Source: Secundilactobacillus kimchicus JCM 15530 (lineage in GTDB: Bacteria > Bacillota > Bacilli > Lactobacillales > Lactobacillaceae). From it: a stretch of 64,000 bases of DNA. The translations under genes were made by a program, and so were the position numbers. The stretch is from contig NZ_AZCX01000001.1 in NCBI RefSeq assembly GCF_001433995.1, positions 62,001 to 126,000 on the forward strand. Reading direction: 5' to 3'. Within the stretch, counting starts at the first letter, position 1, and the number at the start of each line of letters is the position of its first letter. Under the pieces are notes generated by a model. That model was not told the origin of the DNA and searched no databases. It saw only the letters and a list, made by a program, of their open reading frames with translations. This document shows positions 1-64,000 of this stretch, piece after piece.

Positions 1-1
1 T

Positions 2-157
2 GTGGCCAAAACACCAGGCCAATATCGATTTGACCCAGCTGTGAAGTACAAAAAAGTGAATCGAGCGACGAGTACCATTCATACTCGTTCGTTTAAAGAC
101 CGATCAGTGGAAAACCAAATATTCAACCAGATTGATGAGATGGGGCGCTATTTTTGA
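2..157 (+). CDS. C-terminal end of an unrecognised protein (5' end outside window)
   Basis: An open frame runs from the window edge to a TGA at 155-157 and encodes about 51 basic, polar residues. I do not recognise the family. The tail contains the segment RSFKDRSVENQIF and ends in GRYF. There is no membrane segment or cysteine. A strong intrinsic terminator lies 66 bp downstream, which fits a real gene ending here. A GTG sits at the very edge, but whether it is the start cannot be known. Confidence 0.55.
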   Translation: MAKTPGQYRFDPAVKYKKVNRATSTIHTRSFKDRSVENQIFNQIDEMGRYF

Positions 158-222
158 AGTAATTGTATAGCGAAATTTGTATTATTGTGCTATGCAAAAA
201 GCGTTTTAACAGTAGTATCTTG

Positions 223-247
223 GATCAGCTTTTAGCTGGTCTTTTTT
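223..247 (+). terminator. Rho-independent terminator of the first gene
   Basis: An 8-bp stem (GATCAGCT pairing with AGCTGGTC, one G-T wobble), a 3-nt loop and a run of six T. It lies after the partial gene ending at 157. Confidence 0.8.
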
Positions 248-355
248 ATATCCATGAGTTGTCGATGAGTCGTAATCAAACGATTGTGCAAAACCGTTTC
301 GTTACAGACAGAACTGTCGGAATGTGCCGACTTTGGCTGGTCAGCGTGTCTTTTG

Positions 356-385
356 TTGAAACCGCTTTCTGTTTCAGTCTATAAT
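356..385 (+). promoter_or_regulatory. Promoter of the family 3 glycosidase gene
   Basis: TTGAAA at 356-361, an 18-bp spacer and a perfect TATAAT at 380-385. It sits 31 bp before the ATG, with a GGAGGA ribosome binding site in between. Confidence 0.65.
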
Positions 386-416
386 GCCACTACTTTAAAT
401 CAACGGAGGAGATGTC

Positions 417-3017
417 ATGAAACGGGTATCGAAACGGGTTCGCCGAGGATTAGGGGTGGCGGCCATTGTGGCGGCAGGGTTAGGAAGTTCAACGATTGTC
501 GCGCATGCGCTTGTTACATCGCCAACCGAAACAACGCTTGAACGGAGTAATGGTGAATTGTCGACGCAGATCGCAACCTCAGGGATGGTTCTTTTGCAAA
601 ACAAGCACCAAGCCTTACCAGTCTCGAATGGGCAATCGATTGCTCTTTTTGGCAGTGGCGCGTATGGCACCTACAAAGGTGGAACGGGATCTGGTGACGT
701 TAACCCACGTCAGGTGATTAACATCTGGACAGGTCTCAAACAAGGGGGGTATCAAATTAGTTCGACAGATTGGCTGACTAAGATGGCGAGTCAGTATGAC
801 GGGCAAAAAAAATTGTATGAAAGTACACTCGGTAAAATACCGTTTGCCGGAGCATTTCAATATCAGGATCCTCAGCTAACTCAAGCCGATTTTGATGGCG
901 CGGAAGCCACGACTGGGGTGTACGTCATTTCGCGGTCTTCGGGGGAAGGTAATGACCGCAAGAATTCGGGTGGCGATTACCAACTGACTAATACTGAAAA
1001 ACGAAATATTAAGCTGATGTCTGAACACTATGATAAAAGTGTGGTCCTATTGAACGTAGGCGGACCAATCGATACGAGTTTTGTAACTGAAGATCCTGAT
1101 CTGGATAGTGTTTTACTTGTTTCTCAAGGTGGTCAGAATATGGGAACTGCAGTTGCTGAAATCATGTCTGGTCAAGTTAATCCCTCAGGGAAGTTAACGG
1201 CAACTTGGGCCAAACAGTACCAGGATTATCCAGCAGCCGGAACGTTTTCAAATGACGATAATTATACGGGGACTGAGAAGTACACAGAAGGCATTTTTGT
1301 TGGTTACCGTTATTTTGATTCATATAACGTGACCCCGCAGTACGCGTTTGGCTACGGTCAGTCGTACACAACCTTCAAGCTAGCGCCGCAAAAGGCAACG
1401 GTTAAAAACGGTCAATATACGACTTCAGTGAAAGTGACGAATACGGGGACCCGGTACTCGGGGCAAGATGTGGTTCAACTCTATTACTCTGCACCGAAGG
1501 GTGACGTTTCTAAAGCATTTCAAAACTTGGGAGCCTATGCCAAAACTAAATCCTTGGCGCCAGGAGAGTCTCAGATAGTTCGCTTGGGGATGAAAGTTAC
1601 TGATATGGCGAGTTATGAATCCCAATCTCACACATTTGCAATGGGTGCTGGCAAGTATCTAATGCGGGTGGGTGATAGCTCTCGGAATACTCGAGTGGCC
1701 ACCGTTTTGAACTTGCCCCAAAAAGTTCAGACTCAACAGTTGTCGAATGCTGCCGCTCCCGCAGAGGATCCGACCACTTTAACAGGCGACCGCAAATCGT
1801 ATGAACCTGCTGGGCAAGCTGGTCAGATTGCAAAGGCGCAACAAATTAAGCTTGAGCCATTAGCACTTAGAGCAAAAGCGGAGACAAAGCAGGTGGTGGC
1901 ACCTTCAATCACCGGCACCGGTTCTACAATCAAAAATGCAACATTAAAAGACGTCTATGATGGACGATTGACGATGGCTCAGTTTGTTGCTGGTCTTTCC
2001 ACGAAGCAGCTTGCTAACATTGTGGAGGGCAACGTTGACCCATTAACAGAGGCTGGCCGAGAAGGGATTAAGAATCAACTTGGCGGTCCTGGCGGGGTGA
2101 TTGGTGGCGCGGCGACCGCTTTACCATATGCCGCCGGACAAACGACTGACAACTATGCTGATAGTTTGGGAATCCCGGTCACAGTTAACGCTGATGGTCC
2201 TGCTGGTATTCGGTTGCCACAGACGTACGTCAAAAACGGTCAAACCTACTACAATTACGCAACGGCGTGGCCAATTGGGACATTAATTGCGCAGGCTTGG
2301 GACCCGGCTCTGATTGAAAAAATGGGTCGGGCGACGGCTAACGAAATGAAGGCGCTGGGGGTGACCACTTGGCTTGCGCCAGGAATGAACATCCAGCGTG
2401 ATCCATTAGGTGGTCGAAACTTCGAGTATTACTCGGAAGACCCACTTGTTTCGGGTATTTCGGCCACCGCTGAAACCCGTGGCGTTCAATCAGAAACGGG
2501 ACTAGGAGTGGCAATCAAGCACTTTGCGGTTAATAGCCAAGAAAACAGCCGGATGACTTCAGACAGTGTGGTCGGCGAACAAGCACTCCGGGAAATATAC
2601 CTACGGGGCTTCGAGATTGCGGTTAAGGACGCCCAACCGCAGTTCGTGATGTCATCCTATAATAAACTGAATGGTACGTATACAGCTGCCAACAAGGATC
2701 TGTTGACCACGATTTTACGTGATCAATGGGGCTTTAAGGGTGCGGTCATGACGGATTGGTTTAGTCTACCCGGGCTGTTTTCAGCCGCCCAAGTGATGGC
2801 TGCAGGAAATGATCTGATTATGCCAGGGGGTTCCCAAGTCTTTCTCGCAAATGCCGCAGATGCCAAAACGCGGGCTGATATGGCGCGCTCAGCAAGTCGC
2901 ATTTTATCGATGGTAATGAATAGTGACCAATTCGCTGACAAGTATCACGTGTCGGTTCCTAGCGCAACGCCAGCAACGGTGAACACGACTATGGTATCGA
3001 ATGGTCAGCCGTATTAG
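417..3017 (+). CDS. Secreted glycoside hydrolase family 3 (beta-glucosidase-like), circularly permuted
   Basis: The 866-residue protein starts with a signal peptide: a basic MKRVSKRVRR, a hydrophobic core and a cleavage-like VAHA near residue 31. The domain order is reversed from classical GH3. The GH3 C-terminal (alpha/beta sandwich) domain comes first (about 40-300), then a fibronectin type III-like domain (about 330-430), then the catalytic TIM-barrel domain (about 530-840). The barrel shows IKHFAVNSQ and the nucleophile motif GAVMTDW, with Asp780 as predicted nucleophile. This permutation is known for some bacterial GH3 beta-glucosidases. There is no LPXTG or C-terminal membrane anchor, so the enzyme is probably released or loosely wall-bound. 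It is monocistronic, with its own promoter and terminator. Substrate specificity (beta-glucoside, beta-xyloside and so on) cannot be read from the sequence. Confidence 0.85.
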   Translation: MKRVSKRVRRGLGVAAIVAAGLGSSTIVAHALVTSPTETTLERSNGELSTQIATSGMVLLQNKHQALPVSNGQSIALFGSGAYGTYKGGTGSGDVNPRQVINIWTGLKQGGYQISSTDWLTKMASQYDGQKKLYESTLGKIPFAGAFQYQDPQLTQADFDGAEATTGVYVISRSSGEGNDRKNSGGDYQLTNTEKRNIKLMSEHYDKSVVLLNVGGPIDTSFVTEDPDLDSVLLVSQGGQNMGTAVAEIMSGQVNPSGKLTATWAKQYQDYPAAGTFSNDDNYTGTEKYTEGIFVGYRYFDSYNVTPQYAFGYGQSYTTFKLAPQKATVKNGQYTTSVKVTNTGTRYSGQDVVQLYYSAPKGDVSKAFQNLGAYAKTKSLAPGESQIVRLGMKVTDMASYESQSHTFAMGAGKYLMRVGDSSRNTRVATVLNLPQKVQTQQLSNAAAPAEDPTTLTGDRKSYEPAGQAGQIAKAQQIKLEPLALRAKAETKQVVAPSITGTGSTIKNATLKDVYDGRLTMAQFVAGLSTKQLANIVEGNVDPLTEAGREGIKNQLGGPGGVIGGAATALPYAAGQTTDNYADSLGIPVTVNADGPAGIRLPQTYVKNGQTYYNYATAWPIGTLIAQAWDPALIEKMGRATANEMKALGVTTWLAPGMNIQRDPLGGRNFEYYSEDPLVSGISATAETRGVQSETGLGVAIKHFAVNSQENSRMTSDSVVGEQALREIYLRGFEIAVKDAQPQFVMSSYNKLNGTYTAANKDLLTTILRDQWGFKGAVMTDWFSLPGLFSAAQVMAAGNDLIMPGGSQVFLANAADAKTRADMARSASRILSMVMNSDQFADKYHVSVPSATPATVNTTMVSNGQPY

Positions 3018-3032
3018 GATATGTTGGCCAAT

Positions 3033-3066
3033 AAAAAAAGTCGAGCACTCAAGTGTTCGACTTTTT
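3033..3066. terminator. Bidirectional terminator between the glycosidase and feo genes
   Basis: A stem AAAAAGTCGAGCAC pairs with GTGTTCGACTTTTT around a short loop. The A-tract on one side and T-tract on the other serve both convergent genes. Confidence 0.85.
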
Positions 3067-3073
3067 ACGTGGC

Positions 3074-3238
3074 TTACATGGCCTGTTTTTTGGCCTGTTC
3101 CATCATTTTCTTAGCTTCACAATCGTAGTCACAAGCGGCACACTTGCCTTTTTTGGACCGCTGAACTGCCCGGACAATTTGATAACCGGCCAACGCGAGA
3201 ATTGCGGCAATAATGACACCATTGATGATCAAATTCAT
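3074..3238 (-). CDS. Small FeoB-associated Cys-rich membrane protein
   Basis: A 54-residue protein with one N-terminal membrane helix (MNLIINGVIIAAILALAGYQ) followed by a basic stretch and CAACDYDC. The ATG at 3238 is chosen because a strong AAGGGGG ribosome binding site precedes it. It is the last gene of feoA-feoB, 16 bp after feoB. Small proteins with this helix-plus-cysteines layout commonly accompany FeoB in Firmicutes. They may fill the role FeoC plays elsewhere, but that is inference. Its cysteines could bind iron. Confidence 0.8.
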   Translation of the reverse strand: MNLIINGVIIAAILALAGYQIVRAVQRSKKGKCAACDYDCEAKKMMEQAKKQAM

Positions 3239-3254
3239 TGTAGAATCCCCCTTA

Positions 3255-5246
3255 CTAAATAAACAAAATCCCGATCTGGTAGATAATAAACGATAAGGCA
3301 TAAGCAATAATAAAGCTAGAAACAACCGAATAGAGCGCCCATTTACCTGATCCGGTCTCCGATTTTATGGTCCCAATCGTAGCAAAGCAGGGCACGTAAA
3401 ACAGGATAAAGACTAGCAGGGAGTACGCTGAAAGTGGGGTGAAGTATTGGCCGATTAAGGCAATTAAGCCCGCTTGACTCCCAGTGTGAAACAGCACCAT
3501 CATGCTGGAGGTAATAACCTCTTTCGCAAGAATTCCGGTAAAGAGTGCGCTAATGGCTTGCCAGGAGAAAATCCCAATTGGCGCGAATAGTGGTTGAATC
3601 AATTTTCCTAACTGTGCGGAAAAACTGTGATCAATTGACGTCACTAGACCGGTTGGGCCCAGATTAGATAATAGCCAAATGAGAACAGTGCCAGCAAAGA
3701 TGATAGTGCCAGCTTTTTTGATGAACCCCTTTCCCTTATCCCAGGTCCCGTGCCAGATAACGTCGAGGCGGGGGATGTGGTATTGAGGAAGTTCAACGAT
3801 AAAGACGGTATTTTCCTTGACCTTAAATAAGATCTGGTAAACCTTTGCCATGAGTAAAGCGACAATAATTCCTAAGAAGTAAATTGATAGGACAATCAAG
3901 GCTTGATTGTGTGGAAAGAACGCAGCGACGAATAAACTGTAAATGGGTAATCGAGCAGAGCAACTCATGAATGGCGAAATAAGGGTTGTGATAAGGCGCT
4001 CGTTTGGTTGCTCAATGGTTCGCGCTGCCATGATGCCAGTGACGTTGCATCCAAAGCCGATAATCAATGGAATAAAGGCCTTACCATTTAATCCAATCAG
4101 TTGCATGATTCGGTCGGTCACTAGCGCGGCCCGCGCCATGTATCCAGAGTCCTCAAGAATTGAAATACAGGCGAACAGGACAAAAATCTGAGGGATAAAT
4201 ACTAATACGCCGCCGACCCCGGCTATCAGGCCATTAACAATCAGTGATCGTAGTAACGGGATTGCCCCAATGCTTGTCAGCCAATGGGCTGCGCCGGTTG
4301 AAAGCGGGCCGGATAAGAAGGCGTCTAACGTGTCTGACAGCGGCGTACCGACCCAGTCGAACGATAATTTGAACATTAAGTAAAAGATGCCGATAAAGAC
4401 GGGTAATCCGAGAAGTGGGTGGGTAATCCACTGGTCAATTTTGGCTGTTAATTCAACGTGCGTTGTCGTACTGAGTGTTTGTCTGGCGGCCTTCAGGGTG
4501 TCTTCGATAAAGGCGAGGCGGGTTTGAAAAATATCATCCTCAAAATCTTGGGCATCGTAATAACGCTGTTGATTAAGAAGTGGGGTTAGTTGATGGTGGG
4601 TCGCGTAATCGCGAACCACCTTATTTTTGTTCATAAATTGAATGACGAGCCAGCGCGCGAACTTCTGAGGGTAGCCATAGTCAGCGATTAGCGCTTGACT
4701 GGCCTGACGGATGGCTTGGTTAATCATAAAGGGATAATTCAGTTGCAGCGGCTGGTTAATGGTTGGTGAATCCGACCTCACAAGTTCTTCGCGGAGTTGT
4801 TGAAGGCCCTCCTTACTTCTGGCGTTCGTCGCCCGAATGCCGCAGCCGAGATTTTCAGAAAGGGTTTCAAAGTTATAGTAGTGCCCCGACCGTTTTAGGT
4901 CATCAATCATGTTCAGTGCAATGATGACGGGGGTGCCAAACTCCAACAATTCGATGGATAATAGCAGGTTTCGCTTCAATTGGTTGGCGTTTGTGACGTT
5001 TAAAATTAAATCTGGGTGGTTATGTAAGAGGTATTGGGTGACGACCGTTTCATCTTTTGTAATGGGATTGAGTGAATAGACGCCCGGTAAGTCCACGACA
5101 TCAACTTGAGAGTGCTTAATGGTGCCTAATTTTTTTTCGACGGTCACGCCCGTCCAGTTACCAACGGTGGCGTACTTATCCGTCAGTTCGTTAAACAGGG
5201 TGCTCTTACCAGTATTGGGATTACCAAGAAGTGCAACCGTTGTCAT
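3255..5246 (-). CDS. feoB: Ferrous iron transport protein B
   Basis: A 663-residue GTPase-coupled Fe(II) importer of the cytoplasmic membrane. The N-terminal G domain shows G1 (GNPNTGKST, residues 8-16), G3 (DLPG) and G4 (NMID), followed by a helical spacer. The C-terminal half is a multi-pass membrane domain with Gate-type segments (for example GFGCNVTGIMA and SCSARLPIY, which carries a conserved Cys). The length is normal for Gram-positive FeoB. Its ATG lies 1 bp past the feoA stop, and the ribosome binding site lies inside feoA, so the two are translationally linked. It would supply iron for the Fe-S and radical enzymes encoded next to it. Confidence 0.97.
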   Translation of the reverse strand: MTTVALLGNPNTGKSTLFNELTDKYATVGNWTGVTVEKKLGTIKHSQVDVVDLPGVYSLNPITKDETVVTQYLLHNHPDLILNVTNANQLKRNLLLSIELLEFGTPVIIALNMIDDLKRSGHYYNFETLSENLGCGIRATNARSKEGLQQLREELVRSDSPTINQPLQLNYPFMINQAIRQASQALIADYGYPQKFARWLVIQFMNKNKVVRDYATHHQLTPLLNQQRYYDAQDFEDDIFQTRLAFIEDTLKAARQTLSTTTHVELTAKIDQWITHPLLGLPVFIGIFYLMFKLSFDWVGTPLSDTLDAFLSGPLSTGAAHWLTSIGAIPLLRSLIVNGLIAGVGGVLVFIPQIFVLFACISILEDSGYMARAALVTDRIMQLIGLNGKAFIPLIIGFGCNVTGIMAARTIEQPNERLITTLISPFMSCSARLPIYSLFVAAFFPHNQALIVLSIYFLGIIVALLMAKVYQILFKVKENTVFIVELPQYHIPRLDVIWHGTWDKGKGFIKKAGTIIFAGTVLIWLLSNLGPTGLVTSIDHSFSAQLGKLIQPLFAPIGIFSWQAISALFTGILAKEVITSSMMVLFHTGSQAGLIALIGQYFTPLSAYSLLVFILFYVPCFATIGTIKSETGSGKWALYSVVSSFIIAYALSFIIYQIGILFI

Positions 5247-5247
5247 A

Positions 5248-5475
5248 TTAGTACCCTCCAGTCAATCGTTTGAAGACGGCATAACGGATGCCAATTTGTT
5301 GGTTGTCAGCTTCAATGATAACGGGGCCGTGAAAGGGGTATTGGCGGACGAGTCTCACCACACTACCTAATTGCAGTCCGAGGCTATGTAAACGTTGGCA
5401 GGTTGCCTGGTCGATGCCTTGAAAACCGGTGATGGTGTATCCAGATGAATTAGTCTTAGAGAAAGTGAGTTGCAT
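5248..5475 (-). CDS. feoA: Ferrous iron transport protein A
   Basis: A 75-residue SH3-like FeoA-domain protein (segments GFQGIDQATCQRLHSLGL and PVIIEADNQQIGIR) that is thought to modulate FeoB at the cytoplasmic face. The ATG at 5475 is preceded by GAAAGGGG. A longer frame begins upstream but its extra residues do not resemble FeoA. It is the first gene of feoA-feoB-small Cys-rich protein, with a leader carrying the TTGGAATATTT element. Confidence 0.93.
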   Translation of the reverse strand: MQLTFSKTNSSGYTITGFQGIDQATCQRLHSLGLQLGSVVRLVRQYPFHGPVIIEADNQQIGIRYAVFKRLTGGY

Positions 5476-5494
5476 ATGAAGTGCCCCTTTCAAA

Positions 5495-5505
5495 AATATT
5501 CCAAT
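5495..5505 (-). promoter_or_regulatory. TTGGAATATTT element in the feoA leader
   Basis: On the minus strand this reads TTGGAATATTT. It lies between the feoA -10 (5536-5541) and its start codon, a position suited to a repressor. The same 11-mer occurs before nrdD, moaE and nreA. Confidence 0.45.
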
Positions 5506-5535
5506 CCTTAATAGATAAAAGCTGTTGTTATTCCT

Positions 5536-5541
5536 ATTATA
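5536..5541 (-). promoter_or_regulatory. -10 element of the feoAB promoter
   Basis: A perfect TATAAT on the minus strand, 60 bp before the feoA ATG. No good -35 is visible at 16-18 bp, so the promoter may depend on an activator. Confidence 0.5.
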
Positions 5542-5591
5542 GCTACATTGTGCCACTTCTCCGAAAAAGTGCATATGGGGGAATTGCCTAA

Positions 5592-5620
5592 TTTAATTTG
5601 GACAATCGCGTGGTTATAAT
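5592..5620 (+). promoter_or_regulatory. Promoter of the sufCDSUB operon
   Basis: TTTAAT at 5592-5597, a 17-bp spacer and a perfect TATAAT at 5615-5620, followed by a leader of about 145 nt. The leader shows no clear riboswitch. It contains a GGAATATT (5704-5711) that resembles the TTGGAATATTT element. Confidence 0.6.
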
Positions 5621-5772
5621 GATACTATGCTAACACAGAGACAAAAATGATTGGTTTTCTAATATTCACACCATTATCTCATTTTTAAAGGCTACATACC
5701 AGTGGAATATTAAAACACCCGACTATTTTGAATCGCATCGCTGAATATAAAGATGATGGAGGATGATATCAT

Positions 5773-6567
5773 ATGGCAACGCTTGAAGTGAAAGATTTAC
5801 ACGTTGAAGTCGAAGATGAAGAACAACAAACGAAACGTGAGATTTTAAAAGGGGTTAATTTAACCATGAATACGGGCGAGATTCACGCCATCATGGGCCC
5901 CAACGGAACTGGGAAATCCACTCTTTCGCAGACAATTATGGGTCAGCCGGCCTACCACGTGACTCAGGGGGATATTTTATTAAATGGCGAAAGTATCTTA
6001 GAGATGCCGGTAGACGAACGAGCACGGAAAGGGCTATTTTTAGCGATGCAGTACCCAGCCGAAATTCAAGGCGTGACCAACGCCGAATTTTTGCGAGCAG
6101 CCATTAATGCTCGGCGGCCTGACGATGATCAAATCTCGGTGATGGCCTTCCTAAAGGAACTCGACAAAAATCTGGCCTTGCTTGATATGAACGAGTCCAT
6201 GACGGAACGCTACCTCAATGAAGGTTTCTCGGGTGGTGAGAAAAAACGGAATGAAATTTTGCAATTGCTGATGATCAAACCGGCTTTTGCACTCTTGGAT
6301 GAAATTGACTCTGGGCTGGATATCGATGCTCTCCAGGTGGTCTCGAAGGGCGTTAACTCGATGCGCGGCGAGAATTTTGGTTCGCTGATTATTACTCACT
6401 ATCAACGGCTATTGAACTACATCGTACCTGACGTCGTACACGTCATGATGGGTGGCAAGATCGTGAAGTCTGGTGGTGCTGAACTCGCCCAAAAACTTGA
6501 GTCAGAAGGCTATGCTGGGTTACGTGATGAGTTAGGGTTAGATGTTGCCCTAGTTGATGAAAACTGA
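5773..6567 (+). CDS. sufC: Fe-S cluster assembly ATPase SufC
   Basis: A 264-residue ABC-type ATPase of the SufBCD scaffold. Walker A is GPNGTGKST, the signature is GFSGGEKKRNE (typical of SufC rather than transporters) and Walker B is FALLDEIDSGLD. SufC powers Fe-S assembly on SufB-SufD in the cytosol. It is the first gene of sufC-D-S-U-B, the usual Firmicute order. It has its own promoter upstream and a GGAGG-type ribosome binding site. Confidence 0.97.
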   Translation: MATLEVKDLHVEVEDEEQQTKREILKGVNLTMNTGEIHAIMGPNGTGKSTLSQTIMGQPAYHVTQGDILLNGESILEMPVDERARKGLFLAMQYPAEIQGVTNAEFLRAAINARRPDDDQISVMAFLKELDKNLALLDMNESMTERYLNEGFSGGEKKRNEILQLLMIKPAFALLDEIDSGLDIDALQVVSKGVNSMRGENFGSLIITHYQRLLNYIVPDVVHVMMGGKIVKSGGAELAQKLESEGYAGLRDELGLDVALVDEN

Positions 6568-6580
6568 GGAGGGACTAAGT

Positions 6581-7882
6581 ATGGAAGCTGTTCAAGATTA
6601 CGAAGCCTTGAAGGCCAGCCTATTAGAGGCAGCTAACGAGCATGGCGAGCCGCACTGGTTGGCTGATCGGCGGACGGCGGCAGTTGATGCAATGGTCGAC
6701 TTGCCACTTCCCGAAGTTCGGCGTTTCGATTACCATCGCTGGCCCTTAACGCCAATTGACCCGTTGCAGTGGCAGCGATCCGATAAAGCCTTGGCAGCCG
6801 GGATTGAGTTTGATGACACCCACATTCAGTTTGTCCAGATTGGTCAAACAACGGTGGCGGTTAATTTACCAGATGAATTAGACGAAGCTGGCGTCATTTT
6901 AACCGATATTTTTAGCGCTTTCCGGGAGCATCCGCGGCTGACGGAAAAGCACTTTATGGATAAGATCATCAACGCGGGTGAGGATCGGCTCACAGCGCAC
7001 CACGTGGCTTTCTTAAACAGTGGTTTGTTCCTCTACGTGCCCAAAAACGTGGTGATCGATAAGCCGATTGAAGCGTACTTTGTCCAAGATAGTACCCGGA
7101 AAAGTCCGATGGTTTCGCACGTTTTGATTATTGCTGAAGAGGGTGCTGAGTTCTCTTTCACCCAACATCTCACCACGGCCGGTGATGAATCAAATGCGGC
7201 TAGCTGTGTTGCGGAAATTTTGGCGCGGCCGAATAGCCACGTGCGGTTCTCGTCGTTAGATGAGCTCGGTGAACAGACGACGGCCTATCTTAATCGACGA
7301 GCGCGAATTGGCAAGAATGCGACTATTGATTGGGCCGTTGGTGTCTTAAATGGTGGTAACACGGTTGCTGACTTTGATTCTGACCTTCAAGGTGAAGGAT
7401 CGCATGCCGATGCGAAAGTGATTACAGTGACGACGGGTAAGCAGAAAAATGGGATTAACACCCGGGTCACTAACCGTGGGAAACACTCAGTTGGTCACAT
7501 TCTTCAACGGGGTGTTTTACTGGAAAAGTCTGAATTGGTTTTCAACGGGATCGGCGATATTATTCACGGTGCTTCTGGGGCCAACGCTGAGCAGGAGAAT
7601 CGAGTGCTGATGTTGTCTGATAAGGCCCACGGTGACGCTAATCCGATTCTTTTAATTGATGAAAACGACGTTGTTGCTGGACATGCAGCTAGTGTCGGGC
7701 AAATTGATCAAAATCAGATGTACTACCTAATGAGTCGTGGCATTGACAAAGCAAAGGCTCAGCGGTTAGTGATTCGTGGTTTTCTTGGCGCCGTGTTAAG
7801 CGCGGTACCATCAAAAACGGTTCGTCAAGAATTAACGGATGTTATCGAAAGGAAGCTTGAGGATGGTCAAAAATTTAAATAA
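6581..7882 (+). CDS. sufD: Fe-S cluster assembly protein SufD
   Basis: A 433-residue SufB/SufD beta-helix family protein, the non-catalytic partner of SufB in the SufBC2D scaffold. The C-terminal region has the family segment [19 protein letters not shown]. The ATG at 6581 is preferred because GGAGGG lies 8 nt upstream. An in-frame ATG at 6554 would overlap sufC and lacks such a site. The end overlaps the sufS start by 20 nt, indicating translational coupling. Confidence 0.95.
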   Translation: MEAVQDYEALKASLLEAANEHGEPHWLADRRTAAVDAMVDLPLPEVRRFDYHRWPLTPIDPLQWQRSDKALAAGIEFDDTHIQFVQIGQTTVAVNLPDELDEAGVILTDIFSAFREHPRLTEKHFMDKIINAGEDRLTAHHVAFLNSGLFLYVPKNVVIDKPIEAYFVQDSTRKSPMVSHVLIIAEEGAEFSFTQHLTTAGDESNAASCVAEILARPNSHVRFSSLDELGEQTTAYLNRRARIGKNATIDWAVGVLNGGNTVADFDSDLQGEGSHADAKVITVTTGKQKNGINTRVTNRGKHSVGHILQRGVLLEKSELVFNGIGDIIHGASGANAEQENRVLMLSDKAHGDANPILLIDENDVVAGHAASVGQIDQNQMYYLMSRGIDKAKAQRLVIRGFLGAVLSAVPSKTVRQELTDVIERKLEDGQKFK

Positions 7883-9110
7883 CCTTCGCGCTGATTTTCC
7901 GGTGTTGGATCAGACCGTCAATGATGAAGCGCTCGTCTACCTAGATAACGCCGCGACTGCCCAGCGTCCTAACCAGGTGATTGCGGCGCTGACCCACTTT
8001 TATCAAACGGATAATGCGAACGTCCACCGGGGCGTGCATAGTTTAGCAGAACGGGCGACCGCTGATTATGAGCAAGCGCGCCGAAAAGTCCAGACCTTCA
8101 TTAACGCTGCCGAACCAGAAACGGTCATCTTTACCAAGGGTACAACGGATGGTCTAAATTTGGTGGCTAGCACTTATGGGGAACAAAATGTGGCTGCTGG
8201 CGATGAGATTGTCATCTCAATTATGGAACACCATAGTAACCTGATTCCTTGGCAACAGCTGGCGCATCGCAAAAACGCGACCCTAAAATACATCAACTTA
8301 ACAGCTGATGGGCAATTGGATTTGGATGATGCCCAGGCCAAAATTACCGATCGCACTAAAATTGTGGCGGTTGCCCACGCCAGCAATGTGATGGGGACCA
8401 TTAATCCCATTAAAGAGCTGGCTCGGATAGCGCACAATCACGGTGCCATCTTTGTCGGGGACGGGGCGCAAGCGGTGCCTCATATGGCAGTTGACGTTCA
8501 GGATCTGGATGTCGACTTTTACGCTTTTTCTGGTCACAAAATGATGGGGCCTACCGGAATTGGGGTGCTCTACGGAAAGCGCGCCCTACTGGAAGCAATG
8601 CCACCCTACCAATTTGGGGGCGAAATGATTGGCTTTGTGCATCAGTTTGACAGCACGTGGGCTGAATTACCTTACAAGTTTGAAGCTGGCACCCAAAATA
8701 TCGCGGGAGCCGTTGGGCTGGGAGCTGCAGTTGATTACTTAACAGCGGTGGGCATGCCAACCGTTCAGGCCCACGAACACGAGATTGTTAACTACTTATT
8801 GCCAAAACTGACGGAAATGCCAGGAGTAACGGTTTATGGGCCTCAGGATCCGGCCAATCACACCGGGGTCATTGCGTTTAACTTAGATGGCCTCCATCCG
8901 CATGACGTTGCAACAGCCTTAGACATGGAGGGCGTCGCCGTTCGAGCGGGTCACCACTGTGCGCAACCTTTGATGACCTATCTAGGATTAACAGCAACGG
9001 CGCGGGCGAGTTTTTACCTGTATAATTCTGTAGCTGATGCTGATCAATTGTTGGTTGCGTTAACTGAGACAAAGGAGTTCTTCAATCATGGGACTGTCGA
9101 AACTAAGTAG
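7863..9110 (+). CDS. sufS: Cysteine desulfurase SufS
   Basis: A 415-residue PLP enzyme (class V aminotransferase fold, group II desulfurase) that takes sulfur from cysteine as a persulfide. The PLP lysine lies in FSGHKMMGPTG. The active-site Cys366 lies in RAGHHCAQP, within the short loop typical of SufS. The start at 7863 follows AAGGAAG. It overlaps sufD at its start and sufU by 23 nt at its end. Sulfur is passed to SufU. Confidence 0.96.
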   Translation: MVKNLNNLRADFPVLDQTVNDEALVYLDNAATAQRPNQVIAALTHFYQTDNANVHRGVHSLAERATADYEQARRKVQTFINAAEPETVIFTKGTTDGLNLVASTYGEQNVAAGDEIVISIMEHHSNLIPWQQLAHRKNATLKYINLTADGQLDLDDAQAKITDRTKIVAVAHASNVMGTINPIKELARIAHNHGAIFVGDGAQAVPHMAVDVQDLDVDFYAFSGHKMMGPTGIGVLYGKRALLEAMPPYQFGGEMIGFVHQFDSTWAELPYKFEAGTQNIAGAVGLGAAVDYLTAVGMPTVQAHEHEIVNYLLPKLTEMPGVTVYGPQDPANHTGVIAFNLDGLHPHDVATALDMEGVAVRAGHHCAQPLMTYLGLTATARASFYLYNSVADADQLLVALTETKEFFNHGTVETK

Positions 9111-9549
9111 TTTATACCGCGAAGTGATTCTAGATCATTCTGATCACCCGCATCACAAGCATGCTCTGGATGCCGCGACCCACACGATCACGCTTAAAAA
9201 TCCGACTTGCGGGGATGTGATTAATCTGGAAATCAAGCTGTCAGCTGACGAGCATATTGAAGACATCGGTTTTACCGGTGAAGGGTGTACCATTAGTCAA
9301 TCAAGTGCCAGTATGATGACGGATGCGGTGTTGGGGAAGAGTAAAGAAGAGGCCTTACATATGGCCAAAACGTTTTCGGACATGGTGATGGGCAAGACGC
9401 ATGACCAGGCCGACTTGGATCAACTTGAAGATGCGGCTATTTTGTCGAGTATTATGAGTTTTCCTGCGCGTATCAAGTGTGCCACCTTATCATGGTGGGC
9501 CCTTCAGCGCGCCTTATTGAACGACAAGCCGTCAGAAGAGGAGGAATAG
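9088..9549 (+). CDS. sufU: Zn-dependent sulfurtransferase SufU
   Basis: A 153-residue IscU-fold protein that in Firmicutes accepts persulfide sulfur from SufS. The three conserved cysteines that bind zinc are visible in [17 protein letters not shown] and RIKCATLSW, with the Asp of CGD. The 18-20-residue insertion that separates SufU from IscU appears in the middle. An AAAGGAG site inside the sufS end directs translation. Confidence 0.95.
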
Positions 9550-9551
9550 CT

Positions 9552-10958
9552 ATGTCAGAAGTACCTGATATCGTGGCAAAAGACGAAGACTATGAATTTG
9601 GGTTCCACGATGACGTGAAACCGGCCTATTCTACTGGTCGTGGTCTCACAGAAGCGACCGTTCGCGAAATTTCGGCGGCCAAGAACGAACCAGAATGGAT
9701 GTTGGCGTATCGGTTAAAGGCCTATGAAGCCTATCAAAAAATGCCTTTCCCGGATTATGGACCAGACCTCAGTGAACTGGATCTTAAAAATATGTTGTAC
9801 TACCAGAAAATGACTGATAAGAAGTATCGGGATTGGGAAGAGGTGCCAGATGACTTGAAAAAGACGTTCGACCGGTTAGGTGTGCCAGAGGCCGAACGCA
9901 AGTATTTGGCGGGTTCTAGTGCCCAGTACGAATCAGAAGTGGTTTACCATAACATGCGAGAAGACTTTGAAAAACTTGGCATTATTTTTACAGACACGGA
10001 CACGGCTTTGCGCGATTATCCGGAATTGTTCAAAAAGTGGTTTGGTAAACTGGTCAAACCCACAGATAATAAGTTTGCGGCCTTAAACGCTGCCGTTTGG
10101 TCTGGTGGTTCATTTATCTACGTGCCTAAAGGAGTCCAAACAAAAACGCCAATCCAGTCGTACTTCCGATTGAACGCTGAAAACTCCGGTCAATTTGAAC
10201 GGACTTTGATCATTGTCGATGAGGGCGCACGTGTCGACTACGTGGAAGGGTGTACTGCACCTAATTATTCTTCTGATAGTTTACATGCAGCGGTGGTTGA
10301 AGTTAACGTTGAAAAAGATGCGTATTGTCGGTATACGACCATTCAAAACTGGTCGAACAACGTTTATAGTTTGGAAACCAAGCGGGCAGCTGCTGAAGAA
10401 AACGCGACGATGGAGTGGGTTGATGGTAACCTAGGCTCGAAAGTCACGATGAAGTATCCAAGCGTGTACATGAACGGTGAAGGCGCGCGTGGAACCATGT
10501 TGTCCATTGCTGTTGCCAGCAACGGTATTCACCAAGATTCGGGTGCACGCATGATTCATAACGCGCCAAATACCTCAAGCTCAATTGTGTCCAAATCGAT
10601 TGCCAAAACAGGCGGGGCAACTGACTACCGGGGCACAGTTCGATTTGGTCGGCATTCTGATGGTTCTAAAGCACATGTGGAATGCGATACGATTATCATG
10701 GATGATCAGTCAAGTTCAAACACGATTCCGTATAACGAAATTTCTAACGCAAATGTGTCAATGGAACACGAAGCAAAAGTATCGAAGATTTCTGAAGAAC
10801 AGCTCTACTACCTGATGAGTCGGGGCATTTCTGAGGCAAAGGCCACTGAAATGATCATCATGGGCTTTGTTGAGCCGTTTACAAAAGAACTTCCGATGGA
10901 ATATGCGGTCGAGTTAAACCGACTGATAAGTTTTGAAATGGAAGGCTCTATCGGCTAA
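9552..10958 (+). CDS. sufB: Fe-S cluster assembly scaffold SufB
   Basis: A 468-residue scaffold on which clusters are built before transfer to apoproteins. It ends with the SufB/D family segment [19 protein letters not shown] and a conserved GFVEPF. The start at 9552 follows an AGAGGAGG site 2 bp after the sufU stop. It is the last gene of the operon and is followed by a strong terminator. Likely clients in this window are NrdG, MoaA, NarG/H and NreB. Confidence 0.97.
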
Positions 10959-10979
10959 CAAGATAGTTTTTTTTACGGG

Positions 10980-11019
10980 GGAACCGTCAATCGCCAACTG
11001 CGATTGGGGGTTCCTTTTT
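10980..11019 (+). terminator. Terminator of the suf operon
   Basis: A long stem, GGAACC-GT-CAATCGC pairing with GCGATTG-GG-GGTTCC, a 5-nt loop and TTTTT at 11015-11019. Confidence 0.88.
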
Positions 11020-11047
11020 GCTGGCCTTAACTAACGAAACGTTAGCT

Positions 11048-11058
11048 AAATATTCCAA
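11048..11058. promoter_or_regulatory. TTGGAATATTT element upstream of nrdDG
   Basis: Reads AAATATTCCAA on the plus strand (TTGGAATATTT on the minus). It lies about 60 bp before the nrdD -35 and just upstream of the NrdR boxes. Confidence 0.45.
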
Positions 11059-11070
11059 AAATAGATAATA

Positions 11071-11119
11071 ACCCAATATATAGTGTGCCTCAATATAAAT
11101 TGGGTACAATATATGGTTG
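11071..11119 (+). promoter_or_regulatory. Tandem NrdR boxes
   Basis: Two 16-bp sites, 11071-11086 (ACCCAATATATAGTGT) and 11104-11119 (GTACAATATATGGTTG), match the NrdR consensus, which is close to ACACTATATATAGTGT. Their CAATATAT cores are 33 bp apart, about three helical turns, as is typical for cooperative NrdR binding. The second box overlaps the -35, which fits repression of nrdDG when dATP is plentiful. Confidence 0.8.
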
Positions 11120-11145
11120 AATCAAAAACAGAATGTTGCTATGAT
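11117..11145 (+). promoter_or_regulatory. nrdDG promoter
   Basis: TTGAAT at 11117-11122, a 17-bp spacer and an extended -10 TGC-TATGAT ending at 11145, 33 bp before the nrdD ATG. Confidence 0.65.
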
Positions 11146-11178
11146 TAACGCACTGAAACAAATAAAGGGGCGGTAACC

Positions 11179-13350
11179 ATGTTAGAAATTCGAAACCAAA
11201 AACTGACCACTTTAACGGTAACTAAACGTGACGGGTCACACGAACCATTTGCATTTAACCATATTCAAACCAGCTTAAAGCAGGTTACTGAAGCTAGTGA
11301 CGCCCTTGACCAGGTTCAAACGGAAATTGGTCAGATCATTAGTGATCGCTTTGACGCAGTGGTCGCCACTGACGAGATTGCAGCTGTCATCACCGAGGTG
11401 CTCAATGAGCATGCGATGGCGGCCATTGCCGATCGATATCAGGAACACTTAGAACGGCAACGACTGGCTAAAAGCGGCGCTACTGATATTAATCACACGA
11501 TTGACCGGTTGTTGAATCGCGACGAATCAGTTGTTAACGAAAATGCGAACAAAGATAGTAAAGTTTTTAACACTCAGCGGGATTTAACGGCTGGAACTGT
11601 AGCAAAAGCCATTGGGCTCAAGATGCTACCACCACGGGTCGCTAATGCGCACTTAAACGGCGATATTCATTGGCATGATTTGGACTATCAGCCTTATAGT
11701 CCGATGACAAACTGTTGCTTAATTGATTTCAAAGAGATGCTGACAAACGGCTTTAAAATTGGTAATGCTGAGGTTGAAACGCCGCATTCCATTCAAACGG
11801 CCACCGCTCAGATGTCTCAAATTATTGCTAATGTGGCATCCAGCCAGTATGGCGGTTGTTCTGCTGACCGGGTGGATCAACTACTTGCGCCGTTTGCTGA
11901 AAAAAACTATCAAAAACACTTAGCCGATGCGCAACAGTGGGTTGACGGAGCCGATAAGCAGGCTGCTTACGCCAAGCAAAAAACGCAAAAGGACATCTAC
12001 GATGCCATGCAAGGCCTAGAGTATGAGATTAATACGTTGTATTCCTCACAGGGGCAAACCCCCTTTACCACCCTTGGCTTTGGCCTAGGGACTTCATGGA
12101 TTGAACGCGAGATTCAAAAGGCCATTTTAACGGTTCGAATTAAAGGCCTCGGTCGTGAACACCGGACGGCCATCTTTCCTAAGCTAGTTTTTGCTATTAA
12201 GCGGGGGCTCAACTTAACTCCGGCAGATCCAAATTACGACATTAAGCAGTTGGCTGTGGATTGTGCAACGAAGCGGATGTACCCAGATGTCTTAATGTAT
12301 GACAAATTAGTCGAGCTCACCGGTTCGTTTAAAACGCCAATGGGTTGTCGCAGTTTTCTTCAAGGCTGGCACGATGAGGCTGGCAACGAAGTCAATGCAG
12401 GTCGAATGAATCTGGGTGTTGTGACAATGAATTTGCCACGATTAGCACTTGAATCTAAAGGGGACAAAGGGGCCTTTTGGGACTTGCTAGAGGACCGTTT
12501 GCAACTTTGCAAGGAAGCTTTGGTGTTCAAAGTCAATCGAGTAAAGGATGCTAATCCGGAAAACGCACCAATTCTGTATGAATATGGCGCTTTTGGCAAA
12601 CGATTAAACTCGGAAGACTCGGTGGATGATCTCTTTAAGAATGGCCGTGCAACGGTGTCGTTGGGCTATATCGGGCTTTATGAGGTTGGCACAGTTTTCT
12701 TCGGGCCAGATTGGGAAACCAATCCAAAAGCTAAGCAGTTTACGGTTGATATTGTGAAGGATTTATATCAGCATTGTAAGGACTGGGAGTCTGAATATGG
12801 GTATCATTTCAGCGTTTATGCGACGCCTGCCGAAAGTTTAACTGACACGTTCTGCAAGGCTGACTTGAAAAAATTTGGGGCTGTGAAAGATGTCACTGAC
12901 AAAGAATATTACACGAACAGTTTCCACTATGATGTTCGTAAAACGCCGACGCCCTTTGAGAAGATTGAATTTGAAAAAGATTATCCGCCATACAGTGCGG
13001 GTGGGTTTATTCACTACTGTGAGTACCCTAATTTGAAACAGAATCCTAAGGCGCTTGAAGCCGTCTGGGATTTTGCATACGACAAAATTGGCTACTTAGG
13101 CACCAATACCCCAATCGATCAATGTTTCGAATGCGGTTTTAAGGGTGAATTTAAGCCAACCGCACGTGGTTTTGAGTGTCCACAATGCGGCAATCATGAT
13201 CCGGCAACCTGTGATGTCGTTAAACGGACCTGTGGCTATCTAGGTAATCCTAACCAACGCCCGATGGTTCATGGCCGTCACACGGAAATTGCGAGTCGAA
13301 AGAAGCACATGACGTTGGGTAACGATCAAAATGATATTGCCAGACAGTAG
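11179..13350 (+). CDS. nrdD: Anaerobic ribonucleoside-triphosphate reductase (class III)
   Basis: A 723-residue glycyl radical enzyme that reduces NTPs to dNTPs without oxygen. An N-terminal ATP-cone regulatory domain (about 10-100) is followed by the catalytic barrel. The C-terminal zinc site is formed by CFECGF and CPQCGNHD. The glycyl radical motif appears as KRTCGYLGN with Gly686. It uses formate or a thioredoxin-like donor in known homologues. The gene follows two NrdR boxes and precedes its activase nrdG by 15 bp. Oxygen sensitivity fits the anaerobic theme of the island. Confidence 0.97.
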   Translation: MLEIRNQKLTTLTVTKRDGSHEPFAFNHIQTSLKQVTEASDALDQVQTEIGQIISDRFDAVVATDEIAAVITEVLNEHAMAAIADRYQEHLERQRLAKSGATDINHTIDRLLNRDESVVNENANKDSKVFNTQRDLTAGTVAKAIGLKMLPPRVANAHLNGDIHWHDLDYQPYSPMTNCCLIDFKEMLTNGFKIGNAEVETPHSIQTATAQMSQIIANVASSQYGGCSADRVDQLLAPFAEKNYQKHLADAQQWVDGADKQAAYAKQKTQKDIYDAMQGLEYEINTLYSSQGQTPFTTLGFGLGTSWIEREIQKAILTVRIKGLGREHRTAIFPKLVFAIKRGLNLTPADPNYDIKQLAVDCATKRMYPDVLMYDKLVELTGSFKTPMGCRSFLQGWHDEAGNEVNAGRMNLGVVTMNLPRLALESKGDKGAFWDLLEDRLQLCKEALVFKVNRVKDANPENAPILYEYGAFGKRLNSEDSVDDLFKNGRATVSLGYIGLYEVGTVFFGPDWETNPKAKQFTVDIVKDLYQHCKDWESEYGYHFSVYATPAESLTDTFCKADLKKFGAVKDVTDKEYYTNSFHYDVRKTPTPFEKIEFEKDYPPYSAGGFIHYCEYPNLKQNPKALEAVWDFAYDKIGYLGTNTPIDQCFECGFKGEFKPTARGFECPQCGNHDPATCDVVKRTCGYLGNPNQRPMVHGRHTEIASRKKHMTLGNDQNDIARQ

Positions 13351-13365
13351 AAAGAAGGCCGCTTT

Positions 13366-13950
13366 ATGAAAAAAACGGCACAACGGTTGCCGAAGAACCC
13401 AGCCCCCCAAGAATGGTTAGCGGCTGATTTAAGTCAACAGTATATTGCCAGCTACAAGCCATTTAACTTCGTTGATGGTGAGGGGGTGCGGTGTAGCCTT
13501 TATGTCAGTGGGTGCAAGTTTAACTGTCCCGGTTGCTACAATAAAGTGGCTCAAAACTTTCACTTTGGGACACCTTACACTGAAGAGCTTGAAGATCAAA
13601 TTATTAACGATCTCAGTCAGTCTTATGTTCAGGGGCTCACCTTACTTGGTGGTGAACCATTCTTAAATACGCAGGTTTGCATTCGCTTAGCCAAACGGAT
13701 TCGTCAAGAATTTGGTCACACAAAAGATATTTGGAGTTGGACGGGCTACACTTGGGACGAACTAATGTTGGAATCTGCCGACAAACTAGAACTATTATCG
13801 CTAATCGATATTTTGGTGGATGGGCGCTTCTTAGAGGCCCAAAAGGACCTAACCCTTCAATTTCGGGGGAGTGCCAACCAACGGATTATTGATGTCCCAA
13901 AATCATTGGCCACTGGCCAGGTTGAAATTTGGGCGAACTTGGTGAAATAA
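13366..13950 (+). CDS. nrdG: Anaerobic RNR activating radical SAM protein
   Basis: A 194-residue radical SAM activase that installs the glycyl radical on NrdD. The cluster motif C-x3-C-x2-C is Cys50, Cys54 and Cys57 (GCKFNCPGC), and the SAM-binding GGEP is in LTLLGGEPF. It has a Fe-S demand on the Suf system and needs a low-potential electron donor. The flavodoxin encoded at 15803 is a plausible one, by inference only. It is cotranscribed with nrdD and ends at a strong bidirectional terminator. Confidence 0.96.
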   Translation: MKKTAQRLPKNPAPQEWLAADLSQQYIASYKPFNFVDGEGVRCSLYVSGCKFNCPGCYNKVAQNFHFGTPYTEELEDQIINDLSQSYVQGLTLLGGEPFLNTQVCIRLAKRIRQEFGHTKDIWSWTGYTWDELMLESADKLELLSLIDILVDGRFLEAQKDLTLQFRGSANQRIIDVPKSLATGQVEIWANLVK

Positions 13951-13972
13951 CCTTGATGGTCATAACGACGTA

Positions 13973-14023
13973 ACAAAACAGCTTCAGTTGGCAATGATTC
14001 AATGCCGGCTGAAGCTGTTTTGT
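13973..14023. terminator. Bidirectional terminator between nrdG and the ABC ATPase gene
   Basis: A long stem, ACAAAACAGCTTCAG pairing with CTGAAGCTGTTTTGT with an inner TGGCA/TGCCG extension. T/A tracts on both sides serve two convergent operons. Confidence 0.88.
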
Positions 14024-14032
14024 TGTAACGGC

Positions 14033-14830
14033 TTAATTGGGTGATACCAAGCGATGAGGCATTTCACAAATGGTTCGACCCAGTTCAGGGACATAAACGA
14101 GTTTTAAGTCGGCCTGATAAGTTTGGCTAAGGGCGGTTGCCGTTAAAAGGGTCTGAGTGGCACCTACGGTAAAGTGTCCATCCGGGGCAAACAAGCCAAC
14201 CTGGTGATCGAGCAAGAAGGCGTGGTTGGGGTTATGGCTGGTTAAGATAATGGCGTAACCGTCGGCCGCTAATCGCTCAATTAATTCGAGGATAAGTTGT
14301 TGGCGACCAAAATCTAACGCTGAGGTTGGCTCATCCAAGATAATGAGTGGGGCGGCTTGAACAAGGGCCTTGGCAATGGTCACAAGCTGTTGTTGGCCAC
14401 CACTTAACGTATTGAGTGGCTGATCTTTTAATGCAATAATTCCGAGTTTTTCGAGTGCATCTTCGCCCCGTTCATAGTCTTCAACGCCGGGGACTTGACC
14501 AAACGACAAGTAGGGTGTGCGACCGGTCACGACGTAATCCTGGACTAATAAAGCCGTCTGATTGGCGGTTTGCTGGGCAACATAGGCAATCATTTTAGCG
14601 CGGTCACGAACGGTGAGCTGGTCAATGGGTTGGTTATTCATTAACAGCTGCCCCGCTGTGGGCGTCAACCCGCCCACAATACAATTGAGCAGTGTCGACT
14701 TTCCGATGCCGTTTGGGCCAAGGATTGTCAGAATATCACCACGGTTCAGCTGAAAGGATAGTTGATTAAAAACGACTGGTCGCCGCGGGTAATGAAAGGC
14801 TAAATTGATGGTCGATAAAAGGGCAGTCAT
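14033..14830 (-). CDS. FecE/MolC-type ABC transporter ATPase
   Basis: A 265-residue ATPase of the type II importer family (siderophore, heme, B12, molybdate). Walker A is GPNGIGKST, the signature LSGGQQQLV and Walker B LIILDEPTSALD. The ATG at 14830 overlaps the permease stop as ATGA. The open frame extends far upstream, but those residues lie antisense-like within the permease and have no family character. It belongs to flavodoxin-permease-ATPase, whose promoter matches those of narG and the Moco operon. That makes molybdate the most attractive substrate, but iron chelates or cobamides cannot be excluded. Confidence 0.9.
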   Translation of the reverse strand: MTALLSTINLAFHYPRRPVVFNQLSFQLNRGDILTILGPNGIGKSTLLNCIVGGLTPTAGQLLMNNQPIDQLTVRDRAKMIAYVAQQTANQTALLVQDYVVTGRTPYLSFGQVPGVEDYERGEDALEKLGIIALKDQPLNTLSGGQQQLVTIAKALVQAAPLIILDEPTSALDFGRQQLILELIERLAADGYAIILTSHNPNHAFLLDHQVGLFAPDGHFTVGATQTLLTATALSQTYQADLKLVYVPELGRTICEMPHRLVSPN

Positions 14831-15828
14831 AAGCGCACCTTCCTTGTAAGTAAAATGTAAATAAAAATGGGCGTGCCAATGAAGCCGGTCAGAATACTTA
14901 ACGGAATTTCTCCGGCTGATAACGTTCTGGCGAGGGTGTCGACTAACAGTAAAAAGATGGCGCCCACAAGGCCGGATAACGGTAGGGCATAGCGGGTATT
15001 TGGTCCAATCAATAAGCGCGCCATGTGTGGCACAATGAGCCCAATCCAACCGATGGTGCCACTCAAACAAACGGCGCCGGCCGTTAGAAACGTTGCGCAA
15101 ACAACCACAATTCGGCGTTCCAGAACCACATTGACCCCCTGAGCTTGGGCTTGCCGATCGCCCAATGAAAGGACCGTTAACCGCCAGCGCATCACCCAGA
15201 GGACCAGACCGCCGACAAACAGCATTGGCAGGACTGACAAAAGGTTGGTTGGAGTGATTTTTGAAAGACTCCCAAGCTGCCAGTAGACAATAGTTTGGAG
15301 TTGTGAATCGGGATCTGCCAGGTACTTCAAAAGACCTAAGATGGCTTGCATTAAGCCACTCACAACGATTCCAGCGAGCACCAATGACAGGGTTGTAGAT
15401 TGGCCCATTGCGCGTGGAATGGCAATACTGAGGCAAACCGCTAATAAACCGGCCCCGAAGGCAAGAACCTGGGTTCCAAAAGGATGGAGTCCTAGCAAAA
15501 TAGCAGTTGCGGCCCCCACGGCTGCACCGTTAGAGACCCCAAGAAGGTCGGGAGACACCAGTGGATTTTGAAAAATACTTTGATAAGCGGTTCCAGAAAT
15601 AGCAAGGGCTGCCCCGATGATGATGGCCCCCAAGATACGGGGTAACCGCAAATTAAATAAAATGTTGGTGATAATGGGGGAAGTTTGCTGCGACCGGATC
15701 AGGGCCGTCAGTAAATCGTCGAACGAGAGCTGATAGCGGCCCATTGTCAGGGCCAAAAAGGCGAGTAAGATCAGAACCATCAGGGTTAATCCGAGTATGA
15801 GATTAGTTGAAATGTGGTGCTTTCTCAC
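14827..15828 (-). CDS. FecCD/BtuC/MolB-type ABC transporter permease
   Basis: A 333-residue integral membrane protein with about ten hydrophobic segments, beginning with a basic N-terminus and a first helix (LILGLTLMVLILLAFLAL). Family hallmarks include LRLPRILGAIIIGAALAISG, NPLVSPDLLG and GTIGWIGLIVPHMAR. This is the FecCD family. The operon has no substrate-binding protein gene and none lies nearby. The gene overlaps the flavodoxin gene by 26 nt at its start. See the molybdate hypothesis under findings. Confidence 0.92.
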   Translation of the reverse strand: MRKHHISTNLILGLTLMVLILLAFLALTMGRYQLSFDDLLTALIRSQQTSPIITNILFNLRLPRILGAIIIGAALAISGTAYQSIFQNPLVSPDLLGVSNGAAVGAATAILLGLHPFGTQVLAFGAGLLAVCLSIAIPRAMGQSTTLSLVLAGIVVSGLMQAILGLLKYLADPDSQLQTIVYWQLGSLSKITPTNLLSVLPMLFVGGLVLWVMRWRLTVLSLGDRQAQAQGVNVVLERRIVVVCATFLTAGAVCLSGTIGWIGLIVPHMARLLIGPNTRYALPLSGLVGAIFLLLVDTLARTLSAGEIPLSILTGFIGTPIFIYILLTRKVRL

Positions 15829-16285
15829 CCGTGTCAGCCTCCTTTAATGTTTGAATCAAGTCTGCGACAAATCCTTTAAGAGCCACACAGTCCTGGTGTT
15901 CGATTCTTAAATCAATGCAAACTGGTCGGCTCCCTTGGATGGCGCCGGTTGAAGCTAAGCGCGCATTGAAGCGGTTGACAGCCTGACAAAAGGTAGCCCC
16001 GTAACAAGTATCACCAGAACCTGCGACGCCAAATATGAGATGGGGTAGCTTGATGGCTTCGAGGTCGTTAAATAAGTCGATGCCTTCCTCTGGTAGATCC
16101 CCTTCGCCATAGGTATAGGGGACGATAATGGCCAAGTCAAGTGCTGCCAAATCATCAACAGTGACCGACTCAAGATTGGTAAGCGGGGCTTTAAGGCCGT
16201 ATCGCGCGAATTCGGTTGCGAGAAACTCTGCAACCTCCTCATTATTACCGGTTAGTGAGGCATAATAGATTGCAATTTTTGTCAT
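15803..16285 (-). CDS. Flavodoxin
   Basis: A 160-residue FMN-binding electron carrier. The phosphate-binding loop is ASLTGNNEE near the N-terminus, and FMN-isoalloxazine contact regions resembling YTYGEGDLPE and GSGDTCYGATFC follow. The ATG at 16285 follows GGAGGG, and an upstream in-frame start at 16321 has no such site. It is first in the operon with the FecCD transporter and is read from a promoter of the shared nitrate-regulon type. Possible partners are the radical SAM enzymes MoaA and NrdG (inference). Confidence 0.9.
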   Translation of the reverse strand: MTKIAIYYASLTGNNEEVAEFLATEFARYGLKAPLTNLESVTVDDLAALDLAIIVPYTYGEGDLPEEGIDLFNDLEAIKLPHLIFGVAGSGDTCYGATFCQAVNRFNARLASTGAIQGSRPVCIDLRIEHQDCVALKGFVADLIQTLKEADTGEKAPHFN

Positions 16286-16333
16286 CTGAAGCCCTCCATA
16301 ACAGGTTTTTGACGCGTCCATGCTTCATAGAGA

Positions 16334-16368
16334 AGTATAGCATGACGCTCATGAAGTTATTATTAGGG
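16334..16368 (-). promoter_or_regulatory. Nitrate-regulon-type promoter of the flavodoxin-transporter operon
   Basis: On the minus strand: CCCTAATA (plus 16361-16368), 18 bp, then the extended -10 TGC-TATACT (hexamer at plus 16334-16339). There is no -35 consensus. Spacing and sequence are identical to the moeB promoter. Confidence 0.75.
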
Positions 16369-16378
16369 TTTTGACTAA

Positions 16379-16407
16379 TTCAATTTGGAATATTTCTCTG
16401 ACATAAT
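16379..16407 (+). promoter_or_regulatory. moaE-operon promoter with embedded TTGGAATATTT
   Basis: TTCAAT at 16379-16384, a 17-bp spacer and an extended -10 TGA-CATAAT ending at 16407. The element TTGGAATATTT (16385-16395) sits inside the spacer, so a bound protein would directly affect polymerase. Confidence 0.55.
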
Positions 16408-16441
16408 TAGCATGTAATCCAATCCAGATAGGTGGTCAAAC

Positions 16442-16843
16442 ATGTATTATCTGAAAATTTCAGAATCGCCAATCGACGTGCAGTCGCTTTATGAACGGCT
16501 TAAGGATGCCCAATATGGTGGCATTGTCACGTTTGTCGGAACGGTTCGCCAGTGGACCGGCGACGTGGAAACACAATTTATAGAATACAGTGCTTACCAA
16601 CCCATGGCTGAGCGACAGTTAGAAAAACTAGCGGCTCCGATTGAGGCGAAGGGGGCTCGTGTGGTGATCGCCCATCGTCTGGGCCGATTAGAACTAACAG
16701 ACGAGGCTGTATTTGTGGGGGTGGCAGCCGGCCATCGCGCAGAAGCGTTCAAGTGGTGTCAATATTTGATTGATACGTTGAAACAAGACGTTCCAATCTG
16801 GAAAAAAGAAACCGATACGGATGCGGTTCGGTGGGGGGAATGA
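16442..16843 (+). CDS. moaE: Molybdopterin synthase catalytic subunit
   Basis: A 133-residue MoaE. With MoaD it converts cyclic pyranopterin monophosphate to molybdopterin dithiolene. Family segments are GGIVTFVGTVR and VGVAAGHRAEAF, and the catalytic lysines lie in the C-terminal PIWKKE. It is the first gene of moaE-moaD-moaA-narK-cupin-MIP18-xre. Its stop is followed at once by the moaD site. The promoter is separate from, but divergent to, the flavodoxin promoter. Confidence 0.96.
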   Translation: MYYLKISESPIDVQSLYERLKDAQYGGIVTFVGTVRQWTGDVETQFIEYSAYQPMAERQLEKLAAPIEAKGARVVIAHRLGRLELTDEAVFVGVAAGHRAEAFKWCQYLIDTLKQDVPIWKKETDTDAVRWGE

Positions 16844-16845
16844 CA

Positions 16846-17091
16846 ATGCAACTTAAAGTAAAGCTGTTTGCGATGCTACGCGAACAGCTTGGCGAGACGG
16901 TCACCCTTAATTTGGGTGACAAAGCGACGGCCGAAGCGGTTAAGCCGGCATTAATCGAACGCTTTCCAGCTGCAAAGCCCATTTTAGAAACAGCTCGGCT
17001 TGCGATTAACCAGGATTTTGTATCAGATGAAGCGATGACATTGGCACCGGGTGATGAAGTGGCCCTAATCCCGCCGGTCAGTGGCGGATAG
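16846..17091 (+). CDS. moaD: Molybdopterin synthase sulfur carrier subunit
   Basis: An 81-residue ubiquitin-fold sulfur carrier ending in the required Gly-Gly (PVSGG), which MoeB adenylates and which is then thiocarboxylated. Possible starts are 16831 (GTG), 16840 and 16846. The last is chosen because the GGGGGG ribosome binding site overlapping the moaE end is 7 nt upstream. Confidence 0.93.
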
Positions 17092-17102
17092 GAGGAAGTT
17101 TA

Positions 17103-18101
17103 ATGGATAAATTGTATGATCAATACGATCGATTACACGATTATATACGCTTATCAATTACCGATCGGTGTAATTTACGTTGCGTGTATTGTATGCCCAA
17201 AGAGGGCCTGCCGTTTTTTCCAACCGACCGTGTTTTGTCTCAAGATGAAATTGTTTTGATGATTCAAAACTTCGCAGATATGGGGATCTCAAAGGTACGC
17301 ATCACTGGTGGGGAACCGCTGTTACGAACAGACGTTGTTGAAATTGTGCGGCGCATCAAAGCTATCGACGGGATCGAAGATGTTTCAATCACGACCAACG
17401 GGTTATTTTTAGGGAAATTGGCGGCCGATTTGAAAGCCGCTGGTCTTGATCGCCTCAACATTAGCTTGGATACTTTTAAACCAGATCGATATAAGAAAAT
17501 TACCCGCGGCGGTAATATTAAGCAGGTTTTGGACGGCATTGCCGTGGCTAGTCAATTGCATTTTAAAAAAATTAAACTCAATATTGTGTTGATCAAGGGG
17601 CAAAATGACGATGAGGTCTTAGATTTCTTGCGTTATACAAAGGACCATGATGTCAACGTTCGGTTCATCGAGTTTATGCCAATTGGCAACTCCTTGAAGG
17701 CCTGGCAGAAGGAATATGTGGGCTTGAAAAACGTGTTTGAGACAGCTGCTGAAAACGGGTTACATTACCAACCAATTGAGCTGCGAGGGAATGGACCATC
17801 GGATAACTATCAAATTGAGGGTTACAAAGGTAGTTTCGGATTAATTCATCCAATTAGTTCCAAGTTCTGCGAAACGTGTAACCGCCTCCGGATTACGGCG
17901 GATGGCTACGTCAAAGCCTGTTTATATTGGAATGAAGAAATCGATATCCGAAAGGCAATTCCTGATAAAGTAGCCTTTCGACAATTGATTCAAAAAGCGC
18001 TCGATAATAAGCCGTTGAACCATGAAATGGCAATGGCCGAAACGGATCGGATTATTGATAAAGCACCGACCTGGCGGCATATGAGTCAAATAGGAGGTTA
18101 G
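17103..18101 (+). CDS. moaA: GTP 3',8-cyclase (radical SAM)
   Basis: A 332-residue enzyme catalysing the first step of Moco synthesis from GTP. The N-terminal radical SAM cluster is Cys23-x3-Cys27-x2-Cys30 (CNLRCVYC). The C-terminal second cluster shows CETCNRLR with a further Cys in KACLYW. The C-terminal GG needed for activity is present (SQIGG). It requires Fe-S supply and a low-potential reductant. It lies between moaD and narK with 4-11 bp gaps. Confidence 0.97.
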
Positions 18102-18105
18102 AACA

Positions 18106-19296
18106 ATGTCAAATGCATCTGCAAAACCAACAAGCCGGTTTAACGCTTATATGGCACTGACCATGGCAACAATTGCTATGATTGTTTGTTTTATGGCTTG
18201 GTCCAACTTTGCACCACTCGCAGGTCAAGTTGCGACTATGTTTCATCTAAGCGTGTCTGAACGGACACTGCTGCTGGCAACCCCTGTCTTGCTTGGTTCT
18301 ATTTTACGAATTCCCATGGGCATTTTTAGTGATAAATACGGTGGCAAAAAGGTCTATATCTTATTAATGATTTTTATTTTAATTCCCTTATTTATGATTA
18401 CTAAGGTCCATACTTTTGGCATGTTGCTGGTGGCCGCCTTGTTTGTTGGAATGGCCGGAACGTCCTTTGCTGTTGGTGTTTCATACGCTAGTGCCTGGTT
18501 CCCAGCAGAAAAGCAAGGATTAGCCCTTGGAATCGTGGCTATGGGAAACATGGGGAATGCTGTCGCAGCCTTAACTTTACCGTGGATTTCCAAAAGCCAA
18601 GGGTTTAACATGGTGTACTATACGTTAATGATTCTCACGGTCATCATGATTGTTCTATTTGCGATTTTCTGCCGAGAAATGCCGGTCGATAAGAGCAAGA
18701 CGATGCTTGGCGCGCTATCAGTAGTCAAGGAAAGTAGTACTTGGTACTTGTCGTTATTCTATTTCTTAACTTTCGGCTTATTCGTCTCATTCAGTAACTT
18801 AACGCCGACCTTCTTAACGACGTTATTCGGTGTTGAGCAGATTCAGGCGGGATTGTACGCTGCTTTGTTTGGTTTCATCTGTACCATTATTCGTCCGGTA
18901 GGTGGGGCATTAGCCGATCGCTATCGGCCGATGAGTATGCTACAGTGGGTTTTCATTGGCATTGCAGCCTTTGGCCTTCTGATTACTGTGACATTTCATA
19001 ACCAACCGCTCTTTATTGTTGGGATTGTTGGCGTTGGTCTTGTTGCTGGATTTGGTAACGGGGTTATTTTTAAGATGGTGCCGTACGTTTCAAAAGGAAA
19101 CACTGGTGCGGTCACTGGGTTTGTTGGGGCAGTCGGTGGCCTAGGTGGCTTTTTCCCACCATTGGTCATCGGGTGGATCCAATCAGCAACGGGCAGCTAC
19201 CAATTGGGGATTATTTTACTGGTGGTGACGGCTATAATTTGCTGGTATGCCCTTTGGCGTCACTTTATTCATGGCGACGTTCACATTGTTCAATAA
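18106..19296 (+). CDS. narK: NarK-type nitrate/nitrite transporter (MFS)
   Basis: A 396-residue major facilitator with about 12 hydrophobic segments. The N-terminal half has the MFS loop-2-like motif GIFSDKYGGKKVY and the nitrate-signature glycine-rich FVGMAGTSFAVGVSYASAW. The C-terminal half has the partner GFGNGVIFKMVPY. These two glycine-rich motifs identify the NarK/NarU/NRT2 group. It probably takes up nitrate and exports nitrite for NarGHI. It is inside the moa operon, 4 bp after moaA. Confidence 0.93.
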   Translation: MSNASAKPTSRFNAYMALTMATIAMIVCFMAWSNFAPLAGQVATMFHLSVSERTLLLATPVLLGSILRIPMGIFSDKYGGKKVYILLMIFILIPLFMITKVHTFGMLLVAALFVGMAGTSFAVGVSYASAWFPAEKQGLALGIVAMGNMGNAVAALTLPWISKSQGFNMVYYTLMILTVIMIVLFAIFCREMPVDKSKTMLGALSVVKESSTWYLSLFYFLTFGLFVSFSNLTPTFLTTLFGVEQIQAGLYAALFGFICTIIRPVGGALADRYRPMSMLQWVFIGIAAFGLLITVTFHNQPLFIVGIVGVGLVAGFGNGVIFKMVPYVSKGNTGAVTGFVGAVGGLGGFFPPLVIGWIQSATGSYQLGIILLVVTAIICWYALWRHFIHGDVHIVQ

Positions 19297-19319
19297 TGAG
19301 TTGACAGCGGAGGTTTATT

Positions 19320-19619
19320 ATGGAAATATTGACAACAAATCCCGAAGTGACTTCGGGACCAGATCCAATGTTATCGCGGCGCCATCTGAACATTACCCAC
19401 CTTGTGGTGCCACAGGGCAGTGAAATCAAGCGTCATCGATCGCTGATGACGGTCACGGTCGTGGCAATTAAGGGTGAAATTGAATTTCATACGGATGATG
19501 ACGTGACTGTCTTGACCCCGGGGAAGGCAGTCGTGATGGCACCAGGCGAGTTTCATTGGCTACTCGCGCCGAACGACAATGGTGAAGTCATTGTCGTTCA
19601 TGGTGTGCTAGCCGAATAA
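19320..19619 (+). CDS. Small cupin-domain protein
   Basis: A 99-residue single-domain cupin (segments KRHRSLMTVTVVAIKGEIEFHTDD and PGKAVVMAPGEFHWLLAP) with several His and Glu that could bind a metal. No enzymatic function can be assigned. Its place between narK and a MIP18-like gene suggests a role in nitrate metabolism, perhaps sensing or handling a metal or oxyanion, but this is inference. Confidence 0.8.
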   Translation: MEILTTNPEVTSGPDPMLSRRHLNITHLVVPQGSEIKRHRSLMTVTVVAIKGEIEFHTDDDVTVLTPGKAVVMAPGEFHWLLAPNDNGEVIVVHGVLAE

Positions 19620-19646
19620 GTGATAGATGAATTGGAGGGTCGGTAG

Positions 19647-19979
19647 ATGGCAGAACAACTTGGCGAACGTTTTTCGCCCATTGAAGATAAGGTGATGACG
19701 TCCTTAGAAGACGTCATTGATCCAGAACTTGGGATTGATATGGTGAACTTAGGCTTAATCTACGACATCAACGTTGATGATGATGGGAACTGTATTGTGA
19801 CCATGACCCTGACAACCATGGGTTGCCCGCTTGGGAACCTATTATCTGATCAGATTACCAAGTCGGTATTAGCTGTTGAGGGCGTCACGAGTTGCGATAT
19901 TAATTTAGTCTGGGAACCGGCGTGGGATATGAGTATGATGAGTCGGTTTGCGAAAGTGGCTCTCGGAATTCACGGTTAA
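19647..19979 (+). CDS. MIP18/SufT-like (DUF59) Fe-S maturation protein
   Basis: A 110-residue DUF59 protein. The family core VIDPELGIDMVNLGLIYDI is clear, as is TTMGCPLGNLL with its conserved Cys. The family helps target Fe-S clusters to apoproteins (SufT, PaaD, CIA2). Next to Moco and nitrate reductase genes it may serve NarG/NarH or MoaA (inference). Confidence 0.88.
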   Translation: MAEQLGERFSPIEDKVMTSLEDVIDPELGIDMVNLGLIYDINVDDDGNCIVTMTLTTMGCPLGNLLSDQITKSVLAVEGVTSCDINLVWEPAWDMSMMSRFAKVALGIHG

Positions 19980-20007
19980 TCGGAATTGAAGGAATGGACT
20001 GATTGGA

Positions 20008-20904
20008 ATGGACATCAAAAAATTTGTCGATCGACGCAAAGCCCTACGACTTTCACAGGTTAAGTTGAGTGACGGGATTTGTACCCAAGCGACGCTCAGT
20101 AAATTTGAACGTAACGGTCACGTCCCGTCCTTGACGATCCTAGACCAACTGTGCAGTCGCTTAGGGTTGACCGTTGACGAGTTGAACCAAGTGGCCACGA
20201 CGAGTGTGACTCACATTCGGGAACAGCTAGATGCGATCGAAAGGGAACTGATGATGGAAAACTATCAGCAGGTCTTAGCGGCGTTAAATAAAATTGAGGC
20301 CACCGAAATTGATGCAATTCCATTGCAAATGCAGTTCTATTACTTGCGTGGTATTTTGAGGTCACTCATCAATCGAGAGCCAGATGAGGTTTTATTTGAT
20401 TTTTCCCGAATTTTAAATGAATTGGATGAAAATCATGAGACTATCTTTACCCAGCTCGCATATGTTGGATCTGGTGTGATGTACAGTCGCCGCAATCAGC
20501 TCGACCGAGCTGAATTTTACTTTAAAAAAACCCGAAAGTTTGTTAGGGCGACGCTGGCTGCGAACGCCTCACCTCAAAAGGGAAATACTTATTTGCGGTT
20601 GCTGACCATTCTTTTTTACACGGCGCAATATGACGCCGCAAAAAAAGATTATTCCAGTAGCAACCAACTCATCACCGATGGCATTGCCCTCTGTTCTGAG
20701 AAACACGTGACTTACTACTTACCGCGGCTTAAACTCCTGGCAGCTCAAAATGCCATTGAGTCTGGCGCGCAGGCCGAGCGAGTGACTCAATTGATGAACG
20801 AAGCACTTGCTTTTGCCCGCATTAACCAAAATGAAGTCGTGGAATTGCAGGTGGCTGCGTTGAGAAAACGTTTCGCGGCGATGATGAAGCAACAAAACGA
20901 TTAA
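20008..20904 (+). CDS. Rgg-like XRE regulator with TPR-type C-terminal domain
   Basis: A 298-residue protein. The N-terminal helix-turn-helix (about 8-62, KLSDGICTQATLSKFERNG) is of the XRE class. The remainder is all-helical with TPR-like repeats, as in Rgg/PlcR-type peptide-responsive regulators. It is the last gene of the moaE operon and ends at a bidirectional terminator. Its target is unknown. The inverted repeat at 23174-23194 is one candidate. Confidence 0.82.
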   Translation: MDIKKFVDRRKALRLSQVKLSDGICTQATLSKFERNGHVPSLTILDQLCSRLGLTVDELNQVATTSVTHIREQLDAIERELMMENYQQVLAALNKIEATEIDAIPLQMQFYYLRGILRSLINREPDEVLFDFSRILNELDENHETIFTQLAYVGSGVMYSRRNQLDRAEFYFKKTRKFVRATLAANASPQKGNTYLRLLTILFYTAQYDAAKKDYSSSNQLITDGIALCSEKHVTYYLPRLKLLAAQNAIESGAQAERVTQLMNEALAFARINQNEVVELQVAALRKRFAAMMKQQND

Positions 20905-20934
20905 CTGACAGGGATGGTCTTAGCCTAGTCAGTA

Positions 20935-20982
20935 AAAAAACGCTTGAAAAATCCTCGATATAGGGTTTTTCAAGCGTTTTTT
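20935..20982. terminator. Bidirectional terminator between the moa operon and the unknown operon
   Basis: A stem AAAAAACGCTTGAAAAA with CC pairs with GGTTTTTCAAGCGTTTTTT around an AU-rich loop. It separates convergent transcription units. Confidence 0.88.
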
Positions 20983-20985
20983 GGT

Positions 20986-21879
20986 TTATTCACCTTTGAC
21001 CTCGGCCATTATAGCGGTCAATAAGCCGGTTAATTGCGATTTGACCAGGTCATCTGACAATCCAAGACCGTCCAACTCAGCCTGGTTAATCAACTCAGCC
21101 GCTATTTCTAACGCTGGTTTTTCCCCTGACTGGAGGACGAGGGCTTGAGTAGTGATGAGTTGTTCGTTTGTTGGTTTGCTTGATTGATTAAACAGGCGGT
21201 GAAAATAGTCTGGCTCGGCTTCGACTGCGAAGAGGAGGGGGAGTGTGTAGTTACCGGTGAGTAGCTGCTGTTGAAACGACGCAACCTGGTTTGTCGCCTG
21301 CACATCATCGAGAATGGCTTGCGCAACGCCTAAGCTTTCGCCAATTGCCATTGTCAAATCGGTGACAGTAGCTGGTGTTTGATGCGTCCTAGTCGTTAGG
21401 AAACATGTCAGCGCAGCTAATTGGCCAAATCGAGATTTACTGTCATTCAGATAATCGGCGACCCGCATTCGTTGATTAAAGTTTAACGTGAGTCGGTCAA
21501 GGTTTCCCAGCCAAATTTTTTCGATATCGGCTTCGGCAGTCCGGCAGGCTGCTGGTGCCAACTGCGACTGATTTAATAGCTGATGAGCACGGCCAGTGAC
21601 CATTTGAGCGGCGTACGCATTGGCATGAGCCATTGCAACCTCGCTGACGGTTAAAGGCTTGGGACGAAACGTCGGTGGGTTGAGCGCTATCGCGAGATCA
21701 ATGAGTTCAGGAACCACCCCAAGACGGGCGTCAGTTGTTGCCGGATAAAGGTTAAACAGCCGCTGTCTTAATAAGCGCGCCGACGTTGCCGGAACCAGTC
21801 CGATGACCGCCTGCACGCGTTGCGGTAATTGGTTAATTTGGGTGGTTAGTTCAGCCATGAATGGCGATGTGTCAGTCAT
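20986..21879 (-). CDS. Degenerate trans-prenyl-diphosphate-synthase-like protein
   Basis: A 297-residue soluble helical protein. The C-terminal half keeps the order of polyprenyl synthases: SRFGQLAALTCFL, then GESLGVAQAILDDVQ (second Asp-rich region, only DD kept) and LLTGNYTLPLLFA (compare the family GDL..G..TLPLL). The first DDxxD motif is absent from the expected place. It is therefore either inactive, a regulatory subunit, or a partner resembling the small subunit of two-component heptaprenyl synthases. The start at 21879 follows CAGGAAG. It is third in the operon with two unknown genes, overlapping the preceding gene by 8 nt. A link to the menaquinone side chain is attractive but unproven. 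Confidence 0.6.
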   Translation of the reverse strand: MTDTSPFMAELTTQINQLPQRVQAVIGLVPATSARLLRQRLFNLYPATTDARLGVVPELIDLAIALNPPTFRPKPLTVSEVAMAHANAYAAQMVTGRAHQLLNQSQLAPAACRTAEADIEKIWLGNLDRLTLNFNQRMRVADYLNDSKSRFGQLAALTCFLTTRTHQTPATVTDLTMAIGESLGVAQAILDDVQATNQVASFQQQLLTGNYTLPLLFAVEAEPDYFHRLFNQSSKPTNEQLITTQALVLQSGEKPALEIAAELINQAELDGLGLSDDLVKSQLTGLLTAIMAEVKGE

Positions 21880-22873
21880 GGCTGACGCTTCCTGACACGT
21901 TAAATTTATCGATCTCAGCGGAGAATTGCTCAGCAACTGGAATAAAAATATCTGAGAAATAACGGGTCATATCCACTTTTTGCTTGGGATCTTCGAGCAC
22001 GTTTTGAGATCGCTGGAAGGCGTCATTTCGCATATTAATAATCATCAATTTCTTTTGATGCCGGAGGTGTTTGACCATTTTATCGCCCGCTGGATTTGCC
22101 TGGTATTTCTCAATAAAGTAGTACATGATTTCGTAGAAGGTGTTGTCAAGGACCCAAAACAGGGTGTTTCGTAAGACGCGATCGTTCATGACCTGAGCAA
22201 ATAATTGATCACCTATAATCTCATGGGTGCTAAAACCAGCAGCAGACATCACGATGTTTTGCACTTCATGCATGTCGGCCATAAAATGACTAAAGTGCTT
22301 TAAATCAGCATCTTTTAATTCGTAGCCCAACTGTGCTTTCCGGTGGGCAGAATCCATTGCCGAAAAATTGTTAAAATACTCTTGCTGAACATCTTGGCTA
22401 TCCGTGATGAGATCGCGTTCCAAATTTTGTAAAATAGCCAGGTTTTCGGCTAGGTAACTTTTGACGACCATCCAGATCGCCGTAAAATGATTGTTAAATT
22501 GGTCAAACAACTCATCGGTTGTCCCTACAATTTCTTTTTTGACCGCTGCATCGTCAGTATGAGCTGAAAATTGAACCACCATTGGGATACCAGTCGCCTG
22601 TGATGTGAGACCCGTGGTTTTACGACGCTCATTTTCATAGGCCTTTAGCTCATCAAGACTTAATAACCCCAATGGCATGACATTAATTTCGCCATTAGTG
22701 GTCATGATTTGCAGCGAAAAGGGCGTGTCAGCATGCTGATTCATGACAAATGATTTTAACGTTTCTAGTAATTTTGATCGGGTGCCTAAGTCATCCTCAG
22801 GATCCGCATAGAAACCGGACGTATATATAGCGACGTTATCATATTTAGTCGCTAATTGCTGTTTAATATCCAT
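21872..22873 (-). CDS. Conserved-looking protein of unknown function in the nitrate regulon
   Basis: A 333-residue soluble protein with no signal peptide or membrane segment. It is rich in acidic and helical segments (for example YFNNFSAMDSAHRKAQLGYEL and FWVLDNTFYEIMYYFIEKY) and has no cysteine. I do not recognise the family. The ATG at 22873 is chosen because AGGAGG is 5 nt upstream. It overlaps both neighbours (11 nt upstream, 8 nt downstream), so the three products are probably made together. Confidence 0.8.
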   Translation of the reverse strand: MDIKQQLATKYDNVAIYTSGFYADPEDDLGTRSKLLETLKSFVMNQHADTPFSLQIMTTNGEINVMPLGLLSLDELKAYENERRKTTGLTSQATGIPMVVQFSAHTDDAAVKKEIVGTTDELFDQFNNHFTAIWMVVKSYLAENLAILQNLERDLITDSQDVQQEYFNNFSAMDSAHRKAQLGYELKDADLKHFSHFMADMHEVQNIVMSAAGFSTHEIIGDQLFAQVMNDRVLRNTLFWVLDNTFYEIMYYFIEKYQANPAGDKMVKHLRHQKKLMIINMRNDAFQRSQNVLEDPKQKVDMTRYFSDIFIPVAEQFSAEIDKFNVSGSVSHD

Positions 22874-23156
22874 GATTTCCTCCTGATGTTTCAGTTGATG
22901 GACCACCGGCCAGCTCTCGCAGCTTCGCTTCTCCCAAGTCAGTCAACTTTGCTTGAGTGAGGTCGAGGCTCGCTAGCCGATTGGAATAATTGGCATCGAG
23001 GACCGCGTTTTCGAGATAGCCGCTAGTTGTTGCCAGTTCAGCCGTCTGGTAAAGCATTGAACCGGGATTAATCTGGCGGCCTTGGTGGAACCGGTGGGTC
23101 GCGACATCACGCAAAATCCCCAATAATTCTTCGTCTTGGCTAACATTATGTGCCAT
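22863..23156 (-). CDS. Small unknown protein, first gene of a three-gene operon
   Basis: A 97-residue protein preceded by GAGAGGAG and read from a promoter of the shared nitrate type. The C-terminal half (AKLTDLGEAKLRELAG) resembles the end of small winged-helix proteins, but the match is too weak for a call. It has no cysteines or membrane helix and ends in a flexible Gly/Ser/Thr tail. It overlaps the next gene by 11 nt. Confidence 0.75.
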   Translation of the reverse strand: MAHNVSQDEELLGILRDVATHRFHQGRQINPGSMLYQTAELATTSGYLENAVLDANYSNRLASLDLTQAKLTDLGEAKLRELAGGPSTETSGGNHGY

Positions 23157-23173
23157 GGTGATGCTCCTCTCTA

Positions 23174-23194
23174 AAACTGGATTATCACCAGTTT
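23174..23194. repeat. Perfect inverted repeat over the start site of the unknown operon
   Basis: AAACTGG-N7-CCAGTTT. It overlaps the -10 (23190-23195) and the expected transcription start, 18 bp before the first ATG. This is the classic position of a repressor operator. Confidence 0.6.
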
Positions 23195-23224
23195 AACAGG
23201 GGGGCCAACAAAGAACTATTGGGG
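23190..23224 (-). promoter_or_regulatory. Nitrate-regulon-type promoter of the unknown three-gene operon
   Basis: On the minus strand: CCCCAATA (plus 23217-23224), 18 bp, then TGT-TAAACT (hexamer plus 23190-23195). The layout is the same as at the moeB and flavodoxin promoters. Confidence 0.7.
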
Positions 23225-23251
23225 ATTTTACTATATTCAACTGATTACTTG

Positions 23252-23905
23252 TTATAAATCAATCAGGTTGTGGTGAATCGCATACCGAACCAGATCAGCT
23301 CGGGTCGTCAGGGTGAGTTTTCGCATAATGTTGGCTTTATGAGCCTCGACCGTTTTTGTTGAAATAAACAGTTGACTCGCAATTTCCTTGTTAGAATACC
23401 CGAGCGCAATGAGCGGGAAAACTTCACGCTCTCGCTTCGATAGGCCGTTATACCCCTTCAGGTTAACGTCAACACCATCGGAGTTAATTTCTTGTACGTC
23501 CGTTTTAGTTAACATGATATTGTCGTCAATGTAGTTTTCGCCGTTGGAAAGGGCCTGTAGTCCTTTGATAAGTTCCACATCGGAGGAGGATTTTAAGATG
23601 TACGACATTGCACCATTATGAATTGATTTATTGATGTATTCCTGTTCCTCATGCATGGATAGAATGAGAATGCGGACATCGGGGTACTTTTCGTGAATCC
23701 GCTGGGTGGTGATGAGACCACTCTCACCGGGTGGCATACTGAGATCCATGATTAAAATGTCAATGCCACCTTGCTCAACTCGTAGGTAAGTATCTGTTCC
23801 GTTAGCCTCCTCATCGACCACGGTAAAGTTAGGTTGCTGATTCACAAGATAAGACAGACCTGACCGTACGACGGCATGGTCGTCTGCGATAAGTACGTTA
23901 TACAT
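23252..23905 (-). CDS. nreC: NarL/FixJ-family response regulator NreC
   Basis: A 217-residue regulator. The receiver domain (1-120) has the acidic pair Asp8-Asp9, the phosphoacceptor Asp54 (IMDLSMPPG) and the Lys of ILKSS. The C-terminal LuxR-type helix-turn-helix (about 150-210) contains LSKREREVFPLIALGYSNKEIA. It is the third gene of nreA-nreB-nreC, the staphylococcal order, 14 bp after nreB. Phosphorylated NreC activates nitrate reductase genes in staphylococci. It is the best candidate for binding the shared CCCYAATA elements here. Confidence 0.92.
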   Translation of the reverse strand: MYNVLIADDHAVVRSGLSYLVNQQPNFTVVDEEANGTDTYLRVEQGGIDILIMDLSMPPGESGLITTQRIHEKYPDVRILILSMHEEQEYINKSIHNGAMSYILKSSSDVELIKGLQALSNGENYIDDNIMLTKTDVQEINSDGVDVNLKGYNGLSKREREVFPLIALGYSNKEIASQLFISTKTVEAHKANIMRKLTLTTRADLVRYAIHHNLIDL

Positions 23906-23919
23906 ATTTGCGACTCCCT

Positions 23920-24948
23920 CTATGAAGTAGTAACCGGAAACTTTGCGGTTACTGTGGTCCCGTTCCCTGGATGGGACCGGATTGAAAATGCCCCGTTGAG
24001 CGCTTTAACGCGTTCGTTCATATTCATTAAGCCAAGCGAGCGACCATTGAATTGCTGGTGACTGGGAACGTCGAAGCCACTTCCGTCGTCCATCACTTCT
24101 AAATTAATGAAGTGTTCATGGGCAACTAATAAGACGTCAATTTCCGTCGCTTTTGCGTGCTTTAGTGCATTGTTGATTGACTCTTGCGCAATTCGGTACA
24201 GGACGCTTTGGACATCAGTTGATAGGTTATCGGTGTTGGCGTTTCCCGTGACTAAGATTGCAGTCCCAGAATTTTCCTCAAGGCGTTTTGCTAGCACACG
24301 AAGGGCGGGTAGGAGACCAAAGTTATCTAATACAGAAGGTCGAATATCCAGAGCCATTCCCTTTACTTCGGCTAACGTATCAGTGAGTTGGCCCTCAATG
24401 ACTTGGGTGATATGACGAATATCGTGGTCTGCGAGCTCACCCTCAGCTAATCGGCGAATCCCCATAATCGCCGAGTAAACCCCCTGAGCAATACTGTCAT
24501 GAAGGTCTTCGGAGATATGCTTTCGCTCCTCTTCGTGGGCCCGATTCACGTATTGATTAAGTTGTCGTTGCTGTGCAAGTTGGTCTAACCGCTCGATGGT
24601 CCCCCGGTTTTTAAGGGTCAGTGAAAAAACGTGATCAGTAGCGTCAATCACGTGATAAACCAGAAAATAGTTGAGCGGGTGGGGCATGTCAGAAGCCAGC
24701 GTTATCGGAATTGAAATTTCCTGCATTGAGTTTCGAATTGAACAGCTAAAACAGTTGTCCGTTGGCGTGAATTTTTGTTTGACAGACGCGTCGGCCACCT
24801 CAATGAGATAGGCCGGATCTAGGTTTAATTCAGTTTGCAGGTCCTGGGCAATCTGGTTGGCAACCACTAATTCGTCATCTTTAAAAATCATCACAGCATC
24901 AGTGGCTTCATCAAAATAGCGCTTAATCCAGTCTTTTGTTTCTAACAA
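23920..24948 (-). CDS. nreB: NreB-type oxygen-sensing histidine kinase
   Basis: A 342-residue cytoplasmic kinase with no membrane segment. The N-terminal PAS-like sensor (1-115) carries Cys66 and Cys69 (NCFSCS). The HisKA_3 dimerisation box ERKHISEDLHDSIAQG has His150, and the HATPase domain shows NNALKHAKA, DDGSGFD and GRSLGLMNM. The start is a TTG after GGAGG. In staphylococcal NreB four cysteines hold an O2-labile [4Fe-4S] cluster. This protein has only the two cysteines, so cluster binding must differ. It pairs with NreC downstream and NreA upstream. Confidence 0.9.
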   Translation of the reverse strand: MLETKDWIKRYFDEATDAVMIFKDDELVVANQIAQDLQTELNLDPAYLIEVADASVKQKFTPTDNCFSCSIRNSMQEISIPITLASDMPHPLNYFLVYHVIDATDHVFSLTLKNRGTIERLDQLAQQRQLNQYVNRAHEEERKHISEDLHDSIAQGVYSAIMGIRRLAEGELADHDIRHITQVIEGQLTDTLAEVKGMALDIRPSVLDNFGLLPALRVLAKRLEENSGTAILVTGNANTDNLSTDVQSVLYRIAQESINNALKHAKATEIDVLLVAHEHFINLEVMDDGSGFDVPSHQQFNGRSLGLMNMNERVKALNGAFSIRSHPGNGTTVTAKFPVTTS

Positions 24949-24971
24949 AAAGTCGGCCTCCCTTCACCAGA

Positions 24972-25406
24972 CTATTGTCTGAGGTATTGGGAGAGCCGAC
25001 GGGTGGTCTGTTCTGAGACTTTCTCGTCATGCCGATAACCGGCTAGAAGAACGCCGTTGACCTGTCGAGTCACTGAATCAACGAGGGGAACGGCAGCAGC
25101 ACTTGTGAGCGATTCAACTCGCGCGATTGGCGTGTACATCGCATCTGCAAATGAATAACACTGCAATTGATTCTTCCAAAACGGTTTACCAGTTCGCACA
25201 ACCAGCCCGGCAATTCCAATACCGCTTCTAAGGACAATTTTTCTGAATTGCTCGGATTGATTTCCGGCCACAAAGTACCATTTGATGTTGCGGGAAAAAT
25301 CGTCAGACTTTAGTGCTAGCCCCACAAAATCAAAGGTGTTGGTCTGGTATATATGGTTCACCAGTTCCTGATAGTTTAATTGGCCATCGTGATCTGCCAG
25401 AGTCAA
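24972..25406 (-). CDS. nreA: NreA-type nitrate-sensing GAF protein
   Basis: A 144-residue single GAF domain (segments GLALKSDDF, GIAGLVVRTGKPFW and SAAAVPLVDSVTRQVNGVLLAGY). NreA binds nitrate and controls NreB activity in staphylococci. An in-frame TTG at 25439 would give 11 more residues, but the GGGAGG ribosome binding site (about 25415-25420) lies after it and 8 nt before the TTG at 25406, which is therefore the likely start. It is first of nreABC. Confidence 0.85.
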   Translation of the reverse strand: MTLADHDGQLNYQELVNHIYQTNTFDFVGLALKSDDFSRNIKWYFVAGNQSEQFRKIVLRSGIGIAGLVVRTGKPFWKNQLQCYSFADAMYTPIARVESLTSAAAVPLVDSVTRQVNGVLLAGYRHDEKVSEQTTRRLSQYLRQ

Positions 25407-25460
25407 TTCTGTTTCCTCCCTAATAGTACCATTATTCAATAAGTTTGAAACCGTTTTTTT

Positions 25461-25484
25461 ATATAAAAAGGGGACTTTTTATAT
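25461..25484. repeat. AT-rich inverted repeat upstream of nreA
   Basis: ATATAAAAAG-GGGA-CTTTTTATAT is a perfect 10-bp stem with a 4-nt loop. There is no T-tract in the nreA direction, so it is not a normal terminator. It may be an operator or an RNA element. Confidence 0.5.
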
Positions 25485-25488
25485 TGAT

Positions 25489-25499
25489 TTGGAATATTT
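25489..25499. promoter_or_regulatory. TTGGAATATTT element upstream of nreABC
   Basis: An exact TTGGAATATTT on the plus strand, about 60 bp upstream of a candidate extended -10 (TGG-TACTAT, plus 25423-25428) for nreA. Confidence 0.45.
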
Positions 25500-25502
25500 T
25501 GG

Positions 25503-25760
25503 CTATTCGTTATAAGGGGCCGTCACATCCATTTTAAATTCTGGATCTAAAAACTGCCGGTAGTGATCATAATCCGATTGAATTGCCCGAATTTGAGCGT
25601 CCAGCCGGTCTAGTTTATCATCTTTTTCCAGTGAACGCATCTCTTCATTAACATCGGCCATGTCATTTTCCGCTACAGTACGGCGGATAGCTAGGTCGGT
25701 TAAGGCGATTTGAACGAGGCGTTGAAAGTCAGGTTCACTCATTTGGTCTTTGGTTTGCAT
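25503..25760 (-). CDS. Small coiled-coil-like protein in the Moco operon
   Basis: An 85-residue acidic, charged, probably helical protein (EEMRSLEKDDKLDRLDAQI) without cysteines or membrane segment. The ATG at 25760 follows GGAGGAAAA and lies inside the mobA end (26-nt overlap), so it is translated with mobA. I do not recognise it. It sits between mobA and nreA, which suggests a nitrate-reductase-linked role such as a chaperone or regulator (inference only). Confidence 0.75.
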   Translation of the reverse strand: MQTKDQMSEPDFQRLVQIALTDLAIRRTVAENDMADVNEEMRSLEKDDKLDRLDAQIRAIQSDYDHYRQFLDPEFKMDVTAPYNE

Positions 25761-26319
25761 TCCTGTTTTCCTCCGGATAATTAAGGTTTTGAAATTCTGC
25801 AGTTGCCGGAAACGTGACCGGTCGGCAACCACAGGCTGTTTTTAAAAACTGCCCAAGTCGGTTATCAGCCAACAGTAGATAATCTCTAAGTTGCTGAAAA
25901 GAGATGGTGAAATGGGCAATCGTGTAGTGGACGGCCCCAGGCGTGGCGGCATAGCAATTAGGCTGACTGGCAACTTGGGCAAGGGTGGCAGGCCGCAGAT
26001 TGGGATAATCTACCGCTAATAACAAGTACTCGCTAGCTCTTTGACGGTAAAAAGCGGCAGCGTAGAGGCCACTCAACGGTCCCTGAGCGGCATAGGCTGG
26101 TTGATCGGTTAGAACCGTCACCGTGTGTTGATCCTGAAACTGCCGGGTAAGTACGGCTTGGTTTTGCGAATTAGCAGCGATAAGGACGACATCACATAGC
26201 ATGGTCAGTTTACTAACGGCTAAAGCTGCATTATTGACGGTTTTACCCGGCTGATAGTAGCAAGCCTTATCTTGGCCGAATCGTTTAGATTGGCCGCCGG
26301 CTAGTACTAATCCAATCAT
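25735..26319 (-). CDS. mobA: Molybdenum cofactor guanylyltransferase MobA
   Basis: A 194-residue nucleotidyltransferase that joins GMP to Mo-molybdopterin to give MGD, the form used by NarG. The N-terminal nucleotide loop LVLAGGQSKRFGQDKA is clear. An acidic metal-binding motif (AVDYPNL) replaces the usual D-x-P context. It lies 12 bp after moaC in the minus-strand Moco operon. Confidence 0.9.
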   Translation of the reverse strand: MIGLVLAGGQSKRFGQDKACYYQPGKTVNNAALAVSKLTMLCDVVLIAANSQNQAVLTRQFQDQHTVTVLTDQPAYAAQGPLSGLYAAAFYRQRASEYLLLAVDYPNLRPATLAQVASQPNCYAATPGAVHYTIAHFTISFQQLRDYLLLADNRLGQFLKTACGCRPVTFPATAEFQNLNYPEENRNANQRPNE

Positions 26320-26331
26320 GAAAACTCCCTC

Positions 26332-26817
26332 CTAGGATGGTTCTTGATACGTAAAATGGCCACTTTTACCACCATCTTTTTCGACTAGGTGGACGTTTGA
26401 AATCAACATCCCGCGATCAATCGCCTTACACATGTCATAAATGGTGAGTAAGGTGGTTTGGACAGCAAGGAGTGCTTCAATTTCAACGCCGGTGACATGC
26501 TTTGTTTTAACTTTTGCAGAAACCGTGATCGTTGTCGCGTGATCATCGCTGAAATGGATATCGACACCGGTAAGGGGAATTAAATGGCACATGGGAATCA
26601 AAGTGCTAGTCTGTTTTGCAGCCATGATCCCAGCAACCTGGGCGACAGCGAGGACGTCGCCCTTTTTAATTTGACCATCATGAATGCGTGTCAAAGTTTC
26701 CGGGCGCATTGTAATTTGACCGGTTGCGATCGCTGTTCGAGCAGTGACAGCCTTATCCGAAACATCAACCATCTTAGCTCGATTTTGGTCGTTAAAGTGA
26801 GTCAGTTGATCAGTCAT
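26332..26817 (-). CDS. moaC: Cyclic pyranopterin monophosphate synthase MoaC
   Basis: A 161-residue enzyme that completes cPMP formation after MoaA. Family segments are [30 protein letters not shown] and [23 protein letters not shown]. There are two adjacent ATGs (26820, 26817). The second has the better distance from AAGGGAG. It overlaps the mobB end by 8 nt. Confidence 0.96.
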
Positions 26818-27301
26818 CATTTTCTCCCTTCGTTAACGTATTGATTAACCAGTCAACAATGGCCGTTTGACCGACCAAGTCAGCCTCAGGGTGATCTTGG
26901 AGACTGGCGAATCGCACGATATTTGAAACAGTCATAAAGTCGCTTCGGTGATCCGAAGGTCTGAGAAGCACAAGTTTCTTAAATGATGCCATTTTGTATC
27001 CTTCAACTAAAACCAGGTCGGCTTCGCGGCCTAACCACTGGATTATCTGTGTTAAGTCAAGAGGAGAGGAGGCCGTCCGATGCAAGAATAGACCGCTATC
27101 GGATTGCAAAATGACGTTTTCAGCCCCGGCATTGGTAAACCGGTCCGTGTCCGTGCCGGCTTTATCCATAGTGGCTCGATGCCGATCATGCTTGAAAACA
27201 CTGACATTAAAGCCCCGTTGCGTCAGAATTTGAGTCACTTCCTCTGTGACAGCGGTCTTACCGCTTTTTTTAAACCCAATTATTTGAAAGGAAGTAGCCA
27301 T
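26810..27301 (-). CDS. mobB: Molybdopterin-guanine dinucleotide biosynthesis GTPase MobB
   Basis: A 163-residue P-loop protein. The nucleotide loop is [13 protein letters not shown] and the acidic motif is DLVLVEGYK. MobB binds GTP and assists MobA. It overlaps moeA by 22 nt and moaC by 8 nt, so translation is coupled. Confidence 0.92.
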
Positions 27302-28500
27302 GCGGTCACCTTTGCGTTAAGCGCAATGGGGTTGGTACTATGTGGAATTTCCACCAAGCACGTCGTCGTCTGCAAATTACCAAGGGCCCCGGATTGGTCA
27401 GATCCGTTGGGAAAAACGGCAATTTCCTGATTGGATTCTTGATAAGTGCTCCGTAAAATCCGGTCGTACCCGTTGGTTTTATGGTAGGGGGCCGCTAAGG
27501 TGGCGGTTACCCGTTTTACTTTCGAAGAATGGTGCATGAATCGCTGTAATAGCGGCTCTACGAAAAGGTAAAAGGCTGTGAAGCACGCCCCAGGATTGCC
27601 GGACAGGGCCATGACGAGCGTTTTATCCTGAACAAAAGCGGTCGTGACACTGCCAGGTCGCATTTTAAGTTTGTTGAACAGCAGTGTGTCCGCGGTGCGA
27701 GCGGTGTCGCCGATAAAGTCAAAATCGCCAACTGAAACCCCGCCATCGGTAATGACGAGGTCGTTTTCTGCCATAGCTTTCTGGAGCGTCGAGGCTAAAA
27801 GATCCGCGTCGTCAACAAGCTGAGATTCCTGAGTAACAATGCCGCCGTTTTCGCGCACGAGATTCGCGATCAAAAGGCCGTTACTGTTATAAATTTTGCC
27901 CGCCTGAAGCGGTTCGTCCGGGGCCATTAACTCCGTGCCAGTCGTGATGACGGCAACCCGGGGCTGCCGATAAACGGTGACTTCTTGGATCCCAAATGCC
28001 GTGAGAATCGCAAGGCCACCGGGTGTTAGTTCTGTATTTTTAAGGATTAAGTCATCGCCTTCCTGAAATTCTGACCCAATTTCAGTGATGTTACTGTGTT
28101 TTTCGGTGACGACCATTTTAACCTGGTTGGGCTTGTTTTCTACCGAGCGAGTCTGTTCCAGCATGATGACCTTACCGGCATTTGTTGGGACAAAGGCACC
28201 CGTCATAATGCGGACAGTTTCGTTTTCACCTAATTCCCTCTCAAACGTTGCTCCGGCAGGAATGTCGCCGACGACTTTAAACGTTTTGGGGAAGTCGTGA
28301 TCGTCCGAGCTCCGAATCGCATAACCATCATAACCGGACCGTCGAAAATGAGGGTAGGCAAACGGCGCCACAATCGTATCTGCGAGAACTCGATGATTGG
28401 CCGTTTGAACGGGGATTGTTTCAACTTTGGATGGTAGCGAGACCTCGGCTAGTTTTTGTTGCGCTTCTTGAATTGAAATTGGAAACCGTCTGGTTAACAT
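27280..28500 (-). CDS. moeA: Molybdopterin molybdenumtransferase MoeA
   Basis: A 406-residue enzyme that inserts molybdate into adenylylated molybdopterin. Family motifs are FRRSGYDGYAI near residue 65, PAGATFE, IMTGAFVP, the active-site-like TDGGVSVGDFDF and ALSGNPGACFTAF. The ATG at 28500 follows AAGGAG. A longer open frame upstream overlaps moaB and lacks a site. It works after MoaB and before MobA. Confidence 0.96.
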   Translation of the reverse strand: MLTRRFPISIQEAQQKLAEVSLPSKVETIPVQTANHRVLADTIVAPFAYPHFRRSGYDGYAIRSSDDHDFPKTFKVVGDIPAGATFERELGENETVRIMTGAFVPTNAGKVIMLEQTRSVENKPNQVKMVVTEKHSNITEIGSEFQEGDDLILKNTELTPGGLAILTAFGIQEVTVYRQPRVAVITTGTELMAPDEPLQAGKIYNSNGLLIANLVRENGGIVTQESQLVDDADLLASTLQKAMAENDLVITDGGVSVGDFDFIGDTARTADTLLFNKLKMRPGSVTTAFVQDKTLVMALSGNPGACFTAFYLFVEPLLQRFMHHSSKVKRVTATLAAPYHKTNGYDRILRSTYQESNQEIAVFPNGSDQSGALGNLQTTTCLVEIPHSTNPIALNAKVTAWLLPFK

Positions 28501-28513
28501 TAAACCACTCCTT

Positions 28514-28981
28514 TTATTTGTGACGCTCAGTGAGTAAATGTTCATATTCCGGTAAGATTAGTTTTGTCATGGCTGTTTGGCAGGCATTGGTTGAGCCTGG
28601 TAAGCAGTAGCACAGCTGATTTTTAACGTTAAATCCGGCCATTGCCCGAGAGGCTAGGGCACGGGTGCCTACCTCACGATAGGAAATCTCACGGAAAGTC
28701 TCGCCAAACCCGTTAATCACCGTGGTCAGCAGTGGTTGAATTGCGGGAATGGTCACGTCTCGTTGAGCAATGCCGGTGCCCCCATTTGTGATAATGAGAT
28801 CGGGTAGCCGTTGTTCAAAGGCTAAAAACTGATACTGAATTGCGACGATATCATCAATGGCCACCTGACGGTCAAGAACGGCAATTCCAGCCGCTGTCAA
28901 TTGCTCCGAGATTACCAAACCGGTTTTGTCGGTCGTTAAATTACGGGTGTCACTGATGGTGAGGATCATAGCAGTTGTCAT
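28514..28981 (-). CDS. moaB: Molybdopterin adenylyltransferase MoaB
   Basis: A 155-residue MogA/MoaB-fold protein that adenylates molybdopterin. The motifs ILTISDTRN, ITNGGTGIAQRDVT and CLPGSTNACQ are typical. It starts within the moeB stop (ATGA overlap). Confidence 0.95.
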   Translation of the reverse strand: MTTAMILTISDTRNLTTDKTGLVISEQLTAAGIAVLDRQVAIDDIVAIQYQFLAFEQRLPDLIITNGGTGIAQRDVTIPAIQPLLTTVINGFGETFREISYREVGTRALASRAMAGFNVKNQLCYCLPGSTNACQTAMTKLILPEYEHLLTERHK

Positions 28982-29997
28982 GGTTGAATGACCTCCTGAT
29001 TAAAGGCTGTCTTGATAGTCTGATACAGCCGGGTGGCCGCCTCAAGGTCGCTGACGCCGTAAAGTAGTAGCTTTTGGTTTTTAAATAGGCTGATAGTGTA
29101 CCCGTCCCAGTTAAAGGACAGAAAGGTCTTGAACCGTTTGTACGGTACTTTTTGATTTTCCAAATGTTGCTCGATCAGCGGCAGACTCGGTAATAAAGCA
29201 TGGGTCACTTGGTAGGTCTGGGTCCCACAAAGGACCTGAAGCGTATCGCTTGTGTCGGTTGGAACTGGCCAAGTCAAACGGTGACACATGGCACATTGGT
29301 CAGCTTTTTGCACCCGAAATGTTTGCTGAGTCATTGTCCAGTTATCAAAGGTATAGAGCCGATCAAATTGAACGCTGGCGCGATCAACCAGGTAGTGCAA
29401 CGCAAGTGACACTTGAAGCGCTGAGACGAGCGGCACCAATGCCGTGTTGACGCCGATTAGGTCGCAGTCGGTTTGTTTTAGTTCAGCTAAGTTTGGGTAG
29501 AGGCAATTTAGACAAGCGTGATGAGTTGGTGAAACGGGCATGACACTACCGAAGGTACCTGCACAACTGGCAAAAATGTAATCAAAATGGCCAGCCAATG
29601 CGGCCTGGTTAATGGTGTCACGAGCCGTGTAATTATCCAAACAATCAAGAACTAAAGTGGCCGGATGGTCTTCAAAAAACGACCGGTCAATTGATTCAGG
29701 GACGACCTGGATGTGCGCACTATGATTAATTTCTAATAGGTGACGCTTAGCGGCTGTGACTTTGAGTTCGCCGACGTCAGCCTCGGTAAAGAGGGCTTGA
29801 CGTTGCAAGTTAGTCAGCGTGACCACGTCAGGGTCAACGAGAATCAAGCCTGCCACGCCAGCTCGAATGAGTTGGGCGGCTGCGTAGGTTCCAAGGGCCC
29901 CGACACCCGCAATGATGACCGTTGCTTGTTCAATGCGCCGTTGACCCGGTTCGCCAATCACCTTAACCCGCTTTTGGCGGTCAAATCGATCGGGCAT
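28978..29997 (-). CDS. moeB: MoeB/ThiF-family adenylyltransferase
   Basis: A 339-residue E1-like enzyme that activates the C-terminus of MoaD. The nucleotide motif is GVGALGTYAA, and the adenylate site has DPDVVTLTNLQRQALF and LDCLDNYTAR. Zinc is held by CLNC and CAMC. A C-terminal extension of about 90 residues follows the zinc site and does not look like a rhodanese domain. It is the first gene of moeB-moaB-moeA-mobB-moaC-mobA-(small)-nreABC, facing away from narG, with GAGGAGG as ribosome binding site. Confidence 0.93.
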   Translation of the reverse strand: MPDRFDRQKRVKVIGEPGQRRIEQATVIIAGVGALGTYAAAQLIRAGVAGLILVDPDVVTLTNLQRQALFTEADVGELKVTAAKRHLLEINHSAHIQVVPESIDRSFFEDHPATLVLDCLDNYTARDTINQAALAGHFDYIFASCAGTFGSVMPVSPTHHACLNCLYPNLAELKQTDCDLIGVNTALVPLVSALQVSLALHYLVDRASVQFDRLYTFDNWTMTQQTFRVQKADQCAMCHRLTWPVPTDTSDTLQVLCGTQTYQVTHALLPSLPLIEQHLENQKVPYKRFKTFLSFNWDGYTISLFKNQKLLLYGVSDLEAATRLYQTIKTAFNQEVIQP

Positions 29998-30031
29998 TTT
30001 CCGATTCCTCCTCTAAAAAATATAGGTAATT

Positions 30032-30076
30032 CCCTAGTCGAAGTATAGCAAACGCCATGCTAACGTAGTATTAGGG
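30032..30076. promoter_or_regulatory. Overlapping divergent nitrate-regulon promoters of narGHJI and the Moco operon
   Basis: Plus strand (narG): CCCTAGTC at 30032-30039, 18 bp, then TGC-TAACGT (hexamer 30061-30066). Minus strand (moeB): CCCTAATA (plus 30069-30076), 18 bp, then TGC-TATACT (hexamer plus 30042-30047). Each -10 lies inside the spacer of the other promoter, making a 45-bp imperfect palindrome. Confidence 0.75.
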
Positions 30077-30155
30077 AAATGGCTTACTTTTATTGAGATA
30101 CCAGTTCTCGGCGAAAGTGACACACCATTGTAAGCGAATAAGGAGGTCTTAGAAA

Positions 30156-33100
30156 GTGAAAAAATCCCGCTTTTTCAAGAGCGTTGAAAAGTTCAACGGT
30201 ACCTTTACCCAGCTGGAAGAAAACAGTCGGCGTTGGGAAAAGCTTTACAAACAACGTTGGGCTCATGATAAAGTTGTGCGGACAACTCACGGGGTCAATT
30301 GTACCGGTTCTTGTAGTTGGAACGTCTACGTGAAACAAGGCATCATTACGTGGGAACACCAAGCGACTGACTATCCGGAATGTGGCGCAAATATGCCTGG
30401 CTACGAACCGCGGGGATGTCCCAGAGGGGCAAGTTTTTCGTGGTATGAATACAGTCCAGTGCGCATCAAGTACCCTTATATCCGTGGCAAGTTGTGGCAA
30501 CTTTGGGATGCCGCCAAAAAACAGTATGAAAGTCCCGTTGAAGCATGGGCCAGCATTGTTGAGGATCCCGAAAAGGCTGCTATTTACAAGTCGGCTCGGG
30601 GTCATGGGGGAATGGTGCGCGTTCATCGCGCGGAGGCCCTGGAACTGATTTCGGCCATGCTGTTGTACACCATTAAGACGTACGGTCCTGACCGGTTGGC
30701 CGGATTTACCCCGATTCCAGCGATGTCCATGATGAGTTATGCGTCCGGGGCCCGCTTCATTTCGTTACTCGGGGGTGAAATGCTCTCGTTTTACGACTGG
30801 TACGCGGATCTGCCACCGGCCTCACCGCAAATTTGGGGTGAGCAAACAGATGTGCCGGAATCGGCTGATTGGTACAACAGTCAATACATTATGATGTGGG
30901 GGTCAAACGTGCCGCTGACACGAACGCCAGATGCCCATTTCATGACTGAAGCGCGGTATCACGGCGCTAAAATTGTCGCAGTTAGTCCCGATTATGCGGA
31001 AAATGTGAAGTTTGCTGATAATTGGTTAGCTCCCAAGCCGGGGACTGACGCCGCATTAGCTCAGGGTATGACCCACGTGATCTTGAACGAATTTTACCAA
31101 GAGCGCCACGAGCAGCAGTTCATCGATTACGTCAAGCAATATACGGATTTACCGTTTTTAATCACGTTGCAACCAAGTGATGCCAATCCAGAAGATTTCG
31201 CATCCGGCCGATTTGTTCGAATTACCGATATTGCGGCGGATGCTGTTGAAAATGGCGAATGGAAACCGGTTTTATTTGATGGCAATCAAGGAAAGTTTGT
31301 CGTTCCAAACGGGACTATCGGTCAACGTTGGGAAGACGGCCAACCGTGGAATTTGGAAATGAAGGATCAAAACGGGGCTGAGATTGACCCTGATCTGTCG
31401 ATTGATGCTGACGTCGATGTCACCATTGATTTTCCAACCTTTGATAATCAGGGGAATGGGGTTTTAAAGCGCCATGTACCAGCTAAAAAGATGACGTTCA
31501 TGGATGGCAGTGAACACTATGTCACCACTGTTTTTGACCTCATGATGAGTCAGTATGGCATCAAGCGTGAGGCGGATGATTCGTTGGCAGCAACCGGTTA
31601 TGATGATGTTCAAAGTTGTTACACACCGGCCTGGCAGGAAACGGTTACCGGGGTTAAAGCAAGCTTGGTTGTTCAGGTTGCCCGGGAATTTGCTCAAAAT
31701 GCGCTGGACACTGGTGGGAAGACCATGGTGATCATGGGGGCCGGCATCAACCACTGGTTTAATAGTGATATGACCTATCGTTCAATTATCAACAACCTAA
31801 TGTTGTGCGGTTGTGAAGGCGTTTCAGGTGGCGGTTGGGCGCACTATGTCGGTCAGGAAAAACTGCGGCCTCAAGAGGGGTGGAGTACGATTGCGTTTGC
31901 AAACGACTGGCAAAAAGGTGGCGCCCGGCAACAAAACGGGACTTCCTTCTTCTACTTTGCGTCGGACCAATGGAAGTATGACGAATTGGACAACAAGGCC
32001 CTTAAGTCACCCGTCACAAAAACGAAGCACGTTTACGATCACGCCGCCGATTACAACCAATTAGCCATTCGATTAGGATGGTTGCCAAGTTATCCACAAT
32101 TTGACCGGAGTTCGTTGTCCTTTACTGACAAGTATCACACAACGGATCTTGGCGAAATTTCAAAGCACGTCGTGGCAGAATTAAAAGCCGGTGACTTGCA
32201 CTTTGCTGCGGAAAACCCGGATGCAAATCAAAACCAACCAAAAGGGCTATTCATTTGGCGGTCCAACCTCTTTACGAGTTCTGGCAAGGGTCAAGAGTAC
32301 TTCATGAAGCACTTGTTAGGTGCTGAAAACGGGTTGTTGGCTAAAACGAACGACCGGCAAAAGCCTGAGGAAATGATTTGGAATGATGAAACCATTACCG
32401 GAAAGTTAGACCTTGTCATTGATATGGACTTTCGGATGGTGGCAACCCCGATGTATTCCGACGTGATTTTGCCGGCAGCGACTTGGTACGAAAAGGAAGA
32501 CCTCTCTTCAACGGATATGCATCCGTACATTCATCCGTTTAATGCAGCGGTTTCGCCAATGTGGGAATCGAAGAGTGATTGGCAGCAGTTCAAAGCCTTA
32601 GCCAAAACGGTATCTAATATGGCAAAGAAATACTACGCTGAACCTCAATACGATCTGAAAACGCAACCATTAGGTCATGACTCAAAGGCTGAAATTGCCC
32701 AACCAATGGGGGTTATCAAGGACTGGAAGAAGGGCGAAATTGACTGTACTCCTGGTCAGACGATGCCGTCGCTATCCTTGATTAAACGCGACTATACACA
32801 AGTCTATGACAAGTTTATTGCGCTTGGACCAAACGCCCGGGGTAAAGTGGGTGGCGAAGGTTACACTTACGATGTGTCGACTGAATATGACGAACTCAAG
32901 GATATTTTGGGCACCTTTGACCGCGGTCTTAACGAAGGCTGTCCAAAACTTGATGTGGACAAAAACGTTTGTGACGCCATCCTACATTTGTCGAGCACGT
33001 CTAACGGGCATGTGGCCGCAAAGGCTTGGCAAAACGCTGAAACGATAACCGGCCAGAAACTGCAAGACATCAGTGCCGGACGGCGAGAAGATCAAATGAG

Positions 33101-33824
33101 TTTTAAGAGCATTACGGTTCAACCGGCCGAAGCGATTCCAACGCCAATCTTTACATCGGCGAAGCATGATGGCGACCGGTATTCGCCATTTACCGTGAAC
33201 ATCGAGCGCAAAGTGCCATTCCGCACCTTAACGGGGCGGCAACAATTCTACTTGGATCACGAAATCTTTCAAGAGTATGGCGAAACGCTGGCCAACTACA
33301 AGCCAACGTTGCCGCCACAAGTCATGGGGCCCGCTGATGTTGCCATTACACCGGACAGCAACGAATTAACGCTTCGCTACATGACACCTCACGGAAAGTG
33401 GAATATTCATACGATGTACTACGATAACCTTGAAATGCTGACGTTATTTAGAGGGGGACCAAACGTTTGGCTCAGCCCGGTCGATGCTGATAAGGCAGGG
33501 ATTAAAGACAACGATTGGTTGGAAATATACAACCGAAACGGGGTTGTCACAGCGCGGGCGGTTGTTTCTCACCGGATGCCTGAAGGCTCAATGTACATGT
33601 ATCATGCCCAGGATATGCAGATTCAAGAACCACTGTCGACCATCACTGGGAACCGTGGAGGCTCGCACAACGCACCGACTCAGATTCACGTGAAGCCGAC
33701 TCAGATGGTTGGCGGGTACGGTCAACTAAGTTACGCATTTAACTACTACGGTCCGATTGGTAATCAACGGGACCTTTATGTCAACGTTCGGAAGTTAAAG
33801 AAGGTGAACTGGAATGAAGATTAA
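30156..33824 (+). CDS. narG: Respiratory nitrate reductase alpha subunit NarG
   Basis: A 1222-residue Mo-bisMGD catalytic subunit that reduces nitrate to nitrite on the inner face of the membrane. The FS0 [4Fe-4S] ligands are intact: His45, Cys49, Cys53 and Cys88. The molybdenum-ligating Asp is Asp238 in ESADWYNS. There is no Tat-like signal beyond the remnant RRWEKLY, as in membrane-anchored cytoplasmic NarG. The GTG start follows AGGAGG by 9 nt. The end overlaps narH by 11 nt. The promoter belongs to the shared CCCYAATA class. Length is close to the E. coli subunit. Confidence 0.98.
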   Translation: MKKSRFFKSVEKFNGTFTQLEENSRRWEKLYKQRWAHDKVVRTTHGVNCTGSCSWNVYVKQGIITWEHQATDYPECGANMPGYEPRGCPRGASFSWYEYSPVRIKYPYIRGKLWQLWDAAKKQYESPVEAWASIVEDPEKAAIYKSARGHGGMVRVHRAEALELISAMLLYTIKTYGPDRLAGFTPIPAMSMMSYASGARFISLLGGEMLSFYDWYADLPPASPQIWGEQTDVPESADWYNSQYIMMWGSNVPLTRTPDAHFMTEARYHGAKIVAVSPDYAENVKFADNWLAPKPGTDAALAQGMTHVILNEFYQERHEQQFIDYVKQYTDLPFLITLQPSDANPEDFASGRFVRITDIAADAVENGEWKPVLFDGNQGKFVVPNGTIGQRWEDGQPWNLEMKDQNGAEIDPDLSIDADVDVTIDFPTFDNQGNGVLKRHVPAKKMTFMDGSEHYVTTVFDLMMSQYGIKREADDSLAATGYDDVQSCYTPAWQETVTGVKASLVVQVAREFAQNALDTGGKTMVIMGAGINHWFNSDMTYRSIINNLMLCGCEGVSGGGWAHYVGQEKLRPQEGWSTIAFANDWQKGGARQQNGTSFFYFASDQWKYDELDNKALKSPVTKTKHVYDHAADYNQLAIRLGWLPSYPQFDRSSLSFTDKYHTTDLGEISKHVVAELKAGDLHFAAENPDANQNQPKGLFIWRSNLFTSSGKGQEYFMKHLLGAENGLLAKTNDRQKPEEMIWNDETITGKLDLVIDMDFRMVATPMYSDVILPAATWYEKEDLSSTDMHPYIHPFNAAVSPMWESKSDWQQFKALAKTVSNMAKKYYAEPQYDLKTQPLGHDSKAEIAQPMGVIKDWKKGEIDCTPGQTMPSLSLIKRDYTQVYDKFIALGPNARGKVGGEGYTYDVSTEYDELKDILGTFDRGLNEGCPKLDVDKNVCDAILHLSSTSNGHVAAKAWQNAETITGQKLQDISAGRREDQMSFKSITVQPAEAIPTPIFTSAKHDGDRYSPFTVNIERKVPFRTLTGRQQFYLDHEIFQEYGETLANYKPTLPPQVMGPADVAITPDSNELTLRYMTPHGKWNIHTMYYDNLEMLTLFRGGPNVWLSPVDADKAGIKDNDWLEIYNRNGVVTARAVVSHRMPEGSMYMYHAQDMQIQEPLSTITGNRGGSHNAPTQIHVKPTQMVGGYGQLSYAFNYYGPIGNQRDLYVNVRKLKKVNWNED

Positions 33825-35373
33825 AGCTCAGATTGGGATGGTGTTAAACCTCGACAAGTGCATCGGCTGTCATACCTGTTCCGTGACGTGCAAAAATACG
33901 TGGACAAATCGGCCGGGTGCCGAATACATGTGGTTTAACAACGTTGAAACAAAACCGGGGGTTGGGTATCCTAAGCGCTGGGAAGACGAAGGCCACTACA
34001 AGGGCGGCTGGGAACTCAATAGCAAGGGGAAACTTCAATTACGGGCTGGTAACAAATTAAATAAGGTTGGTTTGGGTAAGATTTTCTATAATCCAGACAT
34101 GCCTGAATTAGACGATTATTATGAGCCATGGACGTATGATTACCAAACGTTATTTGGCCCCGAAAAAAAGCACCAGCCGGTTGCTCGGGCAAAGTCTCAA
34201 ATCACCGGTCAGACAATGGACCTCAAAACGGGGCCTAACTGGGATGATGATTTGGCTGGGTCGCCTGAATATTTCAAGCAAGACCCTAATATGGCTAAAA
34301 TTGAAACCGACATTAAAGCAAACTTTGAGCAGGCCTTTATGATGTATTTACCGCGGTTGTGTGAGCATTGCTTGAACGCCCCGTGTGTGGCCTCGTGTCC
34401 GTCTGGTGCCATGTACAAGCGGGACGAAGATGGCATTGTGTTGGTTGATCAAGAACGCTGCCGCGGGTGGCGGTTCTGTATGACGGGTTGCCCTTATAAG
34501 AAGGTCTACTTTAACTGGAAGACCAATAAGGCGGAAAAATGTACGTTCTGTTATCCGAGAATTGAAGAAGGGGAACCGACTGTTTGTTCTGAAACGTGTG
34601 TTGGCCGAATTCGCTACATTGGTGCGATGCTTTACGATGCCGATCGGGTGGAAGCGGCCGCTGAAACACCGGAAGAAGATAAGCTTTATGAAGCCCAACT
34701 AGATTTATTCTTGGACCCTAACGATCCTGAAGTGATTGAACAAGCACTTGCGGATGGCGTCAATGAAGAAATGATTGAAGCTGCCCAACGTTCGCCAATT
34801 TACCGGATGGCCGTGGAGGAGAAAATTGCCTTTCCACTCCATCCAGAATACCGGACAATGCCGATGGTTTGGTACATTCCACCACTGTCACCAATCATGA
34901 ACTACTTTGAAGGTCGTGATTCAATCAAGGATCCGGAAATGATTTTCCCAGGGATTGATGAAATGCGGATTCCAGTAGACTATTTGGCCAGTTTATTGAC
35001 GGGTGGCAACCTGGAGGCCATTAAGAATGCTTTGTACAAATTAGCGATGATGCGGTTGTACATGCGGGCCCAGACAAGCGGGAAAGACTTTGACGTTGAA
35101 AAGCTTGATCGCGTCAATTTGACCGAGGGAACAGCCACTTCATTGTACCGGTTATTGGCCATCGCCAAGTATGAAGATCGGTTTGTCATTCCTAAGAGCC
35201 ATAAAGAACAGGTTGAAGATGCTCAGAGTGAACAGGGTGGTCTAGGCTATGACGAGTGTGAAGGATGTTCATTAGCGCCGCAACACGGTAGCATGTTTAA
35301 AAAAGCTGAAGCCGGCGAAAGTACTAACCAAATTTACGCTGAGAGCTTCTATGGGGGGATTTGGCGTGATTAA
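33814..35373 (+). CDS. narH: Respiratory nitrate reductase beta subunit NarH
   Basis: A 519-residue electron-transfer subunit with four Fe-S clusters. The N-terminal set is Cys16, Cys19, Cys22 and Cys26 (CIGCHTCSVTC). The further groups are CEHCLNAPCVASC, CRGWRFCMTGC and CTFCYP with CSETC. The Trp in CRGW marks the [3Fe-4S] cluster, as in E. coli NarH. It passes electrons from NarI hemes to NarG and overlaps narG by 11 nt and narJ by 8 nt. Confidence 0.98.
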   Translation: MKIKAQIGMVLNLDKCIGCHTCSVTCKNTWTNRPGAEYMWFNNVETKPGVGYPKRWEDEGHYKGGWELNSKGKLQLRAGNKLNKVGLGKIFYNPDMPELDDYYEPWTYDYQTLFGPEKKHQPVARAKSQITGQTMDLKTGPNWDDDLAGSPEYFKQDPNMAKIETDIKANFEQAFMMYLPRLCEHCLNAPCVASCPSGAMYKRDEDGIVLVDQERCRGWRFCMTGCPYKKVYFNWKTNKAEKCTFCYPRIEEGEPTVCSETCVGRIRYIGAMLYDADRVEAAAETPEEDKLYEAQLDLFLDPNDPEVIEQALADGVNEEMIEAAQRSPIYRMAVEEKIAFPLHPEYRTMPMVWYIPPLSPIMNYFEGRDSIKDPEMIFPGIDEMRIPVDYLASLLTGGNLEAIKNALYKLAMMRLYMRAQTSGKDFDVEKLDRVNLTEGTATSLYRLLAIAKYEDRFVIPKSHKEQVEDAQSEQGGLGYDECEGCSLAPQHGSMFKKAEAGESTNQIYAESFYGGIWRD

Positions 35374-35938
35374 TTTTAAGCGGTTAGACCAGCTCACTGA
35401 CGCCTTTGTGACCCTTTCTCGGCTAATTGATTATCCCGATGCGGAAACGTTCAGTCGGGCGACCTACGATGAGTTAGTGGCCCATTACCCACAAACCACT
35501 CAAAAGGACCGTTTGCTGGCGTTGGTGAAACAACTGGGCGACGCTGATCCGTTGGCCCAGCAAACGCATTATGCATCGTTGTTTGAAATGAATAAACGCT
35601 ACACGCTCTATATGAGTTACTACAAAATGGCTGATTCGCGAGAACGAGGGACGATCTTGGCGAAGTTGAAAATGCTCTACGAAATGTTTGGCGTGTCGAT
35701 CGAGGGCAATGAATTAGCTGATTTTTTGCCGATGGTTCTGGAATTCTTGGCCTATGGCAACTTTACCGACGATCCACGGCAACAAGACCTTAAACTGGCG
35801 TTTCAAGTGATCGAAGATGGGACCTATACACTACTCGAACACGCCAAAGCGGAACTGGATGATCCGTACTTCCAACTCATTCAAGTCATTCGTGCGGAGC
35901 TCAGAACATGCGTGGAATCGGAGGTGAAAGTGTCATGA
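35366..35938 (+). CDS. narJ: Nitrate reductase assembly chaperone NarJ
   Basis: A 190-residue helical TorD/NarJ-family chaperone (YPDAETFSRATYDEL and the conserved EGNELADFLPMVLEFLAY) that helps Moco insertion and membrane attachment of NarGH. The GTG at 35366 is preferred: GGGGGG is 7 nt upstream, while the ATG at 35351 is poorly placed. It ends as ATGA with narI. Confidence 0.93.
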   Translation: MINFKRLDQLTDAFVTLSRLIDYPDAETFSRATYDELVAHYPQTTQKDRLLALVKQLGDADPLAQQTHYASLFEMNKRYTLYMSYYKMADSRERGTILAKLKMLYEMFGVSIEGNELADFLPMVLEFLAYGNFTDDPRQQDLKLAFQVIEDGTYTLLEHAKAELDDPYFQLIQVIRAELRTCVESEVKVS

Positions 35939-36624
35939 GTCATTTTGGGTCCATTTTATTGTGGGTGATTTACCCCTATGCGATGATGCTCTCGTTTGTC
36001 TTTGGGACAATTGTTCGATTTGGCTGGTTTCGTGCCGGAATCACTGCGGTTTCTAGCGAAATGCTTGAAAAACGTAAGTTAATGATTGGTAGTTTGTTAT
36101 TCCATGTTGGGATTATCTTAGCGTTTTTTGGCCACGTCCTTGGAATTTTGATTCCGAAAACGTGGACCGAACTATTTGGAATTTCAAACGAACTGTATCA
36201 CTTGGTCGGCTCCCTAATGATGGGATCAGCTGCCGGATTGATGGCGTTAGCCGGGATGTTTATTCTCACTTATCGTCGCTTTACCAACGCGCGCGTATTT
36301 CTAACGAGCTCATGGAGCGATTTGGTGATTGACGTTGCCTTGCTCATTACGATTATTTTGGGGTTGGCTTCGACGTTATCAAGTCCCTTTCAGGGGAATT
36401 TTGATTATCGTGAAACGTTATCAGTGTGGGCGCGATCATTGTTCTATCTCCATCCACAATGGCAATTGATGGCCAATGTTCCATGGATTTACAAGATTCA
36501 TGTGATCTGTGGGTTTGCGATTTTTGGGTTCTTCCCATACACCCGATTAGTGCACGCTTTAACACTGCCGTGGCAGTATATTTTCCGGCGGTTCATCGTC
36601 TATCGTCGGCGCCCCCGAGTCTAA
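35935..36624 (+). CDS. narI: Nitrate reductase gamma subunit NarI (cytochrome b)
   Basis: A 229-residue membrane subunit with five hydrophobic helices that takes electrons from menaquinol. All four heme-b ligands have counterparts: His57, His67, His189 and His207, with almost the same spacing as in E. coli (56, 66, 187, 205). Lactobacilli cannot make heme, so activity should depend on heme uptake. The ATG at 35935 follows GGAGGTG. The operon ends here at a strong terminator. Confidence 0.96.
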   Translation: MSHFGSILLWVIYPYAMMLSFVFGTIVRFGWFRAGITAVSSEMLEKRKLMIGSLLFHVGIILAFFGHVLGILIPKTWTELFGISNELYHLVGSLMMGSAAGLMALAGMFILTYRRFTNARVFLTSSWSDLVIDVALLITIILGLASTLSSPFQGNFDYRETLSVWARSLFYLHPQWQLMANVPWIYKIHVICGFAIFGFFPYTRLVHALTLPWQYIFRRFIVYRRRPRV

Positions 36625-36648
36625 GGGTTGAAGAAATGGTATCAAACT

Positions 36649-36690
36649 AAAATGAGGCGCCGGTTGAGTAGTCAACCGGCGCCTCATTTT
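36649..36690. terminator. Terminator of narGHJI
   Basis: A perfect 19-bp stem, AAAATGAGGCGCCGGTTGA with its complement, around GTAG. The outer A/T pairs give TTTT at the end. Confidence 0.88.
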
Positions 36691-36742
36691 GAGTTGTGAT
36701 GAAATTGACCGTTTTTGATTACGGTAGATTTTTCAGTCCTTT

Positions 36743-36777
36743 CCCCAATACTAATTTGGCGAGAGGATGGTTAGACT
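36743..36777 (+). promoter_or_regulatory. Nitrate-regulon-type promoter of the unknown two-gene operon
   Basis: CCCCAATA at 36743-36750, then exactly 21 bp, then TAGACT at 36772-36777. The TG of the extended -10 is shifted by 1 bp (TGGT before TAGACT). The spacing matches the four other promoters. Confidence 0.65.
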
Positions 36778-36806
36778 AGAGAAAAGAAACGAATGGAGGT
36801 TGACTC

Positions 36807-37772
36807 TTGACGCAATTTAACCTGAATCTAAACGCAGCTAAGCCGGATGACCAAGGGCATTATGAGTTTCAAAATGTTTTTGAATTTCCGGACTTTATTG
36901 AGATGCGGCCGCTCCTGCGAGCTGCAGTTCGAACGGTGGCTCAAGAGGCGTTTGACCAACCGGTTTTGCCTGTGAAAGTGGAACGGATGACAACATCTCT
37001 TGAAGCCAAAATGGAACGTGAAACCCGAAAGTATGCGCGGCAGCTAGGCATTTACGATAACCAAAAGGGCGAACGAAACGAGTTGGTGCGCTTATTTACC
37101 CATGTTTTACAGATTATCAGCCGAACGGATGACATTACTGAAGAACTCGAGGATATTATTTATGCCGTCAATCAAACCCGATTAAGCTTGATTGGCTTGC
37201 CGGCGTTAGTTGGAACCGGCGATCTCTATGATGAGGAGGCCGACCAAGAGTTAATCGTCGGGACATATTACCACTATGTGACTGAACAGCTAGTTAAACC
37301 GTACTTGAAGGAGCCGACCGGAGCGATGGTTCCAACAAACGTCAACGGGGGAGGTCGCCATCTAGTGGTTAAGATGACAACGTATGCTTACCGCGACTGG
37401 GACGCGTATTTGATGCATGAATACGACGAACAGCACGTTGTCAAAAACGAAAAGGGGTTGGGAGATAGTGAGTACTATGATCGCCTAGAAGCCATCGAGT
37501 TGAAGTATGCTGATCATTGTTATGCCGAGGTTTTAGCTGATACTTACCAAGATTTCGTCAAGGTATTGGTGCCCAATTTCGTTGCCCAGTTTGAGATCAT
37601 GTCAACTGACCTGCGACCAATTATTGCTCAGTTCCCAGGAGTCGCAATCCAGTTGAAGGCAATCATTAGTCGCCGATTCTGTCTAGATGAGGCCGGCTAT
37701 GAGCACGTGATGGACGCGCCACTTGCGGCCATTAAAAAGAAGTACGACTTTTACCGTCAAAACTTCGCTTAG
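36807..37772 (+). CDS. Unknown cytoplasmic protein following narGHJI
   Basis: A 321-residue soluble protein that I do not recognise. It is rich in acidic and aromatic residues (NVFEFPDFIEMRPLLRAAV, VGTYYHYVTEQLVKPYL), has a Gly-rich NVNGGGRHLVVK near residue 180 and only two cysteines. There is no signal, membrane helix or nucleotide motif. The start is a TTG 7 nt after GGAGG. Its promoter matches the nitrate-regulon type, and it is followed 9 bp later by another unknown gene. Confidence 0.82.
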   Translation: MTQFNLNLNAAKPDDQGHYEFQNVFEFPDFIEMRPLLRAAVRTVAQEAFDQPVLPVKVERMTTSLEAKMERETRKYARQLGIYDNQKGERNELVRLFTHVLQIISRTDDITEELEDIIYAVNQTRLSLIGLPALVGTGDLYDEEADQELIVGTYYHYVTEQLVKPYLKEPTGAMVPTNVNGGGRHLVVKMTTYAYRDWDAYLMHEYDEQHVVKNEKGLGDSEYYDRLEAIELKYADHCYAEVLADTYQDFVKVLVPNFVAQFEIMSTDLRPIIAQFPGVAIQLKAIISRRFCLDEAGYEHVMDAPLAAIKKKYDFYRQNFA

Positions 37773-37781
37773 GAGGAAACT

Positions 37782-38192
37782 TTGAATACTGAATTAAAAT
37801 TAGGCACTCGCGAATTTGAAAACACATTATTTATATTGGACGTGGTGCCAACCCAAGAAAATATTTCCGAGTTTGCATTACAGGGAAATTTAAATCCTGA
37901 ATCTATCGATGGCACCGCTTGGGCGCTACCAGGTTATTTATCAGACGATTACAACATCTTTTTAGTTTTTGCGCCCAATGTTTTGGATTACTGGACGATT
38001 ACCTGTGCCCAAGTGACGATTGAAAATGGGAATGAAATCACCTCAATGAGTCAGGTTGTCCCGACCGGAACCGGTCTCAATGCCATTTCTCAAATTAGCA
38101 AAAGTGGGGCAATCGAGTTATTAGCCTACTTTAAGACGCTTGAAGCTAACAAACTTGGTCATTTTGATGATAAAATTTGGCAATCAGCTTAA
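37782..38192 (+). CDS. Unknown small protein cotranscribed with the previous gene
   Basis: A 136-residue acidic soluble protein with a TTG start after AGGAGG. It is beta-rich in appearance (YNIFLVFAPNVLDYWTITCAQVTIENG), with one cysteine. I do not recognise the family. It is the last gene before a hairpin terminator and a convergent menI-like gene. Its function may be linked to nitrate respiration through the shared promoter. Confidence 0.8.
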   Translation: MNTELKLGTREFENTLFILDVVPTQENISEFALQGNLNPESIDGTAWALPGYLSDDYNIFLVFAPNVLDYWTITCAQVTIENGNEITSMSQVVPTGTGLNAISQISKSGAIELLAYFKTLEANKLGHFDDKIWQSA

Positions 38193-38235
38193 CAATCAAA
38201 AACGGGGGAAAACCCACTAGATCTTAAAATTTAAC

Positions 38236-38276
38236 AAAAGGGGCGGCCAATTGAGTTTTTAAGCGGCTGCCCCTTT
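38236..38276. terminator. Hairpin between convergent genes
   Basis: AAAGGGGC-G-GCC pairs with GGC-T-GCCCCTTT around a loop of about 15 nt. The flanking A/T tracts let it serve both sides. Confidence 0.65.
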
Positions 38277-38329
38277 ACTTGATGATCACTCGGCTTTTCG
38301 GCGGACGCAATAAGGCCGTGAATAATGCG

Positions 38330-38695
38330 TTATTTTGGCTGGGCCATAAGCGTGACGGTGCTAAAACTGGTTACCGAGTCAGCGACAGCGGTTGTCACTT
38401 CCCATACTTGAAGTCGCCGGCCAATTTTGACTGGGGTTGCAGTCGCAACAATGGTGCCTTCAGCAACTGCGGCTAAATGGTGGATGGCAATATCAACACC
38501 GACAGCAGCGTGAGCCTCATCTAGATTGGCATTTGCGCCGAGAGAAGCAGCTGTTTCGGCTAGAATCGCGTTAATGCCACCGTGCACAATTCCGTACGGT
38601 TGTTTAATCGAATCGGTCACGGGAAGTGATATAATAACGTTGCTTTTTGTAACAGTTTGAGATGTGATTCCAAGAGTCTCAAGTAAGTTGGACAT
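38330..38695 (-). CDS. Hotdog-fold thioesterase, probably DHNA-CoA thioesterase (MenI-like)
   Basis: A 121-residue hotdog thioesterase of the PaaI/YdiI group. The motif [22 protein letters not shown] has the HGG and the catalytic Glu. The ATG at 38695 follows GAGG. The open frame extends further upstream into menB but without family character. It is divergent from menB and next to menE, so hydrolysis of 1,4-dihydroxy-2-naphthoyl-CoA is the most likely reaction. Another acyl-CoA substrate remains possible. Confidence 0.82.
38627..38635 (+). promoter_or_regulatory. Extended -10 of the menB promoter, inside the menI-like gene
   Basis: TGA-TATAAT on the plus strand, 97 bp before the menB ATG. 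Only 36 bp separate the two divergent genes, so promoter parts must lie inside coding sequence. No good -35 is seen. Confidence 0.4.
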
Positions 38696-38731
38696 GGTCA
38701 AAACCTCGATTTCGAAAGGATGCATAATTTT

Positions 38732-39553
38732 ATGACAGCAGTAACGTGGGAAACGGTTAAAAACTACAACGAAATTTTTTTTGAACGGGCCGGTAAAATC
38801 GCCAAAATTACGATGAATCAACCGGAAAAACTAAACGCTTTTACGCCTGGAATGGTTCAGGAGATGATTGAGGCGTTTACACGCTGTCGTGATGATACCA
38901 CAATTGGGGTCATTATTTTAACTGGGGCGGGTGATAAAGCCTTTTCATCTGGTGGTGATCAGTCGGTTCGCGGCAATGGTGGCTACGTTGGCTCGGACCA
39001 TATTGCCCGGTTAAACGTTTTGGACCTCCAGCGCCTTATTCGAATCATTCCTAAGCCCGTTATTGCCATGGTCAAGGGATGGTCTGTTGGTGGTGGTAAT
39101 ATTTTACAATTAGTTTGTGATTTGACTATTGCAGCCGATAACGCTAAATTTGGCCAGACAGGTCCAAAGGTCGGAAGCTTTGATGCCGGCTATGGTTCGG
39201 GTTATTTGGCTCGGGTAATTGGCCATAAGCGGGCTAAGGAAGTGTGGTTCTTAAACCACTTTTACAGTGCCGAGGAAGCCTATCAGATGAACTGGATCAA
39301 TAAGGTGGTTCCGCTTGCTGACGTTGAATCGGAAACGCTTGACTGGTGCCAAGAAATCCTAACTAAGTCACCAACGGCCTTGCGGTTTATCAAGGCTGCA
39401 ATGAATGCTGACACTGATGGATTAGCCGGCTTGCAACAATTTGGGGGCGATGCCACCATGCTATTTTACACGACTGATGAAGGCAAGGAAGGTCGCGATG
39501 CGTTTAATGAAAAACGCGATCCAGACTTTGATCAATTTCCAAAATTTCCGTAA
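38732..39553 (+). CDS. menB: 1,4-dihydroxy-2-naphthoyl-CoA synthase MenB
   Basis: A 273-residue crotonase-fold enzyme closing the second ring in menaquinone synthesis. MenB features are [49 protein letters not shown] and [15 protein letters not shown] at the C-terminus. The ATG at 38732 is chosen because the AAAGGA site abuts the other ATG at 38720. It is followed 15 bp later by menE. NarI needs menaquinol. Confidence 0.95.
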
Positions 39554-39568
39554 AACGGGGGTCGTAAC

Positions 39569-41002
39569 ATGCAAAACTGGGTAGAAAAACAGGCACTGAT
39601 TGCGCCCGACCACCTGGCCGTGACGGATGGCTCACAGCGGCTAACCTTCAGTCAACTGTTAACTGACACCCAACAGATTAACGGCCAACTGACTCAAGCA
39701 GGTTTTGCGCCCCAAAAGGCGGTGGCGCTACTGGCTAACAATTCGTTTGAGGCCTACCGCATTGCAATGGCGCTTTTGGCTTCTGGTCGGCCAATTGTGT
39801 GGCTCAATAAACGGTTGCAATCAACGGAACTTCTTCGACAGATTCAAAACAGCCAAAGTGGGGGGGTAATCGTTGAAGATGCGCTTTGGCGTGACGATCT
39901 CGCTAACCAGGCAGTCTCGTTCTCAGATCTCCTGAATCTGCCGGCACAGTCGTTAGCCCTTCAATCAGAATTTGACCCGAATGGAACCGCTAGTATTATG
40001 TTTACGTCGGGGACGACGGGTCGGCCCAAAGGTGTCGTTCAGACCTTTAATAATCATTTTAGTTCGGCCGTTTCTTCTATGCTAAACCTTGGTATGACGC
40101 CAACGGATGAGTGGTTATGTGCTGTTCCAATTTTCCATATCAGTGGCTTTTCAATCCTGATGCGGGGTTTAATTTACGGAATGACCGTTCGCTTGGTGCC
40201 CCGGTTTGAGGCGAAAATGGTTCATACTATCTTGGTCAATGAGCCGATAACGACGCTGTCAGTTGTGCCATTTATGCTTAAGAAATTACTGGCGCAACAG
40301 GTGACGACTGGAGAGCCCTATAATTCGAAGTTTCGGGTGATGCTTCTGGGCGGTGGACCAATTGATCTGGCGACGCTCAACCAGTCCCAGAAAGCTGGCA
40401 TTGCGGTTGTCCAATCCTATGGGATGACAGAGACCGCGTCGCAGGTTGTCGCCTTGAGTAACCAGGACGCACCCGCGCACATTGGTTCGGTAGGGAAACC
40501 GTTGTTTTTAACGCAGATTCGCTTGACTGATGATCAGGGTGAAATTTTGTTAAAAACCCCGGCACTGTCACCGGCTACGATTGGCCAACGAACCACCACC
40601 ACCGCCCGCGTCATGACCCCGGATGGATGGTATCAAACTGGCGACATTGGTCATTTTGACGCGGCGGGCTTTTTATATGTTGATGGCCGGGTTGATGACA
40701 TGATTATTTCGGGTGGTGAAAATATTTTTCCTGATGAAGTTGAAGCTGCCTACCAAGCTTTCGCAGGGCTTCAAGAAATCAGTGTTGTCGGCGAAAAAAG
40801 TCCAGACTGGGGGATGGTACCGGTTGCCTTTATTGTAGCGGACTCATCAGTCACAGCAGAAGCCTTAACGATGTACGGTCGCCGCAAATTGGCGCACTAT
40901 AAAGTACCCAAACGGTTTATCAAGGTGACTGAACTTCCTAAAAATGCCAGTGGTAAGGTTCAGCGCGCTAAGTTGCGAGCACAATTAGCGATAAACCCCT
41001 AA
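39569..41002 (+). CDS. menE: o-Succinylbenzoate-CoA ligase MenE
   Basis: A 477-residue ANL-family adenylating enzyme. The AMP-binding motif is IMFTSGTTGRPKGVVQ, and later motifs are SYGMTETASQ and YQTGDIGHFD. The C-terminal catalytic lysine lies in LPKNASGKVQRAKL. Adjacency to menB supports MenE over other acyl-CoA ligases. The remaining men genes are not in this window. Confidence 0.9.
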   Translation: MQNWVEKQALIAPDHLAVTDGSQRLTFSQLLTDTQQINGQLTQAGFAPQKAVALLANNSFEAYRIAMALLASGRPIVWLNKRLQSTELLRQIQNSQSGGVIVEDALWRDDLANQAVSFSDLLNLPAQSLALQSEFDPNGTASIMFTSGTTGRPKGVVQTFNNHFSSAVSSMLNLGMTPTDEWLCAVPIFHISGFSILMRGLIYGMTVRLVPRFEAKMVHTILVNEPITTLSVVPFMLKKLLAQQVTTGEPYNSKFRVMLLGGGPIDLATLNQSQKAGIAVVQSYGMTETASQVVALSNQDAPAHIGSVGKPLFLTQIRLTDDQGEILLKTPALSPATIGQRTTTTARVMTPDGWYQTGDIGHFDAAGFLYVDGRVDDMIISGGENIFPDEVEAAYQAFAGLQEISVVGEKSPDWGMVPVAFIVADSSVTAEALTMYGRRKLAHYKVPKRFIKVTELPKNASGKVQRAKLRAQLAINP

Positions 41003-41009
41003 TATTTAC

Positions 41010-41038
41010 TTGCACGCAAGCTGGGTTTACGTTAGACT
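41010..41038 (+). promoter_or_regulatory. Promoter of the argS T-box transcript
   Basis: TTGCAC at 41010-41015, a 17-bp spacer and TAGACT at 41033-41038. Confidence 0.6.
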
Positions 41039-41043
41039 GTTTT

Positions 41044-41263
41044 GAGTAGACCGCAGTGCGGTTTGGTTCGATGATAAAAGAGGAATTTTCAAGGACAGTT
41101 CATAGCGACTCCGGGGCGGTGAAAGCCGGAGAACTGACTTGAAAACAGCGCGCTTTTTAGAACGACCAGTTAAATAGCCATATGAGTGGATTAAACAATC
41201 AATTAGAGTGGTACCGCGGGGTGTCTCGTCTCTGACAAGCTAGACTTGTTGGGGACTTTTTTT
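41044..41263 (+). promoter_or_regulatory. T-box riboswitch (arginine) upstream of argS
   Basis: The hallmark T-box sequence AGAGTGGTACCGCGGG is at 41205-41220. Stem I features lie upstream (GGCGGTGAAAGCCGG-type apical part around 41113-41130). A terminator stem, GTCTC-T-GACAAG against CTTGT-TG-GGGAC followed by T7, spans 41228-41263. Uncharged tRNA-Arg should favour the antiterminator and raise argS expression. The specifier codon is not certain. A CGC near 41149-41152 is a candidate. Confidence 0.92.
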
Positions 41264-41345
41264 ATGCGCGTCGATCGCTATTTGACCGCCGAATGTGCTA
41301 TTGTGGCTTTAGATAAAAATGGACAAAGATGGGAGTTTTGTGATT

Positions 41346-43037
41346 ATGGATTACAAACAACTTGTAGCAGATGCCTTAGCACCTACTATGGCCGACACAC
41401 TGTCAGCTGACGATATTTACAAAAAGATTGAACGGCCCAAAGATTCGTCAATGGGCGATTATGCCTTTCCAACATTTACCTTGGCCAAGACGTTTAGAAA
41501 AGCGCCGCAACAGATTGCGACCGATTTAGTTGAACAACTCGATCAGAGCAAGTTTGAGAAGGTTCAAGTGGCGGGTCCTTATATCAACTTCTTCTTGGAC
41601 AAAGCAGCGTTTAGTGCTGATATTTTGGCCCAAGTTTCGGCCCAGGGCGCGGACTTTGGTCAAAATGAAAACGGGAAGGGCGGCAACGTTCCGATCGACA
41701 TGTCGTCACCGAACATTGCCAAGCCAATTTCGATGGGGCATTTGCGGTCAACCGTGATTGGAAACTCAATTGCTGAAATTCTGAAGAAAAACGGGTACAA
41801 CCCGATTAAAGATAATCATTTGGGTGACTGGGGCACTCAGTTTGGGAAGTTGATCGTGGCTTATCTCAAATGGGGGAACGAGGACGACGTTAAAAAAGAC
41901 CCAATCACTAATTTGGTCAAGTACTACGTGAAGTTCCACCAAGAAGATAAGGAACACCCTGAATTAGATGACGAAGCGCGCGAATGGTTTAAAAAGCTCG
42001 AAGACGGCGACGCAGAAGCTCACCGCCTCTGGTCATGGTTCCGCGATGAATCATTAAAGGCGTTCAACCAAATCTATGATAAGTTGGGCGTCACCTTTGA
42101 CACGTATAATGGCGAAGCGTTTTACAATGATAAGATGCAAGCAGTTATCGATGAACTAAAGGAAAAGGGCCTCCTAAAAGAATCCCAGGGTGCCCAGGTC
42201 GTGGATCTGAGTAAGTACGACTTGAACCCGGCACTGATTTTAAAGAGTGATGGGGCATCGCTTTACATTACTAGAGACATCGCCACTGCCGTTTACCGGG
42301 ACAAGACGTACCATCCAGCCATGAACCTGTATGTAGTTGGTTCCGAGCAGATGTATTACTTCCAACAATTAAAGGCCGTTCTGACCGAGATGGGCTTAGC
42401 CTCCGCGAAGGACCTACACCATATTCCGTTTGGTCTGATCACGGTTGATGGTAAAAAGCTTTCAACGCGTTCTGGGCGCATCATTTTACTGGACGAAGTG
42501 TTAGATGACTCGATTGCAATGGCGAAAAAGCAAATTGCTGAGAAGAACCCCGATTTGCCAAATAAAGATGAAGTAGCCAAACAAGTGGGTGTTGGGGCTA
42601 TCATCTTCGGTGACTTGAAGAATGAACGAATGAACAGTATCGACTTTAACTTGGCCGATCAGCTGAAGTTTGAAGGGGAAACGGGTCCTTACGTTCAGTA
42701 TGCCCGGGCTCGGGCCGAAAGCATTTTGCGGAAAGCAGCCGATGTGACGCCTGCTGGCGAAAATGCGACAATCAATGATCCAGAGGCTTGGGAAACGGTC
42801 AAAACGTTGGCGGACTTCCCAGCCATTGTTGAAGAAGCCTTGGCGGACTTTGAACCGTCTGACATCGCGAAGTATTCAATTCGGTTAGCAAAGGCCTTTA
42901 ACAAGTATTACGCGCACTCTAAGATTTTAGCTGACGATGCTGAAAAGCCAGCTCGGTTGGCATTGGTTAAGAGCGTTTCAACGATTTTAAAGGAATCTCT
43001 TCGGTTGCTTGGTGTTCAAGCACCAGATGAAATGTAA
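41346..43037 (+). CDS. argS: Arginyl-tRNA synthetase
   Basis: A 563-residue class I synthetase. The HIGH-like motif is SSPNIAKPISMGHLRS, and an N-terminal Arg-S additional domain (1-90) and a C-terminal DALR helical anticodon-binding domain (about 440-563) are present. The KMSKS loop is reduced to GKKLSTRSG, common in ArgRS. The ATG at 41346 follows GGGAG by about 10 nt and gives the usual family length. Expression is controlled by the T-box leader. Confidence 0.97.
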   Translation: MDYKQLVADALAPTMADTLSADDIYKKIERPKDSSMGDYAFPTFTLAKTFRKAPQQIATDLVEQLDQSKFEKVQVAGPYINFFLDKAAFSADILAQVSAQGADFGQNENGKGGNVPIDMSSPNIAKPISMGHLRSTVIGNSIAEILKKNGYNPIKDNHLGDWGTQFGKLIVAYLKWGNEDDVKKDPITNLVKYYVKFHQEDKEHPELDDEAREWFKKLEDGDAEAHRLWSWFRDESLKAFNQIYDKLGVTFDTYNGEAFYNDKMQAVIDELKEKGLLKESQGAQVVDLSKYDLNPALILKSDGASLYITRDIATAVYRDKTYHPAMNLYVVGSEQMYYFQQLKAVLTEMGLASAKDLHHIPFGLITVDGKKLSTRSGRIILLDEVLDDSIAMAKKQIAEKNPDLPNKDEVAKQVGVGAIIFGDLKNERMNSIDFNLADQLKFEGETGPYVQYARARAESILRKAADVTPAGENATINDPEAWETVKTLADFPAIVEEALADFEPSDIAKYSIRLAKAFNKYYAHSKILADDAEKPARLALVKSVSTILKESLRLLGVQAPDEM

Positions 43038-43047
43038 TATGATTAAG

Positions 43048-43091
43048 CGGTCCGTCACCAGTCTTTTCGCTGGTATGGCGGACCGTTTTTT
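43048..43091 (+). terminator. Terminator of argS
   Basis: CGGTCCGTCACCAG pairs with CTGGTATGGCGGACCG (2-nt bulge), followed by T6. Confidence 0.88.
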
Positions 43092-43097
43092 GTCTTT

Positions 43098-43147
43098 AAA
43101 TAAATATTCAATTAAAAGTGGTCATATTCATCTTACTTTGTTATAAT
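43098..43147 (+). promoter_or_regulatory. argR promoter with ARG-box-like operator
   Basis: TGGTCA at 43119-43124, a 17-bp spacer and TATAAT at 43142-43147. AAATAAATATTCAATT at 43098-43113 resembles an ARG box, and a second ATTCA half-site lies at 43126-43130. Autoregulation by ArgR is plausible. Confidence 0.5.
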
Positions 43148-43186
43148 AATTCTGATGTTACTTTCATAAGGGGAGGCTGCATTGGG

Positions 43187-43654
43187 ATGAAAAAAAGTTT
43201 ACGTCAATCGCGAATTGAACAATTAATTAACCAATATCCGATTGGGACTCAGGAAGACCTGATGCGTCATTTGGAGGAAATTGGGATCAAGGCGACGCAG
43301 GCGACCATTTCGCGAGATATTCGGGAGATGCAAGTCGTTAAAGCTCAGGATGGGAACGGCAATTTACGTTATACTATTTTTAAGCCGGGAAACAAATCTG
43401 AAGAGGAACACTTGCATGAAACGATTAATGAAGTTGTCATTGGGCTAACCCGCGTTCAATTTATGAATGTGATTAAGACGCTGCCAAGCAATGGCAACCT
43501 TTTAGCGGCCATTTTAGATGATTTAAACATGCCCGAAGTTGTGGGGACTTTGGCCGGCCATGATACGATTATTGTTGTGAGTCCAAATGAAAAAGTGGCG
43601 CAGCAGTTAAACGAAGAAATCGCGCAAAATATGAATCCAGATATTGTCCATTAA
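43187..43654 (+). CDS. argR: Arginine repressor ArgR/AhrC family
   Basis: A 155-residue regulator. The N-terminal winged helix has ATQATISRDIREM, and the C-terminal oligomerisation and arginine-binding domain ends with VVGTLAGHDTIIVV. The usual GDDT arginine-binding pair is GHDT here, so one of the two aspartates that contact arginine is replaced by His. The ATG at 43187 follows AAGGGGAGG. Its place after argS fits arginine metabolism. It may be one of two ArgR paralogues, as some lactobacilli have. Confidence 0.93.
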   Translation: MKKSLRQSRIEQLINQYPIGTQEDLMRHLEEIGIKATQATISRDIREMQVVKAQDGNGNLRYTIFKPGNKSEEEHLHETINEVVIGLTRVQFMNVIKTLPSNGNLLAAILDDLNMPEVVGTLAGHDTIIVVSPNEKVAQQLNEEIAQNMNPDIVH

Positions 43655-43675
43655 CCGCTGTACTTGGTTTAAAAC

Positions 43676-43722
43676 CGCCTATTTGTGGGATGCATTAGCA
43701 TCCTGTGAATGGGCGACTTTTT
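43676..43722 (+). terminator. Terminator of argR
   Basis: A long, internally bulged stem, CGCCTATT..GGATGC pairing with GCATCC..AATGGGCG, followed by a T-rich tail. Confidence 0.75.
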
Positions 43723-43842
43723 ATTATCTGATCATCGAACTGATGTTTAAGCCTTATTAAAAGTTGGGTGCGAATTCGTGGCAGCTAAAGGACTATGATA
43801 AAATGAAAGCTGCAAATCTTTTAAAAGTAGATGAGGGAGTCT

Positions 43843-45975
43843 ATGAGAAACAATCACGGTAACGGTTTTTTTAGTCGCATTCGCGCGTTTTTCGCTACGC
43901 GAGCTGAAAATAGTAACCACTGGTTTAAACGTTTTTGGCATCGTTATCAATTAACGCGTTGGCTCATTGTGACGTTTTTAGCCGTTGTTTTCGTTTTAAG
44001 TGCTGTCTTAACGTTTCAAGCCAAAACGGCCAATGTCAGGGACTTAAAAGCTCAATTAGAGAAAACAACGTACATTTATGATGCTAGTAACCAAAAGGCG
44101 GGGTCGCTTTACGCTCAAAAGGGGACGTATGTGCCCCTATCACGGATCTCGCCAAATATTAGTAAAGCGGTTATTTCAACCGAAGATCGTAATTTTTACC
44201 ACGAATACGGCTTTTCGTTGAAAGGAATCGCTCGGGCCGGCTTATTATTCATCAAAAACAAGTTACTTCATCGCAACTATATTAGCGGCGGGGGAAGTAC
44301 CTTAACGCAACAACTGGTTAAAAACGCCTTTTTATCTCAGGAGCAAACATTGACCCGGAAGTTGAAGGAATTATTCCTATCAATCGAGGTAGAAAACGTT
44401 TATACCAAAAACGATATTTTATCGATGTACTTGAATAATGCGTATTTTGGGAATGGCGTCTGGGGGGTTCAAGATGCTTCCCAGAAGTATTTTGGTAAGT
44501 CAGCTTCACAGTTGACAGTGCCTGAATCAGCCGTGATTGCGGGTATGTTGACTAATCCAAGCGGGTTTAATCCCATTGACCACCCGATTCGGGCTAAGGC
44601 CCGGCGTAACGTGGTGTTAGGATTAATGGCCGAAACGGGCGTCATTTCAAAGAATCAGTTGAAGGCGTATCAGCAAACCCCAATTGTTGTTAACGACACG
44701 TACCAAACCAAGGATTCCTACAAATACCCGTATTATTTTGACGCGGTGATTAACGAGGCCATCTCAAAGTATGGGTTAACAGAGTCCGAAATTTTAAATC
44801 ACGGCTATAAAATCTATACGTATCTAGATCAAAATGATCAGTCTCAGATGCAGGCCAACTTCAAGAATCCGTATCTCTTTCCAAGCGATGCGGCGGATGG
44901 CACCAAGGTTCAGGCGGCTTCTGTCGCTGTGAACCCCAATAATGGTGGCGTTATGGGTGTTGTTGGTGGTCGGGGACAACATGTTTTTCGCGGTTATAAC
45001 CGGGCAACTCAAATTACGCGGCAACCGGGTTCAACAATCAAGCCGTTAGCCGTCTACACACCCGCCCTTGAGAACGGCTACTTCTATGATTCAATGTTGC
45101 AGGATAAAAAGACGTCGTATGGTTCCAACCACTACACGCCGAAAAACTACAACAATGTGTATCAGGGGAAAATTCCGATGTATCAGGCGTTGGCTCAAAG
45201 TGTTAATGCGCCTGCAGTTTGGTTGCTAAATAAAATTGGCATTAACAAGGGATTTGACTCAGTCAAGAAATTCGGTCTTCCGGTGACCAAAAAAGATGAT
45301 AATCTGGCTTTGGCGCTTGGGGGAATGAACAATGGTGTATCGCCGCAGCAATTGGCCGGGGCTTACACGGCCTTCGCGAATAACGGTGTTCGGACCCAGC
45401 CACATTACATCCGTAAAATTGTCGATGCAACCGGTAAGGTCATCGTAGCGAACCCGGATGTGACGACCACCAAGGTGATGTCACCGAAGGTAGCCAAACA
45501 GATGACCAGTATGATGATGGATGTCTTTAATTACGGGACTGGCGCAACGGCCAAACCGGCAGGCTACACCATTGCGGGTAAAACAGGGAGCACTGAAGCG
45601 GACGCAACGAGCGACGGTGATTCCACCCGCGATAAGTGGATCGTGGGCTATACCCCCGATGTTGTCGTGGCGACTTGGGAAGGATTTGACAGCACCAATC
45701 AAAACCACCACTTGGAAAATTTGAGTGGGACGGGAGTTGGGCCGTTGTTTAAGACTCAGATGGAACAAATTTTACCGTACACCAAGCAGACGCCATTTGA
45801 GACGAAGGACGCGACAAGTCTAGCAAAGGCTGCCAATTCTAGTTCAAGTGTCTGGGACGACATTCAAAACGGGGCCGCGGATATTGGTAACCAAATTGAA
45901 CGGGGCGCAAGTAGTGCCGCAAATACTGTTAAACGTTGGTGGGACAACGCGACTTCCGGGATTTTTGGTCATTAA
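43843..45975 (+). CDS. Bifunctional class A penicillin-binding protein (PBP1A/2A-type)
   Basis: A 710-residue cell wall polymerase with a cytoplasmic N-terminus, one membrane helix (about 41-61, LIVTFLAVVFVLSAVL) and an outside catalytic part. The glycosyltransferase 51 motifs are EDRNFYHEYG and GGGSTLTQQLVKN. The transpeptidase motifs are Ser397-x2-Lys (GSTIKPL), SVN and KTGST. A Ser/Asn-rich tail follows. The ATG at 43843 follows GAGGGA. The ATG at 43831 lies before that site and is less likely. Both activities look intact. Confidence 0.94.
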   Translation: MRNNHGNGFFSRIRAFFATRAENSNHWFKRFWHRYQLTRWLIVTFLAVVFVLSAVLTFQAKTANVRDLKAQLEKTTYIYDASNQKAGSLYAQKGTYVPLSRISPNISKAVISTEDRNFYHEYGFSLKGIARAGLLFIKNKLLHRNYISGGGSTLTQQLVKNAFLSQEQTLTRKLKELFLSIEVENVYTKNDILSMYLNNAYFGNGVWGVQDASQKYFGKSASQLTVPESAVIAGMLTNPSGFNPIDHPIRAKARRNVVLGLMAETGVISKNQLKAYQQTPIVVNDTYQTKDSYKYPYYFDAVINEAISKYGLTESEILNHGYKIYTYLDQNDQSQMQANFKNPYLFPSDAADGTKVQAASVAVNPNNGGVMGVVGGRGQHVFRGYNRATQITRQPGSTIKPLAVYTPALENGYFYDSMLQDKKTSYGSNHYTPKNYNNVYQGKIPMYQALAQSVNAPAVWLLNKIGINKGFDSVKKFGLPVTKKDDNLALALGGMNNGVSPQQLAGAYTAFANNGVRTQPHYIRKIVDATGKVIVANPDVTTTKVMSPKVAKQMTSMMMDVFNYGTGATAKPAGYTIAGKTGSTEADATSDGDSTRDKWIVGYTPDVVVATWEGFDSTNQNHHLENLSGTGVGPLFKTQMEQILPYTKQTPFETKDATSLAKAANSSSSVWDDIQNGAADIGNQIERGASSAANTVKRWWDNATSGIFGH

Positions 45976-45979
45976 GCTA

Positions 45980-46008
45980 TTGGTTCGCCCCGCTAAAAAT
46001 GTTACAAT
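45980..46008 (+). promoter_or_regulatory. Promoter of the YlbF/YheA-family gene
   Basis: TTGGTT at 45980-45985, a 17-bp spacer and TACAAT at 46003-46008, 28 bp before the ATG. Confidence 0.6.
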
Positions 46009-46036
46009 ATTTAGGATATTTAAAGGAGGTCCATTC

Positions 46037-46378
46037 ATGGCCGATATTATGAACACCGCAGCGCAATTGCGCGAAGATTTAGAACAATCCGACGAATTTG
46101 TGGCGCTGAAAACGGCTTACGCTAACATGCAAGCCGATGCCGCCGTTTTCCAGACGTTTAAGGACTTCCAAGGTCTTCAAATTAAGCTTCAAGAAGCTCA
46201 GGTGAAGGGACAACAACCTTCTGAAGATGACATGCAGCAAGCTCAGGATCTGGCTCAAAAAGTGAGTCAATCGGATTTGGTACGTCAATTGATGGATAAC
46301 GAAAAAGCGGTTAACGAGTTGTTAAATAAGATTAACGGCGAAATTACGAAACCCATTCAATCGTTATATCAACTTTAA
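46037..46378 (+). CDS. YlbF/YheA/YmcA-family protein
   Basis: A 113-residue all-helical protein of the YlbF/YmcA superfamily (LREDLEQSDEFVALKTAYANM, FQGLQIKLQEAQVKGQQPS). In Bacillus, YlbF and YmcA take part in the RNase Y-specificity complex; YheA is a paralogue of unclear role. The ATG at 46037 follows AAAGGAGG. A terminator separates it from yhaO. Confidence 0.88.
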   Translation: MADIMNTAAQLREDLEQSDEFVALKTAYANMQADAAVFQTFKDFQGLQIKLQEAQVKGQQPSEDDMQQAQDLAQKVSQSDLVRQLMDNEKAVNELLNKINGEITKPIQSLYQL

Positions 46379-46393
46379 TTTCTAAATGATTGA

Positions 46394-46427
46394 AAAACGT
46401 CGAAGTGAGTTGCTTCGACGTTTTTTT
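46394..46427 (+). terminator. Terminator after the YlbF-family gene
   Basis: AACGTCGAAG pairs with CTTCGACGTT around a 7-nt loop, then T7. The yhaO ribosome binding site follows immediately. Confidence 0.85.
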
Positions 46428-46442
46428 GAGAAGGAGAACCTC

Positions 46443-47669
46443 GTGAAATTTATTCATTCGGCAGATTTACACTTAGATAGCCCGTTTGAGGGCCTTAAAC
46501 AGCTGCCAGATGAGGTCTGGCAACGGGTGTATCGGTCACCGTTTTTAGCCTTAACGAAGCTCGTGGACATTGCGATTGAAAACCAAGTCGACTTTGTCTT
46601 ACTGGCCGGGGATTTATATGATCAGGATACTCAAAGCGTTGCCGCCCAACTATCGTTAAAAGATCAGTTACAGCGGTTACTTGATCATCAGATTGCAGTG
46701 TATTTAAGTTATGGTAATCATGATTACCATCCTGCGGAAAGCGCTAGCATTGGGATTCCGGCGGACGTTGTGCAATTTGGCCCAGCGGTGACAACGCAGA
46801 CCCTGATCACACGTGATCAAAAACGAGTTGCTATTAGCGGCTTTAGTTATGATCAACGCTGGCTAGAAGACGATCAGGTGCCAAAATTTCCTGAGCGGCA
46901 AAATGAGGATTACCACATTGGCATGCTTCATGGTAGCGTTAAGCAAGGAAAAGACAGCGATCACTACGCGCCATTTGAACTGAGTGAACTCGTTGCTAAG
47001 CATTATGATTATTGGGCGCTTGGCCACATCCATAAGCCTCAGCTGCTGGCTGAAACGCCACCGATTGTTTACGCTGGGACCATTCAGGGACGGCATAAAA
47101 ATGAGGCGGGGCCTCACGGCTTTGACATGGTGAGCGACGAAACCGGGCGCTTGCAACCCACATTTATACCAGTTAGCCCAATTGACTGGGTCACATTGAC
47201 AGTTTCGGCTGAGTCAACCGATGACGATGCCAGTTTAATTGACCGGATAATGAGCCAAATGAGTCAGCAGCAAAGTGACCGGTTCCAGTTAAGTTCGCTG
47301 ATCATTGACAATGTTGAAGTGTTGTCGCCGGACTTGCTACAGCGCTTACTTGATGGAACGTGGCAGGGGCAGCTTGACCATGAACAACAACGGCAAGTGG
47401 CGACAGGTAATGCCTGGATTTACGAAGTAACTCCGAAACCAACGGCTCCCAAAATCGAGTATAGTGAACTAGACGAACGATTTTGGCAAGCCGCGAGCCA
47501 AAATGTTTTCACCGCAAGTAATCTTCAATTAACCGCTGGAAAACTGATGCAGACCCCGTTTTTAGCCGCCCATTTTGCGGCCTCAGAGGTTCAAGAGCAG
47601 ATTACCAATCGCGCTGAAAGTTTATTAGTTCAAGAATCAAGACAGGAGGCCGCCGAGCGTGAAGATTAA
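46443..47669 (+). CDS. yhaO: YhaO-type metallophosphoesterase (DNA repair exonuclease, Mre11/SbcD-like)
   Basis: A 408-residue calcineurin-like phosphoesterase. The metal motifs are FIHSADLHLD, LLAGDLYDQD, SYGNHDYHP, GMLHGSV and ALGHIHKPQ. A C-terminal part of about 180 residues probably contacts YhaN. The start is a GTG after AAGGAG. It overlaps yhaN by 11 nt, as expected for an Mre11-Rad50-like pair. Confidence 0.9.
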   Translation: MKFIHSADLHLDSPFEGLKQLPDEVWQRVYRSPFLALTKLVDIAIENQVDFVLLAGDLYDQDTQSVAAQLSLKDQLQRLLDHQIAVYLSYGNHDYHPAESASIGIPADVVQFGPAVTTQTLITRDQKRVAISGFSYDQRWLEDDQVPKFPERQNEDYHIGMLHGSVKQGKDSDHYAPFELSELVAKHYDYWALGHIHKPQLLAETPPIVYAGTIQGRHKNEAGPHGFDMVSDETGRLQPTFIPVSPIDWVTLTVSAESTDDDASLIDRIMSQMSQQQSDRFQLSSLIIDNVEVLSPDLLQRLLDGTWQGQLDHEQQRQVATGNAWIYEVTPKPTAPKIEYSELDERFWQAASQNVFTASNLQLTAGKLMQTPFLAAHFAASEVQEQITNRAESLLVQESRQEAAERED

Positions 47670-50289
47670 ACGCTTAACGATTTATGGATTTGGCAAGTTT
47701 CACGATGTCAGTCTCGATTTGGACCAGCACTTTCAGCTCATTTATGGGCCTAACGAAGCCGGTAAGTCCACGTTAGTTGAATTTATCACCAGCTTGTTAT
47801 TTGGTTTTTTAACGGCCAAACATCGCTACCAGATGTATAAGCCAAAGGATGGTGCCACGTATGGTGGCGAAATGACTTTTACTCATGCCGGTGACATGTT
47901 TTGGTTAAAGCGGGTGAGTGGCAAGGGTGGCGGCGACGTGACGTTTAAAAATGTGACGCAGGATTTGGATCTGACAAAAGCAGATCTAACGGCCCTATTA
48001 AGACCCGTCAATCGGGATTTGTTCCGTGAAATTTTTTGCTTCGATGAAACTGATCTGGGTGAGGTTTTCAGTTTGGATCGCTTTGAACTGACGAACCGAA
48101 TTCAGCGCATCGGAGCTGTGGGTAGCGACAACTGGATTAAGCTGAACAAAAAACTCCATAAGGATGCTGACGATATTTTCAAACCTCGCGGGCGAGTGCA
48201 GCCCCTTGCAAAAGCGTTAGCCGAACACGATGATTTGGAGAAGAAAATCATCGCTGCCAAGCAAGACTATCCTCGTTATCAAGAATTGACGGCAAAAAGT
48301 CAACAGCTTGAAGCGGCGCTGACGAAAGTAAATGAGGAAGCGGCAACTAAGCTGGCGGCCGTCGCGACGGATACCAGGTTAGAACAGGTTTACGATGGTT
48401 ATCAAGCCTATCGCGACTATCAAAATAGTGCCGATAAGTCGGCGGTTGTGTTACCACCGGCTGATTGGCAAACATATACAACATTAACGACGACTCAGCA
48501 ACAATTAACCGACCAGCTAGCACAATCCAAGACGGATTTGGCCGGTCTTAGGGCGCACAATGAGCCCTCTAGTTTGCAACGGTTTTATCTCGATCACCAG
48601 CAAACCATCGATGACCTTACCCAGCGATTAGACGATCTCAGTCAGGATTTGGCGGCTAAGCAGGCGATTGATCGCCAGCTTCAAACCGATCAGGCTAGAT
48701 TGGCAGAATTAACGGACCGGTACGGCCAAGCTGAGGCGTTTAACCGCGACGATGCTGACCAAGTCAAAAATCTGCTCACAGAGACGCAAACTGTGCGCCT
48801 ACAATTAGAGGAAAATGCACGCCAGTTAGCGGCCATTGACTCGGAACTCTCGACAGCCGATGAGCCAAGTAACGCCCAAGGTGTTTCGTTGAAGTGGTTA
48901 GCTGCTGGTATTGTGATTGTTGTGATTGCATTATTTGCACTTGATGGTGCGTTGAAGACGATTGGTGGGCTAATTGGGGTGATTGCAGCAGCTTACGGGA
49001 TTTTCCGCCCCATGCTGACGAGCCAACGGTCGTCTGGGACAAATGAGGACTACTTAAGAGAGCGGCAAGCTGATTTGACGCACCAAGCAAGTGAACTTTC
49101 CGCTTCGTTAGCCACCTTTAATGATCAGGTGGCCACGTTGCAGCAGACGTATCAGTTAGGGGAATTACCGCCAACGGAATGGTTGGCCAGCCAACCAGAG
49201 CTTCGACAAAAGGCGCAGCTGGCGACGGCCGTCAAGCTGGCCACTGAAAAATCGAATGCGTTGGCGCAAAAACTGACCCAGGGCGCTCAACAGTGGGACT
49301 TTGCGGTTGATCAGCTTGGGTTATCAACAGATTTGTCTGACCGAATCAATCAGGTGAAGCAGTTTGTGACCGCCCGCCACGATGAGTCACAGCGGTTGCG
49401 GTTAGCTACGGATGCTATTCAAAAAGCGGATCAGCAGGTAGCAGGATTAACGCAGCAATTAGCGGATAATGGGCGCAAGATAAAGGACTTTTTGGCGGCG
49501 AGAAACCTGCCGGATGAAACCAGTTTTGAAAAAGCATATGCCACCGGTCAAAAAATTCAGCAGCAGCGCAATCAGGTGCAGGCAATTGCGGATCAACTGT
49601 CAGCGGATGACTTAGCTGCGTTGGAACAATTTTCGGACAAGCTGGCTATCGTGGCTGCCCGAAAAGCGGCCCAAGCGGCTTATGACTCGGCCCATACTCA
49701 CCAGCAAGCGCTGGTACAAGAAAAAACGGCTGCAGATTACGAAATGGCTCAGATTAAAAAGAGCGGTGATTATCAACAGTTACTGCAGGATCAGGCCGTA
49801 TTAGAGACTGAGATTGAAGCGATGGCGGATGAGTGGTTGGCTAATGAGATGCTCATTCAATGGATTGATCAGACACTCGTTAATGCCTCCAAGGGCCGTC
49901 AGCCGCAGATTTTGGCCAGTGCCACGACCTTTTTTGGAATCTTGACTGACGGGCGGTACACAAAGCTGGCCTTCACGGATGACACCATTGAAGTGACGAG
50001 AAGTGACAGTTTAGAGTTTGACGTTGGTGAATTATCTCGGGGGACGGCTGAACAATTGTACGTCGCCTTACGATTTGCATTTACTCAGGTCATGGCAGCC
50101 GAGATTCAAATGCCGGTCATCATTGACGATAGCTTTGTTAACTTCGACCGTGACCGCATTCAAAACGCCTTTAAGTTATTACACGACCTTGAAGATACCA
50201 CTCAAATACTGTACTTTACGGCCGATCGGACGAATACACAATTAGTGGCGGATGATCATTGTTTGACATTAACGCGAGAAGTACAATGA
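47659..50289 (+). CDS. yhaN: YhaN-type AAA/SMC-like ATPase
   Basis: An 876-residue Rad50/SbcC-like protein. Walker A is IYGPNEAGKST near residue 33. Long coiled coils occupy roughly 180-700, interrupted by two hydrophobic segments around 413-455 (LAAGIVIVVIALFAL and IGGLIGVIAAAYGIF). The C-terminal signature is LSRGTAEQLYVALRFAF, followed by PVIIDDSFVNFD. The membrane segments in the middle set it apart from SbcC. The GTG start is inside yhaO. Confidence 0.9.
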   Translation: MKIKRLTIYGFGKFHDVSLDLDQHFQLIYGPNEAGKSTLVEFITSLLFGFLTAKHRYQMYKPKDGATYGGEMTFTHAGDMFWLKRVSGKGGGDVTFKNVTQDLDLTKADLTALLRPVNRDLFREIFCFDETDLGEVFSLDRFELTNRIQRIGAVGSDNWIKLNKKLHKDADDIFKPRGRVQPLAKALAEHDDLEKKIIAAKQDYPRYQELTAKSQQLEAALTKVNEEAATKLAAVATDTRLEQVYDGYQAYRDYQNSADKSAVVLPPADWQTYTTLTTTQQQLTDQLAQSKTDLAGLRAHNEPSSLQRFYLDHQQTIDDLTQRLDDLSQDLAAKQAIDRQLQTDQARLAELTDRYGQAEAFNRDDADQVKNLLTETQTVRLQLEENARQLAAIDSELSTADEPSNAQGVSLKWLAAGIVIVVIALFALDGALKTIGGLIGVIAAAYGIFRPMLTSQRSSGTNEDYLRERQADLTHQASELSASLATFNDQVATLQQTYQLGELPPTEWLASQPELRQKAQLATAVKLATEKSNALAQKLTQGAQQWDFAVDQLGLSTDLSDRINQVKQFVTARHDESQRLRLATDAIQKADQQVAGLTQQLADNGRKIKDFLAARNLPDETSFEKAYATGQKIQQQRNQVQAIADQLSADDLAALEQFSDKLAIVAARKAAQAAYDSAHTHQQALVQEKTAADYEMAQIKKSGDYQQLLQDQAVLETEIEAMADEWLANEMLIQWIDQTLVNASKGRQPQILASATTFFGILTDGRYTKLAFTDDTIEVTRSDSLEFDVGELSRGTAEQLYVALRFAFTQVMAAEIQMPVIIDDSFVNFDRDRIQNAFKLLHDLEDTTQILYFTADRTNTQLVADDHCLTLTREVQ

Positions 50290-50318
50290 GTTGACAGTAA
50301 GAATCGGAGGGGAAGGCT

Positions 50319-51332
50319 ATGGCAGAAAAGTTGCTTAATAAGTATGAAAACGGTGAAGAAATGGACTTGATGGCGTTATTAAAAAACGTTGATATTCGAG
50401 TCGCCAAAAACGGCAAAAAATACTTAAATTTGACGTTTGAAGATTCTTCTGGCGAAATTACTGGTAAGTTTTGGGATGCAAGTGACGAAGATGCGGAGCG
50501 CTTTCAGGCAGGACGGGTAGTTCGCTTGGCTGGGAAACGTGAGTTGTATCAGGGCAACCCCCAAGTTAAGATTACGGGGTTGCGTTTAGCAAATGCCGAA
50601 GAACCGCATGACCCCGGTGACTTTACGATGCATGCGCCCATGAAAGCGGCAGCGATGGAAGAGGAAATCAGTCAGGTCATTTTTGAAATTACCAACCAAG
50701 TTTGGAACCGGATCGTTCGCCAATTGCTGGCAAAGCACCGAACGGCGTTTTTCTCTTACCCGGCTGCTAAACGCAACCACCATGCGTTTGAGGGCGGACT
50801 AGCGTATCATACTGTATCCATTCTAAGATTAGCGCATAGTGTCGTGGCGCAGTATCCCACACTTAATGCGCCTTTGTTGTACGCTGGCGCTATTTTGCAT
50901 GATTTGGGCAAGGTGACCGAGTTGTCTGGACCAGTGTCGACGCAGTATACGGTTGAAGGTAACTTGCTGGGGCACATTAGCATTGTTGATGGCGAAATCG
51001 TGACCGCCGCTAATGACCTAAAGTTTGATCTGGGTGACGAAGACGTGGTCCTTTTGCGGCATATGATTTTAGCTCACCATGGGTTGCTTGAATATGGATC
51101 ACCGGTGCGGCCCAGAGTTTTAGAGGCTGAAGTGTTACACCAACTCGATGAAATGGACGCTTCCATTATGATGATGACGGATGCATTGGATAAAACCACG
51201 CCAGGGGCGTTTGGAGAACGGCTTTTTGCAATGGATGGTCGCTCATTTTATCGGCCAACATTTGAAACGGACGATGAGGATGATGACCAGCACCCTGAGG
51301 ACGGGGCAAACCAAACGACGTTAAATTTGTAG
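50319..51332 (+). CDS. yhaM: 3'-5' exoribonuclease YhaM
   Basis: A 337-residue exonuclease acting on RNA and ssDNA. The N-terminal OB fold (about 15-90) has YLNLTFEDSSGEITGKFWD. The HD phosphohydrolase domain has NHHAFEGGLAYHT, ILHDLGKVTEL and ILAHHG. The ATG follows GGAGGGGAAGG, 30 bp after yhaN, and a strong terminator ends the unit. Confidence 0.94.
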   Translation: MAEKLLNKYENGEEMDLMALLKNVDIRVAKNGKKYLNLTFEDSSGEITGKFWDASDEDAERFQAGRVVRLAGKRELYQGNPQVKITGLRLANAEEPHDPGDFTMHAPMKAAAMEEEISQVIFEITNQVWNRIVRQLLAKHRTAFFSYPAAKRNHHAFEGGLAYHTVSILRLAHSVVAQYPTLNAPLLYAGAILHDLGKVTELSGPVSTQYTVEGNLLGHISIVDGEIVTAANDLKFDLGDEDVVLLRHMILAHHGLLEYGSPVRPRVLEAEVLHQLDEMDASIMMMTDALDKTTPGAFGERLFAMDGRSFYRPTFETDDEDDDQHPEDGANQTTLNL

Positions 51333-51380
51333 TGCAACTTGGATACCGACTAGTGTAAGTTCGCTGGTCCAGAACCATCA

Positions 51381-51424
51381 AAAAAGCCGAGTAACTTGAT
51401 TTTTTCAAGTTACTCGGCTTTTTT
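51381..51424. terminator. Bidirectional terminator between yhaM and prsA
   Basis: An 18-bp perfect stem, AAAAAGCCGAGTAACTTG with its complement, a loop of T/A bases and T-tracts on both strands. Confidence 0.9.
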
Positions 51425-51437
51425 ATGATTGTTTGGA

Positions 51438-52331
51438 TTACTTTGAGCTTGAGCTCTTTGAACTGCTTGTCGTCAAGTAGTCAGCCAAAACGTTTTGGAG
51501 TTGGCTATCCTTGATTGAAACGTTCCCTTTTTTGAGCACTTTTGAAACGACGCTCTTCAACGTATCAGCATCGTTCATGCGGCTGTCAACAATCTGGTCT
51601 TCAAGGTCGGTCTTGTGTTGCTTAACCGTTCCTTTACCAGGATTGTTATCCATTTTGATGATGTGGTAACCGTATTGCGTCTTCACTGGGTCCTTGGTGT
51701 ATTCGCCAGTCTTAAGCTTAAATGCGGCACTCTTGAAATCATCGTCCAACGTGGTATCGGTGTTATCAAAGGCGTCCAACTTACCACCCTTGTTCTTAGT
51801 AGCCGTATCAGTTGAGTACTTCTTAGCAAGTGAGGCAAAGCTCTTGCCAGCTTTCAATTGCTTGATAACATCTTGTGCCGTTGACTTCTTAGCAACAAGA
51901 ATGTGAGAAACTGTTACCTTAGGTTCAAAGCTCTTGAATTGCTTGTCAAGATCCTTTTGTGTGATGGTCGTGTACTTCTTAACAGCTTGCTTCAAAAGCA
52001 AGTTGCTCTTGATTTGCTCCTTAAGTTGCGAAGCAGTCATCCCACTCTGCTGAAGGACAGAGTTAAATGATGACCCATATTGTTTCTTGTAAGAACTGAA
52101 TTCCTTGTTAACGTCAGAATCAGACACTTTATCACCAAATTGCTTGTCCAAAACTTTGTTAAGAATCATTTGTTGCAAGACTTGCTTACCACTAGAGGTA
52201 TTCTTCAAACTGTCATAAAAGGCACTTTCAGTAATTTTTCCTCCTGAGGTTGTTGCAACCGTTTTGCTACCACAGGCTGCCAGCGTGAAACTAAGTAAAA
52301 TACCGGCAAGCGCTACGAGCCACTTTTTCAT
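51438..52331 (-). CDS. prsA: PrsA-type foldase lipoprotein (peptidyl-prolyl isomerase)
   Basis: A 297-residue lipoprotein. The lipobox is LAAC with lipid-accepting Cys20. The parvulin domain (about 135-235) has [19 protein letters not shown] and GYHIIKMD. A lysine/serine-rich tail ends the protein. It assists folding of secreted proteins outside the membrane. It is monocistronic, with an extended -10 upstream. Confidence 0.95.
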
Positions 52332-52389
52332 CCTGATAACACATCCATTTCTATAAGATTATCTACCCCATAACGAGGCGTTCCCAATA

Positions 52390-52398
52390 ACTATACCA
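52390..52398 (-). promoter_or_regulatory. Extended -10 of the prsA promoter
   Basis: TGG-TATAGT on the minus strand, about 60 bp before the prsA ATG. The -35 is unclear. Confidence 0.45.
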
Positions 52399-52452
52399 TA
52401 ACTGAATCACAAAATTCAGAGGTTGAATGAACTTAATAAAAAATGAAATTTG

Positions 52453-52791
52453 TTATTCTTTTTGTTCACTTTTATTCAAGGTCGTCTCCATGTGCTGTGC
52501 TATCGACTCAATTTGGGCCAATCGGTGCTGAAGTTTGAATTGGAATTTCTCAACGTCTTGATTGATTGCAGTTATTGTCGGCGCCGCGTCTTTAAGTGTC
52601 GTTTGAAGCCGTTCTGCGTTTTGTTTAACGGCTTGGCTCGCTTGATTAAAGCGGTCATACTGGACTTTCTTGAGCTTGATCTCGGCGGCTTTTTCCTGAG
52701 CAAACGCCCAAGGCGTCTGACGTTTTTCAACGAGGTGGGCTGCCAATAAAGCCCCAGCTGCCATCAGACTTGAAATCAGTAATCGCTTCAT
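52453..52791 (-). CDS. YtxH/YhaH-like small membrane-anchored protein
   Basis: A 112-residue protein with an N-terminal hydrophobic segment (LLISSLMAAGALLAAHLV) and a long amphipathic helical remainder (AAEIKLKKVQYDRFNQASQAV). The ATG at 52791 follows AGGAG. It lies just after the HIT gene, the same position as the YtxH-like yhaH in the Bacillus hit-ecs region. The role is unknown. Confidence 0.78.
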   Translation of the reverse strand: MKRLLISSLMAAGALLAAHLVEKRQTPWAFAQEKAAEIKLKKVQYDRFNQASQAVKQNAERLQTTLKDAAPTITAINQDVEKFQFKLQHRLAQIESIAQHMETTLNKSEQKE

Positions 52792-52810
52792 GAAATCACT
52801 CCTAAGTGAG

Positions 52811-53251
52811 TTAGTTGAATTGCGCTTGAATCTGGGCCTGAATGGCGGCGTATTTAGCGTCATCATAGTTGGCAGAATTATCTTTGAACAGCATTTTGAA
52901 GTCGTCTTGATCAGTGTAACGAGGCACAAGGTGGAAATGGGAATGAAAGACCGATTGGTAGGCAACTTCGCCGTTATTATTGACAATGTTCATCCCATTA
53001 ATTGCGGGATTTGCATCACGAACGGCACGGGCAATCATCGGAATTTTGGCAAAAACAGTGGCTGCCAAATCTGCATCGTAAGCGAAAATATCAGGGACGT
53101 GGGTTTTGGGAATGACCAAAGTGTGACCTGGCGTGCCTTGGGAGATATCCAAAAAGGCCTTAACGTCGTCGTCTTCGTAAACGGTATAACTGGGAATTTC
53201 GCCCTTGATAATTTTACAAAAGATACAGTCATCATCATAGTCGTGAGTCAT
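52811..53251 (-). CDS. hit: HIT-family nucleotide hydrolase
   Basis: A 146-residue histidine triad protein. The triad is VFHSHFHLVPRY, and a zinc-type CIFCKII lies near the N-terminus. It hydrolyses nucleotide phosphoramidates or Ap4A-like compounds in known homologues. It is divergent from ecsAB, a conserved arrangement in Firmicutes. Confidence 0.94.
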   Translation of the reverse strand: MTHDYDDDCIFCKIIKGEIPSYTVYEDDDVKAFLDISQGTPGHTLVIPKTHVPDIFAYDADLAATVFAKIPMIARAVRDANPAINGMNIVNNNGEVAYQSVFHSHFHLVPRYTDQDDFKMLFKDNSANYDDAKYAAIQAQIQAQFN

Positions 53252-53291
53252 AAGCGGTTCCTCCTTAAAGTTGTTTCTAAAGTTATCTTAA

Positions 53292-53297
53292 ATTATA
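53292..53297 (-). promoter_or_regulatory. -10 element of the hit promoter
   Basis: TATAAT on the minus strand with a weak ATGAAA 17 bp upstream, 40 bp before the hit ATG. Confidence 0.5.
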
Positions 53298-53396
53298 CAC
53301 GGAAACGGCGTGAGTTTCATTGCATTCCGACTGCCGGTCTGTAAAATAGGGTATACTGTATTGAAAAGACAAACTAGTAGAAACGAAGGGATATTG

Positions 53397-54131
53397 ATGA
53401 CGCTCAAAGTCACAAAAGTCGTCGGTGGTTACTCACAAATTCCAGTATTAAAAGAAGTGACTTTTGATATTAAAAACGGTGAATTAGTGGGGCTTATTGG
53501 TCTTAATGGGGCCGGAAAGTCAACGACGATTAACCACATTATTGGGCTCTTAACGCCGTTTAAGGGGCAAATCGAGATCAATGGGGTCACCCTTGCCAAG
53601 GATCATGATGCCTATAAAAAACAAATTGCCTACATTCCTGAAACTCCGATTTTATATCAGGAGTTAACACTTCAGGAACACTTAGAAATGACGATGATGG
53701 CTTACGATCTTGAACCTAATCAGGCTTGGGAAAAAGCCCACCGATTGTTGAAAATGTTTCGTTTGGATAATAAACTTGATTGGTTCCCAGATAATTTTTC
53801 TAAAGGGATGAAGCAAAAAGTCATGATTGTCTGTGCCTTTATCACGGATGCCCCATTGTTTATCATTGATGAGCCATTCTTAGGTCTCGACCCAATTGCG
53901 GTGCACGACTTACTAGACTTAATTGAGGAGCAAAAGCACCGCGGCGCAAGCGTTTTGATGTCGACGCACGTTTTGGATACAGCAGAAAAATACTGTGATC
54001 GGTTTGTACTTCTTCACGATGGTCAGGTTAAAACGGAGGGAAGCTTACCCGAATTGCGGGCAGCCTTACCTGACGCTGGCGAATCCCTAGATGATATTTA
54101 CATGTCGATGACGAAGGCGGCGCAACAATGA
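53397..54131 (+). CDS. ecsA: ABC transporter ATPase EcsA
   Basis: A 244-residue ATPase. Walker A is GLNGAGKST, the signature NFSKGMKQKV and Walker B LFIIDEPFLGLDP. The ATG at 53397 follows GAAGGG. A longer GTG start (53310) would run across the promoter region. It pairs with EcsB through an ATGA overlap. In Bacillus the Ecs exporter affects secretion and intramembrane proteolysis. Confidence 0.92.
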   Translation: MTLKVTKVVGGYSQIPVLKEVTFDIKNGELVGLIGLNGAGKSTTINHIIGLLTPFKGQIEINGVTLAKDHDAYKKQIAYIPETPILYQELTLQEHLEMTMMAYDLEPNQAWEKAHRLLKMFRLDNKLDWFPDNFSKGMKQKVMIVCAFITDAPLFIIDEPFLGLDPIAVHDLLDLIEEQKHRGASVLMSTHVLDTAEKYCDRFVLLHDGQVKTEGSLPELRAALPDAGESLDDIYMSMTKAAQQ

Positions 54132-55339
54132 CAGGTTTATTTAACACCCGACTCAAACGACATCTTAAGGAGATGTTTAAGTATCTCCGATTGGTCTTTA
54201 ATGACCACTTTGTATTTGCTTTGTTAATTATGCTCGGCGGATTAGGACTCGCGTATTCAAACGCTCTAAAGACGCTTCCTAGATTGCCTTGGTGGGGAGC
54301 GCCAACTGTCATCGTTGTTTTGATTGCCATCTTACAACTGGGGAGCCTGGCCACTTTTCTCAAGGATGCGGACGTTGTTTTCTTAATGGCTAAGGAAGGT
54401 GGCATGACGGACTATTTGCGTTACGCCAAGCGGTATAGTTTGGGCTTGAGTGCCGTTGTCCAAGTTCTTGGGGTGTTTGTTCTCCTGCCATTTATTCAAG
54501 TGACTGTCGGTCTATCAGGGGTCGCGATTTTAGTCCTAACGGTTACCCAATTATTACTTAAAGATAGCTGGCTTGAAATTGATCGATTAGCAAAGTTCCG
54601 GGGCTTTCCGGGTTGGCAAACAAATCGCTTTGTATGGCGGTTAGTGATTCCGACCATTATTCTTATTAGTGGGCTTTACGGCACAGAATGGTTGGCGCTA
54701 GTCCTGGCAGTGTTGCAGGCAGGATTACTACGCGTTCAAGGTCGTCATACCCGAACTCAACCACTGAATTGGTGGGCTGCAATTAAAACTGAAAATAATC
54801 GAATGATGCGGATTTACCGGTTCTTTAATCTGTTTACGACGGTGCCAATGTTAAAGGGTGAAGTTAAGCGGCGGCGATACTTGGACTTTTTGTTGACCCG
54901 GATTAAAAAGACCCACTCAAACGCTTATTTGTATTTGTATAGCCGCGGTTTGATTCGGAGCGGTGAATTCAGCGGGTTGTATTTTCGGTTAACCTTGATT
55001 GGGATGGTGCTATTGTATTTCGTTCATGGCACCTGGCTTCCAATAGCATTAGCGGCTTTGTTTATCTATTTGATTGGGTTTCAACTTATCCCGTTTTACT
55101 GGCAGTTTGACGACATTGTCTTTACCCATCTTTACCCCATTGATGATCGCCAAAAAGCAGCCAGTTTTAAGAAAATTTTGGCCACTTTATTAACGGTGAC
55201 AAGTGGGTTAATGCTGATTGTTGTGGCCGTCGTTAATTTTAACTGGTCGGTGATTGCTATTACGGCAATCGTTGAAGCCATCGAGGTTATCGGGATTTCA
55301 GGTTATTACTTGCCACTTCGATTGCGCAAAAATCGTTAG
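54128..55339 (+). CDS. ecsB: ABC transporter permease EcsB
   Basis: A 403-residue membrane protein with several hydrophobic segments (for example FVFALLIMLGGLGLAY, LVIPTIILISGLYG, MVLLYFV and LIVVAVVNFNW). It is the permease partner of EcsA, directly coupled to it. Substrate is unknown, possibly peptides. Confidence 0.9.
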   Translation: MTGLFNTRLKRHLKEMFKYLRLVFNDHFVFALLIMLGGLGLAYSNALKTLPRLPWWGAPTVIVVLIAILQLGSLATFLKDADVVFLMAKEGGMTDYLRYAKRYSLGLSAVVQVLGVFVLLPFIQVTVGLSGVAILVLTVTQLLLKDSWLEIDRLAKFRGFPGWQTNRFVWRLVIPTIILISGLYGTEWLALVLAVLQAGLLRVQGRHTRTQPLNWWAAIKTENNRMMRIYRFFNLFTTVPMLKGEVKRRRYLDFLLTRIKKTHSNAYLYLYSRGLIRSGEFSGLYFRLTLIGMVLLYFVHGTWLPIALAALFIYLIGFQLIPFYWQFDDIVFTHLYPIDDRQKAASFKKILATLLTVTSGLMLIVVAVVNFNWSVIAITAIVEAIEVIGISGYYLPLRLRKNR

Positions 55340-55389
55340 TTGACTCGCATTCAATAGTTTCATAAAATGTTTCATTGATGAGAGAAGCG

Positions 55390-55432
55390 AAAACGGCAGG
55401 CTTTTTGACTGAGTCAAGAAGACCGCCGTTTT
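55390..55432 (+). terminator. Terminator after ecsB
   Basis: AAAACGGC..CTTTTTGAC pairs with GTCAAGAAG..GCCGTTTT with small bulges. The T-tract is short. Confidence 0.6.
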
Positions 55433-55456
55433 ACGTCTTTAAGGAGGAATAAATTA

Positions 55457-56101
55457 ATGAGAGTCCGAAAAAAGCCTTGGGCAGAAGGCTACATCAAGAC
55501 CCACAGTGACTTAATTACGACCAATCCGGCTGAGCACCTTGGCCACTGGCAGGAGCGGTTTGCGACCGTCCAACCGCTTCAAATTGAAATTGGAATCGGG
55601 AAGGGCCAATTCATTGTTGAAATGGCCCGGCAACACCCTGAAATCAATTTTCTGGGGATCGAAATTCAGGAATCCGTTATTGCCGTCGCGTTACGGAAAC
55701 TAGTTGAGAGTGGTTTGAATAACGTCCAGCTTGTTGAAACGGATGGCGCTAATGTTGATACTTTATTTGCGCCGGGTGAAGTTGATCAACTTTTCTTGAA
55801 CTTTTCAGATCCTTGGCCAAAAACGCGGCATGCCAAGCGTCGCCTAACAGCACCAGGATTTTTGGGCCACTATGCGAACGTTTTAAAGCCGGCGGGCAAA
55901 ATTCAATTTAAAACGGACAACCGTGGATTATTTGAATATTCGCTAGCCAGCTTTAACAACACGGGACTTATTTTTGATGAAGTCTGGTTAGACTTACACC
56001 ACAGCGACGGTAACGTCGGAAATGTCCAGACGGAATACGAAGAAAAATTTAGCCAAAAGGGACCAATTTATGAACTTATTGCGCACTTTCCGCAGAGCTA
56101 A
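55457..56101 (+). CDS. trmB: tRNA (guanine-N7-)-methyltransferase TrmB
   Basis: A 214-residue SAM-dependent enzyme making m7G46 in tRNA. The SAM motif is IEIGIGKGQFIVEMA, and the family segments are LNFSDPWPKTRHAKRRL and KTDNRGLFEYS. The ATG follows AAGGAGG. Its neighbours ytpP, ytpR, sftA and murC repeat the Bacillus order. Confidence 0.96.
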   Translation: MRVRKKPWAEGYIKTHSDLITTNPAEHLGHWQERFATVQPLQIEIGIGKGQFIVEMARQHPEINFLGIEIQESVIAVALRKLVESGLNNVQLVETDGANVDTLFAPGEVDQLFLNFSDPWPKTRHAKRRLTAPGFLGHYANVLKPAGKIQFKTDNRGLFEYSLASFNNTGLIFDEVWLDLHHSDGNVGNVQTEYEEKFSQKGPIYELIAHFPQS

Positions 56102-56139
56102 GGGCAATCTTTAAGCTGTTGTTTTTGACCTGAAGGTTG

Positions 56140-56145
56140 TATAAT
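56140..56145 (+). promoter_or_regulatory. -10 element ahead of ytpP
   Basis: A perfect TATAAT, 35 bp before the start. The upstream CTGTTG at an 18-bp spacing is a moderate -35. Confidence 0.5.
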
Positions 56146-56180
56146 GTGTACTATTAAAAAGTAAGTAAGGAGTGGTCGAA

Positions 56181-56498
56181 GTGGAAGCATTACCTAAAAT
56201 GACGATCGATGAATTAAAGGACAGAATTAAGGATGGTAAGTACATGCTGTTTTTCTCGGCCACTTGGTGCCCAGATTGCGCATTTATTAAGCCGGCCATG
56301 CCTGAAATTGAAGCCGAATACCCAGACTATCAATTTCTAGCCGTTGATCGTGACGAAAATACGGACTTGGCAGTTGACCTGTTTGTCCTTGGCATTCCGA
56401 GTTTTATTGCGTTTGATCAAGGGAAAGAAATCGGTCGGTTCGTTAACAAGGACCGGAAAACAAAAAAACAAGTTGAAGACTTTATCGATGCCCTTTAG
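56181..56498 (+). CDS. ytpP: Thioredoxin-like protein YtpP
   Basis: A 105-residue thioredoxin fold with active site Cys30-Pro-Asp-Cys33 (TWCPDC) and the cis-Pro segment LGIPSFIAF. The GTG at 56181 is 9 nt after AAGGAG. An in-frame GTG at 56172 is adjacent to that site and cannot use it. It may act in thiol redox or bacillithiol-type repair. Confidence 0.88.
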   Translation: MEALPKMTIDELKDRIKDGKYMLFFSATWCPDCAFIKPAMPEIEAEYPDYQFLAVDRDENTDLAVDLFVLGIPSFIAFDQGKEIGRFVNKDRKTKKQVEDFIDAL

Positions 56499-56552
56499 AA
56501 TGGATAAGGCAAAGTTACAGGCTCGTCAAATTTGTTTTGAAAGGGATTCCGC

Positions 56553-57188
56553 ATGTTAATTTCTAGTTACAATAAAAAAGCGCTGGGTGATGTTTTAATT
56601 GTCATCTGTGCGCCAGATGTTGAGCAGCAGGCTTCAGAGACACGGGGTAGCGTGACTCGAATTTTCGATGTTGCGACCGGTGAAACATTAGGCTACAACT
56701 TTGATCAAGTCTCAAAAACGTTGGGTGACTTGTCGGTGGCCGGTCAAATTGTTTTGACGACCGATCAGGTTGGGCAACTTAATGACGTTCTGTCGGCAGC
56801 TGGATTTACGCCTGATTTAATGCCGGATACGCGATCCAAGTTTGTGGTGGGGTATGTCAAAAAGATGACGCCGCACCCAGATTCCGATCATCTTACTGTG
56901 ACAACGACTGTTGTCGAGGAGGGCAAAGAGCTACAAATCGTCAGCGGGTCGCCCAACATGCAGGCTGGTATTAAAGTCGTTGTCGCCGAAGTTGGGGCCA
57001 TGATGCCGGACGGGCTGATTATTTGGCCCGGTAAATTGCGCGGTGTGGAGAGTAATGGTATGATTTCATCAGGACGAGAATTACGGATTCCAAACGCGCC
57101 TAACCGGCCTGGGGCGTTGATTTTGCCTGATGATTACGAAGTGGGTCAACCCTTTGATTTTGAACGGGCCAAAACGCTTTTTAGTTAA
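56553..57188 (+). CDS. ytpR: YtpR-family tRNA-binding-domain protein
   Basis: A 211-residue protein with an N-terminal DUF4479-type domain and a C-terminal EMAP/tRNA-binding OB fold (VVGYVKKMTPHPDSDHLTV, QIVSGSPNMQAGIKVVVA, LRGVESNGMISS). It resembles the N-terminal part of PheT but stands alone. An AAAGGG site lies upstream. The role in tRNA quality control is not settled. Confidence 0.92.
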   Translation: MLISSYNKKALGDVLIVICAPDVEQQASETRGSVTRIFDVATGETLGYNFDQVSKTLGDLSVAGQIVLTTDQVGQLNDVLSAAGFTPDLMPDTRSKFVVGYVKKMTPHPDSDHLTVTTTVVEEGKELQIVSGSPNMQAGIKVVVAEVGAMMPDGLIIWPGKLRGVESNGMISSGRELRIPNAPNRPGALILPDDYEVGQPFDFERAKTLFS

Positions 57189-57205
57189 ATTTGGTAAGAA
57201 TTACA

Positions 57206-57227
57206 AAAAAGGCTTTAGGGCCTTTTT
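57206..57227 (+). terminator. Terminator after ytpR
   Basis: AAAAAGGC pairs with GCCTTTTT around a 6-nt loop. Confidence 0.75.
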
Positions 57228-57291
57228 ATTTTTGGGTAAAATAGGAGTTGGACGTTTTTTCGGATTTATGAATTAGATATTATTTGAATGG

Positions 57292-59739
57292 ATGAGTGAT
57301 ATGAAACACTATGATGGCCCTGCCTTCTTTCGGAGGTATTCCAACCCTGATCAAAAAGCACCACGTCAGGCTAGATCTCAAAAGCCTCGAACCCGACGGT
57401 CAACACCCGCGGATAGTCAGTCGTTAGAGCCAATCCGACGACAACCAGTTCAAATTAAGGAAGCAACAACCGGTAAAGCTTCAATCCCACTGGAAAGTGT
57501 TGGTAATCCGGTGAAATGGGAAAGCAATGCACCGTTTCGCTTAACCACGGTACCTAAGCAGTTACCAAGACGCCAACGGGTCCAGCCAAGGGTTGATTTT
57601 GAAAAGTTAAAACAACAGTTTGAAAAACCAGACGAGCAAGTCTTGGTGTTTTCGACCGACCAGCAGGGAACGCCGACGTTATATGATCAGTTACCGCCGG
57701 CCACGGCTAAGTTTGGGCTGTCTGAGACCTCTGAGACGGTCGCCACACCTTCGATGGCGACAGAGGTTGCGTCAGAATCAGCGACGGCTAACCCGGTTGC
57801 TCAATCAACCGCCCCAAAGGCCAGTCAGTCAAAACTTGATGATCGTGAAATTGCAGCTAAGAAACAGGCCGCCATTGATCGGTTAAAGGCGCGGGCGTTA
57901 GCTAAGCATGCCAAAAAGACTGCTCAACGCAGCGACCATGTCACTAATCCGATTGATGAAAGTCAAACCCGAGAAGCTAATGAACACCAACCGTCAGAAT
58001 CGGCTACGATGACCTCTAACCAACCAAATGAAGCAATCGTTGTGCCGGCCGTGAGTCAGGCACCCGTGTCTCAAAATGCCGCGACGCCGACAGAGAATTT
58101 GACACCAGTTGAGCCGGTTGATGCGCCAGCCGTTGAATCAGTTCAGATGTCTCAGCCAACTACTCCGTCCAGAAGCGCTGTTTCGCACGGTTTGGGGCAT
58201 TCGCTGGGCGATATTTTGAATGAAGAACAAAACAGCACCAAACAGAGCGATTTGGCACTTTTTCAAGATAAGCCGTTAGCGCCTAAGCCAGTTGTGTCTG
58301 GCGTTAACGTGGCAGGCTACCAATATCCAGATCCTAGTTTGTTGAACCCACCTGTGCACCAAGACGAAAGCGCAATGGACGAGTGGATCGAACACCAGGG
58401 TGAGGTTTTGGATGAAACGCTCCAGGCCTTTCACGTTGATGCGCACGTCGTGGATTGGACGGTTGGGCCAACTGTCACCCAGTTCCAAGTTAGCCTAGCG
58501 CTGGGAGTGAAGGTCAATAAAATCACTAACCTGACGGATGACTTGAAGCTTGCTTTAGCTGCCAAGGACATCCGAATTGAGGCCCCAATTCCGGGACGAA
58601 CGACGGTTGGAATTGAAATTCCAAACTTAAAAACGCGCCCCGTTATGCTCTCAGAAGTTGTGCAATCTGAAGCCTTTAAAAACAGTGCTTCACCGCTGAC
58701 GGTCGCATTAGGGGTTGATTTATTTGGTCAGCCACAAGTCACGGATTTGCGGAAAATGCCACATGGTTTGATTGCCGGGGCGACGGGGTCGGGAAAGTCT
58801 GTGTTTATTAACAGCCTCCTGTTATCGTTGCTTTATAAGGCGACGCCGGCCGAACTGCAATTGATCCTGATTGATCCAAAAGCCGTCGAGCTTGCACCAT
58901 ACGATGGGTTGCCGCACTTGTTATCGCCGGTGATCTCAGATCCAAAGGCGGCTGCTGCAGCGTTAAAATGGGCGGTTAACGAAATGGATGAACGCTACGA
59001 ACGACTGGCCGCTGGTGGCGTTCGCAATATCGAGCAGTTTAACGACCGCGCTGAATTAACGGAGTCCTATGGGTTAAAGATGCCATACATTGTCATTGTG
59101 ATTGATGAATTGGCGGACTTGATGATGACAGCTTCCAGTGAAGTTCAAGATTACATTGTCAGAATCACCCAAAAGGCGCGAGCAGCGGGGATTCATTTGC
59201 TGGTGGCTACGCAACGACCAAGCGTCGATATTGTAACCGGGGTCATCAAAAATAACATTCCAACCCGGGTCGCTTTTATGGTGTCATCTCAAATCGATTC
59301 ACGAACGATCCTAGATTCTGCTGGGGCCGAGCGGCTGCTAGGGAAGGGCGATATGTTGTACCTTGGAAACGGTGCCGCCCAAGCCATGCGGTTGCAAGGG
59401 ACGTTTGTGGAAGATGAGGTTGACCGAGTGACTGATTTTGTTAGAACCCAGGGCGAACCGCACTATGCATTTGACCCAGATGGACTATTGAAAACGGAGC
59501 AGGTCGCTCAAAACCAAGATGAGTTGATGCCTGAAGTGCTCGACTACATTGTTAATGAAAGTACGGTTTCAACATCAAAACTACAACGGGTCTTTTCGAT
59601 TGGGTACAACCGTGCCGCCAATCTGATTGATACACTTGAAAGCAAAACGTACATTTCAGGACAAAATGGGTCCAAGCCGCGCGACGTCTTTTTAACGCCT
59701 AAACAGCTGGCTGAAATGCGGGCACCTCGGACTGACTAG
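57292..59739 (+). CDS. sftA: Soluble FtsK/SpoIIIE-family DNA translocase (SftA-type)
   Basis: An 815-residue DNA pump. Unlike FtsK it has no N-terminal membrane helices. The first ~330 residues are a low-complexity Pro/Gln/Ser/Thr-rich linker. The motor has Walker A (GATGSGKSV), Walker B (IVIVIDELADLMM), KARAAGIHLLVATQRPS and a C-terminal gamma winged helix (VSTSKLQRVFSIGYNRAANLID). SftA clears DNA from the closing septum. The exact start is uncertain: ATG 57292 or 57301, both with weak sites. Confidence 0.9.
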   Translation: MSDMKHYDGPAFFRRYSNPDQKAPRQARSQKPRTRRSTPADSQSLEPIRRQPVQIKEATTGKASIPLESVGNPVKWESNAPFRLTTVPKQLPRRQRVQPRVDFEKLKQQFEKPDEQVLVFSTDQQGTPTLYDQLPPATAKFGLSETSETVATPSMATEVASESATANPVAQSTAPKASQSKLDDREIAAKKQAAIDRLKARALAKHAKKTAQRSDHVTNPIDESQTREANEHQPSESATMTSNQPNEAIVVPAVSQAPVSQNAATPTENLTPVEPVDAPAVESVQMSQPTTPSRSAVSHGLGHSLGDILNEEQNSTKQSDLALFQDKPLAPKPVVSGVNVAGYQYPDPSLLNPPVHQDESAMDEWIEHQGEVLDETLQAFHVDAHVVDWTVGPTVTQFQVSLALGVKVNKITNLTDDLKLALAAKDIRIEAPIPGRTTVGIEIPNLKTRPVMLSEVVQSEAFKNSASPLTVALGVDLFGQPQVTDLRKMPHGLIAGATGSGKSVFINSLLLSLLYKATPAELQLILIDPKAVELAPYDGLPHLLSPVISDPKAAAAALKWAVNEMDERYERLAAGGVRNIEQFNDRAELTESYGLKMPYIVIVIDELADLMMTASSEVQDYIVRITQKARAAGIHLLVATQRPSVDIVTGVIKNNIPTRVAFMVSSQIDSRTILDSAGAERLLGKGDMLYLGNGAAQAMRLQGTFVEDEVDRVTDFVRTQGEPHYAFDPDGLLKTEQVAQNQDELMPEVLDYIVNESTVSTSKLQRVFSIGYNRAANLIDTLESKTYISGQNGSKPRDVFLTPKQLAEMRAPRTD

Positions 59740-59758
59740 CTAAATTAGCCTGGCTTTG

Positions 59759-59767
59759 TGCTACAAT
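59759..59767 (+). promoter_or_regulatory. Extended -10 of the murC promoter
   Basis: TGC-TACAAT, 20 bp after the sftA stop and 64 bp before murC. Confidence 0.5.
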
Positions 59768-59831
59768 AAAAAAGGATATAAATAATAAATTAACTGTCAC
59801 TTTATGGTGATCGATGAGAAAGAGGATTTCA

Positions 59832-61163
59832 ATGGATAAGGATACGACGTACTACTTTATTGGCATCAAAGGATCAGGCATGAGTTCGCTGGCTCTGATC
59901 TTACACGATAAGGGGATGAAGGTTGAAGGATCAGACATCACTCAGTACACGTTTACCCAGCGCGGCCTTGAGCAAGCTGGGATTACGGTTCATCCATTTG
60001 ATCCAGAAAATATTAAAGCCGGCCAGACCATTATTGCGGGTAACTCATTTACGGATGATCATCCAGAAATTAAAAAGGCCCATGAGTTGGGCTTGCCGTT
60101 TTACCGCTACCATGAATTTCTCGGGGAACTGATTAAGGGCTACACCAGTATTGGGGTAGCAGGGGCGCATGGGAAAACCAGTACGACAGGCCTGCTATCC
60201 CACGTTTTGTCGGGCATCGCGCCGACTAGTTACCTAATTGGTGATGGAACGGGGAAGGGGACCCCTAATGCCCGTTTCTTTGTCTACGAAGCGGATGAAT
60301 ATCGTCGGCATTTTTTAGCAACCAGCCCAGATTATGCCATTATGACCAATATTGACTTTGATCACCCGGACTATTATCACGATATCGATGACGTCACGAC
60401 CGCGTTTGAAACATTTGCGAGTCAGGTTAAAAAAGGGATTTTTGCCTGGGGTGATGATGTGCATTTGCGCCATTTAAAAACTGACGTGCCGATCTACTAT
60501 TATGGGACCGGTGAAGAAGATGACTTCCAAGCCAAAAACATCAAGCGAACCACTAAGGGGTCACAGTTTGACGTCTATTACCGAGAAGAATATCTGGGGA
60601 ACTACCACGTTCCGCTGTTTGGTAAGCACAATGTGTTGAACAGCCTTGCCGTCATTGCAGTGGCCTACTTTGAAGACGTGGATTTGGACGAAATTAAAAA
60701 AGAACTCGAGACTTTTAAAGGGGTTAAGCGCCGGTTTGCAGAACGGAAAATGGCGGATATGACCATCATTGATGACTACGCCCACCACCCATCAGAAATT
60801 CGCGCAACGTTGGATGCCGCCCGTCAGAAGTACCCAGATAAACAAGTGATTGCGGTCTTTCAACCGCACACGTTCTCACGTGTGATTGCGTTGATGGGTG
60901 ATATTGCAGAAGCCCTTGATAATGCCGATAAAGTGTACCTGACTGACATTTTTAGTTCCGCTCGTGAGCAGAATGGTCAGGTCAGCAGTGAGGATTTAGC
61001 CGCCAAAATTAGTAAGGGTGGCGAGATTCTAACCGTGGAGAACATGTCACCACTGTTGGATTACCATGATGCCGTCGTGGTCTTCATGGGGGCTGGGGAC
61101 ATCCAAAAGTATGAGCATGCCTACGAAGACCTTTTGAGTCATCTTTCCTTAAAAGATAATTAA
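59832..61163 (+). CDS. murC: UDP-N-acetylmuramate-L-alanine ligase MurC
   Basis: A 443-residue Mur ligase adding L-Ala to UDP-MurNAc. The N-terminal Rossmann motif is [14 protein letters not shown], the ATP loop [12 protein letters not shown] and the later motifs [22 protein letters not shown] and [10 protein letters not shown]. The ATG at 59832 follows AGAGGA. It is the last gene of the conserved ytp-sftA-murC cluster. Confidence 0.97.
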
Positions 61164-61262
61164 GATGTCAGAGGATAAGCAGCTTTAATTGCTTTTTCTA
61201 ATTGTTTTGATAGACTGTCATTAACCTGAAAAACAGGCGTTCGAAAATTTGGAGGGACCTAA

Positions 61263-61964
61263 ATGAACAATTTTGAACAACAACCACGACGTGTGGTAAA
61301 CGACGTCTCTGGATTAAATGGCTTTTTAACCCGGATGTATGGTTGGATGGCTTTGGCCGTGTTAGTTTCGGCCCTTTCAGCCTTCTATGTCTTGACGCAG
61401 CCAAGCCTCCAACAAGTCTTCTTGGGTGGCTCGCGATTATTACCATTAATCGTGTGGTTCGTTATTCCAATCGTCATTAATTTTCAAGCAATTAAACGGC
61501 CGACCCTGAGTTTTATCCTGCTAATGGCTTACGCGGCTTTAACGGGTGGCATCTTCTCGATGTACGCCATGATTTACAGCGGCGCAACGATCACTTCGGC
61601 ATTTGTTTCAAGTGCTTCAGTGTTTGTTGTCATGGCCCTTTTTGGGACCTTCACCAAACGAGATTTGACCGGGGTTGGCAACCAAGCAATCGCTGCTTTA
61701 ATTGCGTTAGTCATTGCGATGCTGATCAATCTCTTTTTACAAAGCCAGTTAATTGCCTATGTGTTTAGTTTCATCGGGATTATTATTTTTACAGCACTGA
61801 CGGCGTCCGACAGTCAGAAAATGAAAACATTATACAACCAATCAGGTGGTCAAGTTTCTGTGACCGGTTTGGCCGTTATTGGGGCCATGCAGCTCTACCT
61901 TGATTTCGTTAACCTTTTTGTTTTCTTTCTACAGATCTTTGGCGGCTTTGGTAACCGGGACTAA
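61263..61964 (+). CDS. Bax inhibitor-1/YetJ-family membrane protein
   Basis: A 233-residue protein with seven hydrophobic helices, typical of BI-1/YccA/YetJ. The N-terminus has LNGFLTRMYGWMALAVLVSAL, and the C-terminal helices carry the acidic residues that form the pH-sensitive calcium leak in YetJ (ASDSQKMK, YLDFVNLFVFFLQIFG). The ATG follows GGAGGG. It is monocistronic with a strong terminator. Confidence 0.92.
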   Translation: MNNFEQQPRRVVNDVSGLNGFLTRMYGWMALAVLVSALSAFYVLTQPSLQQVFLGGSRLLPLIVWFVIPIVINFQAIKRPTLSFILLMAYAALTGGIFSMYAMIYSGATITSAFVSSASVFVVMALFGTFTKRDLTGVGNQAIAALIALVIAMLINLFLQSQLIAYVFSFIGIIIFTALTASDSQKMKTLYNQSGGQVSVTGLAVIGAMQLYLDFVNLFVFFLQIFGGFGNRD

Positions 61965-61973
61965 GGATTTATT

Positions 61974-62004
61974 AAAACGACTTTCTTATTGAAAGTCGTT
62001 TTTT
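61974..62004 (+). terminator. Terminator after the BI-1 family gene
   Basis: AAAACGACTTTC pairs with GAAAGTCGTTTT around TTATT, then further T. Confidence 0.88.
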
Positions 62005-62061
62005 ATTCGGCTCAAGATTTGTTAAACTGGGAGTAACGATTTCAGGAAAAAGGGGTTCACC

Positions 62062-64000
62062 ATGGCAGAAAAACGATTATTATTAATAGACGGAAACAGT
62101 GTGGCCTTTCGGGCATTTTACGCACTTTACAATTCGCTCAATCGATTTACCAATCCGGACGGGCTGCACACCAATGCCATATACGGATTTAACACAATGC
62201 TGGATACCATGCTCAAAGAAGTTAATCCTACCCATGCGTTAGTTGCGTTTGACGCGGGGAAAACCACGTTTCGGACGGAAAAATACGGTGATTATAAGGG
62301 CGGCCGCGCCAAGACACCGCCGGAACTGTCAGAACAAATGCCCTTTTTGCGCGATCTTTTAGCAGCCCGCGGGCTTAGGACGTATGAGCTGGCCAACTTT
62401 GAGGCGGATGACATTATTGGGACGATGGCTAAAATGGCCGATCAGCAGGACTGGGCAACAACAATTTTTACTGGTGATCGAGACTTAACCCAATTAACGA
62501 GTGATTACACTAATGTTGCCGTATCACGGAAAGGAGTCAGCGACGTTGAGACGTATACGCCGGCTCACGTTGAGGAAAAACTGGGCGTTAAACCCAGCCA
62601 AATTATTGAAATTAAAGGACTTCAAGGCGACACTTCAGATAATTACCCTGGCGTTACTGGTATTGGGCCCAAGACGGCGGTTTCGCTGATTCAAAAGTAT
62701 GGCACCATTGACGGGGTTTATGAGAATTTAGCGACGATTACGGCTAAAAAAATGAAAGAACACCTCATTGAAGATAAGGATCAGGCGTTTCGAGCTCGCG
62801 ACTTAGCCACTATTCGGCGTGATGCACCCGTCGATTTATCGTTAGATGACCTAACCTTTAATGGGATGAATCGTGACGACCTCGTGGCGTTTTACCAAAA
62901 AATGAACTTTCAGTCGTTTCTTAAAAAAATGAGCAGTGAGGACGGTGGCGATATGTTACAGCTTGACCCCGTCGACTGTACGGTGCTGACAGCCGATAAT
63001 CTGTCGCAACTTGAGGGATTAACGGGTGAAGTTAGCTTTTACTTGGAGATGCCTGAAGCCAACTATCATACGTCACCATTTGCCGGCTTTGTCATTGGGC
63101 AAAAAGGGCACTGGTTTGTCTCTCGTGACGTTTCACTACTCTCTCAAGCACCGCTAAAGGCGATTCTTGAGGGGCAAGAAATTAAGAAAAACGTTTTCGA
63201 TGCTAAGCGAACCTACGTTGGCCTCAACCGCTTGGGCGTACAGTTGAACAACGTGGACTTTGATCTTTTATTGGCGTCCTACCTGCTCGATACCAATGAA
63301 AATAGTAATGATTTGGGGGCCCTAGCGGCTCAGCATGGTGATCATCAAGTCCAAAGTGACGAAGAAGTGTATGGAAAAGGTGCAAAACGGGCAATCCCAA
63401 GTGATGACCAACTGTTATTTGACCATTTAACACGCAAAGGCATTGCAATCGAAACGCTGGCAGCCCCGCTTTTCAAACAGTTAGAAGAAAACGAACAGTC
63501 CAATCTTTACCGTGACTTGGAGCTACCGATTGCCAATGTATTAGCGCACATGGAAATTGCCGGTATTAAAGTGGACGTTGACCGATTATCGAATATGCAA
63601 AGTCAGTTCACAGAATTATTGGCCCAGATTGAACAAACCATTTATCAAGAAGCGGGCACTGAGTTTAACATTGGGTCACCTAAACAGCTGAGTGACATTT
63701 TATTTGGGACGATGGGCTTGACCCCAATTAAAAAGACCAAAACGGGGTACTCAACTTCGGTGGACGTTTTAGAAAAATTAGCTGCTGAAGCACCGATTGT
63801 TGAAAATATCTTGCGCTATCGTCAGATTTCAAAAATTCAGTCGACTTATGTGGAAGGACTTTTAAAAGTGGTTCACACCAAGGACCAAAAGGTGCATACC
63901 CGTTATCTCCAAACGTTAACGCAAACCGGTCGATTATCGTCTGTTGATCCAAATTTACAAAATATTCCGATTCGGACTGAGGAAGGTCGCCGTATTCGAC
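62062..64000 (+). CDS. polA: DNA polymerase I, N-terminal part (runs off the window)
   Basis: An open frame from ATG 62062 (after AAAAGGGG) to the window end, 646 codons. The 5'-3' exonuclease domain comes first (LLLIDGNSVAFRAFYAL, FEADDIIGTMA, FTGDRDLTQL, GVTGIGPKTAVSLI). An inactive-looking 3'-5' exonuclease-like domain follows (about 310-470), and then the start of the polymerase domain (INIGSPKQLSDILF-type segment and TGRLSSVDPNLQNIPIRT). It repairs DNA and removes primers. The C-terminal third is missing because of the window edge. Confidence 0.96.
   Translation, partial: MAEKRLLLIDGNSVAFRAFYALYNSLNRFTNPDGLHTNAIYGFNTMLDTMLKEVNPTHALVAFDAGKTTFRTEKYGDYKGGRAKTPPELSEQMPFLRDLLAARGLRTYELANFEADDIIGTMAKMADQQDWATTIFTGDRDLTQLTSDYTNVAVSRKGVSDVETYTPAHVEEKLGVKPSQIIEIKGLQGDTSDNYPGVTGIGPKTAVSLIQKYGTIDGVYENLATITAKKMKEHLIEDKDQAFRARDLATIRRDAPVDLSLDDLTFNGMNRDDLVAFYQKMNFQSFLKKMSSEDGGDMLQLDPVDCTVLTADNLSQLEGLTGEVSFYLEMPEANYHTSPFAGFVIGQKGHWFVSRDVSLLSQAPLKAILEGQEIKKNVFDAKRTYVGLNRLGVQLNNVDFDLLLASYLLDTNENSNDLGALAAQHGDHQVQSDEEVYGKGAKRAIPSDDQLLFDHLTRKGIAIETLAAPLFKQLEENEQSNLYRDLELPIANVLAHMEIAGIKVDVDRLSNMQSQFTELLAQIEQTIYQEAGTEFNIGSPKQLSDILFGTMGLTPIKKTKTGYSTSVDVLEKLAAEAPIVENILRYRQISKIQSTYVEGLLKVVHTKDQKVHTRYLQTLTQTGRLSSVDPNLQNIPIRTEEGRRIR

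Follow-up and report, generated by a model that had tools for sequence, protein, structure and literature searches.

Nitrate-respiration genes of Secundilactobacillus kimchicus JCM 15530 were found to be preceded by promoters of one common architecture, which are very likely the activator-dependent promoters of an NreABC-type regulon. The analysed window was a stretch of 64,000 nt (NZ_AZCX01000001.1, positions 62,001-126,000). The motif CCCYARTN-N21-TANNNT matched this window five times, at 16334-16368 (-), 23190-23224 (-), 30032-30066 (+), 30042-30076 (-) and 36743-36777 (+), whereas 0.31 matches were expected, and none of 100 dinucleotide shuffles gave five. The first-pass annotation had described five promoters of common architecture, and these were recovered at the same places. 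All of them fall within 21 kb, in the following gene context:

14033..16285, minus strand: operon of flavodoxin and a BtuC/FecCD-type ABC transporter (flavodoxin start placed at 16285)
16442..20904, plus strand: moaE-moaD-moaA-narK-cupin-Fe-S assembly (DUF59)-XRE regulator operon
20986..23156, minus strand: three-gene operon encoding uncharacterised proteins of 97 and 344 aa and a weakly polyprenyl-synthase-like protein
23252..23905, minus strand: nreC, the proposed activator, a response regulator of NarL/FixJ type
23920..24948, minus strand: nreB, histidine kinase whose N-terminal region has a single CxxC
24972..25439, minus strand: nreA, GAF-domain candidate nitrate receptor (Pfam GAF_2, E 1.1e-5, below the curated cut-off)
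25503..29997, minus strand: molybdenum-cofactor genes moeB-moaB-moeA-mobB-moaC-mobA-109aa, upstream of nreABC on the same strand
30156..36624, plus strand: narGHJI nitrate reductase operon
36807..38192, plus strand: two-gene operon encoding uncharacterised proteins of 321 and 136 aa

The AG dinucleotide that had been noted before the CCC was present at all five promoters; taken alone, it remained within chance (13 versus 9.7 expected; 16 of 100 shuffles were as high). Together, AG-N6-CCC forms one palindrome, TAGG-N6-CCTA, about 43 bp upstream of the inferred start. The reported absence of a -35 element was confirmed, the best TTGACA match being 2-3 of 6 positions at every site, as at random positions. 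Several promoters had a weak distal half-site, and the spacers that separate palindrome from -10 varied among the promoters of the window. A symmetric palindrome matrix alone was rejected as a detector because only the narG site was prominent in the window (20.7 bits). It gave four matches at ≥11 bits with 2.05 expected; the significance comes from the combination of palindrome and -10. The elements are as follows:

30023..30036, plus strand: NreC-type palindrome TAGGTAATTCCCTA of narGHJI, 8/8 half-site matches, kept in relatives
30061..30066, plus strand: extended -10 of narG, TGC-TAACGT, 21 bp after the palindrome
30072..30085, minus strand: NreC-type palindrome AAGCCATTTCCCTA of the moeB operon, conserved, overlapping the inferred narG start
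30042..30047, minus strand: -10 of moeB, TGC-TATACT, within the narG spacer (interlocked promoters)
16364..16377, both directions: single palindrome (TAGTCAAAACCCTA / TAGGGTTTTGACTA) serving the flavodoxin operon and, divergently, the moaE operon
16334..16339, minus strand: -10 of the flavodoxin operon, TGC-TATACT
16402..16407, plus strand: -10 of the sixth promoter (moaE operon), TGA-CATAAT, at 21 bp from the shared palindrome
23220..23233, minus strand: palindrome TAGTAAAATCCCCA of the three-gene operon
23190..23195, minus strand: -10 of the three-gene operon, TGT-TAAACT
36734..36747, plus strand: palindrome CAGTCCTTTCCCCA of the two-gene operon, weak distal half, site present at 7/9 orthologous loci
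36772..36777, plus strand: -10 of the two-gene operon, TAGACT
5577..5590, both directions: candidate additional site GGGGGAATTGCCTA, a weaker palindrome separating divergent feoA and sufC (5.7 bits, E 1.8)
5615..5620, plus strand: TATAAT towards sufCDSUB, exactly 21 bp from the feoA/sufC palindrome
5547..5552, minus strand: weak -10-like CACAAT towards feoA, 21 bp from the same palindrome

The count of five proved too low. There are at least six promoters, the moaE promoter (16364-16407, +) having been overlooked; it uses the flavodoxin palindrome in the opposite direction with equal spacing. The weaker feoA/sufC site (5577-5590) had also escaped the first-pass annotation. The TATAAT directed towards sufC at 21 bp was kept in nine of the ten Secundilactobacillus loci having a site. 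The feoA/sufC site also persisted in one genome (G010) that has no NreC orthologue.

The 2.59-Mb genome was searched with a model whose training set comprised 36 promoters from other species and excluded those of the window. Its top five matches were exactly the five promoters first described (E 2.4e-6 to 0.016; 150 of 438 first-look candidates scored). Because the 21-bp rule had also served to pick the training promoters, the model is not an independent test of spacing. The sixth match (L147, E 0.04) was dismissed as chance, since by eye it overlaps a hairpin resembling a terminator and lies about 300 bp before the start of the following gene on its strand. Likewise, a weak R1 match at 25417 was discarded, which by eye is a ribosome-binding-site-like stretch of nreA.

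Conservation of the sites was studied at orthologous genes. Enrichment of the motif upstream of nar genes in relatives was found as expected: a palindrome with at least 7/8 matches preceded narG in 32 of 38 NreC-carrying loci, compared with 116 of 2240 random windows. Of all 39 narG loci having such a palindrome, 36 had a -10-like hexamer at 21 bp; these include Staphylococcus agnetis, Sporosarcina and eight Paenibacillus loci. The palindrome upstream of narG in Staphylococcus, Sporosarcina and Paenibacillus was the same, mostly with equal spacing. The description of the spacing as exactly 21 bp held within the window only, because at moeB-orthologue loci (≥40% identity, n = 24) it was 22 in 16, 21 in 5 and 20 in 1, with no site in 2. 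Sites were present at 15/20 moaE loci, and five orthologous two-gene operons had GCGC as the distal half-site. No site was found at 9/17 orthologues of the 97-aa gene or at narG of one NreC-carrying locus (L026).

The distribution of the motif was compared with that of NreC in 201 genomes. It was found in 24 of 31 NreC-positive and in 3 of 170 NreC-negative genomes (31 first-look candidates scored per genome, several narG-positive genomes having also supplied training loci; Fisher p about 1e-21, relatedness ignored). NreC-positive genomes without narG also carried the motif, and the sole genome having narG without NreC (G041) lacked it. The NreC of the window shares 45% identity with that of S. 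agnetis (L073); D54 and the KTVE-HK core were invariant in seven aligned rows, and the residues of the helix-turn-helix (HTH) are common with staphylococcal NreC. Since the motif follows NreC across these genomes, recurs at narG of NreABC-bearing Bacilli and accompanies a conserved HTH core, the candidacy of NreC as the binding protein, suggested earlier, is well supported by sequence comparison.

The sensor NreB was found to differ. One CxxC was present in all 27 lactobacillar nar-locus NreBs, that of the window included, whereas 10 of 12 Bacillales NreBs had two, the remaining sequences being shortened by the chosen start. Two N-terminal CxxC pairs are the ligands of the [4Fe-4S] cluster in staphylococcal-type NreB. 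The lactobacillar protein has only one of these pairs, so its oxygen-sensing step may differ from the staphylococcal one. The gene of the candidate nitrate receptor NreA was in the expected place, adjoining nreBC.

Other explanations of the common architecture were considered. The location of all five promoters within 21 kb might reflect chance or the copying of a promoter segment around the cluster. However, the shuffles gave no such count, the spacers following the palindrome are dissimilar, and promoters are conserved separately at orthologous narG, moeB, moaE and 321-aa operon genes; the probability of this origin is virtually negligible. It is also extremely unlikely that the CCCTAAT block is a core element for an alternative sigma factor. 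A near-fixed 21-bp spacing and a missing -35 would suit such an element, but the block is half of a palindrome, one copy serves both the flavodoxin and moaE directions, the spacing ranges from 20 to 22, and the motif follows NreC.

Binding of the palindrome by the XRE/Rgg-like regulator of the moaE operon (20008-20904) instead of NreC is very improbable, despite its frequent adjacency. The regulator is a neighbour of nreC in many relatives; a protein related to it adjoins NreC in narG-less and paralogue loci and was found in 26 of 27 tested genomes. Nevertheless, it is present in three genomes (G009, G011 and G014) that have no NreC orthologue and no motif match, except for a weak one in G011, and tblastn gave no match to it in the fetched box-carrying narG loci of Staphylococcus and Paenibacillus. 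Finally, NreC might bind and mainly repress or block some promoters (moeB, feoA, sufC), where the palindrome overlaps the opposing start. The interlocked narG/moeB geometry agrees with this, and sufC, having a perfect TATAAT, may need less help. However, the palindromes occupy the same place relative to the -10 as the one of narG, and in staphylococci NreC is reported to activate, so predominant repression is very unlikely.

Under the preferred reading, activation by NreC, NreB would phosphorylate NreC at low oxygen, and NreA would confer nitrate dependence. Phosphorylated NreC would bind the 14-bp TAGG-N6-CCTA centred about 43.5 bp upstream of the transcription start and recruit RNA polymerase, without a -35, to a -10 that is often extended (TGN-TANNNT). 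The predicted targets are narGHJI, the moeB operon, the flavodoxin-transporter and moaE-narK operons with their one common palindrome, and the two uncharacterised operons. The narG and moeB promoters are interlocked, each predicted start lying inside the palindrome of the other, and therefore they probably compete. The molybdenum-cofactor genes of the moeB operon run into nreABC, which may be co-transcribed with them; this would result in positive feedback. Promoter- and terminator-like signals at 20900-30200 were about as frequent as expected by chance (16 promoter-like versus 12.9 expected; 15 terminator-like versus 11.4), and thus an internal promoter before nreA may exist.

The substrate of the BtuC/FecCD-type transporter might, as a guess, be molybdate. 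The 344-, 97-, 321- and 136-aa proteins matched no Pfam or NCBIfam family at its cut-off, and the 344-aa and 321-aa proteins had no sequence match in the PDB. The predicted structure of the 344-aa protein was confident (pLDDT 87, pTM 0.81); Foldseek gave no match at E ≤0.001, and the VIA-align matches were helical bundles of no more than moderate score (dynamin-like stalks at best, Z 9.4). The 321-aa prediction was weaker (pLDDT 78.5, pTM 0.53) and had no structural match at E 0.001.

The consensus of staphylococcal NreC is reportedly TAGGGN4CCCTA. The palindrome is very probably this known NreC box; the regulon is very probably new and its kind of control known. According to two reviews (PMC8139620, PMC5694512), nar, nir and narT of staphylococci have a GC-rich palindrome to which phosphorylated NreC binds, so the designation "previously unmarked" applies to the lactobacillar targets, NreC control in lactobacilli having no account among the best-ranked literature matches. 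PMC2883068 states that S. aureus narG and nirR lack a SigA/SigB consensus. The system resembles NreABC of S. carnosus and S. aureus in its NreC orthologue with a conserved HTH core, in the association of nreABC with nar genes and, in S. agnetis, in a narG-upstream palindrome with equal spacing. In comparison with the staphylococcal system, the lactobacillar regulon adds cofactor, flavodoxin-transporter and uncharacterised operons and probably nreABC itself, has one CxxC in NreB, not two, and has feoA/sufC and Fe-S dehydrogenase branches. E. coli NarL/NarX likewise places a NarL-type response regulator at nar promoters, but with another sensor, another box and FNR as co-activator.

The term "nitrate regulon" fits the nar and cofactor targets but was too narrow. 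A perfect box was found between feoA and sufC in 8 of 10 narG-less NreC-positive relatives tested. Of six loci with NreC paralogues, four (L178 among them) likewise had a perfect box next to the paralogue, at an Fe-S dehydrogenase operon, which also favours NreC as the binding protein. No NreA was found in the narG-less clusters fetched. These boxes at iron-uptake and iron-sulfur genes suggest a wider role of the control system. PerR, a Fur-family regulator unlike NreC, has an AT-rich box. Its regulon in lactic acid bacteria, predicted with feoAB and sufCDSEB in PMC3616900, has the same kind of targets as the narG-less NreC branch; the words NreC, narG and nitrate do not occur in the main text of that paper. 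NreBC of Bacillus licheniformis, as described in PMC9918477, also lacks NreA, and its phosphorylated NreC binds at a site that had been predicted on the basis of the staphylococcal site. However, according to the same source, it responds to a sulfur species (the title of the paper names one sensor for sulfide and one for sulfane sulfur) and targets sulfur oxidation (sqr/pdo), not iron or Fe-S genes.

It is possible, though rather doubtful, that lactobacillar NreBC was originally an iron/Fe-S switch, in which single-CxxC NreB reports Fe-S or redox state and NreC with its paralogues drives feoAB, sufCDSUB and the Fe-S dehydrogenase operon. In this reading, the nitrate module (NreA, nar, molybdenum cofactor) would have been added later or lost. 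On the NreC tree, the nar and suf labels need three changes each, favouring neither order of events. Such an origin, if true, would account for the adjacency of nar, suf, feo and nre genes here and for one box serving all of them.

These findings give nitrate-respiring lactobacilli one testable circuit, in which one regulator would control both the enzyme and its cofactor, and probably also the genes that encode the regulator, and they single out two uncharacterised operons that may matter for nitrate respiration. The sensing chemistry of NreB may not be simply transferable from Staphylococcus. In species without nitrate reductase, the position of the box suggests that NreC controls iron uptake, Fe-S assembly and an Fe-S enzyme.

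The pattern CCCYARTN-N21-TANNNT was found five times in the 64 kb, against 0.31 matches expected, and five matches were reached in 0 of 100 shuffles. The matches lay exactly at the five promoters for which the first-pass annotation had proposed this architecture, namely those of the flavodoxin operon, the moeB operon, narGHJI, the three-gene (97-aa) operon and the two-gene (321-aa) operon. The absence of a good -35 was likewise borne out at all five, the best matches (2-3/6) being the same as at random positions. The AG element was present at all five sites, as described, but was uninformative on its own; the inverted-repeat look was real, and AG and CCC proved to be the two halves of one 14-bp palindrome, TAGG-N6-CCTA. 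The palindrome is perfect (8/8) at narG and has 5-7/8 matches at the remaining promoters, and the promoter-proximal half CCCTA or CCCCA is kept in all five named sites. Since its centre lies 31.5 bp from the first base of the -10, it would be located at about -43.5, provided that the -10 spans -12 to -7. Two segments are shared by divergent promoters:

16364-16377, flavodoxin/moaE palindrome, one copy between back-to-back promoters
30023-30085, narG/moeB segment, two facing palindromes 49 bp apart with both -10s in between

The predicted narG start (about 30073) falls inside the moeB palindrome and the predicted moeB start (about 30035) inside the narG palindrome; these promoters are predicted to compete.

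A sequence-only model of the palindrome and -10 (R1) was trained on 36 aligned promoters of other species, none from the window, which came from narG, moeB, 97-aa, 321-aa, moaC and moaE-divergent loci and were selected by the 21-bp spacing. When the 2.59-Mb genome was scanned with this foreign-species model (150 of 438 first-look candidates scored), the five named sites were the top five matches genome-wide (E = 2.4e-6, 4.6e-6, 0.005, 0.008 and 0.016). The sixth match (E = 0.04) appears to be chance.

Among 80 fetched narG loci of relatives, 56 were used (L021-L076), and L077-L100 (23 actinobacteria and one Shouchella, L079) were omitted. A palindrome with at least 7/8 matches at most 320 bp upstream was found in 39 of the 56 loci: in 32/38 with NreC versus 7/18 without NreC in the locus, the seven being five lactobacilli, whose fetched stretch may end before NreC, and two Listeria. 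Random 320-bp windows from the same loci contained it in 116 of 2240 cases. Six NreC-bearing loci lacked such a palindrome; five were Loigolactobacillus with CGGGCAATTCCCTA or GGGGTGTTTCCCTA at 21 bp, and in NreC-bearing L026 no narG site was found within 320 bp upstream. A -10-like hexamer ([TCA]A...T) followed the palindrome at 21 bp in 36/39 loci, including Staphylococcus agnetis (L073), Sporosarcina (L074) and eight Paenibacillus loci, at 22 bp in two and at 20 bp in one.

Other targets were counted with a permissive pattern in loci with an orthologue of at least 40% identity. A site faced moeB in 22/24 loci; the exact 21-bp spacing, which held at the five named sites, did not hold here (22 bp in 16, 21 in 5, 20 in 1). 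The 321-aa operon had a site in 7/9 loci, always at 21 bp, and the 97-aa operon in 8/17, four at 21 and four at 20. In 15/20 loci of other genomes, an NreC-type palindrome and a -10-like hexamer pointed to moaE, with a spacing of 21 bp in 12 and of 20 bp in three; in ten of these 15 (Secundilactobacillus, Loigolactobacillus), a second -10-like hexamer lay 20-22 bp from the same palindrome on its other side. The divergent gene was identified in G004 only (G and L numbers denote compared genomes and fetched loci) and, as in the window, encodes a flavodoxin.

No curated family was matched by the 344-, 97-, 321- and 136-aa proteins, and structure models of the 344-aa and 321-aa proteins gave no clear relative; the structure of the conserved 344-aa protein (21872-22873) was predicted with confidence (pLDDT 87) and has no clear PDB match. 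The third product of the three-gene operon is weakly polyprenyl-synthase-like. Genes after the nar cluster (38330-41002) include one that we take to be thioesterase-like, followed by:

38720-41002, enoyl-CoA-hydratase and AMP-binding genes (domain matches), presumably menB/menE-like

The weak polyprenyl-synthase likeness and the nearby menB/menE-like genes suggest a possible role in quinone supply. In L033-L037, L044, L049, L068 and L075 (Agrilactobacillus yilanensis, Companilactobacillus and one Lactobacillus MAG), the genes of the FecCD-type transporter are placed either between narI and moaE or directly 3' of narK, hinting at a tie to the cofactor genes, perhaps through molybdate uptake.

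In 201 Lactobacillaceae genomes, of which 21 carry narG, R1 matches (E ≤0.02) occurred in 24/31 genomes with NreC (E ≤1e-50) versus 3/170 without, the three being weak and about as many as the E cut-off predicts. Matches were present in 20/20 genomes with both NreC and narG, several of which gave training loci, in 4/11 with NreC only and in 0/1 with narG only (G041). Therefore, the motif tracks NreC, not narG. In staphylococci, according to reviews, nar, nir and narT have a GC-rich palindrome that is bound by phosphorylated NreC (PMC8139620, PMC5694512). The recognition-helix core is the same in window and staphylococcal NreC. Window NreC (23252-23905) is 88% identical to that of Levilactobacillus koreensis versus 76-77% to other Secundilactobacillus, which suggests that the nre/nar cluster may have been exchanged between genera.

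The sensor differs. A single CxxC near the N-terminus was found in 27/27 lactobacillar nar-locus NreBs, window nreB (23920-24948) belonging to this single-CxxC group, versus two in 10/12 Bacillales NreBs, the remaining two being shortened by start choice. Five narG-less-type NreBs had one CxxC, but 3-5 cysteines within the first 120 residues; NreBs from other families of the order had one CxxC in three cases and two in the fourth. By these counts the staphylococcal ligand set is not conserved, and the CxxC set tested as the mark of the same oxygen-sensor chemistry was not found. By Pfam, window NreB has kinase domains and no PAS domain. The window system likely functions like NreABC.

In four genomes with NreC and no narG (G008, G125, G151, G161), R1 matched in the gap that separates feoA-feoB from the divergent suf operon, close to nreC; nreB adjoined nreC in the first three and was not found in the G161 stretch, and nreA was found in none of the four stretches. 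The sufC loci of 30 NreC-positive genomes were compared with 25 from 30 genomes without NreC. Eight of the 30, all narG-less (G008, G112, G125, G142, G151, G161, G167, G190), had an 8/8 palindrome and, 21 bp from it on the feoA side, TGN-TANNNT. This arrangement was absent at the sufC locus of narG-less, NreC-positive G007 and G058; G212 lay outside the comparison. A ninth 8/8 palindrome, in G152, had no adjoining feoA. The 25 NreC-less loci contained no 8/8 and two 7/8 palindromes. In six of the eight, re-read (L172-L176, L183), a -10-like hexamer also lay towards sufC, 22 bp from the palindrome. The window contains:

3255-5246, feoB
5248-5574, feoA ORF, directly before feoB
5577-5590, weak NreC-type palindrome GGGGGAATTGCCTA between feoA and sufC, with TATAAT exactly 21 bp away towards sufC
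from 5773, sufC

The window palindrome scored 5.7 bits with R1 (weak). Among Secundilactobacillus sufC loci with a site recognisable by eye (6-8/8), TATAAT lay at 21 bp towards sufC in 9/10; in G008 it lay at 22. G010 kept the site and 21-bp TATAAT, yet had no NreC orthologue, which either counts against NreC control there or reflects recent loss. In lactic acid bacteria, PerR had earlier been predicted to control feoAB and suf (PMC3616900).

Secundilactobacillus genomes encode an additional protein that resembles NreC (48-53% identity) and has no adjacent NreB match. Its neighbours are an XRE regulator and an operon of two genes whose products have 4Fe-4S and dihydropyrimidine-dehydrogenase or dihydroorotate-dehydrogenase domains. 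Between regulator and operon, a perfect palindrome was absent in G003 and G004 and present in the other 4/6 loci (G005, G007, G012, G013); in these four, TATAAT lay 21 bp from it on the regulator side, and the operon side had a weaker hexamer 21-22 bp away:

L178:10575-10588, L241:4924-4937, L242:4683-4696 and L243:4351-4364, perfect boxes at NreC-paralogue loci

Comparable loci L179 and L244 lacked a perfect box. In G002, a perfect palindrome lay between feoB and an Fe-S assembly gene, beside an NreC of 61% identity with NreB; the matching G006 locus had none. With this search, no further sites were found in 15 re-read stretches (about 226 kb).

The shared promoter architecture is real and well conserved and, from sequence comparison, is best explained as a predicted NreC regulon. 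Such a regulon is a known kind of element; its predicted targets are new, and an iron/Fe-S branch would widen it.
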